A stretch of 64,000 nucleotides of DNA, taken from contig OX359191.1 of assembly GCA_947172415.1 (NCBI GenBank), positions 6,984,130-7,048,129 on the forward strand, given 5' to 3'. Source of the stretch: Chondrosia reniformis. Lineage: Eukaryota > Porifera > Demospongiae > Chondrillida > Chondrillidae. Shown one piece after another: positions 1 to 64,000 of the stretch (position 1 is the stretch's first letter; each line of letters begins with the position of its first letter). Position numbers and translations under genes: made by a program. The notes below the pieces were generated by a model. It was not told where the DNA came from and did not search any database. It saw nothing but the letters and a program-made list of their open reading frames with translations.

Positions 1-3000
1 TCAGGAGAGAACTTCAGTTCTTTAACAATGTGGCTCACCATTGCAGGATTGTCTTGTTTATTTTTGCTGGCATAGTGAATTATACTGTCTCCATATACAT
101 CAACATCATGGAGTTTACCAGCTTCTATGAACTTTGGTAGTAGGAACTTCAGTAAATCCAAATTGCCACTAAAGGCAGACCAGTGTAAGGCATTTACATC
201 ATACTGGATTAGGAAGCATAAGAGAGAAGCTTAAAGGTTTTTGACAAAGAAATGAGTTAAGACATTCAGAAACATACTATATAACATACACTTACACTTG
301 TACTGTATGTTGTATTTATGCATGTGAGAATATCATACACATATATACTCAATATTAGAAGGATTATTTCATGACTATTGTACTGTATCATTATCACACT
401 GTTATTATGGGTTTTGTAAGTGATATAATTTCATGAGATTAGGACCTCGTGTCCAGAGTGTGCTCCAAGAGATTTGCTACTGTATTAGTAATCGTGAACT
501 ATAACTCGTAGTAGGATACTACATCATTGGCGACGGGGCGGGATTGTTTCCTAAAGAATACTATTGGATTACAAGACCATTGAATTGCGCGGAATGGCGA
601 CATTTGGTACGATTGGAGAATTCGTTGCAGAGAACGAATCCATCACCGCCTATCTAGAAAGAGTGGGGCTGTTTATGGACGCAAATGGAGTGAAAGACAA
701 GAAGCAAGTGTCAACTCTCCTAAGCGTGATCGGCGGCAAAACTTACGGGTTGTTGCGTAGCTTATTGTCCCCTGACGCTCCGAGTAGCAAAGATTTTGGC
801 ACGTTAGTCGGAACGCTCAAAGCTCATTTCGAACCTAAGCCAATCTTAATTGCAGAACGCTTTCACTTTCATAAAAGGAATCAAGCGCCTGGTGAGTCAA
901 TAGGCGATTATATTGCCGAATTAAAAAGAATGTCTGCTACTTGTGATTTCCGTGGATATTTGGAAGAGGCACTGAGGGATCGTTTTGTCTGTGGGCTTAA
1001 GAGCCAGGCCATACAGAAACGGCTGTTAGCTGAGGCAGACCTTACCTTCAGGAGAGCAGCAGAAATTGCATTAGGAATTGAGGCTGCAGAAAGGAATTCC
1101 CAGCAACTAAAAGGGGTGGCTGACACTGGAAGTATTCAACAACTGAATAAGTCCAGTTTTTCCCACAAGTACAGTAAGTATCGAAAGTCACAAAAGAGTC
1201 ACTCTGAAGGATCTTGTTTCAGGTGTGGGAAGGCTGGGCATCAAGCTAAGCAATGCTGTCACAAAGATACTATTTGTCATAAGTGTAAGAAGAAAGGACA
1301 TCTGGCCAAGGTGTGTAGGTCAAAGGTTGGCAACACACATCAAGTCACTACAGTTGCAGAGGTGGACAACTCTGGTACCTCAGAGGAAGAGCTTGCACTC
1401 TTCAAGGTTAGTAGTCACCCCAATGGTCCAATGTATATTAAGGTCACATTGGATGGTAAGTCTGTGGACATGGAGCTAGATACTGGGGCAGCCGTCTCGG
1501 TAATATCAGAGGAACAGAAAAAGGCTATTTTTCCTGAGGCTCCGCTGTGTCCTACTAATATGGTTTTGCGTACATACACTGCCGAACGAATGCCAGTCTT
1601 GGGTGAATTGTCAGTTTGTGTGACTTATGACAACCAGACTAGACAACTACCCTTGGTTGTGGTCAAAGGGAGTGGTCCTGCCTTATTTGGTCGAAACTGG
1701 TTATCCAGCATTAGGTTAAATTGGAAAACCATAGCCTACTCGTGTGCCCAGGATGTCAAGTGTACCCTACAGGACATTCTTCAGCGATTCAATGGGGTTT
1801 TTAAGGAAGGCCTAGGTACCTTTACATTGGGCAAGGCCCATCTTTCAGTGAGGGAAGGTGTTACACCTGTTTTTCACAGGCCTAGACCTGTTCCTTTTGC
1901 TATTAGGGATGCAATTGAGCAGGAGATTAACTCTCTTGTAGCCGCAGGAATTCTGGAAAAGGTATCACATAGTGACTGGGCTGCACCCATTGTCCCAGTG
2001 CCCAAGAAAGATGGTAGGTTCCGCATATGTGGTGATTATAAGGTGACCATCAATGCTATGCTGGAAGTGGACCAGCATCCCTTACCTAAGCCAGAGGAGC
2101 TGTTTGCTACACTTGCAGGTGGTAAGCAGTTTACAAAACTCGACTTGTCTCAAGCATATCAGCAGCTTCTATTGGATGAGGAGTCAAAGCAGTATCTGAC
2201 AGTCAATACTCATCTAGGATTGTACAGGTATACCCGTCTTCCATTTGGTATATCGTCAGCCCTTGCAATCTTCCAGAGAACCATGGACTCCCTATTGCAA
2301 GGCATTCCTGGTGTTATATGCTACATAGATGATATCCTGATTACGGGAAGAGATACTGCAGATCATTTAAAGTCCTTAGCCGAGGTACTCTCTAGGCTTG
2401 AGAAAAGTGGGCTGAGAGTCAAGAAGAAGAAATGTGAATTTATGGCAGACTCGGTGGAGTTCTTAGGACATGGTGTGGATGCAGCAGGCTTACACACCAC
2501 ACCCAGCAAGCTGGAGGCCATTAAGGAAGCACCCAAACCAACCAATGTTCAAGAACTACGGTCTTTCCTAGGCATACTTAATTATTATGGCAAGTTTATT
2601 CCAAACTTAGCCACCATCTTGACCCCTCTGAATGCATTATTACAACATAAGGCAGTGTGGAGTTGGAGCAATGACTGTCAGCAAGCCTTTCAGAAAGCTA
2701 AGGATGCCTTAACTTCCTCATGTGTGCTAACTCACTACGATGTTACCCTGCCACCATCGATATACTAGAAGTAGGGATCGATGCGCCCAAACATAGAAGT
2801 GATGTGTATAGTTAAGTTTCAGTATGCCACTTCTGCAATGTTAGCCTTACCATATGATCACTTTCTTGTTTCGTTACTTTTTCTAAATGTACAAATCACT
2901 GTTATAGTGCCATCCCTACTTTTAACTTCATTTTTGAATGTTTTTATTTAACTTGTATTGCTCCTTTTTTCTTGTTAATATTTGTTTTGAAAGTTTTCTT

Positions 3001-6000
3001 GGCGAAAACTTGAAATAAAGTAGCAGAATAGACGATATAATAGAGAGCTCTAAATTAAAAAATGGCGTCCGAAAAGATCCCAAATTTGATAAGATGTTTT
3101 CTACCGTTCTTTAACATTCAGTTTAGGATATTAAAGGGTCCATAATCGTTAAGAATACGACTGTATATAGGCCCTGCAAAGCGACTAAGAAATCCGATCA
3201 ACGTAAGGTAGAGTAACGGCAGTACCACAAATATTACTCATTCGGGTTACTTATTTTATATACAGAGAACTTAACAGAGAACGACTGCAAACACACGAAT
3301 GCAACCGAAAATCTGAACGTTGTTGATTTATGAGGTGTTAATTGATAATACATTGAATAGGGCGGCCATGTTTTTTTTCGGCCATCCCTACTTATAGAGT
3401 ACTACCGTACTCTATGATACAGTTACATGCACTAACACTCGATCATCATGAGAAGGATTACAAATAGAGAGTTAATTACACAACTCCAAATGCTAAGTGA
3501 CCAAAGTCTTATCTTTGTCGGGAGACTGAAGTTAAATATCATTGAAAGACAACAAATGACTATTAGACAAGTCTATTTTAACGTAGCAGTCACTTTGGCT
3601 GTACTCTACTGGTAAGGAAACCTCTTAACCGCAATAGTAATTATTGGCAGGTTTGCTGCTCAAAATCCATTACATGCTGTACTGATGAGCAAAAGAGAAT
3701 ATAGTCTGCATGCATTCGACTGAGTTGTGTAGCTCAACCTTCTCCCTGAGTAACAAATCTGGTATCTACCAACACGAGTTGTATCCCTTAACACTTACCT
3801 ACACTATATCTCTATACCCAATAAGTATATGTATACTATCCAAACACTTACAGTACAACAATACTTACTTGTTATACAGAGAAGTGTCTTACCTTGTTCT
3901 TGTGGTACACATTAGCTTTACCTTCCTCTGTTAGATGTTGTACTACTTGTAACTGACCTTCCTGACAGGCTAGCAGTAGAGCTGTGCTACCTCTCTAAAG
4001 TAAGACACAATGCAAATTAAATTAATCAAATTAATAGAGTCAAACAGTCAATTGTTAAGAACTGTATATGTACATGATGTAATAGAAATCATTAATAATG
4101 ATACAATAATTAGTCACTAAACACTACAAATTGATTATCATTGTTAACAGCCATAGACAGCTGTTTCCTTATTAGGACTCATCAATATGGCATACAATGG
4201 AAGTTTGAGTGGCTAGTCTGCTCAAGTACTCTCAAAAGCAAAAAAAGCTTGTGGTTTCCTTATCAGCAGTTAAGGTGGCTAGGGGGATACTCTGGTTCCC
4301 ATCAAGCGAAATTTGCTCATTGCGCTCCTCAGGGGACATGAGTGGGTAGGAGTGATAATGATGCTTTAGGATTGACGTTAGATCTTAAAGTTCCCCTATT
4401 ATTTTTCCCTATGGTTTAATTGTTAGTGACTCCTGATCAGGTAAATGCTTTAAACTTGCAGTCTTTTCTCATTATATGCACTTTCAGTATATAATTCATT
4501 TTTTTTAATCTATACCATGTTAGAATTAATGAAGATATTTCAATTAATACAAATTATCTATAATCCATAGTGTTTACAAGTTTCAAATATTTTGACAAAA
4601 CAACCTACGAGTTATTTATTGCACAATATATGGGTTAAACTGATACTTATATACCTATACAGCACAATATATATAGCTAAGGAGTAGAAATTAATATACG
4701 TAATATATTTTCCATGTGTTCTTAACGTAGCACAATAACACTCACTGCATTTTCTTCTTCCACATTGTGCCCTGTATCCAACAGGAGCTTCAAGACCTCC
4801 AAATCTCCACTTCTACCAGCTTGTAGCAAAGACTATTAGTTTGGGATCAAGTAAGGAATGATATTCTATCTGAATTATGAATTGAATGTAGATTACACAT
4901 AATATAAGTCTTATATACAATATGTATGTATGCATGTACACAAATACAGTCATGGCTGTTTAGTATGACCTTTGATAATCCAGTTCCCTCGATATCAGGT
5001 TGATTTTTCAGGGAAACGGGTCTTAATAGTATAATTATTTTGTACATGTGAAACCAGCCCTTAGTTTACCTTTTGTATATCTACGTACGTATATGAAGTT
5101 GACAAGTTAATCTAATGAATATTAGCTGACCTACTGCCAAACGATTTTGGTCTGCAAAGTATGCTGATTTAGTATGTGCACTGGAAATGTACCAGTCAGT
5201 GATAAAGTATTACTTTTAAAGTAGTGTGTCTTTTGTATTAGGAAAGAGCGCTTTGTTAGTTTATTCATACAATAATCTTACAATCATGGTTATGTCATAG
5301 TGTCAGGGGTGACATTATATAGACTTTCTTAATCCAGCAGCCTCCTTAATCCAGCAATGTTTGGAGAAACCAATGCAGTCGGATTGAACAGTCACGACTG
5401 TATTACGTATAATCAATCAACCACACATGGTGATCTGTATATGTACTTTAACAAATGTACACTTTCAATTCCTTATATGGTCAATATTTATTGTAATGGA
5501 TGGGAATGGAATAAGAACTGTACATCTGTAAAACCTACTCCTTTCTTCTTCTTTCTGGACAGAGACCTTTCCTTCTTTGTAGCATAGTCCCAAAGTTCCT
5601 TCAACTGTAAAAGTAGCTTTCCAAACTTGTTTGAGACAATTTCAGAGTTAACTATCACAGCTTTAATCACAGCATCACAAGTATATGTCTCCTTCAGTTC
5701 CTAGAAGAGGTGGAAAAGAAATTAAAATATTCTACTAGCAGGACATAAAGCCTAAATGTACAGTTAAGAAATACATTTATCACATGTTGGTATATTGTAT
5801 GCATAAACGCATTATTTATATATAGACTACCTCAATACTGCCTTCTTCTGACTTCAGACTTTTCTTCAGATTAATCATCATTTTCAAATTTGCCAAATCT
5901 TCTGATTCACTTAAACTCTTCATTTTCTCTTCTACTTGAGATAAAATGGCTGCCTTGGGTTCAATTTGCAGCTGGTATTTGTAGAACTTGTCTTTTATCA

Positions 6001-8544
6001 AAGAAACCTTTCAAGAAAAGATATATGTATGTTAAGTAAATTCATAAATAATTACAAATTAGCATTCCAAATATTATGTAAATCATTTGGTTATTATTCA
6101 CATAGGTAACAGAGGAGTGGCAGTGGTCACCATAGCAACTAGGTATAAGCTATATAATGTCTACATACACATTCAACACTATATAAATATGTATCAGGTT
6201 GTATATATACTATATCCACAGACCCAAGAATACAATTTGTACATTGTGTAGTCACTACTTACAACATCCTGCTCTGATAAAGTTTGCTTTTCTTCCTCTT
6301 TCTCACGACTGGATTTCTCTTCAAGTTGCCTCTTCAGTGACTCCACCTTCTCAACCAAGTCTACATCCACCAGCTACAAACAGACACAGACAGGTTAATA
6401 CTTACATTGGTGAAGAATACAATCATTTAGAGTGAGTGTGCTACTGTCAATCTCACTTCTTCCAACTGCTTCACTTCTCCTCTACATTTCAACAACTTTT
6501 CCCTTGTTCTCTTCAACTCGTTCTGTGACTGACTCAGTTCTTCTTCTTTGGCTCTCAGTTTAGTCTTTAGAGCATGAAGCTCCACCATTGTCATGTGGTG
6601 CATTCCCTCCATATTCTTCATCTCTGCCTTATGTTTCTCTCTGGACTGAGTTGGAGTTTTCTGAGTAAAGGAAATCACATACAACCTAACCATATGACCA
6701 ACAGCTACGCAACTGAACCACAACTACTATGATAAGACCTTATTTAGAATAGTCAGTATTATTATACAATATCAGGTTTATAATGCATGCAGTTGAGAAG
6801 AATAAAAATAATATTAAATAAGCCAGATATATAGATAATATATACACATAGTTATGACATACACATGGATTGAATACATTAATACAAAATGTACTGGCAA
6901 AAGCAACAGACACAATTGCTATAACTAATAATTCCTTGTATATCATATACTGTGGACATCACTGCTAAAGCTATCACTGGAACAGAATCAAAGTGGTCCA
7001 TACACTGATTTGGTGGGATAAACTACCCAATATAATATGCAAGTGGGAGGTAAGAGATACAAATACGGCACAGTCATTAATTGGCACAAATTTAATATGA
7101 TGTTAATTGCCTTACACACATGTAATGATGTACTCACTGAAGGAACATGTAGAGTTCCAAGCTGAACATCAATGGCAAAGTAGCCAAACACGATTGCCTT
7201 CTCAACTCCAAACTCTCTCAGCTGACACACATGTGACAGGAGGATTGGAGCAATCATCACCGCAGCCTCCTTCATCAGTCGGAACATCACCATGGTGCAG
7301 CCTTCAGCAAATCCCTCAAAGAGAACTCGATTGATACCAAGGATTTCTATCAAGTAGAACTGCAAGCGAAACAGCTCAGCCAACATGTAGTCATCGGGAT
7401 CCCGGTTGACCTTAATCCCCAAGTGGGTGTGGTTGTCATCAACAGGAAGCTCTGCTCTTTCCTTTGGAAGATTTCCAAGTAATTCTGTGGCAAACTTGAC
7501 CACATTAAATTTGTGGTCAGAAAGGAATTCATTGAGAGCTTCTGTTTCTCCTATAGCTTCTGCAGCTTCAGAAATCAGTCGCACATCCAAGGGACTGCTC
7601 CATTCAAAAATGTATTTGAGGATATCATCTACAGATAGTGTAATGTCTACTGAAATCTGCTTGCTGAAATGACCTTTAATTCCATAGTGGACTGCACGAT
7701 GAAGACTTTTCAACTGCTTGTCAGATAGGTCTGAGAGACACTTTCTCAATTTCTCATGTATTGAAGTGTAGTTTTCTTTAAGCATAAATGCTCCTGGATA
7801 TTTTAAGAGTTCCCTTCGATCCTCAAAGGCTTTAATGACAGGTTTCCAGGTGTCAATCTCTGAGATGTCGGAAAGTGGAGGTGTTGACTGAGCTTCTGTA
7901 GCTGGTGGGGGTGGGGTTGGCTTAGGAGGTGTGGCATCTGAAGGGAGAAAGCCACCCAGTATATATTATATATCATATTTGAGTGAGGCTTTAAGCAAAT
8001 AAGTAAACTTTCGGCCTTACACTATGCACATGTCTACGTATACAGTTTCTAAAGTAGGCAAGTTGCCTTTTGTAGGCTTTTAATTGTCAATTACCGGCTG
8101 CCCTCTAAAACTTACTTGCTAAATATTTATCAATCATCTCCGCTAGTTCCAGATGATTACCGTGAGAAGAGTCTTCTTTGAGCACAGCTGAGAGATTTCT
8201 CAGCTTCTTCTCGCTCGGGTCAGTAACCAAGATCTGGTACAGAGCGCTGTTAGCCACTCTTGCCTCCTGTGTCCGCGAACCTATTCGCTGCAGTTCGCTA
8301 TCTGAGATAGCCCCACGGTGGTGGAGTGAGGTGGATATTCTACCCACATCGCTGTACTTTACCAACTGATCGTGAATACTCTTAACAAAAGATCTAATTT
8401 GTTGGGGAAGCAGCTTTCTAGGAGACAGATCTACACAAAACCATCAAATCAAAGGAAATTAGGAAAGTAGAAGGCGGAGTAAGGTAGATTACAAGTGTAC
8501 TGATTAAAATTACTGAATGAAACCATTAACTCACCTTCGGCCAT
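1..8544 (-). CDS. CARD-like / coiled-coil / ankyrin protein, gene 1 (3' end off window)
   Basis: Multi-exon minus-strand gene; exons by splice signals and comparison with the two paralogues: 8535-8544 (ATG), 8116-8430, 7138-7937, 6457-6660, 6263-6373, 5831-6007, 5524-5700, 4746-4832, 3893-3994, and an exon ending at 203 that continues left of the window. Exon 2 encodes a six-helix death-fold domain that reads most like a CARD. Exon 3 starts with a proline-rich linker and continues with a 240-residue helical domain I do not recognise. Exons 4-7 are charged coiled coil (for example KLRAKEEELSQSQNELKR). The rest are ankyrin repeats (GSTALLLACQEGQLQVVQHL). All introns checked are GT-AG and the frame is open across joins. 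A 3-kb retroelement insertion lies in the intron between 3893 and 203. Probable cytosolic signalling or immune adaptor by architecture (inference). The exon 7 donor (5523 or a nearby GTAGGT) is uncertain. Confidence 0.72.
400..541 (+). repeat. Possible short 5' LTR (400-523) and primer-binding site (about 524-541)
   Basis: The segment starts TG and ends CA, as LTRs do, and is followed directly by TTGGCGACGGGGCGGG, which resembles the tRNA-primer sites after gypsy-type 5' LTRs (TTGGCGACGAGGA-like). It lies 70 bp before the gag start. No second LTR is present to confirm the boundaries, so this is a suggestion. Confidence 0.35.
594..2768 (+). pseudogene. Ty3/gypsy gag-pol polyprotein, truncated in RNase H
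   Basis: One open frame of about 724 aa from the ATG at 594; a longer frame opens at 564 but with TTG. Gag comes first, then two CCHC zinc knuckles (CFRCGKAGHQAKQC and CHKCKKKGHLAKVC, bases about 1218-1318), an aspartic protease motif (DTGAAVSVIS, about 1480), and reverse transcriptase with LPFGISSA and the catalytic YIDDILITG (about 2320). The frame ends just after the start of RNase H (CVLTHYDV) exactly where a putative inverted-repeat element begins. RNase H catalytic residues, integrase and chromodomain are missing. Non-autonomous remnant of a retroelement; the open frame suggests a fairly young insertion. Confidence 0.9.
2766..3404. repeat. Candidate inverted-repeat element(s) truncating the gypsy pol gene
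   Basis: AGAAGTAGGGATCGATG at about 2769 is matched in inverse orientation by GCCATCCCTACTTTTA near 2921 and GCCATCCCTACTTATA near 3377. This fits a MITE of about 165 bp, or a nested pair reaching 640 bp. The left border coincides with the pol frame break at a TA. No coding potential was seen. Confidence 0.4.
3449..3616 (+). other. Conserved intronic small ORF, copy 1 (death-domain-like start)
   Basis: A plus-strand frame starting ATGAGAAGGATTAC encodes a peptide with ELITQLQMLSDQSLIFVGRL. It lies antisense inside an intron of ankyrin gene 1. The same peptide start is kept at 21034 and 32461, and weaker relics exist near 17361 and 46871. The helix pattern resembles the first helices of a death domain, but no downstream exon was found. 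It may be a pseudo-exon of a lost gene. Confidence 0.35.
4947..5400. mobile_element. Tc1/mariner-type MITE, 454 bp, unit 1
   Basis: The left end CAGTCATGGCTGTTTAGTAT and the complement of the right end (CAGTCGTGACTGTTCAATCC) form imperfect terminal inverted repeats. TA dinucleotides flank both ends (4945-4946 and 5401-5402). The same element is at 34187-34616 in unit 3 and is truncated after about 22440 in unit 2. It therefore predates the duplication. Confidence 0.6.
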
Positions 8545-8839
8545 CTCTTATATCTTAAGCGTGCTACTGCCGTTTAGGTATAATCTATGTAAACACCGAG
8601 AGATCTATATATAGAAGCTGGACATAAGTGGATAGATATGGATAGACCTTATTACGTACATTATTGAATGTTTGTTTACTCGCTTTAGCCAGCTTTGAAT
8701 GTCATCTCTTTTCTTTCTTCAGCAGGCACTGATCATGACAAAGTGTTGTGGAGCATGTGAGCATCAGCTGTACATTAACCAGTCATTGAAGATATCTTTT
8801 TACTGTGTACAGAGATTGTCAGAGATTGCTGCACTATAC
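8545..8839. promoter_or_regulatory. Divergent intergenic region, unit 1
   Basis: Lies between the minus-strand ankyrin gene start (8544) and the GUF1 relic and kinesin pseudogene on its right. It is conserved in unit 3 (about 38290-38467), including a GAGATCTATATATAGAAG stretch near 8600, so it probably holds the promoter of the ankyrin gene. No specific factor site can be named. Confidence 0.3.
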
Positions 8840-8963
8840 CCAATGGAAGCCTGTATGGCAACTTCATAGAGCTGCCTGAAATAAACAATATTCAGTGGTA
8901 AGTCACTTAGAATAGTGAAGTGTATATATACATTACAGACTTGCCTGTGATTCACTTAGAATT
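8840..8963 (-). pseudogene. GUF1: GUF1/LepA fragment, unit 1
   Basis: The 36-bp exon 8840-8875 encodes [13 protein letters not shown] with an upstream acceptor (TTTATTTCAG). This matches the LepA/GUF1 C-terminal motif RQ-F-E-I-A-I-Q-A-A-I-G. Only the last few bases of the preceding exon survive (to about 8955), after which homology to the longer copy at 38468-38702 stops. GUF1 is a mitochondrial ribosome-bound GTPase (back-translocase). This is a non-functional remnant. Confidence 0.55.
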
Positions 8964-11462
8964 GTATGCACGCAGACACAATATTCAATGGTATTCAATC
9001 ATTTCACTCAGTGCATGTATTGTGTAAACAGAAAAAAATAGCCTATAATTACAGGTATGTAGTTTCAACTTGTAGAGTCGGATTTTACAATGAGCAGTTT
9101 CTGTTTTCTTTTCACTTTCTGACCAGGTGTACAATGAGACAATCAGAGATTTGTTGCTCCCATCAGGGACCCTGAAAATGAGGGACGACAGAGGAACCTT
9201 GGTAGTCAATGGGCTCTCATTACACAAGGTACACACTTTACTAGTATCGATTGCACATAGATACATATGTGTGCTACCTCCATCCTCTCCCCCTCCTCCA
9301 CCCCCAGCCTCACAATGCTAATGAGCTGTGTTCCAAGTGCACATCCACCAGAAGCCTCGTACAGCTGGTCTGAGCACTGAAGTGAGAACTGCAAAGCTGT
9401 CCCTGATTGATCTTGCTGGATCAGAGAGGGCTACAGTCACATCTAACAAGGGAGCTCGCATGAGAGAAGAAACTAATATTAACAGATCTTTGCTGGCACT
9501 GGGAAATTGTATCAATGCACTGGCAAACAAAAAGGTGGGCATTTCTCAAGAATTTATAATAGCAACATACGTATGTATGTATGATGTAGCAATCATTTGA
9601 GTGATATTTGTATTTAATTTCTTTGCAGAACAAAACTGGTTATGTACCTTACAGAGAAAGTAAATTAACCAGACTCCTGAAGGATTCACTAGGAGGATCA
9701 TGTCAAACTGTCATGATTGCATGCCAATATTAGGTATTACATATGTACGTACACACTAATACGTATACACATGGAAATACATATAGTTTACGTGTATATG
9801 AGAATTCATACATACTTAAATATGGCATTAATGAAAATACAATTTAAGTCATATACGTAAACATGTTTACATATTAAAATCCTTTATTATAATAATTAGG
9901 ATTATAAATGTAAATCATTTATTGCACATTTAATCAGACATGAATTGTTTTGTATATCAGTGTTGTTGCTTTGTTTGTGTTTAATGTAGTCCATCAGCAC
10001 TGACATTTGATGATACTTATAATACTCTGAAATATACAGACAGAGCAAAACAGATCAAGTCACAAGTAGGAAATCTTAACTGTGTACATCAACACAACAT
10101 TGTGCAAGTCAATATTTTACTTCCATGTTCTTCTACTCTCCCTCCCTCTACCACTCAGTTGGTTAGGAATGTGGTGAGTGCGGACTATCACCTGTCAAAG
10201 TACAAGGAGATCGTGGAGGACCTTCAGAAGGAGATCACTCATCTCAAATCAAAGCTGGCAAGTCATGGTCCCATTAAAGGAGCATTTGATAAAGTGGAGG
10301 CAGCCAGATTAAAGGCATTGATATCAGATGTATATGGTTGCCCTGGCAATGTACGCAAGTAGCTGGCAGAGGCAGAGTGTAGTGGTGAACTGTTGAATGC
10401 AAAAAGAAAGAGAAGAGAGATTCTGTATAGAAGATGTGAAGCATTTAATATATCACAGGAAAGAAGAGATAATGTACGTATGTGTATTATATATGTGTGT
10501 ATACATATTTCTTGGTGTTATATATATATGTATTATGTTTAATTCTTTAGCTACAAACTACATACATATGTACATATATACATATATAATTGTTTAATTT
10601 TACATTTTTAAGTATACATGTGACATATTTTACTTGTACATACGTATATAGATGAAGTGTCGAATAGTTGATCTAGAGGAAAAGATAAGAGCCATTGCTG
10701 CGCAGAAGGAAGATCTTAGTAAACATCTCCATGACAACCAGGATGAAATTTATAAGATGCAAAATGAAATTAAAGCAAGTCTGGCTAAGCGATTTGATTC
10801 CTTTGCACTGAGTGAGTATGTATCCATGGTAACTGAAGCTGAGAAACATCGCGTGGAAGGAGCTCACAGTAGAGTTCAAGTGAGATCTCTGAGAAAACTG
10901 GTGAAGCAGCTGCAGCAAGATATGGACAGGAGCAACAGGTTAGCTTGGAGATACAGTATAGTGTAGTTACTAACCTTACTATATGTATGCATGTACATGC
11001 AGTATGTGTGTATATAGATTCACACAGTATACAGCTAAATAATGTGATGTTTCCATTTCTCTTGCAGATTACTAGCTTGCACAATTGGGTTTATCCAGGA
11101 TGTGGAACCGTGCTTCAGTCAGAACACCATTCTCCTCAACAAGTATCGTGCTCTGGTGAGGCAGCTTCAAAGTGAGAAGGGAGTAGCATGGGCGGATGAG
11201 GACCAGGAGGCCCATGAGAGCACGTTTAGATCATCAGTCCAGTTGGATTCCCCTCCTGCACTCTCAAAGACCACATCCCCCACATCACCTGCAGCTGGTG
11301 ACTCAAAGACCACTCCCCCTACATCACCCAGTAATTCAGAGGGTTCTCCCCTTTCTTCACCTAATTTACATTTGAAGAGTACAGCTGTAAGAAGCAATAC
11401 CACTCCATATCCACTAGCTTCAAAGCAGGCTGTACCTCCTAGTGAAATGTCAACCATAGCTC

Positions 11463-11620
11463 CTCCTAGCTCAGTGTCAAATCTACCGCAACCTCCTCCT
11501 AGCTCAGTGTCAAATCTACCGCAACCTCCTCCTAGCTCAGTGTCAAGTCTACTGCAACCTCCTCCTAGCTCAGTGTCAAATCTACCGCAACCTCCTCCTA
11601 GCTCAGTGTCAAATCTACCA
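11463..11620. repeat. 33-bp coding minisatellite in kinesin tail, about 5 copies
   Basis: Tandem copies of CCTCCTAGCTCAGTGTCAAA plus 13 more bases encode SSVSNLPQPPP repeats. Copy number differs between paralogues: about 5 here, 1 at 27290-27330, about 9 at 40948-41215. Confidence 0.85.
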
Positions 11621-12374
11621 TGCACAACCTCCTACTAGTATTATGCCACCTCCCTCCAGCGATGTCCTCTGTACACCAGTAAGGGTGACAGCACTCACCT
11701 CTTTCAGCTCCTTCACGCCCTCTCCAGCTGTGGCACGCCTCCTCAGCTCAATGAAGACCATGGGCCACTCCTCCTTACGTAAGAAGGTCCCTGAAGCAGT
11801 TAGACCTGTCATCCAACCATTTGAGGAGAGGCAGAGAAGAGATGGCATCACACCGGTACCAATTGGAAGCAGAAGTAACACTCAAAGGAAGACCACATTA
11901 TGCAACAGTGAACACTCTTTGAAGTCAAACACAGTCTCCAGTCCTGATGATCTACCAAATAGTAGAATGGACCTTAGAAGCATGCCCATCCCAAAGCTGG
12001 CATTTGAGGACAACTTTTGCTCTCCAGATCCTCCTCCTTGTAAATCAGGGGACCCACTGAATGAGACATTTACTGTGAATGAACACAACAGTGGAGTTCT
12101 AAAGAGGTCACATGACACTCATTCAGCTAGAAGAACACCCAAGAAACTTTTAAAGGTCTTAGGTATGGATTATTTAATTGTCATTTTAATGTTGTCAGTA
12201 TCTTTTTCACCAGAGCTTCGATCAGAATTTACCATCTGCCATTTATACATATTAATAAATTATACATAGTTACCAATACATTATAATTAGATTATGTAGA
12301 TATAATATGTGTTACTCTTATATGCATATGTAAAAATACCACTTTCCTACATGTTATGCCTTACCAATAAATTA

Positions 12375-12480
12375 AAAAGCCTAGCCTGTTTAGAGCTTTG
12401 GATGAGGATACAGGAGACTTCGCTTCGTTTCTGAGAATTCCACCCTTCACCAGTGACCCTATACGTTAGTCAACGGGACT
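12375..12480 (+). repeat. Dispersed repeat family, member 1
   Basis: A segment with GAGCTTTGGATGAGGATACA followed by GAATTCCACCCTTCACCA recurs at about 28000-28115, 29313-29430, 41955-42175 and 43078-43195 on the same strand. It is inverted at about 35030-35245. It sits in the intron between the last two large kinesin exons and in the convergent intergenic gap. Its nature (lost exon or SINE/MITE-like repeat) is unresolved. Confidence 0.5.
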
Positions 12481-14019
12481 GGTAGATCTGGAGGTAAATC
12501 ACGCGAAGGAGCGTAGTGGTTGTTGCTACCTTCAGCCATGTTAGCTGGTCTCCGTTCATTGTCAGTTTCCTGTGAAAGCGATATCCTGTTATTTTGCATG
12601 CTATTGCAAAAGTTCAGTGTCCTGTACATCGGAGCAAACTGTGTTTGCCCCATAGTGTACTGGTTGTCTGCAATGTTGACTGCTTTCAACTTTGTTGTCA
12701 AGGTTGCAAAGATTCCCTATATACTCTTTGTCATTCCTTGGTCATGCCAGTACATATGTATACGTATACATATAATAATAATAATAATTGCATATACATG
12801 CACGATACTCTTTCTCTTGGCTTGTTTTATGTACGAACATACATACAATATCATATGTATGATACATTTCTCTTGTTGTAGGAGACAAACCTCCAGAAAG
12901 AGTAAAGTCAAAACAACCAAACTACTTAACTCTAACTAAAGCTGCTGCTTCAAAGAGATATGTCACTAAATCCTCTAGATATTCAAAACGGTTTGTATCA
13001 CAGTATATATGTATGTACGTATATGATAGGTTACTGTTGGCTGTCTTTAGGTATATTGTAACTCATTAATATTATTGTTATAGCCTTATATGCATGTAGT
13101 ACAGTCAATATAGAATAATGTCTACATGTATATGATTAATAAAACATTTCAGTATTTCCTGTATATATGGTTGACATCAAAAGAATGAATAGTTCTCCAA
13201 TATAAGACTTAATTATTAACAATAATCTGACAGTGTATAGTTTTGGATTAGGATATTCTTTCTTTAATAATGTACCTACTGTAGAGGTCACTTGGACAAA
13301 GAGAACTGTTACTCAATCTCATCTTCATTTCCAAGCAACAGAAGAACAGTTACAGGACATTGACTAAGAGATGTTACATATATATACATACAAAAATGAA
13401 TTTTAAATAAATGTATTATATATAGTCTTTAGATGATTGTTTATAATACTTTCTTTTGTGTTGTACTACTATTCTATTGTGTATATATAATTAAAGAATT
13501 TGAGATATCAATGTTTCGATGATTAGCTTGAAAACATGTACTGTAGCTATAGTGCGTACGTACGTATATATATATATATTATACCCATTCAAGTATAGAG
13601 AAACTGACTGCAATTTATACATAATTGCAAAAGATCCATGTACGTAGATAAACTATTATCTTTTGTGTACATACGTATATATATAATACATGAAATGCCA
13701 TGTAATTATATATTAAATGATTTATAAACTAATTCAGTTAATACACCAATTTTCTTATACATACACATCTACATTTATATTTTAGAATCTAGAGTAAAAA
13801 GAGGTTACTCCTTTACATTTCTTCTTTAATGGGCCATCCGTTTACTATTCTTCTATATATTATACACTGGGCCTGATAGCAATTTGTAAAGTGTTGCATG
13901 TGAAGATTGCAATACAACTTCCACTGTTTAGAATCAACCATAATCTTGTTCATTATACAATGATACAACACTTGATACAATTTATACATCATGATCATAC
14001 ACTAATATGTATAACCAAA

Positions 14020-17000
14020 TTAAATGTTCCCTCTTGATCCAAACCCTCCTTCAGAAATAAGGTACTTCACTACATGTTTGTGTCCTTTCCTCCTAGCCAC
14101 TGTCAAGCAGTCCTCTCCACTTGTATTAACATCAAACTTCCTTCTTCCAAATAAGGGCAATAAGTACTTGATAACTTGGAGATGGCCCTTAAGACAGGCC
14201 AAGTGTAGAGCACTGTATCCATACTACAAGATAATCATAATTACGAATATAAACATGAAAACAAACATATACAGTATGTTTTGGGTCAGTTGTCCAGACA
14301 GGACTTGCAATCGATAATCGGTAAAAAGGTTATCGCTGCATGGTTATGTCATTCTAGTGGGAAAGTTTGTTCAAATGATAGTCGTGAGTGCTAACTAATT
14401 ACCTATTTCAATGTCCGGTTTGGACAACCGACCCAAAAAGTACTGTATAAGTATAGATATGGTACACTTGTAGTTAATATGTAAATCAACATTATCTACT
14501 TCAAATTGTTCACTAGACTATGGGGACAGCATATACTACTAATCATCCAAAATGGAGTGGAATTTACTTGTTTACATAATATTGCTGATCATGTGACCTC
14601 CAGCCAATGGGATCCATCTGAGAAGGTCACATGACTGACACGTTTTCTTAGTTAATTCAGCCAAATAAGAGTTGGAACAAACAGGCGACCTTCCAATCAG
14701 GTCAAGGAATACCTCATCCACCTGTATGTAGTGATTATTATAGAGTGACCTAAACATTTGTGCTGATTCAAAGGCACCAGTGCCACTATTCAGTACCTAT
14801 ATATAGGAAATTATTTTAGCATATCAGTGAGAAGACCTAACTTAAAGACAGTAGTCACAGAGACAAGCTAGTATTAGAAACTAGTGTTTAGTTGTAAAAT
14901 TGTGTCACTGCAAGCTTTGTAAGATTATGAATTTAAAATACGTATTCCCTTATCAAAATAATGTATTTCAATTTTGTATCATCTCTGTGATGTATATAGT
15001 TCAAATGTTGTTGCTCTACTAATTCTGGTCTAACTATTACATAATAATCAATAATAATATTTTATGTGCTTTTGAAGCATCCATTTGATTATAATTGAAA
15101 TTAAAGATTAAGAAAGTCCTTTGCAAAGTCCCATCAGGCTACACCCTTCTGAACTAAATAAATAAACAGTCATATAGAATTAACGAAAACTAAAAGATTT
15201 TCAAATTGATTTGTTCTACAAATGTCTATTATCTAATCAAATCAAAAAAATGACTTTCTCTTATAAATCATCATATGTGACCTTCCACAGTAATCCTGTA
15301 AGTTATATAATTATACAAAGATACTTTTGCAGCGTCAATACAGCATTCACAATTAATATCTACCAACACAAGTTGAATAGCTTAATTCTTACCTATGTAT
15401 GTACACTATTTCTTTATACTCAATGACTGTGGTATATGTACTATCCAACACTGACTACAACAGCACTTACTTGTTATACAGAGAAGTGTCTTACCTTGTT
15501 CTTGTGGTACACATTAGCTTTACGTTCCTCTGTCAGATGTTGTACTACTTGTAACTGACCATATTGACAGGCTAGCAGTAGAGCTGTGGTACCATACTAA
15601 AGTAAGAAATATGTAAATTCATTGAAATCAGTTATAACACTTCAATCACTGCACTTCAGACAAGTGCTAAACAGATAGATACGTAGTTCACAATATTATA
15701 CTGTTAAACTACATATTAACATAAACTACTTAAATTTACATATAACATAAATGCTTAAAGTCATAAGTAACTACATTACATGATCAGTCATGGCATGATC
15801 ATTTATGGGATATCTTACAAATGCTACATACAAACTTTTATATCATCACTAGTTGCTATTTCTATGATATATTACACCAAATAACAGTGTCAACCATATG
15901 ATATATCAACTTCAAATGTACAGTTCTATATACTAAAAGATTTATTTAATGTATAGCTTTAATTAATCAACACTTTTACAAGTTAATACTTACATTGCTT
16001 TCCTCTTCTAAATTAACACCATATCTATCAATTAAGCAAATGATGATGGTTTGTTTACCATACATAGCTGCCTTCATTAGAGGAGTCACACCTTCCTGTG
16101 TACATAAGAAGGGAAATATTTGAGATTGGAAACTTCAACGTATAACAAGTTATAGTTAACATCATTTATTCCAAACCAAACACATTATTATATACAATAT
16201 ACACTTTATAGGTACAAACATTGTTACAAATCCTTATACACTATTGTACTTCTAAAATTATAATTAGTACATATAACTAGTACATACAACTAGTACATAC
16301 AACTAGAACTGTTTATGAGCATTTTGTATCTCACTCTTCTTTCTTAGTTGTTTTCATAATAAAATATTCTATCAGTGATTATCATCTAATACAGATACCC
16401 TCAAATAAACCTACAAGTTCTCACAAAGTCAATTAATAATACCAGCGGATCCTATTTTTAAGAATATATATATATACGTATGTACTGGTGGATATAGCAA
16501 ATACTTAACATGTAATCACACTATTGTAGTTCACCATTCCTTATACAATTACCCCAGTTACCTCACTATAGCAATATAAGAGACACTAACTCATTTCTTA
16601 CCTTATTCCTTTCTTCAGGAGAGAACTTCAGTTCTTCAACAATGAGGCTCACCATTACAGGATTGTCTTGTATATTTGTACTGGCAAAGTGAATTAGACT
16701 GTCTCCATATACTTCAACATCCTGGAATTTACCAGCTTCTATGAACTTTGGTAGTAGGAACTCCAGCAAATCCACATTGCCACTAAAGGCAGACCAGTGT
16801 AAGGCATTTACATTATCCTGGATTAGGAAGCATAAGACAGGAGCTTAAAGGTTTTTGATAAAGACGAGATATAGACATTTAGAAACATACTACAGTAGAA
16901 TCTCATTATAACGAAATTGCTTATAGTGAATGTCTCAGTATAGTGAAGTACTTTGTTAGCCCCAGCAAAAGTTGTATACTATTATATTCATTCAATATAG

Positions 17001-20000
17001 TATATATTCAATATAAGGAACTAATTTGGTCCCCTTTGAGCTTCACTATAATGAGATTCCACTGTATATACCATACACTTGCACTATATCAACTCCTAAA
17101 CAGTATGTTTTATATGCAAATTAGTGAGAATTTGTGTCCAAACACTGGACACTAATATACTCAACATTACAGGGATATCATGGATTACTTGAATAACAAT
17201 GTAAAGATTTAGTGAAATAGGATTAGCTATATAAAAAGATTAGTGAGTCATTTCTATACAATGTTTTAACAAACACATCCTTGTTTATCTATACTTTCAA
17301 GGGGACTAGTGGTATATGCCAGATAAATGGAATATTTGATTACAATTATGTCAATTATGCAATGTCTGTTCAAAGGCTAAGTGACAAAAGTGGGAGATTA
17401 AGTAAATATTTAAAGAAGATAACACAGTCTTCTGTGGAACTTTGGAGGATTTGCCATCTCGGGTGATATACTAGTTTGCCATTTGCTGAGACATTGGTCT
17501 CACAAGTACTAAGATAAGACTTCATTGCTAAACAATTCCTCATCTACTTATCAGAGAGTATTGTAATACCAATATTAACTAATACATACTTTAAAGAACC
17601 GGACTTAAAGCAATAATGATCTATACATAAATTAACAAGCTCCCTGTCACTAGTAAAGCTAGGTTGCCTGTAGTGATGACAGATCAGCTCACTCTCCCCC
17701 AGCTGCTGTGTTCTAAGAGGTGAGTAGACTAGCACCTCTGACTACAGAGCAGTTAAGGTTTTGTTTACTGTAATTACTTAAAAGGAACTTGTAGTTACTC
17801 TCTACAGTTGTAGTTAATATACGTACACATTAGAGGCAACTTTAACTTACACTTGTAGAATAAATAATTATGTTGTATAAATCTAATGTCACGTTCAGGA
17901 CACATATAGTATATACTATATACACTTATGGAAAATGCATTTTTCACTTCAAATCATTATATAGTCTTTATTATAACCATTTCCACTGTAACAGTTATTT
18001 TGATTGCCTTCATGTGATAAATCCCTTTTCAAAAACAGAGACTACCGTAAATATGCCATGTTGTTCAATAATATACAGAACCATAAATTATATACTGTAT
18101 TGCCATTGCGTAGACTATAATGAAGTCATTGATATACAGAGCTAACAGAAGTACAAACTGATCACATGAATTAACTGTATGGTTAATAGCTACAGTGTTT
18201 AGAAGGACATTAACATGTGTTTAGGTTGTGAAAATTAGGTAATCAAAGAGAATTAATTGTTTATTTACTAGTTCTCTATATCTAATAAGTAAACATACTA
18301 TTCATACACTTCCTATAATACCACACTTAACTGACTAGAACTATATAGAATGATATAACTGATACTGTAGAATTGAAATCACTGTCCAACTAATGATAAT
18401 TAAATGTACATTTTAAACACACCAGTTACACAATTAATTGCAACCAATGCCAATTATAATTGTAATCAATATAACTCACAATATCCACCAACACAAGTTG
18501 AATCCCTTAACTCTTACCTACACTATCTTTCATACCTAATGACTACTATCCAAACACTTGCTACAACAATACTTACTTGTTATACAGAGAAGTGTCTTAC
18601 CTTGTTCTTGTGGTACACATTAGCTTTACGTTCCACTGTCAGATGTTGTACTACTTGTAACTGACCTTCCAGACAGGCTAGCAGTAGAGCTGTGGTACCA
18701 TCCTAAAGTAAGAAATATGTAAACTCATTAAAATCAGTTATAAACCTACAATCATTGAAATTCATACAAGTGCTATACTGATATATAGTTCACAATATTA
18801 TGTTGTTAAAACATAAAGTACTTAAATTTATATATAAAAATGTTAAAATCACAAGTAACTACATTACATGATCAGCCATGGCCCTCGCTATCTTTCAAGT
18901 GCTACATACAAACTTTTATATCATCACTAGTTGATATTTCTATGATATGTTACACCAACTAACAGAGTCAACCGTATGGTATATCAACTTCACATGTACT
19001 AGTAAGATTCAAGGGCAGTTATTTAATGTATATAGCTTTAATAAATACAACTATTACATATTAATACTCACATTGCTTTCCTCTTCTAATTTGACACAAT
19101 GTGTATCAATTAAGCAACTAATGATGGCTTGCTTACCATACATGGCTGCCTTCATTAGAGGAGTTGCACCTCCCTGTGTACATAAGAAGGGAAATATTTG
19201 AGATTGGAAACTTCAACATACAACAAGTTATAGCTAACATCATTTAATTCCAAAGCCAAACACACATTCATTTATTGTTTACAATATACACTTTATTGAT
19301 ATAAACATTGTTACAGATCCTTATACACACCATTGTACTTCTAAAATTATAACTAGTACTGTACATACAATTAGTACATACAACTAGTACATACAACTAG
19401 TACATACAACTAGTACATACAACTAGTACATACAACTAGTACATACAACTAGTACATACAACTAGTACATACAACTAGTACATACAACTAGTACATGCAA
19501 ATAGTAGTTATGAGTTTTGTTGCATTAAGAGATGATTGGCATGTAAAGATTTAAAGGAACATTGAAATTTAAAACTCGTAATCTTTTACAGTATGTTTAA
19601 CTCCTATACTTGAAATAACCCCCCACCTTTAACTCAAAATAATGAAGCGTCTAAGTATGATTTAACAATTATAGCTTCGAAATGTCAGGGACTGGAATAA
19701 TGACCAATGAGAAATTAGAGGATCCCTTTGCTGACTTGGATGAAGACAAATCCACAATGGACAAGGACCAACATGCATGTAATTAACTTAGTTATCATTT
19801 GTTATGTCTCACTCTTCTTTCTTAGTTGTTTTTATAATAAAATATTCTATCAGTGATTATCATCTAATACAGAAGCAATGATAACCTCAAATAAACCTAC
19901 AAGTTCTAACAAAGTCAAGATTAAAAATACCCATACATCCTATATAAGTATATATGTTATACATATGTATGTACTGGTGGATGTAGCAAATACTTAACAT

Positions 20001-23000
20001 GTAATCACACTACTGTAGTTTACCATTCCTTATACAATTACCCCAGTTACCTCACTATAGCAATATAAGAGACACTAACTCATTTCTTACCTTATTCCTT
20101 TCTTCAGGAGAGAACTTCAGTTCTTCAACAATGTGGCTCACCATTGCAGGATTGTCTTGTTCATTTCTACTGGCATAGTGAATTATACTGTCTCCATATA
20201 CATCAACATCATGGAGTTTACCAGCTTCTATGAACTTTGGTAGTAGGAACTTCAGTAAATCCACATTGCCACTACAGGCAGACCAGTGTAAGGCATTTCC
20301 ATCATACTGGATTAGGAAGCATAAGACAGGAGCTTAAAGGTTTTTGACAAAGAAGTGATAAAGACATTCAGAAACATATACTATATACTATACACTTGCA
20401 CTATACCAACTCCTAAACAGTATTTTTTTACATGTAAATTAGGGAGAATTTGTGTCCAAACACTGGACACTAATATACTCAACGTTACAGGGATATCATG
20501 GATACTTGATTAACAATGGCCCTTATGACAGGCAAAGTGTGGAGCACTGTTTCCATACTACAAGATACACATACGTAATTATGGATTTCAACATGAAAAC
20601 AAACATACAAGTGTAGCAATGGTACACTTGTAGTTAATATGTAAATCAGCACTAGTATCTAATTCAAATTGTTCACTAGACTATGGGGATGGCATATACT
20701 ACTAATCATCCAAAATGGAGTGGAATTTATATGTTTACATAATATTGCTGATCATGTGACCTTCTGATCAAGTCAATAGTGGCACTGGTGCCTTTGAATC
20801 AGCACAAATGTTTAGGTTGGTAGACGTTGTGCTCTACCACCTGTGGTCCAAATATTACATAATAATCAATACATTGCTATCAATGCAAATGTGCCACTCA
20901 AACTGTAAACCAATCAATCAATATTCCACCCCATACTAACAACAAATCTACTTCAGAGAAATGACATATATTGTACTTTTGAAGAAAATTATTTGAACTA
21001 TACATATATACAGTTACATGCACTAACACTCATCATGAAAAAGATTACAGAGAGAGAGTTAATGACACAACTCCAAATGCTAAGTGACCAAAGTCTTATC
21101 TTTGTCGGGAGACTGAAGTTAAGTATCATTGAAAGACAACAAATGACAAGTCTATTTTAATGTAGCAGTCACTTTACTGGTACTCTACTGGTAAGGAAAC
21201 CTCAATTGTTTAACTGCAATAGTAATTATTGGCAGGTTTGCTTCTCAAAATCCATTACATGCTTTATTGATGAGCAAAACAGAATATAGTCTGCATGCAT
21301 TCAACTGAGTTGTGTGCCTCAACCTTCTCCCTAAGTAACAAATCTGGTATCTACCAACACAAGTTGTATCCCTTAACACTTACCTACACTGTATCTCTAT
21401 ACCCAATAAGTATATGTATACTATCCTTAAAGTATAAGTATATGTATACTATCCGTATACTGGATGGATGGATGGATGGATATTGATGCTTTAGGATTGA
21501 CGTTCCCCTATTATTTTTCCCTAGGGTTTAGATCTTAAAGTTCCCCTATTATTATCCCCTAGGGTTTAGATCTTAAAGTTCCCCTATTATTTTTCCCTAG
21601 GGTTTAGATCTTAAAGTTCCCCTATTATTTTCCCCTAGGGTTTAGATCTTAAAGTTCCCCTATTATTTTCCCCTAGGGTTTAGATCTTAAAGTTCCCCTA
21701 TTATTTTCCCCTAGGGTTTAGATCTTAAAGTTCCCATATTATTTTTCCCTAGGGTTTAGATCTTAAAGTTCCCCTATTATTTTTCCCTAGGGTTTAGATC
21801 TTAAAGTTCCCCTATTATTTTTCCCTAGGGTTTAAGTGTTAGTGACTCCTGATCAGGTAAATGCTTTTAAACTTGCAGTCTTTTCTCATTATATGCACTT
21901 TCAGTATGATTCAGTTTATAATCTAATATATAATGTCAGAATTAATGAAGATATTTCAATTAATAATAATATTCAAATTATCTTTAATCCATAGTGTTTA
22001 CAAGTTTCAAATATTTTTATAAAACAACCTACGTATGAGTTATTTATTGTAAAATATATGGGTTAAACTTATACATATATACGTATATAGTACAATAAAT
22101 ATAGCTAAAGAGTAGAAATTAATATTATTTCCATGTGTACTTTACGTAGCACAATACACTCACGGCATCTTCTTCTTCCACATTATGCCCTGCATCCAAC
22201 AAGAGCTTCAAGACCTCCATATCTCCACTTCTACCAGCTTGTAGCAAAGACTATTAGTTTGGGATCAAATAAAGAATGATATTTTATTTGAATCATGCAT
22301 TGAATGTTGATTATACATAATATAAGTCTTATATACAATATGTATGCATATGAATGTACACAAATACAGTCATGGCTGTTTAGTATGGCCTTTGATAATC
22401 CAGTTCCCTCGATATCAGGATGACTTTTCAGGGAAACAGGTCTTAATAGTATAATTATTTTGTACATGAGAAACCAGCCCTTAGTTTACCTTTTGTATAT
22501 CTACATATACGAATCAATCACACATATGGTGATCTGTATATATAAAAAATGTACACTTTCAATTCCTTATATGGTCAATATTTATTGTAATGGATGGGAA
22601 TGGAATAAGAACTGTACATCTGCAAAACCTACTCCTTTCTTCTTCTTTCTGGACAGAGATCTTTCCTTCTTTGTAGCATAGTCCCAAAGTTCCTTCAACT
22701 GTAAATGTAGCTTTCCAAACATGTTTGAGACAATTTCAGAGTTAACTCTCACAGCTTTAATCACAGCATCACAAGTATATGTCTCCTTCAGTTCCTAGAA
22801 GAGGTGGAAAAGAAATTAAAATATTCTACTAGCAGGACACAAAGCCTAAATGTACAGTTTTAGAAATGCATTTGTCACATGTTGGTATATTGTATGCATA
22901 AACGCATTATTTCTATATAGACTACCTCAATACTGCCTTCTTCTGACTTCAGACTTTTCTTCAGATTAATCATCATTTTCAAATCTGCCAAATCTTCTGA

Positions 23001-25711
23001 TTCACTCAAACTCTTCATTTTCTCTTCTACTTGAGATAAAATGGCTGCCTTGGGTTCAATTTGCAGCTGGTATTTGTAGAACTTGTCTTTTATCAAAGAA
23101 ACCTTTCAAGTAAAGATATGTACGTTAAGTAAATTCATAAATTACAAATTAGCATTCCAAATATTATGTAAATCATTCGGTTATTATTCACATAGGTAAC
23201 AGAGGAGTGGCAGTGGTCACCATAGCAACTAGGTATAAGCTATATATATAATGTCTACATGCACATACAACACTATATAAATAAGTATCAGGTTGTATAT
23301 ATACTATATCCACAGACCCAAAGAATACAATTTGTACATTGTGTAGTCACTACTTACAACATCCTCCTCTAATATAGTTTGCTTTTCTTCCTCTTTCTCA
23401 CGACTGGATTTCTCTTCAAGTTGCCTCTTCAGTGACTCCACCTTCTCAACCAAGTCTACATCCACCAACTACAGACAAGTTAATACTTACATTGGTCTAT
23501 ACTTGTGATACTTGTACATCAAATGTAACAACATCTGTATACATACACAGTACATGGATGATACAAACTTGTGCTAGTGAGATGTTACATTGGTGAAGAA
23601 TACAATCATTTAGAATGAGTGTGCTACTGTCAATCTCACCTCTTCCAACTGCTTCACTTCTCCTCTACATTTCAACAACTTTTCCCTTGTTCTCTTCAAC
23701 TCGTTCTGTGACTGACTCAGTTCTTCTTCTTTGGCTCTCAGTTTAGTCTTTAGAGCATGAAGCTCCACCATTGTCATGTGGTGCATTCCCTCCATACTCT
23801 TCATCTCTGCCTTATGTTTCTCTCTGGAATGACTTGGAGTTTTCTGAGCAAAGGAAATCACATACAACCTAACCATACGAACAACAGCTATGCAATTGAA
23901 CCACAACTACTATGATAAGACCTTAATTAGAATAGTCAGTATTATACAATATCAGGTTTATAATGCATGCGGTTGACAAGTATAAAAATAATATTAAATA
24001 AGCCAGGAATATATGATATATACACATATAATTATGACATTAACATGGATTGAATACATTAATACAAAATGTACTGGCCAAAGCAACAGACACAATTGCT
24101 ATAACTAATAATTCCTTGTATATCATATACTGTGGACATCACTGCTAAGACTATCACTGGGACAGAATCAAAGTGGTTCATACACTGATTTGGTGGGATA
24201 AACTACCCAATATAATATGCAAGTGGGAGGCAAGAGATACAAATATGGCACAAATTTAATATGATGTTAATTGTCTTACAGACACGTAATGATGTACTCA
24301 CTGAAGGAACATGAAGAGTTCCAAGTTGAACATCAATAGCAAAGTAACCAAACACGATTGCCTTCTCAACTCCAAACTCTCTCAGCTGACAAACATGTGA
24401 CAGTAGGATTGGAGCAATCATCACCGCAGCTTCCTTCATCAGTCGGAACATCACCATGGTGCAGCCTACAGCAAATCCTTCAAAGAGAACGCGATCAATA
24501 CCAAGGGTTTCTGTTAAGTAGAACTGCAAGCGAAATAGCTCAGCCAACATGTAATCAGCGGGATCCCGGTTGACCTTAATCCCCAAGTGGGCGTGGTTGT
24601 CATCAGCAGGAAGCACTGCTCTTCCCTTTGGAAGATTTCCAAGTGCTTCTGTGGCAAACTTGATAACATTAAAGTGGTGGTCAGAAAGGAATTCCTTAAG
24701 GGCTTCTGTTTCTCCTATAGCTTCTGCAGCTTCAGCAATCAGTCGCACATCCAAGGGACTGCTCCATTCAAAAATGTAGTCGAGGATATCATCTTCAGAT
24801 AGTGGAATGTCTACCTGAATCTGCTTGCTGAAATGACCTTTAATTCCAGTGCGGACTGTACGATGAAGACTTTTCAACTGCTTCACATTTAGATCTAAGA
24901 GATAGTTTCCCAATTTCCCATGTATTGAAGTGTACTTTTCTTTAAGCGTAAATGCTCCTGGATATTTTAAGAGTTCCTTTCGATCCTCAAAGGCTTTAAT
25001 GACGGGTTTCCAGGTGTCAATCTCTGAGATGTTGGAAAGTGGAGGTGTTGACTGAGCTACTGTAGCTGGTGGGGGTGGGACTGGCTTAGGAGGTGTGGCA
25101 TCTGAAGTGAGAAGGGCACTATTATAATGCATACAATGATATAATTATTATGTATATTATATTCCATTCATTACTTGAACTAAGGTATAACTTACTTGCT
25201 AAATATTTATCAATTAGTTCCGCTAGTTCTTTATGGTTACCACGAGAAGTGTCCTCCTTAAGTGCGGTAGACAGATGTTTTAACTTCTTCTCATTCGGAT
25301 CAACAACTAAAATCTCATAGAGAGCTCTGTTAGCTGTTCCTAATTCTGGTACTAGCGAACCAACTCGCTCCAGTTCGCTAGTAGTGATAGCACCGAGTTG
25401 ATGAAGACGAGTTGACACTCTACGAACATCACAGTTGTTTACCAACTGATCGTGTAGTAGCTGGATGAAAGAGCGAATTTGGTCTGTAAGTAGCTGCGAC
25501 GATTGCTCTACATATGTACAAACAGGAAAAGTATCAAAGTTGAGCGAATGTACCTATTCAACTTAGTTACTACTCCCGTTTACATCGATAAGGTACTGGC
25601 TAATTACGTACGTATACGTAATTAGGATAGGCTATGGTTGAATTAATTTATATATATGTACCAACTCTAAAATTCAATGATACAGAGACATCACTACCTA
25701 CCTTCAGACAT
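14020..25711 (-). CDS. CARD-like / coiled-coil / ankyrin protein, gene 2 (complete)
   Basis: Fifteen exons: 25702-25711 (ATG), 25196-25507, 24302-25101, 23640-23843, 23358-23468, 22926-23102, 22618-22794, 22164-22250, 20091-20306, 19072-19173, 18601-18702, 16602-16817, 15994-16095, 15495-15596, 14020-14223 (stop TAA). Summed length is 2922 nt, 973 aa, in frame throughout. Residues about 8-105 are CARD-like, 110-125 proline-rich, 135-374 an unrecognised helical domain, 375-597 coiled coil, and 598-973 ankyrin repeats. From residue 598 on, all introns are phase 0; ankyrin exons are 87, 102, 216 or 204 bp. The ankyrin exon that follows 22164-22250 in genes 1 and 3 is missing here, replaced by minisatellite, but the frame is kept. 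The 3' end converges on kinesin copy 1, 656 bp away. Likely intracellular scaffold or sensor (inference). Expression is not shown. Confidence 0.75.
14279..14439. mobile_element. Small MITE, about 160 bp (unit 1/2 border)
   Basis: The ends TTTGGGTCAGTTGTCCAGAC and the complement of GGTTTGGACAACCGACCCAAA form terminal inverted repeats of about 25 bp. The same element is at about 29812-29974 and 43581-43740, so it was in the ancestral unit. It lies in the last intron of the ankyrin gene. Confidence 0.65.
14580..14717 (-). other. Conserved unclassified segment, possible alternative exon
   Basis: A minus-strand open frame with an acceptor-like ATACAG before GTGGATGAGG encodes VDEVFLDLIGRSPVCSNSYL and then stops. 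Homologous DNA at about 30120-30250 and 43890-44010 is changed, and the copy near 20750 is largely deleted. It could be an unused or alternative last exon of the ankyrin gene. Support is weak. Confidence 0.2.
16893..17064. mobile_element. Pogo/Tigger-type MITE, 172 bp
   Basis: Left end CAGTAGAATCTCATTATAAC; the complement of the right end is CAGTGGAATCTCATTATAGT. TA duplications flank it at 16891-16892 and 17065-17066. Equivalent introns near 20370 and 46590 lack it (empty sites), while a truncated copy sits at 49770-49840. Confidence 0.75.
19355..19500. repeat. 13-bp minisatellite (CTAGTACATACAA)n, about 10 copies
   Basis: Near-perfect tandem copies of CTAGTACATACAA in an ankyrin-gene intron. 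The same array has about 4 copies at 45662-45735 and about 3 at 16266-16306, so it has expanded and contracted since duplication. Confidence 0.9.
19682..19792 (+). other. Conserved acidic small ORF, copy 1
   Basis: A plus-strand frame MSGTGIMTNEKLEDPFADLD followed by DEDKSTMDKDQH lies antisense in an intron of gene 2. The paralogous stretch at 45895-45990 keeps the reading frame with mostly conservative changes. A 4-bp TG-CA-TG insertion at 19774-19779 alters its end. It may be an exon of a nested gene or a relic. No flanking exon was identified. Confidence 0.3.
21034..21156 (+). other. Conserved intronic small ORF, copy 2 (death-domain-like start)
   Basis: Starts ATGAAAAAGATTACAGAGAG and encodes ELMTQLQMLSDQSLIFVGRL before a stop. 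Paralogue of the frames at 3449 and 32461; peptide sequence is better kept than the surrounding intron. Confidence 0.3.
21462..21835. repeat. (GGAT)n plus 38-bp minisatellite, 8-9 copies
   Basis: After a short GGAT run come tandem 38-bp units containing TTTAGATCTTAAAGTTCCCC and TATTATTTTCCCTAGGG. Unit 1 has one degenerate copy (about 4380-4415) and unit 3 about three (33540-33662). In unit 2 the array replaces the segment that in units 1 and 3 holds an ankyrin exon. Confidence 0.9.
22367..22500. mobile_element. Truncated copy of the CAGTCATGGCTG MITE, unit 2
   Basis: Only the left part of the element seen whole at 4947-5400 remains. The right end, including its inverted repeat, is deleted. 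Confidence 0.5.
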
Positions 25712-26410
25712 TTTGTCAGCCAGGGCGACATACCGAAGTCTGGCCTCTCTACCAGGGATATTACCCTTTAATTAACTATAGGGATAGCTACCTAATTCAA
25801 TGCCTTATCAATAAGTTAAATCATAGATATATCATGATATGGTTAAATAAACACATTTTAAAAGTTACTGTGGCAATGCTTGCTACAGTGACTAGCGCAT
25901 CTGGAAACATTATGTAAATATACAAGTATTTCGAGTTTAAAACTCGAATTAACTCGAACTACTTGGACGCATCGTTGGGCTTTAATATACCTATATATTC
26001 TTAATCCTAACAATTGAGAACGATTAAGTGTCCTGAACATTATAAATAGCGCGACAGAAAAGCTTCGTTAACGAAAGCTTGCTTTCCCTGAACGCCGCCA
26101 TTTGCAACAACGATATATTGACGTATAAATACTGTAAATAGATTATATAAATAATTCATATGGCTCCAGGGAAGGACCTAGCAACAGATATGTCGTAGAA
26201 AACGTTTTTGCGCAAGCTTTACGTTACATAGTATTAGTATAGCTGGTTTCTCAATATGTGCCTACATATTTCGTTATGTATATACGTATTTGGTTTAAAG
26301 CTACATAAAAATTCTTTAGCTACGAACTACATACATACGTATGTATATAATTGTTTAAATTTACATTTAAGTATACATGTGGCATGTTTTACTTGTACAT
26401 ATGTATATAG
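25712..26410. other. Unit 2 divergent intergenic region
   Basis: No GUF1 fragment and no kinesin motor exons are present here, unlike units 1 and 3. A TATA-box-like TATAAATAG lies at about 26041 on the plus strand, next to a near palindrome AAGCTTCGTTAACGAAAGCTT split around GTTAAC. Nothing coding was recognised. The kinesin remnant begins directly after. Confidence 0.35.
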
Positions 26411-28376
26411 ATGAAGTGTCGAATAGTTAATCAGAGGAAAAGATAAGAGCCATATTTGCTACGCAGAAGGAGGATCTTATTAAACATCTCCATGACAACC
26501 AGGATGAAATTTATAAGATGCAAAATGAAGTTAAAGCAAGTCTGGCTAAGCGATCTGATTCCTTTGCACTGAGTGAGTATGTATCCATGGTAACTGAAGC
26601 TGAGAAGCATCGCGTGGAAGGAGCTCACAGTAGAGTTCAAGTGAGATCTCTGAGAAAACTGGTGAAGCAGCTGCAGCAAGATATGGACAGGAGCAACAGG
26701 TTAGCTTGGAGATACAGTATATACTAACCTTACTATATGTATATATGTACATACCAGTATGTGTGTAGGTGCACACAGTATACAGCTAAATAGTGTGATG
26801 TTTCCATTTCTCTTGCAGATTACTAGCTTGCACAATTGGGTTTATCCAGGATGTGGAACCGTGCTTCAGTCGGAACACCATTCTCCTCAACAAGTATCGA
26901 GCTCTGGTGAGGCAGCTTCAAAGTGAGAAGGGAGTAGCATGGGCAGATGAGGACCAGGAGGCCCATGAGAGCATGTTTAGATCATCAGTCCAGTTGGATT
27001 CCCCTCCTGTACACTCAAAGACCACATCTCCCACATCACCTGCAACTGGTGACTCAAAGACCACATCCCCCACATCACCTGTAGCTGGTGACTCAAAGAC
27101 CACTTCCCCTACATCACCTGCAGCTGGTGACTCAAAGACCACTCCCCCTACATCACCCAGTAATTCAGAGGGTTCTCCCCTTTCTTGACCTAATTTACAT
27201 TTGAAGAGTACATCTGTAAGAGGCAATACCACTCCATATCCACTGGCTTCAAAGCAGGCTGTACCTCCTGGTGAAATGTCAACCATGCCTCCTCCTAGCT
27301 CAGTGTTAAATCTACCACAACCTCCTGTTAGCATTATGCCACCTCCCTCCAGCAGTGTCCTCTGTACACCAGTAAGGGTGACAGCACTCACCTCTTTCAG
27401 CTCCTTCACGCCCTCTCCAGCTGTGGTACGCCTCCTCAGCTCAATGAAGACTATGCGCCACTCCTCCTTAGGTAAGAAGGTCCCTGAAGCAGTTAGACCT
27501 GTCATCCAACCATTTGAGGAGAAGCAGAGAAGAAATGGCATCACACCAATTGGAAACAAAAGTAACAGTCAAAGGAAGACCACATTACGCAACAGTGAAC
27601 GCTCTTTGAAGTCAAACACAGTCTCCAGTCCTGATGATCTACCAAATAGAAGAATGGACTGTGAATGAACACAAAATGGAGTTCTAAAGAGGTCACATGA
27701 CACTCATTCAGCTAGAAGGACACCCAAGAATCACCAAAAACTTTTAAAGGTCTTAGGTATGGATTATTTAATTGTCATCTTAATGTCGTCAATACCCTTT
27801 TCACCAGAGCTTCAATCAGAAAATGTTGAAACCCATTTAACATCTGCTGCATTTTTACATAATAAAATATACATAGTTACCAATACGAGTAACCAATACA
27901 TCAGATATGTAGATATAATATGTTACTGTTATATGCATATGTAAAAATAATCTAATGCACTACATGTTATGCCTATTCTTAAAAAATAAATTTAAAAGCC
28001 TATATATAGGGAACTAAACCTGGTGAGAGCTTTGGATGAGGATACAGGAGTCTTGTCTTCCTTCTTTTGTACCACTGGGCTTTTTCTTGATCTTTTGTGA
28101 ATCTTTGGCCATCCCAGTATGTATATATGTACGTATAATAATGATAATTGCATATATCTGTACATACATGCACGATACTCTTTCTCTTGGCTTGTTTTAT
28201 GTACGAACATACATACAATATCATATGTATGATACATTTCTCTTGTTGTAGGAGACAAACCTCCAGAAAAAGTAAAGTCAAAACAACCAAACTACTTAAC
28301 TCTAACTAAAGCTGCTGCTTCAAAGAGATATGTCACTAAATCCTCTAGATATTCAAAACGGTTTGTATCACAGTAT

Positions 28377-28407
<31 letters not shown>

Positions 28408-28910
28408 ATAGGTTACTGTTGGCTGTCTTTAGGTATATACATGTACGTACGTATGTACATAGTATAGTCCATAAGTATATAATTAATAAAACATTACAAT
28501 ATTTCCTGTAATATACGTACAGTAGATATGTATGGTTGACATCAGAATAAACAATAACAGAATAAAAATAGTTCTCCTATATATTATTATTCTTACTCTT
28601 ATTATTATTAAAGTGCCCGTGCATGTACATACATTAATTATAAGGTGTAGATAAATACCAACCAGTTCTGGTTAAGGGGCACATGGTTATACCTGGACAC
28701 GTATAAACCATCGCCACTTAAGGCTACCAGGCCGTCCTCCCAGGTACATAGCCCGACTGCCTTATTATTTATTAGCAAAAACCTGGATTAGGATATTTCA
28801 TATTCTTTCTTTAATAATGTACCTACTGTAGAGGTCACTTTGACAAAGAGAACTGTTACTCAATCTCATCTTCATTTTCAAGCAACAGAAGAACAGTTAC
28901 AGGACATTGA
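26411..28910 (+). pseudogene. Kinesin-8-like pseudogene, copy 2 (tail only)
   Basis: Corresponds to copy 1 from the coiled-coil exon onward: 26411-26699, 26819-27756, 28252-28360, 28832-28910; polyA signal at 28951. All motor exons are gone. In the first exon GTTGATCTAGAGG has become GTTAATCAGAGG, which shifts frame to an early stop. In the large exon a C-to-G change creates TGA at 27186-27188. Later, about 100 bp of the conserved tail (the SMPIPKLAFEDNF region) is deleted near 27660. An extra threonine/serine-proline repeat (KTTSPTSPAAGDS type) is expanded at 27020-27140. Non-functional. Confidence 0.82.
28590..28790. repeat. Unit 2-specific insertion in the last kinesin intron
   Basis: About 190 bp with CAGTTCTGGTTAAGGGGCAC and CAGGCCGTCCTCCCAGG. 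Absent from the matching intron of copies 1 and 3. GC content is higher than its surroundings. Possibly a SINE; no family was recognised. Confidence 0.35.
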
Positions 28911-29811
28911 ATAAGAGATGTTACATATATACATAGAAAAATGAATTTTAAATAAATGTATTATATATAGTCTTTAGATGATTGTTTATAATACTTTCTT
29001 TTGTGTTGTACTATTGTTCTATTGTGTATAATTAAAGAATTTGAGATATCAATGTTTCGATGATTAGCTTGAAAACATGTACTATAGCTACCCATTCAAG
29101 TATAAACAATTGCAAATTGACTAAAATACAAATGCAATTTATATGTAACTGCAAAAGATCTACTTAGATATATACATACAGGGTAAGTTGCCATGCAATA
29201 TTATTTATGAAATTAATGATTTATAAATTACTTCATGATTGATATCAGCATGAATAATTAATACCCCAATTTTCTTACATGTACATATATATACATCTAC
29301 TTTGGAGTTTAAAAGGCCTATAGAGAACTAAACCTATAGGCCTATGAGAGAGCTTTGCAATTGGATGAGGGCAAGAGGTTAACGTTTCTCCTATTTCTAC
29401 TTCTCCACTAGGCCAGACAGCTGTTTGTATGTGTGTGAAGATTGCAATACAACTTCACTGTTTAGAATCAACCATAATCTTGTTCATTATACAATGATAC
29501 AACACTTGATACAATTATACATCATGATCATACACTAATATGTATAGCTAAATTAAATGTTCCCTCTTCATTCAAACTCTCCTTCAGAAATAAGGTACTT
29601 CACTACATCTTTGCGTCCTTCCCTCCTAGCCAGTGTCAAGCAGTCGTCTCCATATGTATTAACATCAAACTTCCTTCTTCCAAATAAGGGCAATAAGTAC
29701 TTGACAACTTGGAGATGGCCATTAAGACAGGCAAAGTGTAGAGCACTGTATCCATACTACAAGATAATCACAATTATGAATATAAACATGAAAACAAACA
29801 TATACAGTATG

Positions 29812-29974
29812 TTTTGGGTCGGTTGTCCAGACAGGACTTGCAATCGATAATCAGTAAAAAGGTTTATCGCTGTATGGTTATGTTGTTCTAGTGGGAAAGT
29901 TTGTTCAAATGGTAGTCGTGAGTGCTAAACAATTACCAATTTCAATGTCCGGTAGGGACAACCGACCCAAAAAG
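29812..29974. mobile_element. Small MITE, copy in unit 2/3 border
   Basis: Same TTTGGGTCGGTTGTCC inverted-repeat element as at 14279-14439, at the orthologous intron position. Confidence 0.6.
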
Positions 29975-32460
29975 TACTGTATAAGTATAGATATGGTGCA
30001 CTTGCAGTTAATATGTAAATCAGGACCAGTATATCTACTTCAAATTGTTCACTAGACTATGGGGACGGCATATACTACTAATCATCTAAAATGGAGTGGA
30101 ATTTATATGTTTACATAATAGTGCTGATCATGTTTATCTACAGCCAATGGGATGTATCTGAGAAGGTCACATGACTGACACTTTTTTCTTAGTTAATTCA
30201 ACCAAATAAGAGTTGGAACAAACAAGTGACCTTCCAATCAAGTCAGTAGTGGCACTGGTGGCATTGAATCAGCACAAATGTTTAGGTTGGTAGACATTAT
30301 GCTCTACCACCTGTGGTCTAAATATTACATAACAATCACTACATATGGGTACATTAGGTATTCAGTACATATGGGAAATCATTTTAGCATATCAGTGAGG
30401 AGATCTAACTTAAAGACAGTAGTCATAGAGACAAGCTAGTATAAGAAACTAGTGCTTAGTTGTAAAATTGTGTGACTGCAAGTTATGCAAGATTATGTAC
30501 AGTATTAAAAATAGTTATTTCAATTTTGCATCATCTCTCATCATTCTGGTCTAACTGTTACATAATAATCAATACATTGCTATCAATGCAAATGTGCCTC
30601 TCAAACTGTAAACCAAACAAGCAATATTCCACCCCACACTAACAACAGATCTACTTTAGAGAAATGACAAATATTAATATGTGCTTTTGAAGCATCCAGC
30701 ATAAAGAATAGCATGTGATGTATCCCATGATTATTATTGAAATTAGATTAAGAAAGTCCTTTGCAAAGTCCCATCAGGCTACACCCTTCTGAACTAAATA
30801 AATAAACTCATATATAGAATTAACAAAAACTAAAGATACATTTTGACTAAGTTCTACAAATGTCTGTTACCTAATTAAACTATAATAAATTGATTCTCTC
30901 TTATAAATCATATGTGACCTTCCACAGTAAACAGGGTAATAATAAGTAATAAGTTATAAAATTATAAAGATACTTTTGCAGCGTCAACACAATGTTCACA
31001 ATTAATATCTACCAACACAATTTGAATCACTTAGCTCTTAACTTTATACTTAATGACTATGGTACGTATATGTACTATCCAAACACTTGCTACAACAACA
31101 CTTACTTTTTACACAGGATATCTTACCTTGTTTTTGTGGTACACATTAGCTTTACCTTCCTCTGTCAGATGTTGTACTACTTGTAACTGACCTTCCCAAC
31201 AGGCTAGCAGTAGAGCTGTGTTACCATTCTAAAGTAAGAAATATGTAAACTCATTGAAATCAGTTTTAACACTTCAATCACTTCAGACAAGTGATACACA
31301 GATAGATAGTTCACAATTATTATGTTGTTAAACTACGTACATATTAACATAAACTACTTACATTTACATTTAACAAAAATGTTAAACGTCTAACTACATT
31401 ACATGATCAGCCATGGCTTAACCATCATATCAACTTTGCATTTACTAACAGACTTATTGCTTATTATACGTAGCTTAAATTAATCAACATTTTACAACTA
31501 TTACATATTAATACTCACATTGCTCTCCTCTTCTAATTTGACAAGATGTGTATCAATTAAGCAACTGATGATGACTTGCTTACCATAACTAGCTGCTCTC
31601 ATTAGAGGAGTTGCACCATCCTGTGTACATAAGAAGGGAAATATTTGAGATTGGAAACTTCAGCATACAACAAGTTATAGTTAACATCATTTAATTCCAA
31701 AGCCAACTACACATTATTTTATTTTATTTTATTGTTACTATTACAATATACACTTTATTGATTAACATTGTTGCAGATCCTTATACACATCATTGTACTT
31801 CAATGTAATACAATTAGTACATACAACTAGTAGGTATGAGTTTCGTATTGTTACTATTACAAATACTTAATATGTAACCACACTATTTTAGTTCACCATT
31901 CCTTATACAATTACCTTAGTTACCTCACTATAGCAATATAAGAGACACTAACTCATTTCTTACCTTACTCCTTTCTTCAGGAGAGAACTTCAGTTCTTCA
32001 ACAATGTGGCTCACCATTGCAGGATTGCATGTCTTGTTTATTTCTACTGGCATAGTGAATTATACTGTCTCCATATACATCAACATCATGGAGTTTACCA
32101 GCTTTTATGAACTTTGGTAGTAGGAACTTCAGTAAATCCACATTGCCACTAAAGGCAGACCAGTGTAAGGCATTTCCATCATACTGGATTAGGAAGCATA
32201 AGACAGGAACTTAAAGGTTTTTGACAAAGAAGTGATATAGACATTCAGAAACATACTATATAACATACACTTGCACTTGAACTGTATGTTGTATGTATGT
32301 GCAACATTGAGAGCATACACTGGATACAAATATACTCAACATTAGAAGGATATCATGGATTAATTCATGACTATATATTTTCCACTGAGTGACACTGCGT
32401 TAGTTACTCAAAAATTAGTTGAACTATACATATATACAGTTACATGCACTAACACTCATC

Positions 32461-32646
32461 ATGAGAAAGATTACAGAGAGAGAGTTAATTACACAACTCC
32501 AAATGCTAAGTGACCAAAGTCTTATCTTGGTCGGGAAACTGAAGTCAAATATCATAGAAAGACAACAAAGGACTATAATTAACACAATCTGGTATAAATC
32601 CTTAAATAAAACCTATTCAAAATTTGGGTCATTTAGCTGTTTCTAG
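32461..32646 (+). other. Conserved intronic small ORF, copy 3
   Basis: Begins ATGAGAAAGATTACAGAGAG and encodes ELITQLQMLSDQSLILVGKL, then diverges after QRTI through an insertion of about 170 bp (32575-32740) that itself contains inverted TTTCAATATAAAATT-type ends. Paralogue of 3449 and 21034. Confidence 0.3.
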
Positions 32647-33539
32647 TACAAAGTGTACAAATACCCTTTCAATATAAAATTATATACACTTGTACAAGAA
32701 ACAGCTGCAAATTCCCAGATAGTGTGTATTAGACTAGTCTATTTTAACGTAGCAGTCACTTTACTGGTAAGGAAACCTCAATTGCTTTAACTGCAATAGC
32801 TGGTTCGCTGCTCAAAATCCATTTTATATGCTGTACTGATGAGCAAAACAGAATATAGTCTGTATGCATTTGACTGAGTTGTGTGGCTCAACCTTCTCCC
32901 TAAGTAACAAATCTGGTATCTACCAACACAAGTTGTATTCCTTAACACTTACCTACACTATATCTCTATACCCAATAAGTATATGTATACTATCCAAACA
33001 CTTACAGTACAACAATACTTACTTGTTATACAGAGAAGTGTCTTACCTTGCTCTTGTGGTACACATTAGCTTTACGTTCCTCTGTCAGATGTTGTACTAC
33101 TTGTAACTGACCTTCCTGACTGGCTACCAGTAGAGCTGTGTCACCATACTAAAGTAAGACACAATGCAAATTAAATTAATCAAATTAATAGAGTCAATTG
33201 TTAAGAACTGTATATGTACATAGATACAAATGTAATAGAAATCATTAATAATGATACAATAATTAGTCACTAAACACTACAAATTAATTATCATTGTTAC
33301 CAGCCATAGACAGCTGTTTCCTTATTAGGACTCATCAGTATGGCATACAATGGAAGTTTGAGTGGCTAGTCTGCTAATAAGTACTCTCAAAAGCAAAAAA
33401 AGCTTATGGTTTCCTTATCAGCAGATAAGGTGGCTAGGGGGATACTCTGGTTCCCATCAAGCAAAATTGCTCATTGCACTCCTCAGGGGACATGAGTGGG
33501 TAGGAGTGATAGTGATGTTCAATGATGATATTGATGCTT

Positions 33540-33665
33540 TAGGATCGACGTTAGATTTTAAAGTTCCCTTATTATTTTTCCCTAGGGTTTAGACCTTAAA
33601 ATTCCCCAATTTTTTTTCTCTAGGGTTTAGATCTTAAAGTTCCCCTATTATTTTTCCCTAGGGTT
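33540..33665. repeat. 38-bp minisatellite, about 3 copies
   Basis: Same unit as the array at 21484-21835 (TTAGATCTTAAAGTTCCCC with TTTTTCCCTAGGG), in the orthologous intron of gene 3. Confidence 0.8.
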
Positions 33666-34186
33666 TAAGTGTTAGTGACTCCTGATCAGGTAAATACCTT
33701 AAACTTGCAGTCTTTTCTCATTTTATGCACTTTCAGTATATAATTCATTTTTATAATCTATACCATGTTAGAATTAATGAAGATATTTCAATTAATAATA
33801 TATTCAAATTATCTATAATCTATAGTGTTTACAAGTTTCAAATATTTTTACAAAACATGAGTTATTTATTGTACAATATATGGGTTAAACTTATACGTAT
33901 ATACGTATATAGTACAATAAGTATAGCTAAGGAGTAGAAATTAATATTATTTCCATGATTACTTTATGTAGCACAGTACACTCACTGCATTTTCTTCTTC
34001 CACGTTATGCCCTGCATCCAACAGGAGCTTCAAGACCTCCAAATCTCCACTTCTACCAGCTTGTAGCAAAGACTATTAGTTTGGGATCAAGTAAAGAATG
34101 ATATTCTATCTGAATCATGAATTGAATGTAGATTATACATAATATAAGTCTTATATACAATATGTATGTATGCATGTACACAAATA

Positions 34187-34616
34187 CAGTCATGGCTGTT
34201 TAGTATGGCCTTTAATAATCCAGTTCCCTCAATATCAGGCTGACATTTCAGGGAAACGGGTTCTAATAGTATAATTTTGTACGTGAGAAACCAGCCCTTG
34301 ATTTATCTTTTGTATATCTACGTATACGAAATTGACAAGTTAATCTAATGAATGTTAGCCGACCTACTGCCTAACAATTTTGGTCTGCAAAGTATGCTGA
34401 TTTAGTATGTGCACTGGAAATGTACCAGTCAGTGATAAAGTATTACTTTTAAATTAGTGTGTGTTTTGTACTAAGAAAGAGCGCTTTGTTAGTTTATTCA
34501 TACAATAATCTTACAATCATGGTTATGTCATGGTGTCAGGGGTGACATTATATAGACTTTCTTAATCCAGCAATGTTTGGAGAAACCAATGCAGTCGGAT
34601 TGAACAGTCACGACTG
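34187..34616. mobile_element. Tc1/mariner-type MITE, unit 3 copy
   Basis: Same CAGTCATGGCTG ends and TA flanks as at 4947-5400, in the orthologous intron. Confidence 0.55.
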
Positions 34617-35024
34617 TATTACATATAATCAATCAATCACACACATGGTGATCTGTATATATCTATAACAAATGCACACTTTCAATTCATTATATGGTCA
34701 ATATTTATTGTAATGGAAGGGAATGCAATAAGTACTGTACATCTGCAAAACCTACTCCTTTCTTCTTTCTGGATAGTGATATTTCCTTCTTTGTAGCATA
34801 GTCCCAAAGTTCCTTCAACTGTAAAAGTAGCTTTCCAAACTTGCTTGAGACAATTTCATAGTTAACTGTCACAGCTTTAATCACAGCATCACAAGTATAT
34901 GTCTCCTTCAGTTCCTAGAAAAGGTAGAAAAGAAATTAAAATATTCTGCTAGCTGAACATAAAGCCTAAATGTACAGTTTTAGAAATGCATTTGTCACAT
35001 GTTGGTATGTATGTATGTATGCCT

Positions 35025-35245
35025 AGGATTCACAGAAGATCAAGATAAAGAAAAAGACAAAGACTCCCAGGATCACTGATGAAGGGTGGAATTACCAGAA
35101 ACGGCTGTCTGACCCAGTGGAGAAGAAGACGAAAGAAGGGAAAAGAAGGAAGAAAAGACTCCTGTATCTTCATCCAAAGTTCTCTTCAGGTTTAGTTCCC
35201 CTATAGGCTCTTTTACAGAATAGGCATAGCATGTAGGAAAATGGT
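35025..35245 (-). repeat. Inverted copy of a kinesin-intron segment inside gene 3
   Basis: The reverse complement matches 41955-42175 (GATACAGGAGTCTT, CTTCTTTTCC, GACAGCCGTTTCTGG, CTTGATCTTCTGTGAATCCT). It is present only in unit 3, just downstream (3' side) of coiled-coil exon 35286-35462. Either a mobile repeat or a local inverted transposition. Confidence 0.6.
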
Positions 35246-38200
35246 ATCTTAGATTTTTCATGCATAAACACATTATTTCTACTACCTCAATACTGCCTTC
35301 TTCTGACTTAAGACTTTTCTTCAGATTAAACAAATCTGCCAAATCTGCTAAATCTTCCGATTCACTCAAACTTTTCATTTTCTCTTCCACTTCAGATAAC
35401 ATGGCTGCCTTGGGTTCAATTTGCAGCTGGTATTTGTAGAACTTGTCTTTTATCAAAGAAACCTTTCAAGTAAATATATGTATGTTAAGTAAATTCATAA
35501 ATTACAAATTAGCATTCCAAATATTACTTCATTATTCACCTTACATAGGTAACAGAGGAGTGGCAGTGGTCACCATAGCAACTAGGTATAAGCTATATAA
35601 TGTCTACATGCACATACAACACTATATAAATAAGTATCAGGTTGTATGTACTATATCCACAGACCCAAAGAATACAATTTGTACATTGTGTAGTCACTAC
35701 TTACAACATCCTGCTCTGATAAAGTTTGCTTTTCTTCCTCTTTCTCACGACTAGATTTCTCTTCAAGTTGCCTCTTCAGTGACTCCACCTTCTCAACCAA
35801 GTCTACATCCACCAGCTGCAAACAGACACAGACAGGTTAATACTTACATTGGTGAAGAATACAATCATTTAGTGTGAGTGTGCTACTGTCAATCTCACTT
35901 CTTCCAACTGCTTCACTTCTCCTCTACATTTCAACAACTCTTCCCTTATTCTCTTCAACTCGTTCTGTGACTGACTCAGTTCTTCTTCTTTGGCTCTCAG
36001 TTTAGTCTTTAGAGCATGAAGCTCTACCATTGTCATGTGGTGCATTCCCTCCATACTCTTCATCTCTGCCTTATGTTTCTCTCTGGAATGAGTTGGAGTT
36101 TTCTGAGTAAAGGAAATCACATACAACCTAACCATACGACCAACAGCTATGCAACTAAACCACAACTACTATGATAAGACCTTAATTAGGATAGTCAGTA
36201 TTATACAATATCAGGTTTACAATGCATACAGTTGACAAGTATAAAAATAATATTAAATAAGCCAGGAATATATAATATATACACATATAATTATGACATA
36301 CACATGGATTGAGTACATTAATACAAAATGTACTGGCAAAAGCAACAGACACAATTGCTATAACTAATAATTCCTTGTATACCATATACAGTGAACATCA
36401 CTGCTAAGACTATCACTGGGACAGAATCAAAGTGGTCCATACACTGATTTGGTGGGATAAACTACCCAATATAATATGCAAGTGGGAGGTAAGAGATACA
36501 AATATGGCTCAGTCATTAATTGGCACAAATTTAATATGATGTTAATTGTCTTACAGACATGTAATGATGTACTCACTGAAGGAACATGTAGAGTTCCAAG
36601 TTGAACATCAATGGCAAAGTAGCCAAACACGATTGCCTTCTCAACTCCAAACTCTCTCAGCTGACACACATGTGACAGGAGGATTGGAGCAATCGTCACC
36701 ACAGCCTCCTTCATGAGTCGGAACATCACCATGGTGCAGCCTTCAGCAAATCCCTCAAAGAGAATTCGATCGATACAAAGGATTTCTGTTAAGTAAAGCT
36801 GCAAGCGAAACATCTCAGCCAACATGTAGTCATGGGGATCCCGGTTGACCTTCATCCCCAAGTGGGCGTGGTTGTCATCAGCAGGAAGATCTGCTCTTTC
36901 CTTTGGAAGATTTCCAAGTGCTTCTGTGGCAAACTTGACCACATTAAATTTGTGATCAGAAAGGAATTCCTTAAGAGCTTCTGTTTCTCCTATAGCTTCT
37001 GCAGCTTCAGCAATCAGTCGCACATCCAAGGGACTGCTCCATTCAAAAATGTAGTCAAGAATATCATATTCAGATAGTGGAATGTCTACTGGAATCTGCT
37101 TGCTGAAATGACCTTTAATTCCATAGTGGACTGCACAATGAAGACTTTTCAACTGCTTGTCAGATAGGTCTGAGAGATAGCTTCCCAATTTCTCATGCAT
37201 TGAAGTGTACTTTTCTTTAAGCGTAAATGCTCCTGGATATTTTAAGAGTTCATTTCGATCCTCAAAGGCTTTAATGACAGGTTTCCAGGTGTCAATCTCT
37301 GAGATGTTGGAAAGTGGAGGTGTTGACTGAGCTACTGTAGCTGGTGGGACTGGCTTGGGAGGTGTGGCATCTGAAGGGAGAAGGGCACCCAGTATATATT
37401 ATATATCATTACAATTCCTATAGTGATTACCCTGTTGGCACATCCGTGAGATTGATCTGTGGGAGATTATGTGTATGCATCAGAGTCAGTAGTGACACTA
37501 GATTACCTAGTTAGGTACTGAAACAAACTTACCAGTTTCATGTCAACATACATGAACTGGCTATCCCAATGCAATGGTCCTATCCTTCAAGTCAGCTAAA
37601 TGACTTACTTGCTAAATATTAGTTGACATACTATTACTGAATTATTAGTTTGAGTGAGGCCTTAAGCTAGAACTAGTATACTTTCGGCCTTACATCATGC
37701 ACAGTTCTACGTATACAGGTTTGCATTTTTAATTGTCAATTACCGGCTGCCCTCTAATAAAGTGCTTTTAAACTTACTTGCTAAATATTTATCAATCATC
37801 TCCGCTAGTTCCAGATGATTACCGTGAGAAGAGTCTTCTTTGAGCTCAGCTGACAGAATCCTCAGCTTCTTCTCGCTCGGGTCAGTAACCAAGATCAGGT
37901 ACAGAGCGCTGTTAGCCGCTCTTGCCTCCTGTGTCCGCGAACCTATTCGCTGCAGTTCGCTTTCTGAGATAGCCCCACGGTGGTGGAGTGAGGTGGATAT
38001 TCTACCCACATCGCTGTACTTTACCAACTGATCGTGAATACTCTTAACAAAAGATCTAATTTGTTGGGGAAGCAGCTTTCTAGGAGACAGATCTACACAA
38101 AACCATCAAATCAAAGGAAATTAGGGAAGTAGAAGGCAGAGTAAGGTAGATTACAAATGTACTGATTAAAATTACTGAATGAAACCATTAAAGTGCGTAT

Positions 38201-38467
38201 CAGCTGTTCATCAAAGGTTTGTGTATCAGTTTATTATCTAGTGCAAATGATCGTAAGCTGTAGGTTTTCAACTCACCCCTTTCGGCCATCTTATATAAGC
38301 GTGCCACTCCCTTTTAGACTATATGTCTATATAATCTATGTAAACACGAGAGATCTATATATAGAAGAACAGCAAGACATAAGTGGATAGATATATGGAT
38401 AGACCTTACTGCGTTGAAAATATCTTTTTACTGTGTACAGAGATTGTCAGAGATTGCTGCACTATAC

Positions 38468-38702
38468 CCAATGGAAGCCTGTATGGCAACTTCATAGAGC
38501 TGCCTGAAATAAACAATATTCAGTGGTAAGTCACTTAGAATAGTGAAGTGTAAATATGCATTACAGACTTGCCTGTGATTCACTTCACTCAGTCTCTGAC
38601 AAAGAGATTTTCCAACTTGATAGGCCTTTGATCTGTGTACTATGGTTGCCATGACATCAACAGGTACTCCATTCAGTAGTATGTCCATCTTTTTGGTGAT
38701 AT
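38468..38702 (-). pseudogene. GUF1: GUF1/LepA C-terminal fragment, unit 3
   Basis: Two exons. 38573-38702 encodes [20 protein letters not shown] then [16 protein letters not shown]. 38468-38503 encodes [13 protein letters not shown]. This matches the LepA/GUF1 C-terminal region (MDILLNG, HR-KA, RQ-FE-AIQA-IG). The join is best explained by a GC-AG intron (AG|GCAAGT at 38572, TTTCAG at 38504), which restores the family's RQ motif. The upstream GTPase domain and the final C-terminus are absent, so it is a partial duplicate rather than a gene. The parent gene is not in the window. Confidence 0.7.
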
Positions 38703-38916
38703 CTTTAGAGTTAAAGAAAGCATACAGGCTTCTTAACTAAAAGCTGAAAAGGATTAGTTATACCTTAAATATGGATTATGCCAATTCTCTATAAGTGTAA
38801 ATGCATGTATTTTGGAAACAGGAAAAATAGCCTAGACTTACATGTATGTAGTTTCAACTTATAGAGTTGGATTTTACAATGAGCAGTTCCTGTTCCCTTT
38901 TCCATACTCTGATCAG

Positions 38917-41900
38917 GTGTACAATGAGACAATCAGAGATTTACACAGTTAAGATTTCTTACTGGTCTGAGCACTGAAGTGAGAACTGCAAAGCTGTCCC
39001 TGATTGATCTTGCTGGATCAGAGAGGGCTACGGTCACATGTAACAAGGGAGCTTGCATGAGAGAAGGAGCCAATATTAACAGATCTTTGCTGGCACTGGG
39101 AAATTTTATCAATGCACTGGCAAAAAAAAAGGTGGGCATTTCTCAAGAATATATAATAGCAACATACGTATGTATGTATGATGTAGCAATCATTTGAGTG
39201 ATATTTGTATTTAATTTCTTTGCAGAACAAAACTGGTTATGTACGTACCTTACAGAGAAAGTAAATTAACCAGACTCCTGAAGGATTCACTAGGAGGATC
39301 ATGTCAAACTGTCATGATTGCCAATATTAGGTATATAATTGTACGTACGTACTAATACGTAATACACACATGGTAATACATAGGTACGTACATTGGTATT
39401 TGAGAATACATACATAATAAGACATTTAATGTTATGCACTTTTAAATTATATTTTTTTTCAATTATTGCACATTTAATCAGACATGAATTGTTTTGTACT
39501 GTTTATCAATGTTGTTGATTGTTTGTGTTTAATATAGTCCATCAGCACTGACCTTTGATGATACTTATAATACTCTGAAATATGCAGACAGAGCAAAACA
39601 GATCAAGTCACAAGTAAGAAATCTTAACTGTGTACATCAACACAACATTGTGCACCTCAATATTTTTCCTTCCATGTTCTTCTACTCTCCCTCTACCACT
39701 CAGTTGGTTAGGAATGTGGTGAGCGTGGACTATCACCTGTCAAAGTACAAGGAGATCGTGGAGGACCTTCAGAAGGAGATCACTCATCTCAAATCAAAGC
39801 TGGCAACTCATGGTCCAATTAAAGGAGCGTTTGATAAAGTAGAGGCAGCCAGACTGAAGGCATTGATATCAGATGTGTATGGTTGCCATGGCAATGTACG
39901 CAAGGAGCTGGCAGAGGCTGAGTGTAGTGTTGAACTGTTGAATGCAAAAAGAAAGAGAAGAGAGATTCTGTATAGAAGATGTGAAACATTTAATATATCA
40001 CAGGAAAGAAGAGATAATGTACGTATGTATGTGTTTAAAGCTACATAAAATGTACGTACGTACCTACGTATGTATGTGTATATCCTGTGTATATACATAC
40101 ATATTTCGTTACATTTAAAGCTACATAATGTACATATGCGTATATGTTATGTTTCTTTAGCTACAAACTACATACATATGTACATATATACGTATATAAT
40201 TGTTTAAATTTACATTAAATATGTATATTTATATTTAAGTATACATGTGGCATGTTTTTCTTGTACATACGTATATAGATGAAGTGTCGAATAGTTGATC
40301 TAGAGGAAAAGATAAGAGCCATTGCTGCACAGAAGGAGGATCTTAGTAAACATCTCCATGACAACCAGGATGAAATTTATAAGATGCAAAATGAAGTTAA
40401 AGCAAGTCTGGCTAAGCGATCTGATTCCTTGGCACTGAGTGAGTATGTTTCCATGGTAACTGAAGCTGAGAAACATCGTGTGGAAGGAGCTCACAGTAGA
40501 GTTCAAGTGAGATCTCTGAGAAAACTGGTGAAGCAGCTGCAGCAAGATATAGACAGGAGCAACAGGTTAGCTTGGAGATACAGTATATACTAACCTTACT
40601 ATATGTATATATGTACATACCAGTATGTATGTGTAGGTGCACACAGTATACAGCTAAATAATGTGATGTTTCCATTTCTCTTGCAGATTACTAGCTTGCA
40701 CAATTGGGTTTATCCAGGATGTGGAACCGTGCTTCAGTCAGAACACCATTCTCCTCAACAAGTATCGTGCTCTGGTGAGGCTCTGGTGAGGCAGCTTCAA
40801 AGTGAGAAGGGAGTAGCATAGGCAGATGAGGACCAGGAGGCCCATGAGAGCATGTTTAGATCATCAGTCCAGTTGAATTCCCCTCCTGCACTCTCAAAGA
40901 CCACATCTGCTTCAAAGCAGGCTGTACCTCCTAGTGAAATATCAACTCCTCCTAGCTCAGTGTCAAATCTACCACAACCTCCTCCTAGCTCAGTGTCAAA
41001 TCTACCGCAACCTCCTGCTAGCTCAGTGTCAAATCTACCACAACCTCCTCCTAGCTCAGTGTCAAATCTACCACAACCTCCTACTAGCTCAGTGTCAAAT
41101 CTACCACAACCTCCTCCTAGCTCAGTGTCAAATCTACCACAACCTCCTCCTAGCTCAGTGTCAAATCTACCGCAACCTCCTCCTAGCTCAGTGTCAAATC
41201 AACCTAGGCCTCCTGCTAGTATTATGCCACCTCCCTCCAGCAGTGTCCTCTGTACACCAGTAAGGGTGACAGCGCTCACCTCTTTCAGCTCCTTCACGCC
41301 CTCTCCAGCTGTGGCACGCCTCCTCAGCTCAATGAAGACCATGGGCCACTCCTCCTTGCATAAGAAGGTCCCTGAAGCAGTTAGACCTGTCATCCAACCA
41401 TTTGAGGAGAAGCAGAGAAGAAATGGCATCACACCAATTGGAAACAAAAGTAACACTCAAAGGAAGACCACATTACGCAACAGTGAACGCTCTTTGAGGT
41501 CAAACACAGTCTCCAGTCCTGATGATCTACCAAATAGTAGAATGGACCTTAGAAGCATGCCCATCCCAAAGCTGGCATTTGAGGACAACTTTTGCTCTCC
41601 AGATCCTCCTCCTTGTAAGTCAGGGGACCCGCTGAATGAGACATTTACTGTGAATGAACACAAAAGTGGAGTTCTAAAGAGGTCACATGACACTCATTCA
41701 GCTAGAAGGACACCCAAGAATCACCAAAAACTTTTAAAGGTCTTAGGTATGGATTATTTAATTGTCATTTTAATGTTGTCCGTACCCTTTTCAACAGAGC
41801 TTCAATCAGAAAATGTTGAAACCCGTTTAACATCTACTACATTTATACATAATAAATTATACGTATGTAGTTACCATTACATTAGATATGTAGTACGTAG

Positions 41901-42660
41901 ATATATATAATATGTTACCATTATATGCATATGTATAAATAATCTAATACACCACTTTCTTACATGTTATGCCTATTCTTAAAAATACATTAATAAGCCT
42001 ATAGGGAGCTAAACCTGGTGAGAGCTTTGGATGAGGATACAGGAGTCTTCTCTTCTTCCTTCTTTTGTACCGCTGGGCCAGACAGCTCTTTCTGAGAATT
42101 CCACCTTTCACCACCAATGACCCTAGGATTCTTTGTCATTTCTTGATCTTTTGTGAATCCTTGGCCATGCCAGTATGTATATATGTACATATAATAATAA
42201 TAATAATAATTGCATATGTATGAAACATTTCTCTTGTTGTAGGAGACAAACCTCCAGAAAGAGTAAAGTCAAAACAACCAAACTACTTAACTCTAACTAA
42301 AGCTGCTGCTTCAAAGAGATATGTCACTAAATCCTCTAGATATTCAAAACGGTTTGTATCACAGTACGTATATATGTACAGTATTACTGTTGGTTGTCTT
42401 TAGGTATATGTATGTAATTATAACTCATTAATATTATAGCTCACTATATATAAGCCTTATATTATAAGGTATACATATACATATACACATACACATACAA
42501 TACATATGTAGTATAGTCAATGTAGAATAATATCTGCATGATGATGATGCATTTCTTTAATAATGTACGTACCTACTGTAGAGGTCACTTGGACAAAGAG
42601 AACTGTTACTCAATCTCATCTTCATTTTCAAGCAACAGAAGAACAGTTACAGGACATTGA
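38917..42660 (+). pseudogene. Kinesin-8-like pseudogene, copy 3
   Basis: Exons: 38917 onward (VYNETIRDL, then a deletion running into the switch II exon, to 39131), 39226-39330, 39538-39613, 39714-40018, 40279-40565, 40687-41746, 42243-42351, 42592-42660; polyA signal at 42701. The deletion at about 38940-38960 removes switch I and an acceptor. GTAC is duplicated at 39241-39248, shifting frame. An 11-bp duplication (CTCTGGTGAGG) at about 40770-40790 shifts frame, and TGG became TAG at about 40818. The neck/coiled-coil exon 39714-40018 is fully open, whereas copy 1 has a stop there. The tail has about nine 11-residue SSVSNLPQPPP repeats. P-loop half missing. Confidence 0.82.
40948..41215. repeat. 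33-bp coding minisatellite, about 9 copies
   Basis: Same SSVSNLPQPPP-coding repeat as at 11463-11620. All units here are in one frame, which gives long open frames on the sense strand. Confidence 0.88.
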
Positions 42661-43580
42661 ATAGGAGATGTTACATATATACATACAAAAATGAATTTTA
42701 AATAAATATATTATATATAGTCTTTAGATGATTGTTTATAATGCTTTCTTTTGTGTTGTTCTATTGTTCTATTGTGTATATATAATTAAAGAATTTGAGA
42801 TATCAATGTTTCGATGATTAGCTTGAAAACATGTACTATACGTAGCTACCCATTCAAGTATAGACAATTGCAAATTGACTAAAATACAAATGCAATTTAT
42901 ATGTAATTGCAAAAGATCTACTTAGATATATACATACAGGATAAGTTGCCATGCAATATTATTTATGAAATTAATGATTTATAAATTACTTCATGATCGA
43001 TATCAGCATGAATAATTAATATCCCAATTTCTTACATGTACATATATATACATCTATATACTTCAGAGTTTAAAAGGCCTATAGAGAACTAAACCTAGGC
43101 CTATGAGAGCTTTGCAATTGGATGAGGATATATGCAAGAGGTTAACGTTTCTCCTATTTCTACTTCTCCAATAGGCCAGACATGTACAGCTGTTTGTATG
43201 TGTCATGAAGATTGCAATACAACTTCACTGTTTAGAATCAACCATAATCTTGTTCATTATACAATGATACAACACTTGATACAATTATACATCATGATCA
43301 TACACTAATATATATAACCAAATTAAATGTTCCCTCTTCATTCAAACCCTCCTTCAGAAATAAGGTACTTCACTACATCTTTGTGTCCTTCCCTCCTAGC
43401 CAGTGTCAAGCAGTCCTCTCCACTTGTATTAACATCAAACTTCCTTCTTCCAAATAAGGGCAATAAATACTTGACAACTTGGAGATGGCCATTAAGACAG
43501 GCAAAGTGTAGAGCACTGTATCCATACTACAAGATAATCACAATTATGAATATAAACATGAAAACAAACATATACAGTAT

Positions 43581-43740
43581 GCTTGGGTCGGTTGTCCAGA
43601 CAGGATGTTGCAATCGATAATCAGTAAAAGTTTATCTCTGCATGGTCATGTCATTCTAGTGGGAAAGTTTGTTTAAATGTAGTAGTGAGTGCTAACTAAT
43701 TACCTATTTCAATGTCCGGTAGAAACAACCGACCCAAAAA
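43581..43740. mobile_element. Small MITE, copy in unit 3/4 border
   Basis: Same inverted-repeat ends (CTTGGGTCGGTTGTCC and complement) as at 14279-14439, at the orthologous position. Confidence 0.6.
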
Positions 43741-45661
43741 GTACTGTATAAGTATAGATTCGGTGCACTTGTAGTTAATATGTAAATCAGGACCAGTATA
43801 TCTACTTCAAATTGTTCACTAGACTATGGGGACGGCATATACTGCTAATCATCTAAAATGGAGTGGAATTTTTATGTTTTCATAATATTGCTGATCGTGT
43901 TTATCTACAGCCAATGGGATGTATCTGAGAAGGTCACATGACTGACACTTTTGTCTTAGTTAATTCAGCCAAATAAGAGTTGGAACAAACAAGTGATCTT
44001 CCAATCAAGTCAGTACTGGCACTGGTGGCATTGAATCAGCATAAATGTTTAGGTTGGTAGACATTATGCTCTACTACCTGTGGTCTAAATATTATATAAC
44101 AATCACTACATATGGGTACATTAGGTAGTCAGTACATATAGGAAATCATTTTAGCATATCAGTGAGGAGATTTAGCTTAAAGACAGTAGTCATAGAGACA
44201 AGCTAGTATTAGAAACTAGTGCTTAGTTGTAAAATTGTTTGACTGCAAGTTATGCAAGATTATGTACAGTATTAAAAATACTTATTTCAATTTTGCATCA
44301 TCTCTCATCATGATGTATAAAGTTCAAATTTTGTTTCTCCACCAATTCTGGCCTAAATATTACATAATAATCAATACATTGCTATCAATGCAAATGTGCC
44401 ACTCAAACTGTAAACCAAACAAGCAATATTCCAGAGAAATGACAAATATTAATATTTTATGTGCTTTTGAAGCATCCAAGAATAGCATCTGATGTATCCC
44501 ATGATTATTATTGAAATTAAAAATTAAGAAAGTCTTTTGCAAAGTCCCATCAGGCTACACCCTTCTGAACTAAATAAATAAACTCATATATAAAATTAAC
44601 AAAAACTAAAAGATGCATTAATTTTTGACTAAGTTCTACAAATGTCTGTTACCTAATCAAACTATAAAAAATTGATTTTCTCTTATAAATCATCATATGT
44701 GACCTTCCACAGTAAACAGGGTAATCCTGTACGTTATATAATTATACAAAGATACTTTTGCAGCGTCAACACAGTGTTCACAATTAATATCTACTAACAC
44801 AAGTTGAATCGCTTAGCTCTTAACTTTATACTCAATGACTATGATATATGTACTATCCAAACACTTACAGTACAACAATGTAACAATACTTACTTGTTAT
44901 ACAGAGAAGTGTCTTACCTTGGCTTTGTGGTACACATTAGCTTTACGTTCCTCTGTCAGATGTTGTACTACTTGTAACTGACCATTCTGACAGGCTACCA
45001 GTAGAGCTGTGTTACCATACTAAAGTAAGAAATATGTAAACTCATTATAATCAGTTTTAACACTTCAATCATTGAAATTCATACAAGTGCTATACTGATA
45101 TATAGTTCACAATATTATGCTGTTAAAACGTAAAGTACTTAAATTTATATATAAATTTAAAATGTTAAAAGTCACAAGTAACTACATTACATGATCAGCC
45201 ATGGCCCTTGCTATCTTTCAAGTGCTACATACAAACTTTTATATCATCACTAGTTGCTATTTCTATGATATATTACACCAACTAACAGAGGGTATATCAA
45301 CTTCACATGTACTAGTAAGATTCATTGGCAGTTATTTAATGTATAGCTTTAATAAATACAACTATTACATATTAATACTCACATTGCTTTCCTCTTCTAA
45401 TTTGACACGATGTGTATCAATTAAGCAACTGATGATGGCTTGCTTACCATACATAGCTGCTCTTATTAGAGGAGTTGTACCATCCTGTATACATAAGAAG
45501 GGAAATATTTGAGATTGGAAACTTCAACATACAACAAGTTATAGCTAACATCATTTAATTCCAAAGCCAAACACACATTCATTTATTGTTTACAATATAC
45601 ACTTTATTGATATAAACATTGTTACAGATCCTTATACACACCATTGTACTTTTAAAATTAT

Positions 45662-45735
45662 AACTAGTACATACAATTAGTACATACAACTAGTACATAC
45701 AACTAGTACATACAAATAGTACATGCAAATAGTAG
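45662..45735. repeat. 13-bp minisatellite, about 4 copies
   Basis: CTAGTACATACAA units in the same intron position as the longer array at 19355-19500. Confidence 0.8.
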
Positions 45736-45894
45736 TTATGAGTTTTGTTGCATTAAGAGATGATTGGCATGTAAGATTTAAAGGAACATTGAAATTTAAA
45801 ACTCGTAATCTTTTACAGTATGTCTAACCCTCCCCACCGTTAACTCAACAAATATGAAGTGTCTAAGAATGATTTAACAATTATAGCTTCAGAA

Positions 45895-45990
45895 ATGTCA
45901 GGGACTGCAATAATGACCAATGAGAAATTTGAGGATCCCTTTGTTGACTTGGATGAAGACAAATCCACAATGGACAAGGACCAACATGTA
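45895..45990 (+). other. Conserved acidic small ORF, copy 2
   Basis: Encodes MSGTAIMTNEKFEDPFVDLD then DEDKSTMDKDQH. The paralogue is at 19682. It sits in the intron between ankyrin exons 46297-46512 and 45383-45484, antisense to the host gene. Confidence 0.3.
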
Positions 45991-48926
45991 ATTAACTTAG
46001 CTATCATTTGTTATGTCTCACTCTTCTTCTTTCTAAGTTGTTTTTATAATAAAATATTCTATCAGTGATTATCGTCTAATATAGTAGCAATGATAACCTC
46101 AAATAAACCTACAAGTTCTAACAAAGTCAATTTTAATAATACCCACACGTCCTATATAAGGATATATGTTATATATGTATGTACTGGTGGATATAGCAAA
46201 TACTTACCATGTAATCTACTTTAGTTCACTATTCCTTATACAATTACCCCAGTTACCTCACTACAGCAATATAAGAGACACTAACTCATTTATTACCTTA
46301 TTCCTTTCTTCAGGAGAGAACTTCACTTCTTCAACAATGTGGCTCACCATTGCAGGATTATCTTGTTTATTTCTACTGGCATAATGAATTAGACTGTCTC
46401 CATAAACATCAACATCATGGAGTTTACCAGTTTCTATGAACTTTGGTAGTAGGAACTTCAGTAAATCCACATTGCCACTAAAGGCAGACCATTGTAAGGC
46501 ATTTACATCACCCTGGATTAGGAAGCATAAGACAGGAACTTAAAGGTTTTTAACAAAGAAGTGATATAGACATTCAGAAACACACTATATGCCATACACT
46601 TGCACTATATCAACTCCTAAACAGTATTTTTTACATGTAAATTAGTGAGAATTTGTGTCCAAACACTGGACACAAATATACTCAACATTACAGGGATATC
46701 ATGGATTACTTGAATAACAATGTAAAGATTTAGTGAAATAGGATTAGCTATATAAAAAGGTTAGTGAGTCATGTCTATACGAAGTTTATCTATAGTTTCA
46801 AGGGGACTAGTGGTACATATATGCCAGATAAATGGAATATTTTGACTATAATTACGTATGTCAATTTCACAATGTCTGTTCAAAGGCTAAGTGACCAAAG
46901 TCCTATCTTGTTTGGGAGATTATAGTCTTATTAAGTAAATATTTAAAGAAAGTAACACAGTCTTCTGTGTAACTTTGGATGATTTGCCATCTTGGGTTAT
47001 ATACTGTTTGCCATTTGTTGAGATATTGATCTCACAAGTACTAAGATAAGACTTCATTGCTAAACAATTCCTCATCTACTCATCAGAGTGTATTGTAATA
47101 CATATATGAACTTTATACTTGATACTTTAAAGAACTGGACTTAATGCAATAATATGTACATAAATTAACAAGCTTCCTGTCACTAGTAAAGCTAGGTTGC
47201 CTGTAGTGATGACAGATCAGCTCACTCTCCCCCAGCTGTGTTCTAAGAGGTGAGTAGACTAGCACCTCTGACTACAGAGCAGTTAAGGTTTTGTTTACTA
47301 GCTAGTTAGGTACTTAAAAGGAACTTGTAGTTACTCTCTACGGTTGCAGTTAATATACACATTAGAGGCAACTTTAACTTACACTTGTAGAATAAATAAT
47401 TACAATTGTTGTATAAAACTAATGTCATGTCCAGGACACATATAATATATACCATATACACTTATGGAAAATGCATTTTTCACTTAAAATCATTATATAG
47501 TCTTTGTTATAACCATTTCCACTGTAACAGTTATTTTGATTGCCTTCATATGATAAATCCCTTTTCAAAAACAGAGGCTACTGTAAATATGTCATGTTGT
47601 TCAATATACAGAACCATGAATTATCACTGTATTGCCATTGCGTAGACTATAATGACGTCATTGATATACAGAGCTAACAGAAGTACAAACTGATCACATG
47701 AATTAACTGTATGGTTAATAGGTACAGTGTTTAGAAGGACATTAACATGTGTTTAGGTTGTGAAAATTAGGTAATCAAAGAGAATTAATTGTTTATTTAC
47801 TAGTTCTCTATATCTAATAAGTAAACGTACTACTCATACACTTCCTGTAATACCACACTTAACTGACTAGAACTAGAATGATATAACTGATACTGTAGAA
47901 TTGAAATCAATGCCCAACTAATGATATTTAAATGTACATTTTAAACACACCTGTTACACAACTAATTGACACCAATGCCAATTATAATTGTAATCAATAT
48001 AACTGACAATATCCACCAACACAAGTTGAATCCCTTAACTCTTGCCTACACTTTCTCTTTATACCTTATGACTATATGGTATATGTACTATCCAACACTG
48101 ACTTGTTATACAGAGAAGTGTCTTACCTTGTTCTTGTGGTACACATTAGCTTTACGTTCCTCTGTCAGATGTTGTACTACTTGTAACTGACCTTCATAAC
48201 AGGCTAGCAGTAGAGCTGTGCTACCATTCTAAAGTAAGAAATACGTCAGTTGTAACACTTCAATCATTGAAATTCATACAAGTTCACAATATTATGCTGT
48301 CAAAACATAAAGTACTTAAATTTATATATAAAATGTTAAAAGTCACAAGTAACTACATTACATGATCAGCCATGGCCCTCGCTTGTTGGATATCTTTCAA
48401 GTGCTACATACAAACTTTAATATCATCACTAGTTGATATTTCTATGACCAACTAACAGTGTCAACCAGATACTATATCAACTTCACATGTACTAGTAAGA
48501 TTCAAAGGCAGTTATTTAATGTATAGCTTTAATAAAGACAAGTATTACATATTAATACTCACATTGCTTTGCTCTTCTAATTTGACACAATGTGTATCAA
48601 TTAAGCAACTGATGATGGCTTGTTTACTAAACATAGCTGCACTTATTAGAGGAGTTACACCATCCTGTGTACATAAGAAGAGAAATATTTGAGATTGGAA
48701 ACTTCAACATACAAGAAGTTATAGTTAACATCATTTAATTCCAAAGCCGAATACACATTCATTTATTGTTTACAATATACACTTTCTTGATATAAACATT
48801 GTTACAGATCTCGTCTAATACAGTAGCAATGATAACCTCAAATAAACCTACAAGTTCTAACAAAGTCAATATTAATAATACCCACACATCTTATAAGTAA
48901 GGATATATGTTATATATACGTACGTA

Positions 48927-49355
48927 CGGTAGGCGTCAAAAAAAGTTAACGTTTCGTTTCGTTTATACGGCGTTTTGTTCCTACGAAAACTGTGTGAAGA
49001 CGATACACAACGATCGATCGTCTTCGAAAAACGATCATCTGTACTTTCGAAAGCATGCGGAACGGTCTTGCGTAAGAACGCATGCACGTGAGAAACGCTT
49101 CGTGTTAATTACAGTACAATTGTCAAAGTATTTCACAAGTAAGCTAAACAAGTATCCACGTGTTAAACAGTAATTTACAACTTACGTTGGAACGCAAGCA
49201 ATAGACGATTGATCGTTTTTTTTTATTTCGTAGGCCCATAATAAGGATGATCTAAAACGCTTTGGGACGAATTGAAGACTAAGCCGAAACAAAACGGTAC
49301 GCCGTTCTGGCTTAGTCTTTACGAACGGAACGTTTACTTTTTTTGACGTCTATCG
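48927..49355. mobile_element. MITE, 429 bp, TA target site, CG-starting ends
   Basis: Left end CGGTAGGCGTCAAAAAAAGT; complement of the right end CGATAGACGTCAAAAAAAGT, with similarity continuing about 35 bp (AACGTTTCGTT). TA flanks both sides. Absent from the orthologous intron at 46161-46200, which reads straight through. The interior is CpG-rich with no plausible protein. Recent insertion in gene 4. Confidence 0.8.
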
Positions 49356-49769
49356 TATGTACTGGTGGATATTATAAATACTGAATATGTAATCACACTA
49401 TTTTAGTTCACCATTCCTTATTCAATTACCTCAGTTACCTTACTATAGCAATATAAGAGACACTAACTCATTTCTTACCTTATTCCTTTCTTCAGGAGAG
49501 AACTTTAGTTCTTCAACAATGTGGCTCACCATTGCAGGATTGTCTTGTTCATTTCTACTGGCAAAGTGAATTAGACTGTCTCCATATATATCAACATCAT
49601 GGAGTTTACCAGCTTCTATGAACTGTGGTAGCAGGAACTTCAGTAAATCCATATTGCCACTAAAGGCAGACCAGTGTAAGGCATTTACATCATCCTGGAT
49701 TAGAAAGCATAAGACAGGAGCTTAAAGGTTTTTGACAAAGAAGTGATATAGACATTCAGAAACATACTA

Positions 49770-49840
49770 CAGTAGAATCTCATTATAACAAAATCGCTTA
49801 TAGTGAATGTCTCAGTATAGTAAATACTTTACTATACTTC
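49770..49840. mobile_element. Truncated pogo-type MITE at the array end
   Basis: Starts CAGTAGAATCTCATTATAAC as at 16893 but stops after about 70 bp. The following sequence has no counterpart in the array. Confidence 0.65.
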
Positions 49841-49852
49841 ATGTGTCAGCAC

Positions 49853-50020
49853 CTCTTTTTGGGATGTCTAGGTCGGCCGTGTAGCGCAGACAGAAGTTGA
49901 CGAAGGTCTTGATGTTGGCCTCTCCCATGCTCTCCTTGATGCTCATGGTGCTGAAGTGCTGGCAGTCTTTGTACGCCACCAGGCCGTTCTCACTGAAGAC
50001 ATAGTCGTACAGCTGGGTCA
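49853..50020 (-). pseudogene. PMM: Phosphomannomutase exon, orphan
   Basis: A single 168-bp exon with acceptor CCCACCCAG and donor AG|GTGCTG encodes YDYVFSENGLVAYKD and GEANIKTFVNFCLRY followed by DIPKRG. These match eukaryotic phosphomannomutase (PMM1/PMM2), which converts mannose-6-phosphate to mannose-1-phosphate for GDP-mannose synthesis. Nothing of the neighbouring exons (the DxDGT nucleophile motif, the GTFIEFRNGMLN region) was found within several kb on either side. GC-ending codons contrast with the AT-rich array next to it. It is the edge of a broken gene or a sequence join. Confidence 0.7.
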
Positions 50021-50474
50021 CTGGGTGGGGGAGGGGAGGGGTGGGGGACAGTGAGAGGTAGTGAGAGTGACAGCAGGTGCTGAGGACAGCACAACACAGC
50101 ACCTAACAGGGTTGGCTACTAGTGCATTTGTGTGGAGGGGGTGGAAGCTCCCATACCATATTCTTCATGAGGGAGGCGTGGTCAAGGGGAGGTGTGGCCG
50201 AAAGGGGTGGCCAAGGGGAGAAGTGGCTAAGGGGAGGGGTCATTAAGGTCCACAGGGTCATGAAGGTCCACAGTGCTCCTCCCTGCATCTGGCAGCTGAT
50301 GAGTGTGTGAATGCAAAGGCAGGTGAACTATTCCCTAACACAGTGAAGTCTCCCAAGTGTTTGCACTGCATGCCACTCAAATGTAGTGATTCACATCCTC
50401 ACTGAGAGGTGTTGACTTGATCTGTGACACTGGAGGGGCTACACACAGTGAGCCTCAGCTCCAGCAGGAGTGGG
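50021..50474. other. G-rich spacer, no gene recognised
   Basis: Contains G-rich tracts (GTGGGGGAGGGGAGGGG near 50026) and short imperfect repeats of AAGGGGAGG with TGGC around 50186-50240. The open frames are repeat artefacts. No homology is recognised. Confidence 0.4.
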
Positions 50475-50885
50475 ACACTGCACTGCACTGCACCACACCA
50501 CATCACACCACACCACACCACACCGCACTGCACTGCACTGCACCACACCACATCACACCACACCACACCACACCACACTGCACTGCACCACACCACATCA
50601 CACCACACCACACCACACCACACTGCACTGCACCACACCACACCACACCACACTGCACTGCACTGCACCACACCACACCACACCACACCACACTGCACTG
50701 CACCACACCACATCACACCACACCACACCACACCACACTGCACTGCACTGCACCACACCACACCACATCACACCACACCACACTGCACTGCACTGCACCA
50801 CACCACACCACATCACACCACACCACACCACACTGCACTGCACCACACCACACCACACCACACCACATCACACCACACCACACAG
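50475..50885. repeat. CAC-pentamer satellite, about 410 bp
   Basis: Tandem five-base units CACAC, CACAT and TGCAC in irregular higher-order order (runs such as CACTGCACTGCACCACACC). All frames on both strands stay open because no stop can form from these units, so the long predicted His/Thr- or Cys/Trp-rich proteins are not real. Confidence 0.95.
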
Positions 50886-51060
50886 TGGTGGGGACCTTTC
50901 TCCTCTGCTTTCTTCTCTTCTTGTCCGGGCCCTTAGCCTTTTTTGTCTGCAGTGTCTTCACCTTCTCCCCAAACAGTGACTCGTATGGGCAGCACATAGC
51001 TACTGGCATCATTTGCAAAATATCTTGCACGATTGTACCAAGCATGGTCTGCATGACGAA
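50886..51060 (-). other. Unclassified conserved segment, related to 56540-56640
   Basis: A minus-strand frame starting MQTMLGTIVQDILQMM and running into a lysine/arginine-rich stretch (KKAKGPDKKRRKQRRK) abuts the satellite. The first 100 bp are repeated at 56540-56640 with a changed reading (MQTVLGEIMQDILQTM). No family recognised. Confidence 0.3.
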
Positions 51061-51239
51061 ATGGGGTGTGGTAGGGGGTGGGGCACATCAGAATCATCTG
51101 ACTAGCTAGCTATAGTTTGGAAGCCAGATGAAGGCTCATGGTCTGTCAGGTTATATAGTATGAGGATATTGTTTACTCTTGCTTTGCTAGTGTCTCCTAG
51201 CTAGGTTTCCCTGACCTTCAAGTTTAGCGCCAAATGTTC

Positions 51240-52080
51240 AGACAGTATCTGTAGCCACTTTCTTTGAAATGTGCCGGTTTATGGACTTGGACGCCATTTT
51301 TACAGTTATGCAATCATGCGCAGCATTTGATCATTCAACAACTACCAACACTTATATCCAGATATAACCTTCCTCACACCTGCGGAGGTGTTTTAGCACG
51401 ATTATGTGTATACAACAATAAACATAGCAACCACCCAGCAACATGAAATAAATATAGCTAGCTAGCTATATTAGCTATGTAAATAGCTATCATGTGATCG
51501 CCAACAGCAATAATTGCAGTACAATAGTGCCAGTTGATTGTTAACTAAAACAACTCATCTTTGACTGACCAGACCAAAGACATCAGTGCATACACGCCCT
51601 TTTTGCATGTTTTTTCTATGTATAGCTACATTAAAGCTGTAGCTAGCTACCAAGCTTCCTAGTTTGTTATGTATTCTGTTCAAGTACATTTTTTATGTTG
51701 ATCAGCTAGCTACCTAGCTAGATCAATTAAAGCTCTGTTGTGAAAGACTGCAACAGTTCAATACTCAGATGACAGCGATGTAGGAAAGAGACTGACTACA
51801 ATTTCAGGGATAGAACATCAAGACAAGCTCAGGCTTAGTCCTAAGTAAAACATAGACCTTGGGTATATATAGCTATAGCTAATTATAAGGAATATCAAAG
51901 ACAAGCAACAACTAAGCAAGTGGCAATACAAAGTGTTCTGTGAATTTTAAGTTAAATCAGACATCTACATATATTATTTGAACATAAGCAACAATTTAAG
52001 ACATCTGTGATTAGTGGTAATAAAATCAAAGACATGCAGATAACAAGTTGTTGACATATTTCAAATCTCTCTGGTCATGC
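51240..52080. repeat. Segmental duplication, left copy (pairs with 58405-59120)
   Basis: Long near-identical stretches such as AGCATTTGATCATTCA, GACTGACCAGACCAAAGACA and GATGACAGCGATGTAGGAAA occur in the same order at 58405-59120. Non-coding with many TAGC repeats. Confidence 0.8.
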
Positions 52081-52689
52081 AGGTGGTAGCTAGCTATATC
52101 ACAACTCTGGTTGGCAAAGCACAGATGTATACATCAGAAACAATGAGGGTGCACATGTTGAGGTAATGCTGCCACTGATGCCACTAACGAGAAGGAAAGG
52201 GGGTTCTGAGAAAATGTTGATGTTTGCAATGAATCTCCATTAGCTACCTACTGCTGCACTTTCTGTTCTCTTTGCAGATATATATAAGGATGGACAGCTT
52301 GCCAACTACTGCGTTACCACGTTTCCACTGCTCACACTGCTGCCTGTGGCAGAGTGCAACTCTTTTCCTGCCAAAAAACTAAGGCCATTAAGAGGAGTTT
52401 CCAAACACTATGCCGCCTTTCGCCAGTATGAAAACCATTCTCACCTCAATTTCTTAATTCCTGTTAGCTACTAGCTAGCTGCTAGCTGATTGGAGATGCT
52501 GAAAGCTGTTCTATAAGTATTGCTATAGGCGAATCGACTCAGGCTGTCCGCGGTGGTCCGGTGTTCCAGCCCCTCCATCCTGGCACGCTAGACTGGGTGC
52601 GCGGTAGTCCGGAGCGGCTAGCCGCCATCTTAGCTAATTCCATTTCGTTTCCCAGTGTTGGGTTGCCAACATAGCTAATCAAATTTATG

Positions 52690-52725
52690 CCGATATGCAT
52701 GCGCATGCGCATGCGCATGCGCAGA
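52690..52725. repeat. (GCATGC/GCGCAT)n short repeat
   Basis: ATGCGCATGCGCATGCGCAT run, 4 units. One unit only at the paralogous site near 60192. Confidence 0.8.
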
Positions 52726-52869
52726 CTTCGCAAGACCTCGTGGCGGTTTAGTCAAGTGACACTGGGATTTTTGTGTTAGTTTTCCTGTTTCATGTTTCGT
52801 GGGCCAGGAAAGCCCTCGTAGTAGTTGGGTGCGCGTAATTGTCTATGGGATTAGGTTGAGAGTATGGCT

Positions 52870-52905
52870 AACTAGCTAGCTAGCTAGCTAGCTAGCTATG
52901 TACGT
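52870..52905. repeat. (TAGC)n microsatellite
   Basis: About 7 TAGC units; the paralogous site at 60355-60372 has 4. Many scattered TAGCTAGC runs lie in 51.4-52.5 kb and 57.4 kb. Confidence 0.85.
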
Positions 52906-53048
52906 AGGTTGTACCGTAGCTACGTAGATTATCTAGCTAAACTACGTATGGTTGCACATGCAGTTGGAGTAGCTATCTATCTATCTATGATTGTAACTAG
53001 CTAGCTGAAGTGTTTCTCCTATGTGATTGTGCTGTAGGGTGATTGATC

Positions 53049-53906
53049 ATGGCTGGTGGGATGGCTGAGGTCCTTCTTCATGAGGCAGATGTACCCGATG
53101 AGAATTTTGGTGATCAATTTGACGCACCAGGTTTCATGACTCTTGAGCAGGCCGAAAGAAGTCTGGACCGAACAGTCTTCCAGCAAGTTAGGCAGAGCGT
53201 GTGGCCAAATGTGGTACAGGTCATTGTTCCTGTTGACAAGGGAGAAAATGCCTATGGCACTGGCTTTATTTTTAAAGGCCCTGGCGATAAAAAACTGGTT
53301 ATGACCAATTATCATGTGATCCGTGACTTCAACCAGAGCCTTAAGAGACCCATAACTGTCAAGTTAGACTATGACATGCCTAATACTGGTAGAATCATTC
53401 AAGTGGCAGACTGTCAAATTAAATATTATTCTCACGATGGCCGTGTCGTTGATGCTGATCACCGTGACTTCTGTGCTCTCACGCTAGAGGAGGATCCAGA
53501 AAGAGATGGTATCATTTTGGAAGTAACTAGAAGTCACCTGGAAGCCATGTTCAGCAAGTCAATGTGGAATGCAACAAATAGCATGCTTGATGAAGGGCAA
53601 CGTTATGGTAAAGGACTAATCGTTGGTCATCCACGAGGCAGTTATAAGCGGATATCCATTGTGACGCTGACCCCCTGTGAAAGTGTAGAGCTTTTCATTC
53701 GTAATTATGAGGAACGTGGTACCAGGCCAGGAAGTTCTGGGTCACCAGTTGTGTGCAACTGTGCCAACCTAGCGACATCAGCAGAATGGGTTTGTGTTTT
53801 GCATTTTGCTTCTGGTCAAGGGGTTACCATTGTGAAAGTTCTTGAAGCGATAAACCAGCAGATGAAGACTCTAATGTCTCATTCCTTGCACTTTGTTAGG
53901 CATTGA
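53049..53906 (+). CDS. Trypsin-like serine protease, intact copy
   Basis: Single-exon frame of 285 aa from the ATG at 53049; a second in-frame Met lies at codon 5. Fold and motifs fit the Trypsin_2/HtrA-like chymotrypsin-fold peptidases: GTGFIF (residues 70-75), catalytic His89 in TNYHVI, Asp140 in RDFCAL, and Ser232 in PGSSGSPV. No signal peptide or transmembrane segment, so probably intracellular. Residues 1-60 are an N-terminal helical lead, not a recognised domain. Upstream, CTGTGCTGTAG just before the ATG could be a 3' splice site, so a 5' UTR intron is possible. A second copy about 7.5 kb downstream shares 500 bp upstream and 500 bp downstream. Substrate unknown. Confidence 0.85.
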   Translation: MAGGMAEVLLHEADVPDENFGDQFDAPGFMTLEQAERSLDRTVFQQVRQSVWPNVVQVIVPVDKGENAYGTGFIFKGPGDKKLVMTNYHVIRDFNQSLKRPITVKLDYDMPNTGRIIQVADCQIKYYSHDGRVVDADHRDFCALTLEEDPERDGIILEVTRSHLEAMFSKSMWNATNSMLDEGQRYGKGLIVGHPRGSYKRISIVTLTPCESVELFIRNYEERGTRPGSSGSPVVCNCANLATSAEWVCVLHFASGQGVTIVKVLEAINQQMKTLMSHSLHFVRH

Positions 53907-55165
53907 TTTTTCTAGTCTGCCATTTCTGTATCCACTGACTGAGGTGTGGCATACACTTTGTGCTATTTAATCCAGTTGTTGCCATCTACCCCACAATTAT
54001 TATGAGCATGGCCATATTGTCATATTTCATATATGTCATATTTAATATAATATCTAATAGAGCATGCACTAAGGTGCAAGAAGCTTTACTGAGAGATATG
54101 GACAGTCTGGAGTGTATATGTAGCCCAGATAAGTGAGCCACATAATGAATATGAAACTGAAGGCTATGCCTGTGTAGTTAATCCTGTCTGGCTCGCATGA
54201 AATACTTGCCTGGTATTACATTAGTTCAGGAATGCTTGCCAGGTGCAGGAGCACCAGGATACAAACAGGCTATGGCTGGAGCCACATAAACGTATAGAGT
54301 GTCTCTTGTAATTATAGATGCAATAATTATATATCACCAAGAGTACAAAAGAAATAGAAGAGTGTGCAACCGCGCATCTCCTGTGTATAGCATTTTCCTA
54401 AAATGACACAATAAATGCGTCACGTGTGGGCATGGTAATGCTACTTGATAGTTATGTAATGCATGAATACTGTTAACTCGTTTGCTGGCTAAGCAGATAT
54501 TATATGGATCGTGCAGTTCGCTTTATAGTGCAGAAGTGCAATGCTGTCATGCACCTGCATTCCTGCAACTCCTGCAGAGAAGGGACAGATTAGCATATGT
54601 AGTCTGGGCCAGTCGGGAGTGTCGCTGCCATCCACAGCTCTAGCTCTTTGGCTAAGTGTGCACTAAGAAAAAGCATGAATAACCCATCTATACTCGTGCC
54701 TCTCCAGGATTGCCCATGCAGTCAACCTCACTGTAGCTGTGTGATTGATTTACTGACCACAATTGCCCTCCAGATATACAATTATTTTATATAATTAATA
54801 TTATATACTAATACTTATAATTAATGTAAAATACAATGAAAAAAGCACTAAAGTGCTAAACCCTTGGCACAATAGCCTAAAGGTATATTATAGAAAGTTC
54901 CAGTCATCCCAATGTAAATGTTAGTTAGAAGGTATGTAGGTCTACATTTAGATCTGGTTTAAGTCAAAAGTAGTGCATGGGAGAATGATAGCAATTGTTA
55001 TTACACTGAGTAAACTGTACTATGTCAGACATGCATTAAAGTAACAGCGCTGACTCTGCATATGAGCAATTATTATGTACATATATACATCAGGTATACT
55101 ATGCTATTCTTAGAGCTGATTGATAGTTGAGGTGATTCTTTGAATGAAAGGCATCTTGTGAGTGA
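53907..55165. other. Protease 3' flank and intergenic DNA
   Basis: 53907-54560 is duplicated at 61990-62420 (for example CCACTGACTGAGGT, GCGTCACGTGTGGGCATGGT). No reading frame with coding character. 54780-54830 is a TATAATTAATATTA-type AT-rich tract. Confidence 0.5.
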
Positions 55166-55205
55166 CCATAGATATTCTATACTACGTAGTATAGAATATC
55201 TATGG
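55166..55205. repeat. Perfect 40-bp palindrome
   Basis: Two 20-bp arms with no spacer: CCATAGATATTCTATACTAC followed by its exact reverse complement. Could form a cruciform or a 20-bp RNA hairpin without a loop. Confidence 0.95.
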
Positions 55206-56061
55206 AATGACACATGTTTCTTGTACAGGCTGCATTGCTGGCTTGAAAAGAAGGTGAGGCTGTGCGGGCAATTCATCTGCATTCCAGTGATGATGTGAAG
55301 TTCAAAACGATTCTGCCATCTTCCTGCTGAGGACATGCCTTCCTTTAGGCGAATGAACACCACGTGCCCCAGATCAACTTCCACAGTGATGAATGACATG
55401 CACCATACTTGAGATAAATGTCCAGTGAGATACGCGCGTGTGCTATATTGTGACGCGAAAACACAATGGCAAGCCGGCAACTAAACCACCACATGGTCAA
55501 TATATGCTCAAAATGGCGGACAGGTGCACTAGTAGCTTTGACGTGAATTCTGTAGCTTTGCGAAGAGACTGTTTTACAAAAAAACGCTTTAAATCATTTG
55601 CTTACTGCACTGTGGCGATCCGTGGGTCTTCTTGGCCGATTCGCTACTGTATAGAAAAAGGGAGCCGGACACACAAACATACTACCATAACCCTGTAGAG
55701 CATGCGCGCCAAGGGTTAATTATATATATATATATATAAGGGGCATTGGTATTGAATGCATTGATATGAATTCTACAAATATAATATGGGCCAAGCTACT
55801 ACTTGTGCATGCATTGACTCTGTGTTCAGTGATATTTGTTATTCTGCTGAAATATGTCCACACCTGTTATGAAGCCAATGTATCATGATCACATGCATAA
55901 TGAATGTGGGATGGAAAGGGGGCGGGGTCAACATGGGAGTGTTACAGCATCTAAAGCTAATGCACACACCATTGGCTATGCATGTACATAATACTCCGAC
56001 ACGTACACTGACATTGCACAGATCAATTATGTCATAGAGCACCTCCTTGCTACATTGGTGA

Positions 56062-56319
56062 TATTTGGCGAATTGATCTTGAGAAAATATATGTAGCAGA
56101 AACAACTGATTGCAGAACGTTTTGGTCCTGTAGGCCTTTTTGCCTACTGTGCACAAAACAGTTTTGTGACCTGCCTTCGCTTGAAAGACTCCATCACTCA
56201 GTTCAAGGACATCATCAAAATAGTTTTCGGCACAGTGAGTTGACAAGGCCTACAGGGCCGAAACGTCCTGTAATCAGTTGTTATTGATTCTGCTACATAT
56301 TTGCTCAAGATCAATTAGC
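56062..56319. mobile_element. Inverted-repeat (hairpin) element with hammerhead-like arm
   Basis: About 65-bp arms: the left begins GATCTTGAGAAAATATATGT and the right is the complement of CTACATATTTGCTCAAGATC, with matching GTTTTGGTCCTGTAGGCC and GGCCTACAGGGCCGAAAC segments. The right arm has GGCC-TACA-GGGCC-GAAAC, the stem II plus GAAA part of a hammerhead ribozyme, but the CUGANGA box is degraded (GTTGACA). Confidence 0.5.
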
Positions 56320-56543
56320 TCGATAGTACAGATCCCCTTTCAGCCATTATATATTGTTTAATGAGCAGGCGATGATCCCATAAAATGAAAGCTGCAAGTG
56401 GCTCTGTAGATGTCAGAGCATACTGACCTGCATATACCATCACAAACCATTAATACAGCAAACAATATCATTGACAACAATGAAAGCTGATAATAATCAT
56501 AAAAACTGTATGTACAACACTGACTCAGGCAGGCAACACAAAG

Positions 56544-57156
56544 CTACTGCCATTGTTTGCAAAATATCTTGCATGATTTCACCAAGCACGGTCTGCATAA
56601 CGAAATGGGGTGTGGTAGGGGGTGGGGCACATCAGAACAGGGCCTGCGTGCATCAGCCTTGTCGATGAGGTCTTTACTCTGTTGCCTCAGCACTGGAAGC
56701 TTCCTCTGATAGGACGTAAAGGACGTGGACGCATCTCTTGCTGCCCGATGCTGCCGCTGTCCCGGGTTACGCTGATGACTCGTGATTTCCAATAACTGCA
56801 GTTTCGACACAGGAACAGACAAGCTTAAGCTTCTTGCCGCGTTTCGTCTCCGTTGTTCCTCGTTCATTTGACGCTGACGGTCTGTAGCTAGACAGGTAAT
56901 GAAACAGCGTGTGCTCCCCGCTCTGTGAGCGCGAAACTCCAGAACGCACAGTACTTGCCCAATCAAAATCATCTGACACTTCACCTGTAGAGGAGTTACG
57001 TTTCTTCTTGGCACTAAGACTGCCTCGTCTTTTGGACTCTCTTAATCTAGTTTTGTACACATTGAGGGAAGCATCTTCGGAAGTAGGATATGGTAGCCGA
57101 GACAACTGTCTCCACAGTTGCAACTCCGACTCCTGGCGCTCGCTTTGATCAGCCAT
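56544..57156 (-). CDS. Hypothetical protein, 5' exon(s)
   Basis: A minus-strand ATG at 57156 (after TTACGTAAGCCAAA) opens MADQSERQESELQLWRQLSR and SKRRGSLSAKKKRNSSTGEV, a low-complexity basic/acidic start, running open to about 56767. A second frame overlaps from 57014 to 56544 (MNEEQRRRNAARSLSLSVPV, then SYQRKLPVLRQQSKDLIDKA), suggesting a small intron or frameshift near 56900. The end overlaps the segment shared with 50960-51060. Family not recognised. Could be the 5' end of a gene or a transposon-associated ORF. Confidence 0.35.
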
Positions 57157-58027
57157 TTTGGCTTACGTAATGGTTCGTTTTACTAGTCCGTAGTTGGCCC
57201 ATCCGTATACTACACTATCACGCACAGAGCCACTTTCTTAGCTTGCAAACAGCTACCGAATAGTGAAAGCTTTGTATTGTTATACGTAGATATTATATAT
57301 GCGCCTATCATGCGATCACCAACATAGTTGCAGTATACAGTATAGTGCCAGTTGACTGTAAACTCACACTGCTCATCTTTGACTGACCAGACAAAAGACA
57401 TCTAGCTAGCTATATAGCATCTCAGCTAGCTATAGTTAGCAAGCCAGTTAGCTACTCGTGTCTGACAGGGGGTAGGCCACAGGTTTTACATAAATACGTG
57501 GGGATGGATGTTTGTGGCACAAACAGAATACTGATTGTATTCATTGTACCTAAATGTATCAATGTATTTGTCAGACTCTTAGGATGTATTATATGATAAT
57601 TAGCATACCATTATTAAAAGTTTACCTGTAAAAGGGTGATACAGATAGCATTATATACTATAGTATAACATGCAGGCTGCATGTGTGGCCGGGTTTTGAA
57701 GCATGTGTGATCATAATTTTATATACATGAGACAATGAAGTCTCCAGAACCATATGGTCACAGCTCCACAACACCCATGCATCTGCAATTTACATACACA
57801 TGTGGACTTGTACATGTGTTTGTCTGCTCTGTGACTAGGAGACAGCAATCCTGTGTGTATAATTACATAACTGCTACTCCTGACATACCTGACTACATAA
57901 TAGACCTTTGCACCAGTGGACATGCTGCAGAAGATGTTCGAGTGGCTAGGAATTGGCATGCGGCAACACTTTTATGGAGCTACACTTAGCCAAGGGTCTG
58001 AGAGATGGAATTTGTCAATTGTTAGAT

Positions 58028-58056
58028 GTTTCGACCCACACTAGGGTCATCATCAG
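58028..58056 (-). ncRNA. Hammerhead-ribozyme-like core
   Basis: On the minus strand: CTGATGA, one extra T, stem GACCC, loop TAGTGT, stem GGGTC, then GAAAC. This is the CUGANGA / stem II / GAAA core of hammerhead ribozymes as found in Penelope-like retroelements and retrozymes. The extra base between CTGATGA and stem II and the lack of a clear stem III/cleavage site leave activity uncertain. Confidence 0.45.
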
Positions 58057-58404
58057 TAATGAGAGGTTACAAGAACTGGCACATTTAAATATACACTTGG
58101 TTTGGCGGGAAAAATGACAGCATGTAAAAGGTAGTAATGACAATGAAAAAAAAAGAGATAGCTAAAATACAATACATAAAGTAAACATAAGATTGAAATA
58201 GTGAAAAACACAGAATGACATAAATGTAATGTATATATATACACAGGGAAGGGGGTGGAGTGTTCAGGAGGTGAGCTCCACTAGTGGGACCCTGAGGAGG
58301 AGGCTTGGTCTGGGAATGAGTTGGTTGTATACTGGGGGAAGGTTGCACTCCTCCCGGTTCAGTTTCAAACGTCTAACTATTGACAAATCCCATCTGTCAG
58401 ACCC

Positions 58405-59120
58405 TTGGCTTTCTTTGAAATGCACCAGTTTAAGGATTTAGATGCCATTTTACAGTACTCAATCATCCGCAGCCATTTTTTGCATCAGCATTTGATCATT
58501 CATCAACTACCAACACTTAGATATAGATATAACCTTCCTCACACCTGTAGAGGTGGTTTAGCACAATTATTAGTATACAATAAACAGCAACCACCTAGCA
58601 AGGGGAAATAATTATAAGTAGCTAGATATATATGTGTCTATCATGTGATTGCCAACAGCAATAATTGCAGTACAATAGTGCCAGTTGATTGTTAACTAAA
58701 ACGACTCATCTTTGACTGACCAGACCAAAGACATCAGTGCATACATGCCCTTTTTGCATGTTTTTTCTATGTATAGCTACATTAAGGCTGTAGCTAGCTA
58801 CCAAGCTTCCTAGTTTGTTTTGTATTCTGTTCAAGTACATTTTTTATGTTGATCAGCTAGCTACCTAGCTAGCTCAATTAAAGCTATGTTGTGAAAGACT
58901 GCAACAGTTCAATACTCAGATGACAGCGATGTAGGAAAGAGACTGACTACAATTTCAGGGATAGAACATCAAGACAAGCTCAGGCTTAGTCCTAGTAAAA
59001 CATAGATCTTGGGTATAGCTATAGCTAATTATAAGGAATATCAAAGACAAGCAACAACTAAGCAAGTGGCAATACAAAGTGTTCTGTGAATTTTAAGTTA
59101 AATCAGACATCTACATATTA
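58405..59120. repeat. Segmental duplication, right copy (pairs with 51240-52080)
   Basis: Same order of conserved blocks as the left copy. Differences are mostly small indels in TA/TAGC tracts. Confidence 0.8.
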
Positions 59121-59261
59121 TTTGAAAATAATATATTCAGAAAAGGGCATATATGAACATGGTGCACTAAGAAAGGTGAGCCCACAAAGCGTCTGAGCAT
59201 ATAATATTATGTTTCTGTCCTTGCAATTGAACTACTCACTGCTTTTTTATTTCCTTCACAG

Positions 59262-59873
59262 TCAGTGTGATCATCATGAAACAGCTGTAGGAGACATATT
59301 AATCTCCCTACCACGCTTGAGCAGAGTACGGGAGCACCACTTGGATGCCAGAATGATAGATCAACACTGTGTGAAGGGCAGAGCAGTACATTGCCGGCAA
59401 AACGGCGGTACGTGTCCACATCTTGTGCAGTTGTACAACCATGTGAAATTCAAATCAGCAGGTGGCCAGGTGAGATCCATGTTTACAACATTCATGTGAA
59501 ATTCTAGGTCCTTTGTATATATTACATTGGATTTTATTGCCATTTATATAGGAGAGGTATAGCACACTTGTTGCTGTCTATCGCAGGACAAGCTCAAGGG
59601 AGGTCACCATGCTGCTTGTTCCATTGGAGTCATTGCCGTAGACCAAGTGCGGATGCCCTCTGTTTGTTAGAGGTCAAGATCTTGTCGCTGTTCCTGCCAC
59701 CAAACTCATATGCGATGTCTCCTTCATGCACCACTGTGGTAGTGGCTGTAAAGTGGTCCAACAGGGAAGGACAAGACAAATTGAGAGAGCATGTGGAGAT
59801 TTCTACAACTCCAGCATTTGTGCATGACTCCAACAATGAGTTTTTTTTCTACAATGTATTTTGTTTAAATAAC
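59262..59873 (+). pseudogene. Two exon-like blocks of an unrecognised gene, frame broken
   Basis: Exon 59262-59469 (acceptor TTCCTTCACAG, donor CAG|GTGAGA) encodes GDILISLPRLSRVREHHLD and HCVKGRAVHCRQNGGTCPHL. The second block, 59587 onward (acceptor CTATCGCAG), begins DKLKGGHHAACSIGVIAVDQ, then hits TAG near 59669. Coding character continues in other frames (CDVSFMHHCGSGCKVV, then TTPAFVHDSNNEFFFYNVF) to a stop at 59874. At least two frameshifts are needed. Cys/His spacing suggests a zinc-binding or transposon-related protein; family not recognised. Confidence 0.4.
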
Positions 59874-59939
59874 TAGTTAGCTAAGTTTGGTTTTGTCATT
59901 TTTGTACTATTTCAGCCAGCTACCATTGGTAGCAATCCA

Positions 59940-60190
59940 TTTTTACAACAAGATATGAGTTCGAATGCTGCATAGAACGTTAGCGATATATAGGAGCGGA
60001 TACGCATCCGAATACGCTATTGATTCGTATTCGTTCTGCTTACGACTCGTTTCTGTCACGTTCCCTAAAACCACCCTAGCGAGACCGAAATCGGAACGCT
60101 TCGGATCCGTAATCGGACTATTTTTCACGGGTCCAATTCGAGTCGTTTACGGATGCGTTACGATGTTGCGTTTTTGGCCGTGTAATGCAC
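59940..60190. repeat. CpG-dense segment with internal inverted motifs, unclassified
   Basis: Dense in TACG, TTCG and CGGA motifs (GGAGCGGATACGCATCCGAA, GGATCCGTAATCGGAC), with short self-complementary pieces. Replaces sequence present at the paralogous site before 52690. Possibly a small DNA transposon; ends not resolved. Confidence 0.3.
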
Positions 60191-60540
60191 ACATGCGCAT
60201 GCGCAGACTTCGCAAGACCTCGTGGCGGTTTAGTCAAGTGACACTGGGATTTTTGTGTTAGTTTTCCTATTTCATGTTTCGTGGGCCAGGAAAGCCCTCA
60301 TAGTAGTTGGGTGCGCGTAATTGTCTATGGGATTAGGTTGAGAGTATGGCTAACTAACTAGCTAGCTAGCTATGTACGTAGGTTGCACCGTAGCTACGTA
60401 GATTATCTAGCTAAACTATGTATGGTTGCACATGCAGTTGGAGTAGCTATCTATCTATCTATGATTGTAACTAGCTAGCTGAAGTGTTTCTCCTATGTGA
60501 TTGTGCTGTAGGGTGATTGATCATGGCTGATGGGATAGCT

Positions 60541-61182
60541 TAGTCTCGTACCCGACCCTGTCCGCCGGCCGCCATTTTATTCGCCGCCTCCCAGGGTCTG
60601 GAAAAGACTGCACCCAAAACCGTTGCACGGGGGGCGGAGTCGATCTGCACCGCAGACACATCAATCAAGTTTTGCCATGAGGTATTGCGTAACATTTAGA
60701 TTAGGATGGCTACATGTGCGCGTAGAATGGAGGAGGCGATTGAACTTTCCTTTCGAAAGTTGTCGACAGGGCACGAGCGTTCAAGGAGAAACAAAAGAGA
60801 GTTGTTATGGAGGTCCTCTGCGGCAAGGACGTTTTCGTCTGCTTGCCTACAGGTTACGGCAAAACCGTAATCACGGCCGTTCTTCCGGGCGCCTTTGATC
60901 GCGTAAACAAAGAAGAACAGCAGGAGAAATTTGCTGCTTGGCTGCAGAAATCCTTCCATTACCCAGTAAACATGTAGTGCAGTGACGTCCTCTCTCCAGA
61001 GTCCAATGCCGCCATATTCAATTACATTAACGATATTCATGCGACCGCAAATGACGTCACAAAGGGCCTAATTGGTCCGTGTCAGACGCGGACCGTGCAA
61101 CGGTTTTGGGTGCAGTCTTTTCCAGACCCTGGGAGGCGGCGAATAAAATGGCGGCCGGCGGACAGGGTCGGGTACGAGACTA
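60541..61182. mobile_element. MULE-like DNA transposon, 642 bp, perfect 90-bp TIRs, 9-bp TSD
   Basis: 60541-60630 and 61093-61182 are exact inverted repeats (ends TAGTCTCGTACCCGACCCTG). GGGATAGCT is duplicated at 60532-60540 and 61183-61191; the intact paralogue has the single site GGGATGGCT. Long TIRs plus a 9-bp duplication are typical of Mutator-like elements. Identical TIRs indicate a very recent move. No transposase; the interior carries a helicase gene fragment. Confidence 0.88.
60703..60977 (+). pseudogene. Captured RecQ-like helicase N-terminal fragment inside the element
   Basis: A frame from ATGGCTACATG encodes MEEAIELSFRKLS; after a frameshift near 60780, FKEKQKRVVMEVLCGKDVFV then CLPTGYGKTVITAVLPGAFD. 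This is the Q-motif/motif I (Walker A, TGYGKT) start of RecQ-family DNA helicases. It stops at 60975-60977 (TAG) with no DEAD/DEAH box. Transduplicated host or transposon gene piece. Confidence 0.65.
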
Positions 61183-62443
61183 GGGATAGCTGAGGTCCTT
61201 CGAATTCGTCATGAGGCAGATGTACCCGATGAGAAATTTGATGATCAATTAGACGAACAAGATTTCATGACTCTTGAGGAGGCCGAAAAAAATCTGGACC
61301 GAACAGTCTTCCAGCAAGTTAAGGAGAGCGTGTGGCCAAATGTGGTACAGGTCATTGTTCCTGTTGACAAGGGAGAAACTGCCTATGGCACTGGCTTTAT
61401 TTTTAAAGGCCCTGGCGATAAAAAACTGGTTATGACCAATTATCATGTGATCCGTGACTTCAACCAGAGCCTTAAGAGACCGATAACTGTCAAGTTGGAC
61501 TATGACAAGCCTCATACTGTTAGAACCATTGAAGTGACAGGCTGTCATTATTATTCTCGCGATGGTGCCATTGATGCTGATCACTGTGACTTCTGTGCTC
61601 TCACGCTAGTGAAGGATCCAGAAAGAGATGGTATCATTTTGGAAGTAACTAGAAGTCGCCTGGAAGCCATGTTCAGCAAGTCAATGTGGAATGCAACAAA
61701 TAGCATGCTTGATGAAGGGCAACGTTATGGTGAAGGACTAATCGTTGGTCATCCACGAGGCAGTTATAAGCGGATATCCATTGTGAAGCTGGACCCCTGT
61801 GAAAATGTAGAATTTTTCACTCGTAATTATGAGAAACGTGGTACCAAGCCAGGAAGTTCTGGGTCACCAGTTGTGTTCAACTGTGACAACCTAGCGACAT
61901 CAGCAGAATGGGTTTGTGTTTTGCATTTTGCTTCTGGTCAAGGGGTTACCATTGTGAAAGTTCTTGAAGCGATAAGCCAGCAGATGTAGACTCTAATGTC
62001 TCATTCCTTGCACTTTGTTAGGCATTGATTTTTCTAGTCAGCTATATATTGATTTTTCTAGTCTGCCATTTCTGTATCCACTGACTGAGGTATGTCATAC
62101 ACTTTGTGCTATTTGATCCAGTTGTTGCCATCCACCCCACAATTTATTATGAGCATGGCAGGCTATGACTGGAGCCGCATAAACGTATAGAGTGTCTCTT
62201 GTAATTATAGATGCAATATATATCACCAAGAGTACATAAGAAATAGAGTGTGCAACCGCATATCTCCTGTGTATAGCATTTTTCTAAAATGACAGTAAAT
62301 GCGTCACGTGTGGGCATGGTAACGCTACTTGATAGTTACGTAATGCATGAATACTATTAACTCGTTTGCTGGCTAAGCAGATATTATACGCATGGTGCAG
62401 TTCGCTATAAGTGCGGAAGTGCAATGCTAGCACACACCCCCAG

Positions 62444-62500
62444 TGGTGGATCTAGGCCTATTTTGAGAGGGGGGCCCAGGTCAGAAGTTAAGTATAGGTA
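62444..62500. mobile_element. hAT-like terminal fragment
   Basis: CAGTGGTGGATCTAGGCC followed by GAGAGGGGGGCCCAGG resembles the CAGTGGCGGATC ends of hAT-superfamily MITEs. The other end was not found. Confidence 0.3.
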
Positions 62501-62651
62501 CGCACTTGTACCGTACGTGCCAGAATTTTTTTTCCAATATAGCAGAGGGAGAATCAGACAGATTCTCAACACAATCAGTCACCCTAGGCCATTTCTGTGC
62601 TGGTCCTGATGGTTGAAACCAAGAAGTAAGCTTGCCCTAGTTCTGAGGGGG

Positions 62652-62833
62652 ATGGATCCCCAATGGTCTGGATGTCAAGACTGACAAGAGGCACAGTCTT
62701 GGGAGAGACGGGGAAGGGAAGAAGGAGGTTGACGCAGCAGTGACCAAACGACCCTCCTTCAAGTATCAAATCTCTCAAGAAGCACCCAATGCTTTGAAGA
62801 AACACAAGAAGCATTCCACGTTCAACATTAAAG
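62652..62833 (+). CDS. Internal exon, possibly upstream part of the RasGEF gene
   Basis: A frame with IPNGLDVKTDKRHSLGRDGE and SFKYQISQEAPNALKKHKKH ends STFNIK and a donor (AAG|GTTAGC). Polar and basic with no domain recognised. It lies 0.55 kb upstream of the RasGEF exons on the same strand, so it may belong to that gene; the link is inference. Confidence 0.4.
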
Positions 62834-63084
62834 GTTAGCTCCAAACTTGTACTAACTCCTGTCGCGTAGTGTTACTTACTAACCTTTTGTGTAGTGTCTG
62901 GGAAGGTCTTCATCAGCTACGTACATGCGTACGTATATACCGTATGTGTGCGCTCTTCTCCCTGCCCCGCGTGGTTGCGTCCACGTGAACGTTGCCTTCT
63001 CCTTCAATTCAAGGTATTTAAATCCTCCTGCCTACGCTATTCTGACTCCTTTGGCTTCAAGGAACTCGGAGACATAGCGTGTCA

Positions 63085-63190
63085 ATACTCAGACCCGGCC
63101 TCTATTCGAGACCTGGCCACTATTTACGAACTGCTCAGCTGAACCCCGGTCTCTATTCGAGCCCGGCCTCTATACGGACATATACGGTAT
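63085..63190. repeat. Short degenerate repeats (CCCGGCCTCTATTCGAG)
   Basis: GACCCGGCCTCTATTCGAGA at 63091, CCCCGGTCTCTATTCGAG at 63144 and CCCGGCCTCTATACGGAC at 63162 are related blocks, like subterminal repeats of a DNA transposon. No complete element. Confidence 0.45.
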
Positions 63191-63388
63191 GTACAAAGTT
63201 TGTAACTGACGGAGACCTTTGTGGTCGAAGCATCTACGTAGCTACTCTTCATCCCTGCTACGAACCTATGTAAAAGCTCAATGCCAGCCAATTCCTCACA
63301 CGTACGCAGACTTATGAGTCTGTTGTGTGTTGCTTCCTTGTCACCTACTACACAATATATATGTGGTGTATTCTTTGCTGTTCTGTAG

Positions 63389-63799
63389 GTATGTACAAAC
63401 GCTGGATCAGACGTTCGACATCCACTAAGCGGGATTCGGGTGTTGAGGAGGATGATGTGTCCTACTCACAGGGCAGCATTGCCAGCAGTCTATCCATTGG
63501 TCCGAGGAGGATGAGGAGGAGATGGTGCAGGTGTTGCTGAGGGTGATGAATGTGGTGGAATTCTGGATTGAGCATTACTACAAAGTTTGTGCGGCAGTAG
63601 ATGTGGCTTGCGTGTGTTTTAAGTGGGTGTGGTGGGTGTGAGTGATTGTTGTCTCTGTTGTGTGCACGCGCAGGACTTCGCCTCCAACCCGGAGCTTAAG
63701 ATGATGATGCAACAGTTCCTCCAGGAGTTCACAGAACACCCCATCTACTTCTCTTCTTCGCCAGAAGTGTTTGAGTGCCTCAGGGAGATCCGGATGGGA
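63389..63799 (+). CDS. RasGEF gene, N-terminal (REM) domain exons, partial
   Basis: Exon 63389-63584 ends EEEMVQVLLRVMNVVEFWIE then HYYK. Exon 63674-63799 starts DFASNPELKMMMQQFLQEF and continues SSSPEVFECLREIRMG. The joined W-IEHY--DF--NPEL--M--F pattern is the RasGEF N-terminal (REM) signature found before CDC25 catalytic domains, which load GTP on Ras/Rap-type GTPases. The catalytic domain would lie beyond the window. The first part of exon 1 (MYKRWIRRSTSTKRDSGVEE) is one base out of frame with the REM part near 63500: a frameshift, a missed tiny intron or a sequence error. Confidence 0.6.
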
Positions 63800-64000
63800 G
63801 TATGCGTGTAGAAGTGGTTGAACAGAACAGCGTGGGATGTTTGCCTTGCTTGCTAGCTAGGACGGATGAAATCTGTCTCTAAGTTCCACCATGTGCGCTT
63901 GCTTTCACATCTCTGTGGCTACCTTCAACCTCACTGCCACTTACAAGGGAAGGCCTTTGGTTGTTGTCATTCAGGTTGAACCATGGGTCATCATGCTTGA

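Follow-up and report, generated by a model that had tools for sequence, protein, structure and literature searches.

TACGTA insertions between paralogues in Chondrosia reniformis as candidate excision scars of CG-ended, TA-inserting elements

The locus and its 4-bp differences

The window is a 64,000-nucleotide stretch of the Chondrosia reniformis genome (contig OX359191.1, positions 6,984,130 to 7,048,129, forward strand). It contains paralogous copies, putative exons and a MITE. The reading frames at 9718 and 39242 encode what we take to be a kinesin motor. A preliminary description of this DNA had named nine 4-bp gains between paralogues, and comparison of the window paralogues recovers each of them as a 4-bp indel. 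TACGTA differences are present at 39242, 42566, 42839, 31334 and 5082, and TGCATG or CATGCA differences are present at 9718, 11619, 32026 and 19774. The comparison also yields further TACG differences at 15680, 17820, 31062 and 46853. The TACG sites are as follows, in window coordinates and without an assigned strand.

39242..39247: TACGTA in a putative exon; the paralogue near 9647 has TA; read as a scar
42566..42571: TACGTA, present in 1 of 3 window places compared; read as a scar
42839..42844: TACGTA, compared with a single partner; read as a scar
31334..31339: TACGTA, apparently common to several paralogues; gain or loss
5082..5091: TACGTACGTA; the paralogue has one TACG fewer; scar or repeat expansion
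15680..15685: TACGTA, absent in 3 window paralogues; new
17820..17825: TACGTA difference; new
31063..31068: TACGTA, left-aligned as GTAC at 31062; absent in 2 window paralogues; new
46853..46858: TACGTA difference; new

The word "gain" holds for some of the nine named sites. The insertions at 32026, 42566 and 11619 are the minority state among the copies compared. At 31334 a gain is not established because the insertion appears to be common to a group of 8 clustered places. The sites at 5082, 9718, 39242 and 42839 have one partner each and are differences whose direction a single pair cannot tell.

Length and sequence specificity

The preliminary description had proposed that 4-bp insertions between paralogues be sorted by sequence, and this was done on 242 kb. 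The count covers indels of up to 12 bp with well-aligned flanks, and the majority of copies come from two tandem clusters. Sites were merged by flank similarity, and the resulting 64 are sites rather than proven independent events. TA is duplicated in 39 of these 64 4-bp sites, compared to 15 of 97 sites of 3, 5 or 6 bp (Fisher P=3e-9). With pure-AT inserts removed, the counts are 27/48 and 9/78 (P=1e-7). CG is the middle of the insertion, giving TA-CG-TA, in 18 of the 39 TA-duplicating sites (P=2e-19), against a background in which CG follows 2.4% of TAs. The +4 pattern of TA, two terminal bases and TA is found here as a mutation class only, at 39 of 64 sites, 18 of them with CG. TACG is the minority state at several sites, being found in one or two copies and missing from a larger number.

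The same spectrum bears on a transposon-independent origin, in which TACG, like TATA or TACA, is inserted by slippage or templated repair where pyrimidines and purines alternate, and (TACG)n microsatellites grow from it. Many of the 64 sites belong to other alternating classes (ATAT 12, ACAT 9). (TACG)4 is counted 110 times on one strand and 106 on the other, where its reversed control reaches 25 and 19. Near-identical element copies differ, by eye, in their number of TACG repeats. However, TA duplication is specific to a length of 4 bp, the duplicated pair is TA in all 18 TACG gain sites, and CpG is otherwise depleted in the window (O/E 0.40). Moreover, rot is 2 or 3 at 15 of the 18 ACGT-class sites, and therefore no full TACG unit was available for slippage at these. 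At the other 3, where rot is 4 or more, the gain could be repeat slippage, which counts against an excision origin there. We consider local mutation unlikely as the general explanation.

Abundance of TACGTA

TACGTA is 8.05x over-represented in the window, the top ratio among hexamers with at least 20 copies. Two rarer hexamers have a higher ratio, CGGCCG (4 copies) and CGTACG (12 copies). Among the 16 palindromes of the form NNCGNN, no other with at least 5 copies exceeds 1.8x in the window. Other loci, 64.5 kb in total, show a 6.1x over-representation, and genome-wide there are 115,557 occurrences of TACGTA compared to 13,092 of ATCGAT, a control of the same composition. The excess is best read as the product of scars numerous enough to raise the frequency of TACGTA throughout the genome.

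The MITE and its family

The MITE had been described as having TA flanks and CG at both ends, and both hold.

48927..49355: CG-ended MITE, 429 bp, no strand; ends CGGTAGGCGTC...GACGTCTATCG, TA on both sides
48917..48926: TACGTACGTA, no strand, adjoining the left end of the MITE; of 15 unfilled paralogous sites, 10 read TACGTA and 2 TA

Members of the family end in CGGTAG...CTACCG. The 30 loci examined represent 20 distinct sites, of which 18 have a TA at each flank; the two others, L027 and L036, have a diverged or missing end, and L037, one of the 18, lacks CG at its left end. CG is present at both ends in 20 of the 30 loci. The 10 loci without CG at one or both ends weigh against the excision origin; five of these have CA or TG, which CpG decay would explain. 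The 18 TA-flanked sites prefer R-TA-Y (R at 17/18, Y at 16/18). The flanks of the 18 TACG gain sites share this preference weakly (9/18 compared to a background of 34%, P=0.13), another point against derivation from such elements.

The window MITE site can be aligned in 16 copies, of which 1 is filled, 10 read TACGTA, 2 TA, 2 TATGTA and 1 otherwise. A second MITE site, on C4, is reached by 15 of the 30 loci. Seven copies are filled and 8 are empty with a single TA, and the absence of TACGTA from all 15 speaks against scar formation at this site. No site compared offers a filled copy and a scarred copy whose order can be read.

Three of the 18 TA-flanked target sites touch TACGTACGTA (P=3e-5, or P=5e-4 allowing for the R-TA-Y preference). 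The suggestion that reiteration builds (TACG)n runs gains from this a result that is suggestive only. The same contact, together with TACGTA in 10 of the 15 unfilled copies of the window site, is what would be expected if TACGTA were a preferred element target or a functional motif under selection and no scar at all. A preference for a target does not create TACGTA, though; TACG is confined to one or two copies and missing from more at several sites, and the insertion at 39242 shifts a reading frame. This explanation is hardly credible.

The preliminary description had pointed to the MITE as the source of the scars. Its CG ends and TA target fit this role, but the element alone looks too small a source, with approximately 40 matched places as a lower bound (40 of 58 candidates scored). 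The wider group of CG-ended elements is a better scar source than the named MITE alone. The 18-base end pattern of the MITE, used to look for an autonomous partner, gave 53 places and no such partner among them; the candidates came instead from the transposases. A search of 222 kb for other CG-ended families returned, besides CGGTAG, only a TACG-rich match that was taken as false.

CG-ended elements and their transposases

The genome contains 277 CG-ended termini of the form TACGGTANNNGTCAMAA, and the reversed control pattern 3 times. If the CG may be any dinucleotide, the counts are 443 and 99, so CG accounts for approximately 80% of the excess. Ends were paired on C1-C4, the part covered by the termini listed (100 of the 277), and the 94 ends there include 30 convergent pairs. 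With 150 of 253 candidates scored for PF13358 (DDE_3), at least 41 matches lie on C1-C4, and there the domain falls within at least 4 CG-end pairs. Three of these have open frames of 340-356 aa, and the frame of the fourth is broken. The three open ones are elements of approximately 3.2 kb, two of them in this gene cluster.

C3:7095419-7098618: CG-ended element, open transposase of 348 aa between the CG ends
C3:7165439-7168691: CG-ended element, open transposase of 340 aa; coordinates include TA
C1:2100396-2103554: CG-ended element, open transposase of 356 aa; coordinates include TA

The first of these has 21-bp ends that are identical on both sides. Two window paralogues, near 20434 and 46636, are empty at its site with a single TA, and a third, near 17115, reads CA instead. 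By their sequence, the CG-ended elements carry the marks of Tc1/mariner (IS630) transposons, namely TA duplication, TIRs and a predicted Tc1-type DDE transposase.

A 338-aa transposase protein is encoded at L097 (C10), and its own CG ends were not located. CGTATRAG was considered as the end of the elements at L097-L100 and rejected, as the copies share sequence beyond it. TIR scans of 20 transposase stretches of 1.8 kb each gave no true ends, because elements with located ends are approximately 3.2 kb long.

Excision as the source of TA-CG-TA

TA-CG-TA is very probably the Tc1-type +4 excision scar of CG-ended, TA-inserting elements. Elements with termini CGGTANNNGTCA(A/C)AA insert at TA and duplicate it. 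At excision, the transposase cut would leave two terminal bases, CG, and end joining would then produce TA-CG-TA. Because CG is its own reverse complement, the scar would be identical whichever element end supplies it. Mobilisation is most probably the work of the DDE_3 transposases encoded in the CG-ended elements of approximately 3.2 kb. These may also mobilise the window MITE, as its terminal letters suggest; clear likeness between the two is limited to the first 15 bases (93% of 15). Further TACG units may come from repeated use of one TA.

On balance, we lean towards a broader proposal, in which the genome carries approximately 100,000 +4 scars that are inherited and stem from a single CG-ended Tc1/mariner group (TACGTA being nearly 9x as frequent as the control word). 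These scars would seed (TACG)n by reuse of the TA, germline excisions would mostly be end-joined, and scars would outlast the elements. So many scars beside a few hundred recognisable CG ends would need turnover to have gone on for a long time, which is a difficulty for the excision origin of TA-CG-TA. CAGT-ended elements are also present (by eye, among the long inserts listed), yet TA-CA-TA or TA-TG-TA makes up only 5 of the 39 TA-duplicating 4-bp sites, a further point against that origin.

TG-CA-TG and CA-TG-CA insertions

The preliminary description had read every duplicated dinucleotide as an excision scar. This is well supported for TA-CG-TA, where the TA duplication is specific to 4 bp, the middle is CG, CG-ended elements exist and TACGTA is in excess, but not for TG-CA-TG.

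9718..9723: TG-CA-TG 4-bp insertion, no strand; putative exon
11619..11624: CA-TG-CA 4-bp insertion, no strand; reading frame shifted; in 1 of 3 window places compared
32026..32031: TG-CA-TG 4-bp insertion; minus-strand reading frame broken; in 1 of 25 aligned copies
19772..19779: CATGCATG, 4-bp tandem difference, no strand; clustered with 7 places

The insertion at 11619 turns one frame into two, which align with residues 2-118 and 125-320 of an intact 352-aa paralogue. The insertion at 32026 breaks a frame that stays open in the four other window copies used for comparison. If another element targets TG or CA, its excision would account for TG becoming TGCATG, or CA becoming CATGCA, three times (9718, 11619 and 32026), alongside a CATG duplication at 19772, and the insertion at 32026 is private to one copy. 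However, TG/CA duplication has no length specificity (7/64 at 4 bp compared to 11/97 at 3, 5 and 6 bp, P=1), and the over-representation of TGCATG is just 1.4x in the window, with 1.38x elsewhere in the other loci. An inverted-repeat scan of 242 kb returned 6 TG-flanked and 9 CA-flanked matches with no matching element family, and only two single ones end in CA or TG. Such an element is very unlikely. The TG-CA-TG insertions are real and fall outside the Tc1-type explanation.

Implications and known systems

If the proposed origin of TA-CG-TA is true, every excision of the CG-ended group leaves the same scar, CG being palindromic, and past transposition would therefore be countable from sequence alone. 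The scars would provide a clock of excision per substitution, at approximately 1 TACG difference per 345 mismatches in the window alignments (9 compared to 3,102), and a test of the germline repair pathway. They would also supply gene clusters with 4-bp frameshift mutations and show concretely how a tetranucleotide microsatellite can be born.

Among the closest known systems is Tc1 of C. elegans, a Tc1/mariner (IS630) element with a TA target, a DDE transposase and a +4 bp scar, which is described as the typical somatic scar (78%; PMC13148408). Unlike Tc1, the terminal dinucleotide here is CG, and the scars, approximately 100,000 if so read, are heritable. In the open-licence literature, no title or abstract opening found concerns TACGTA scars, which does not imply their absence from print. 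The fish elements ZB (Tc1/mariner; PMC7913693) and Passer (pogo; PMC9976928) are described in the passages on them as active, with TA targets and footprints of 0-3 bp and 0-4 bp, respectively. They are other elements in other hosts, and those passages do not mention a genome-wide scar load. Stowaway MITEs of grasses are likewise small non-autonomous Tc1/mariner-type elements with a TA target. The CTCCCTC TIR consensus, printed for Mariner in a rice study (PMC4423477), differs from the CGGTAG...CTACCG ends found here. Stowaway footprints are described as TIR fragments of 1-4 bp and of several kinds, whereas TACGTA is uniform. In the Triticeae beta-amylase gene, a Stowaway insertion is reported to adjoin an older footprint (PMC1925063).

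Four-base insertions in the window

The genome is composed of 117.4 Mb in 15 contigs, and the window (contig C3, positions 6984130-7048129) lies inside a tandem cluster in which one 400-bp piece has 32 matches from C3:6944814 to C3:7242069. The data were the window, 113 loci of ~1 to 3.6 kb each, and genome-wide pattern counts. A merged 242-kb set included the window, the MITE flanks, a cluster on contig C4, and 20 stretches of the C3 cluster.

The preliminary description named nine sites of the form TA-CG-TA (TA becoming TACGTA) or TG-CA-TG (TG becoming TGCATG, or CA becoming CATGCA) and proposed cut-and-paste excision as the origin of both. All nine were found again as true 4-bp differences between window paralogues. 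Across 48,570 aligned columns, the distinct indel places in the window number 56 at 4 bp, 43 at 3 bp, and 29 at 5 bp. Grouped by rotation class, that is, regardless of starting letter, the 4-bp places are ACGT (the class of TACG gains) 9, ATAT 9, ACAT 8, ATGC 6, and 24 for the rest combined. After quality filters, the 242-kb set holds 64 sites at 4 bp, 44 at 3 bp, and 25 at 5 bp; the 4-bp sites include ACGT 18, ATAT 12, ACAT 9, and ATGC 5.

An element that inserts at TA and leaves two bases is expected to duplicate TA at 4-bp indels and not at other lengths. In the 242-kb set, TA is duplicated at 39/64 sites of 4 bp, 6/44 of 3 bp, 5/25 of 5 bp, and 4/28 of 6 bp (Fisher P=3e-9). Excluding pure-AT inserts leaves 27/48 at 4 bp versus 9/78 at other lengths (P=1e-7). 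At 8 bp the count is 8/23, with TACG in only one of those eight; some of these may be two successive steps. The middle pair of the 39 TA-duplicating 4-bp sites is CG in 18, TA in 11, CA/TG in five, CC/GG in two, and others in three, and CG directly follows 2.4% of window TA dinucleotides. TG/CA duplication has no 4-bp preference in the same set (7/64 versus 11/97). Because TA duplication is length-specific and TG/CA duplication is not, the TA-CG-TA form stands, whereas the TG-CA-TG sites are four real insertions without an explanation, and their reading as excision scars is unsupported.

CG-ended elements and excision

TA-CG-TA is very probably the excision scar of CG-ended cut-and-paste elements. 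An element of this kind with an open transposase is found in the same cluster as the window:

C3:7095419-7098618, CG-ended element with a transposase match at C3:7097343; CGGTACGCGTCAAAAGTAAGG at each end, flanked by TA

Two window paralogues of its site, near 20434 and 46636, are empty with one TA, and a third, near 17115, has CA instead. The first 19 bases of this end, including TA, occur 83 times in the genome at up to 2 mismatches (32 exact), many of them facing each other across a few hundred bases. A looser pattern, TACGGTANNNGTCAMAA, occurs 277 times versus 3 for its reversal; with its CG replaced by any dinucleotide, the counts are 443 versus 99. The 94 CG ends on contigs C1-C4 include 30 convergent pairs, which span 388 to 6,053 bp. 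Tc1-type transposases (PF13358) have at least 124 matches in the genome, about 30 of them, as counted by eye, in stop-free open frames of at least 336 aa. Of 41 DDE_3 matches considered for C1-C4, a set that may miss some, eight lie within 4 kb of a CG end located on the expected side. Four of the 41 lie inside a CG-end pair; three of these have open frames (348, 340, and 356 aa), and the fourth frame is broken. These end counts, convergent pairs, and enclosed frames indicate an abundant, partly intact group that keeps CG as its terminal dinucleotide.

In an excerpt of PMC2170065, Tc1/mariner excision is described with 5' cuts inside the element and 3' cuts at its ends. Such cuts on a CG-ended element would leave TA-CG-TA whichever end's bases remain. 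The portion of PMC13148408 consulted gives a +4 insertion as the typical Tc1 scar in worm soma and homologous recombination as the means by which such breaks are mended in the worm germline. Heritable scars at the density seen here would thus suggest end joining in the germline of this genome. The CG-ended elements work like Tc1/mariner and, on the features tested, belong there; what is unusual is the scar load.

Several results weigh against excision scars as the source of TA-CG-TA. The flanks of the gains agree weakly with insertion-site flanks (9/18 versus 34%, P=0.13), and CAGT-ended elements are present, yet TA-CA-TA or TA-TG-TA scars are apparently few. Slippage is a competing source. 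It may account for 3/18 TACG sites and, surely, for growth in some of the long (TACG)n tracts.

The MITE family and its insertion sites

The preliminary description proposed the MITE at 48927-49355 (429 bp), which has CG ends, as a source of the scars. The family of this MITE bears out the CG ends and TA flanks, and the source is probably larger than that MITE alone. The window MITE matches at least about 40 places in the genome. The 30 loci read represent 20 distinct target sites, with TA on both sides at 18. CG is at both ends in 20/30 loci; in the remaining ten, at least one end is CA, TG, or CT, has diverged, or is missing.

At a MITE site on C4, 7/15 copies are filled and 8/15 are empty. 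Every empty copy has a single TA and none a TACGTA scar (0/8), which counts against the excision reading. The site of the window MITE was aligned in 25 copies, nine of which are a unit type lacking the site. By eye, the remaining 16 comprise one filled copy with TACGTACGTA at its left, 10 with TACGTA, two with TA (loci L075 and L080), two with TATGTA, and one that differs. Filled, TACGTA, and TA states thus occur at one base position, and the MITE may have entered an older scar. Among the sites compared, none is filled in one copy and scarred in another with the order resolved.

TACGTACGTA adjoins 3/18 TA-flanked MITE sites (the window, L012, and L017), versus 0.34% of window TAs (P=3e-5) and 0.9% of TAs with a preceding purine and a following pyrimidine (P=5e-4). 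This fits repeated use of one site or a target preference.

Other TA-flanked inserts, with CAGT-type ends, are present in some units and absent from others:

14269-14446, ~178 bp
29802-29980, ~178 bp
16889-17065, ~172 bp

Abundance of TACGTA

TACGTA is the most over-represented window hexamer among those with at least 20 copies, with 75 observed and 9.3 expected from dinucleotides. Rarer listed hexamers with higher ratios are CGGCCG (4 copies) and CGTACG (12 copies). Among the 16 NNCGNN palindromes in the window, TACGTA stands at 8.05x, the next two, CGCGCG and GCCGGC, have 1 and 4 copies, and the others are below 1.8x. GCTAGC (3.3x) and TAGCTA (2.9x) are also over-represented there. In 64.5 kb of other loci, picked for elements, TACGTA is 6.1x, behind CGATCG among words with at least 12 copies.

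Whole-genome counts are 115,557 for TACGTA, 71,100 for ATGCAT, 48,094 for TAGCTA, and 13,092 for ATCGAT, which has the same composition. With ATCGAT as background, the surplus is estimated at ~102,000, or 0.87 per kb, and it shrinks if ATGCAT or TAGCTA is the background. The window alignments hold 9 TACG places per 3,102 mismatches. A simple gain/loss balance, with loss as a change in any of six letters, gives ~0.5 TACGTA per kb, the same order as observed; each mismatch was scored once per pair and each place a single time, with no correction for the rapid decay of CpG. A tandem repeat at C1:172014-172699, with TACGTA every 34 bases over ~680 bases, is a small addition to the genome count.

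Reading frames

Four of the insertions fall in reading frames:

11619, splits a frame that is unbroken in the paralogue at 40852-41910
32026, breaks a frame that is open in the other four window copies compared
9718 and 39242, cause shifts in frames taken to be kinesin-like

Three of these four insertions have the TG-CA-TG form, so most of the clear exon damage does not trace to the CG-ended group.

Additional features of the window are as follows:

564-2768 (+), open frame matching RVT_1, RVP, and Retrotrans_gag (reverse transcriptase, protease, gag), presumably Gypsy-like
19361-19506, tandem repeat with a 13-bp period (GTACATACAACTA); diverged relatives occur on contig C11 and in other units
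50491-50883, ~390 bp repeat of a CACCA-like pentamer, with several frames open
53043-53906 and 61267-61989, pair of similar open frames, the first matching the trypsin-like peptidase domain PF13365
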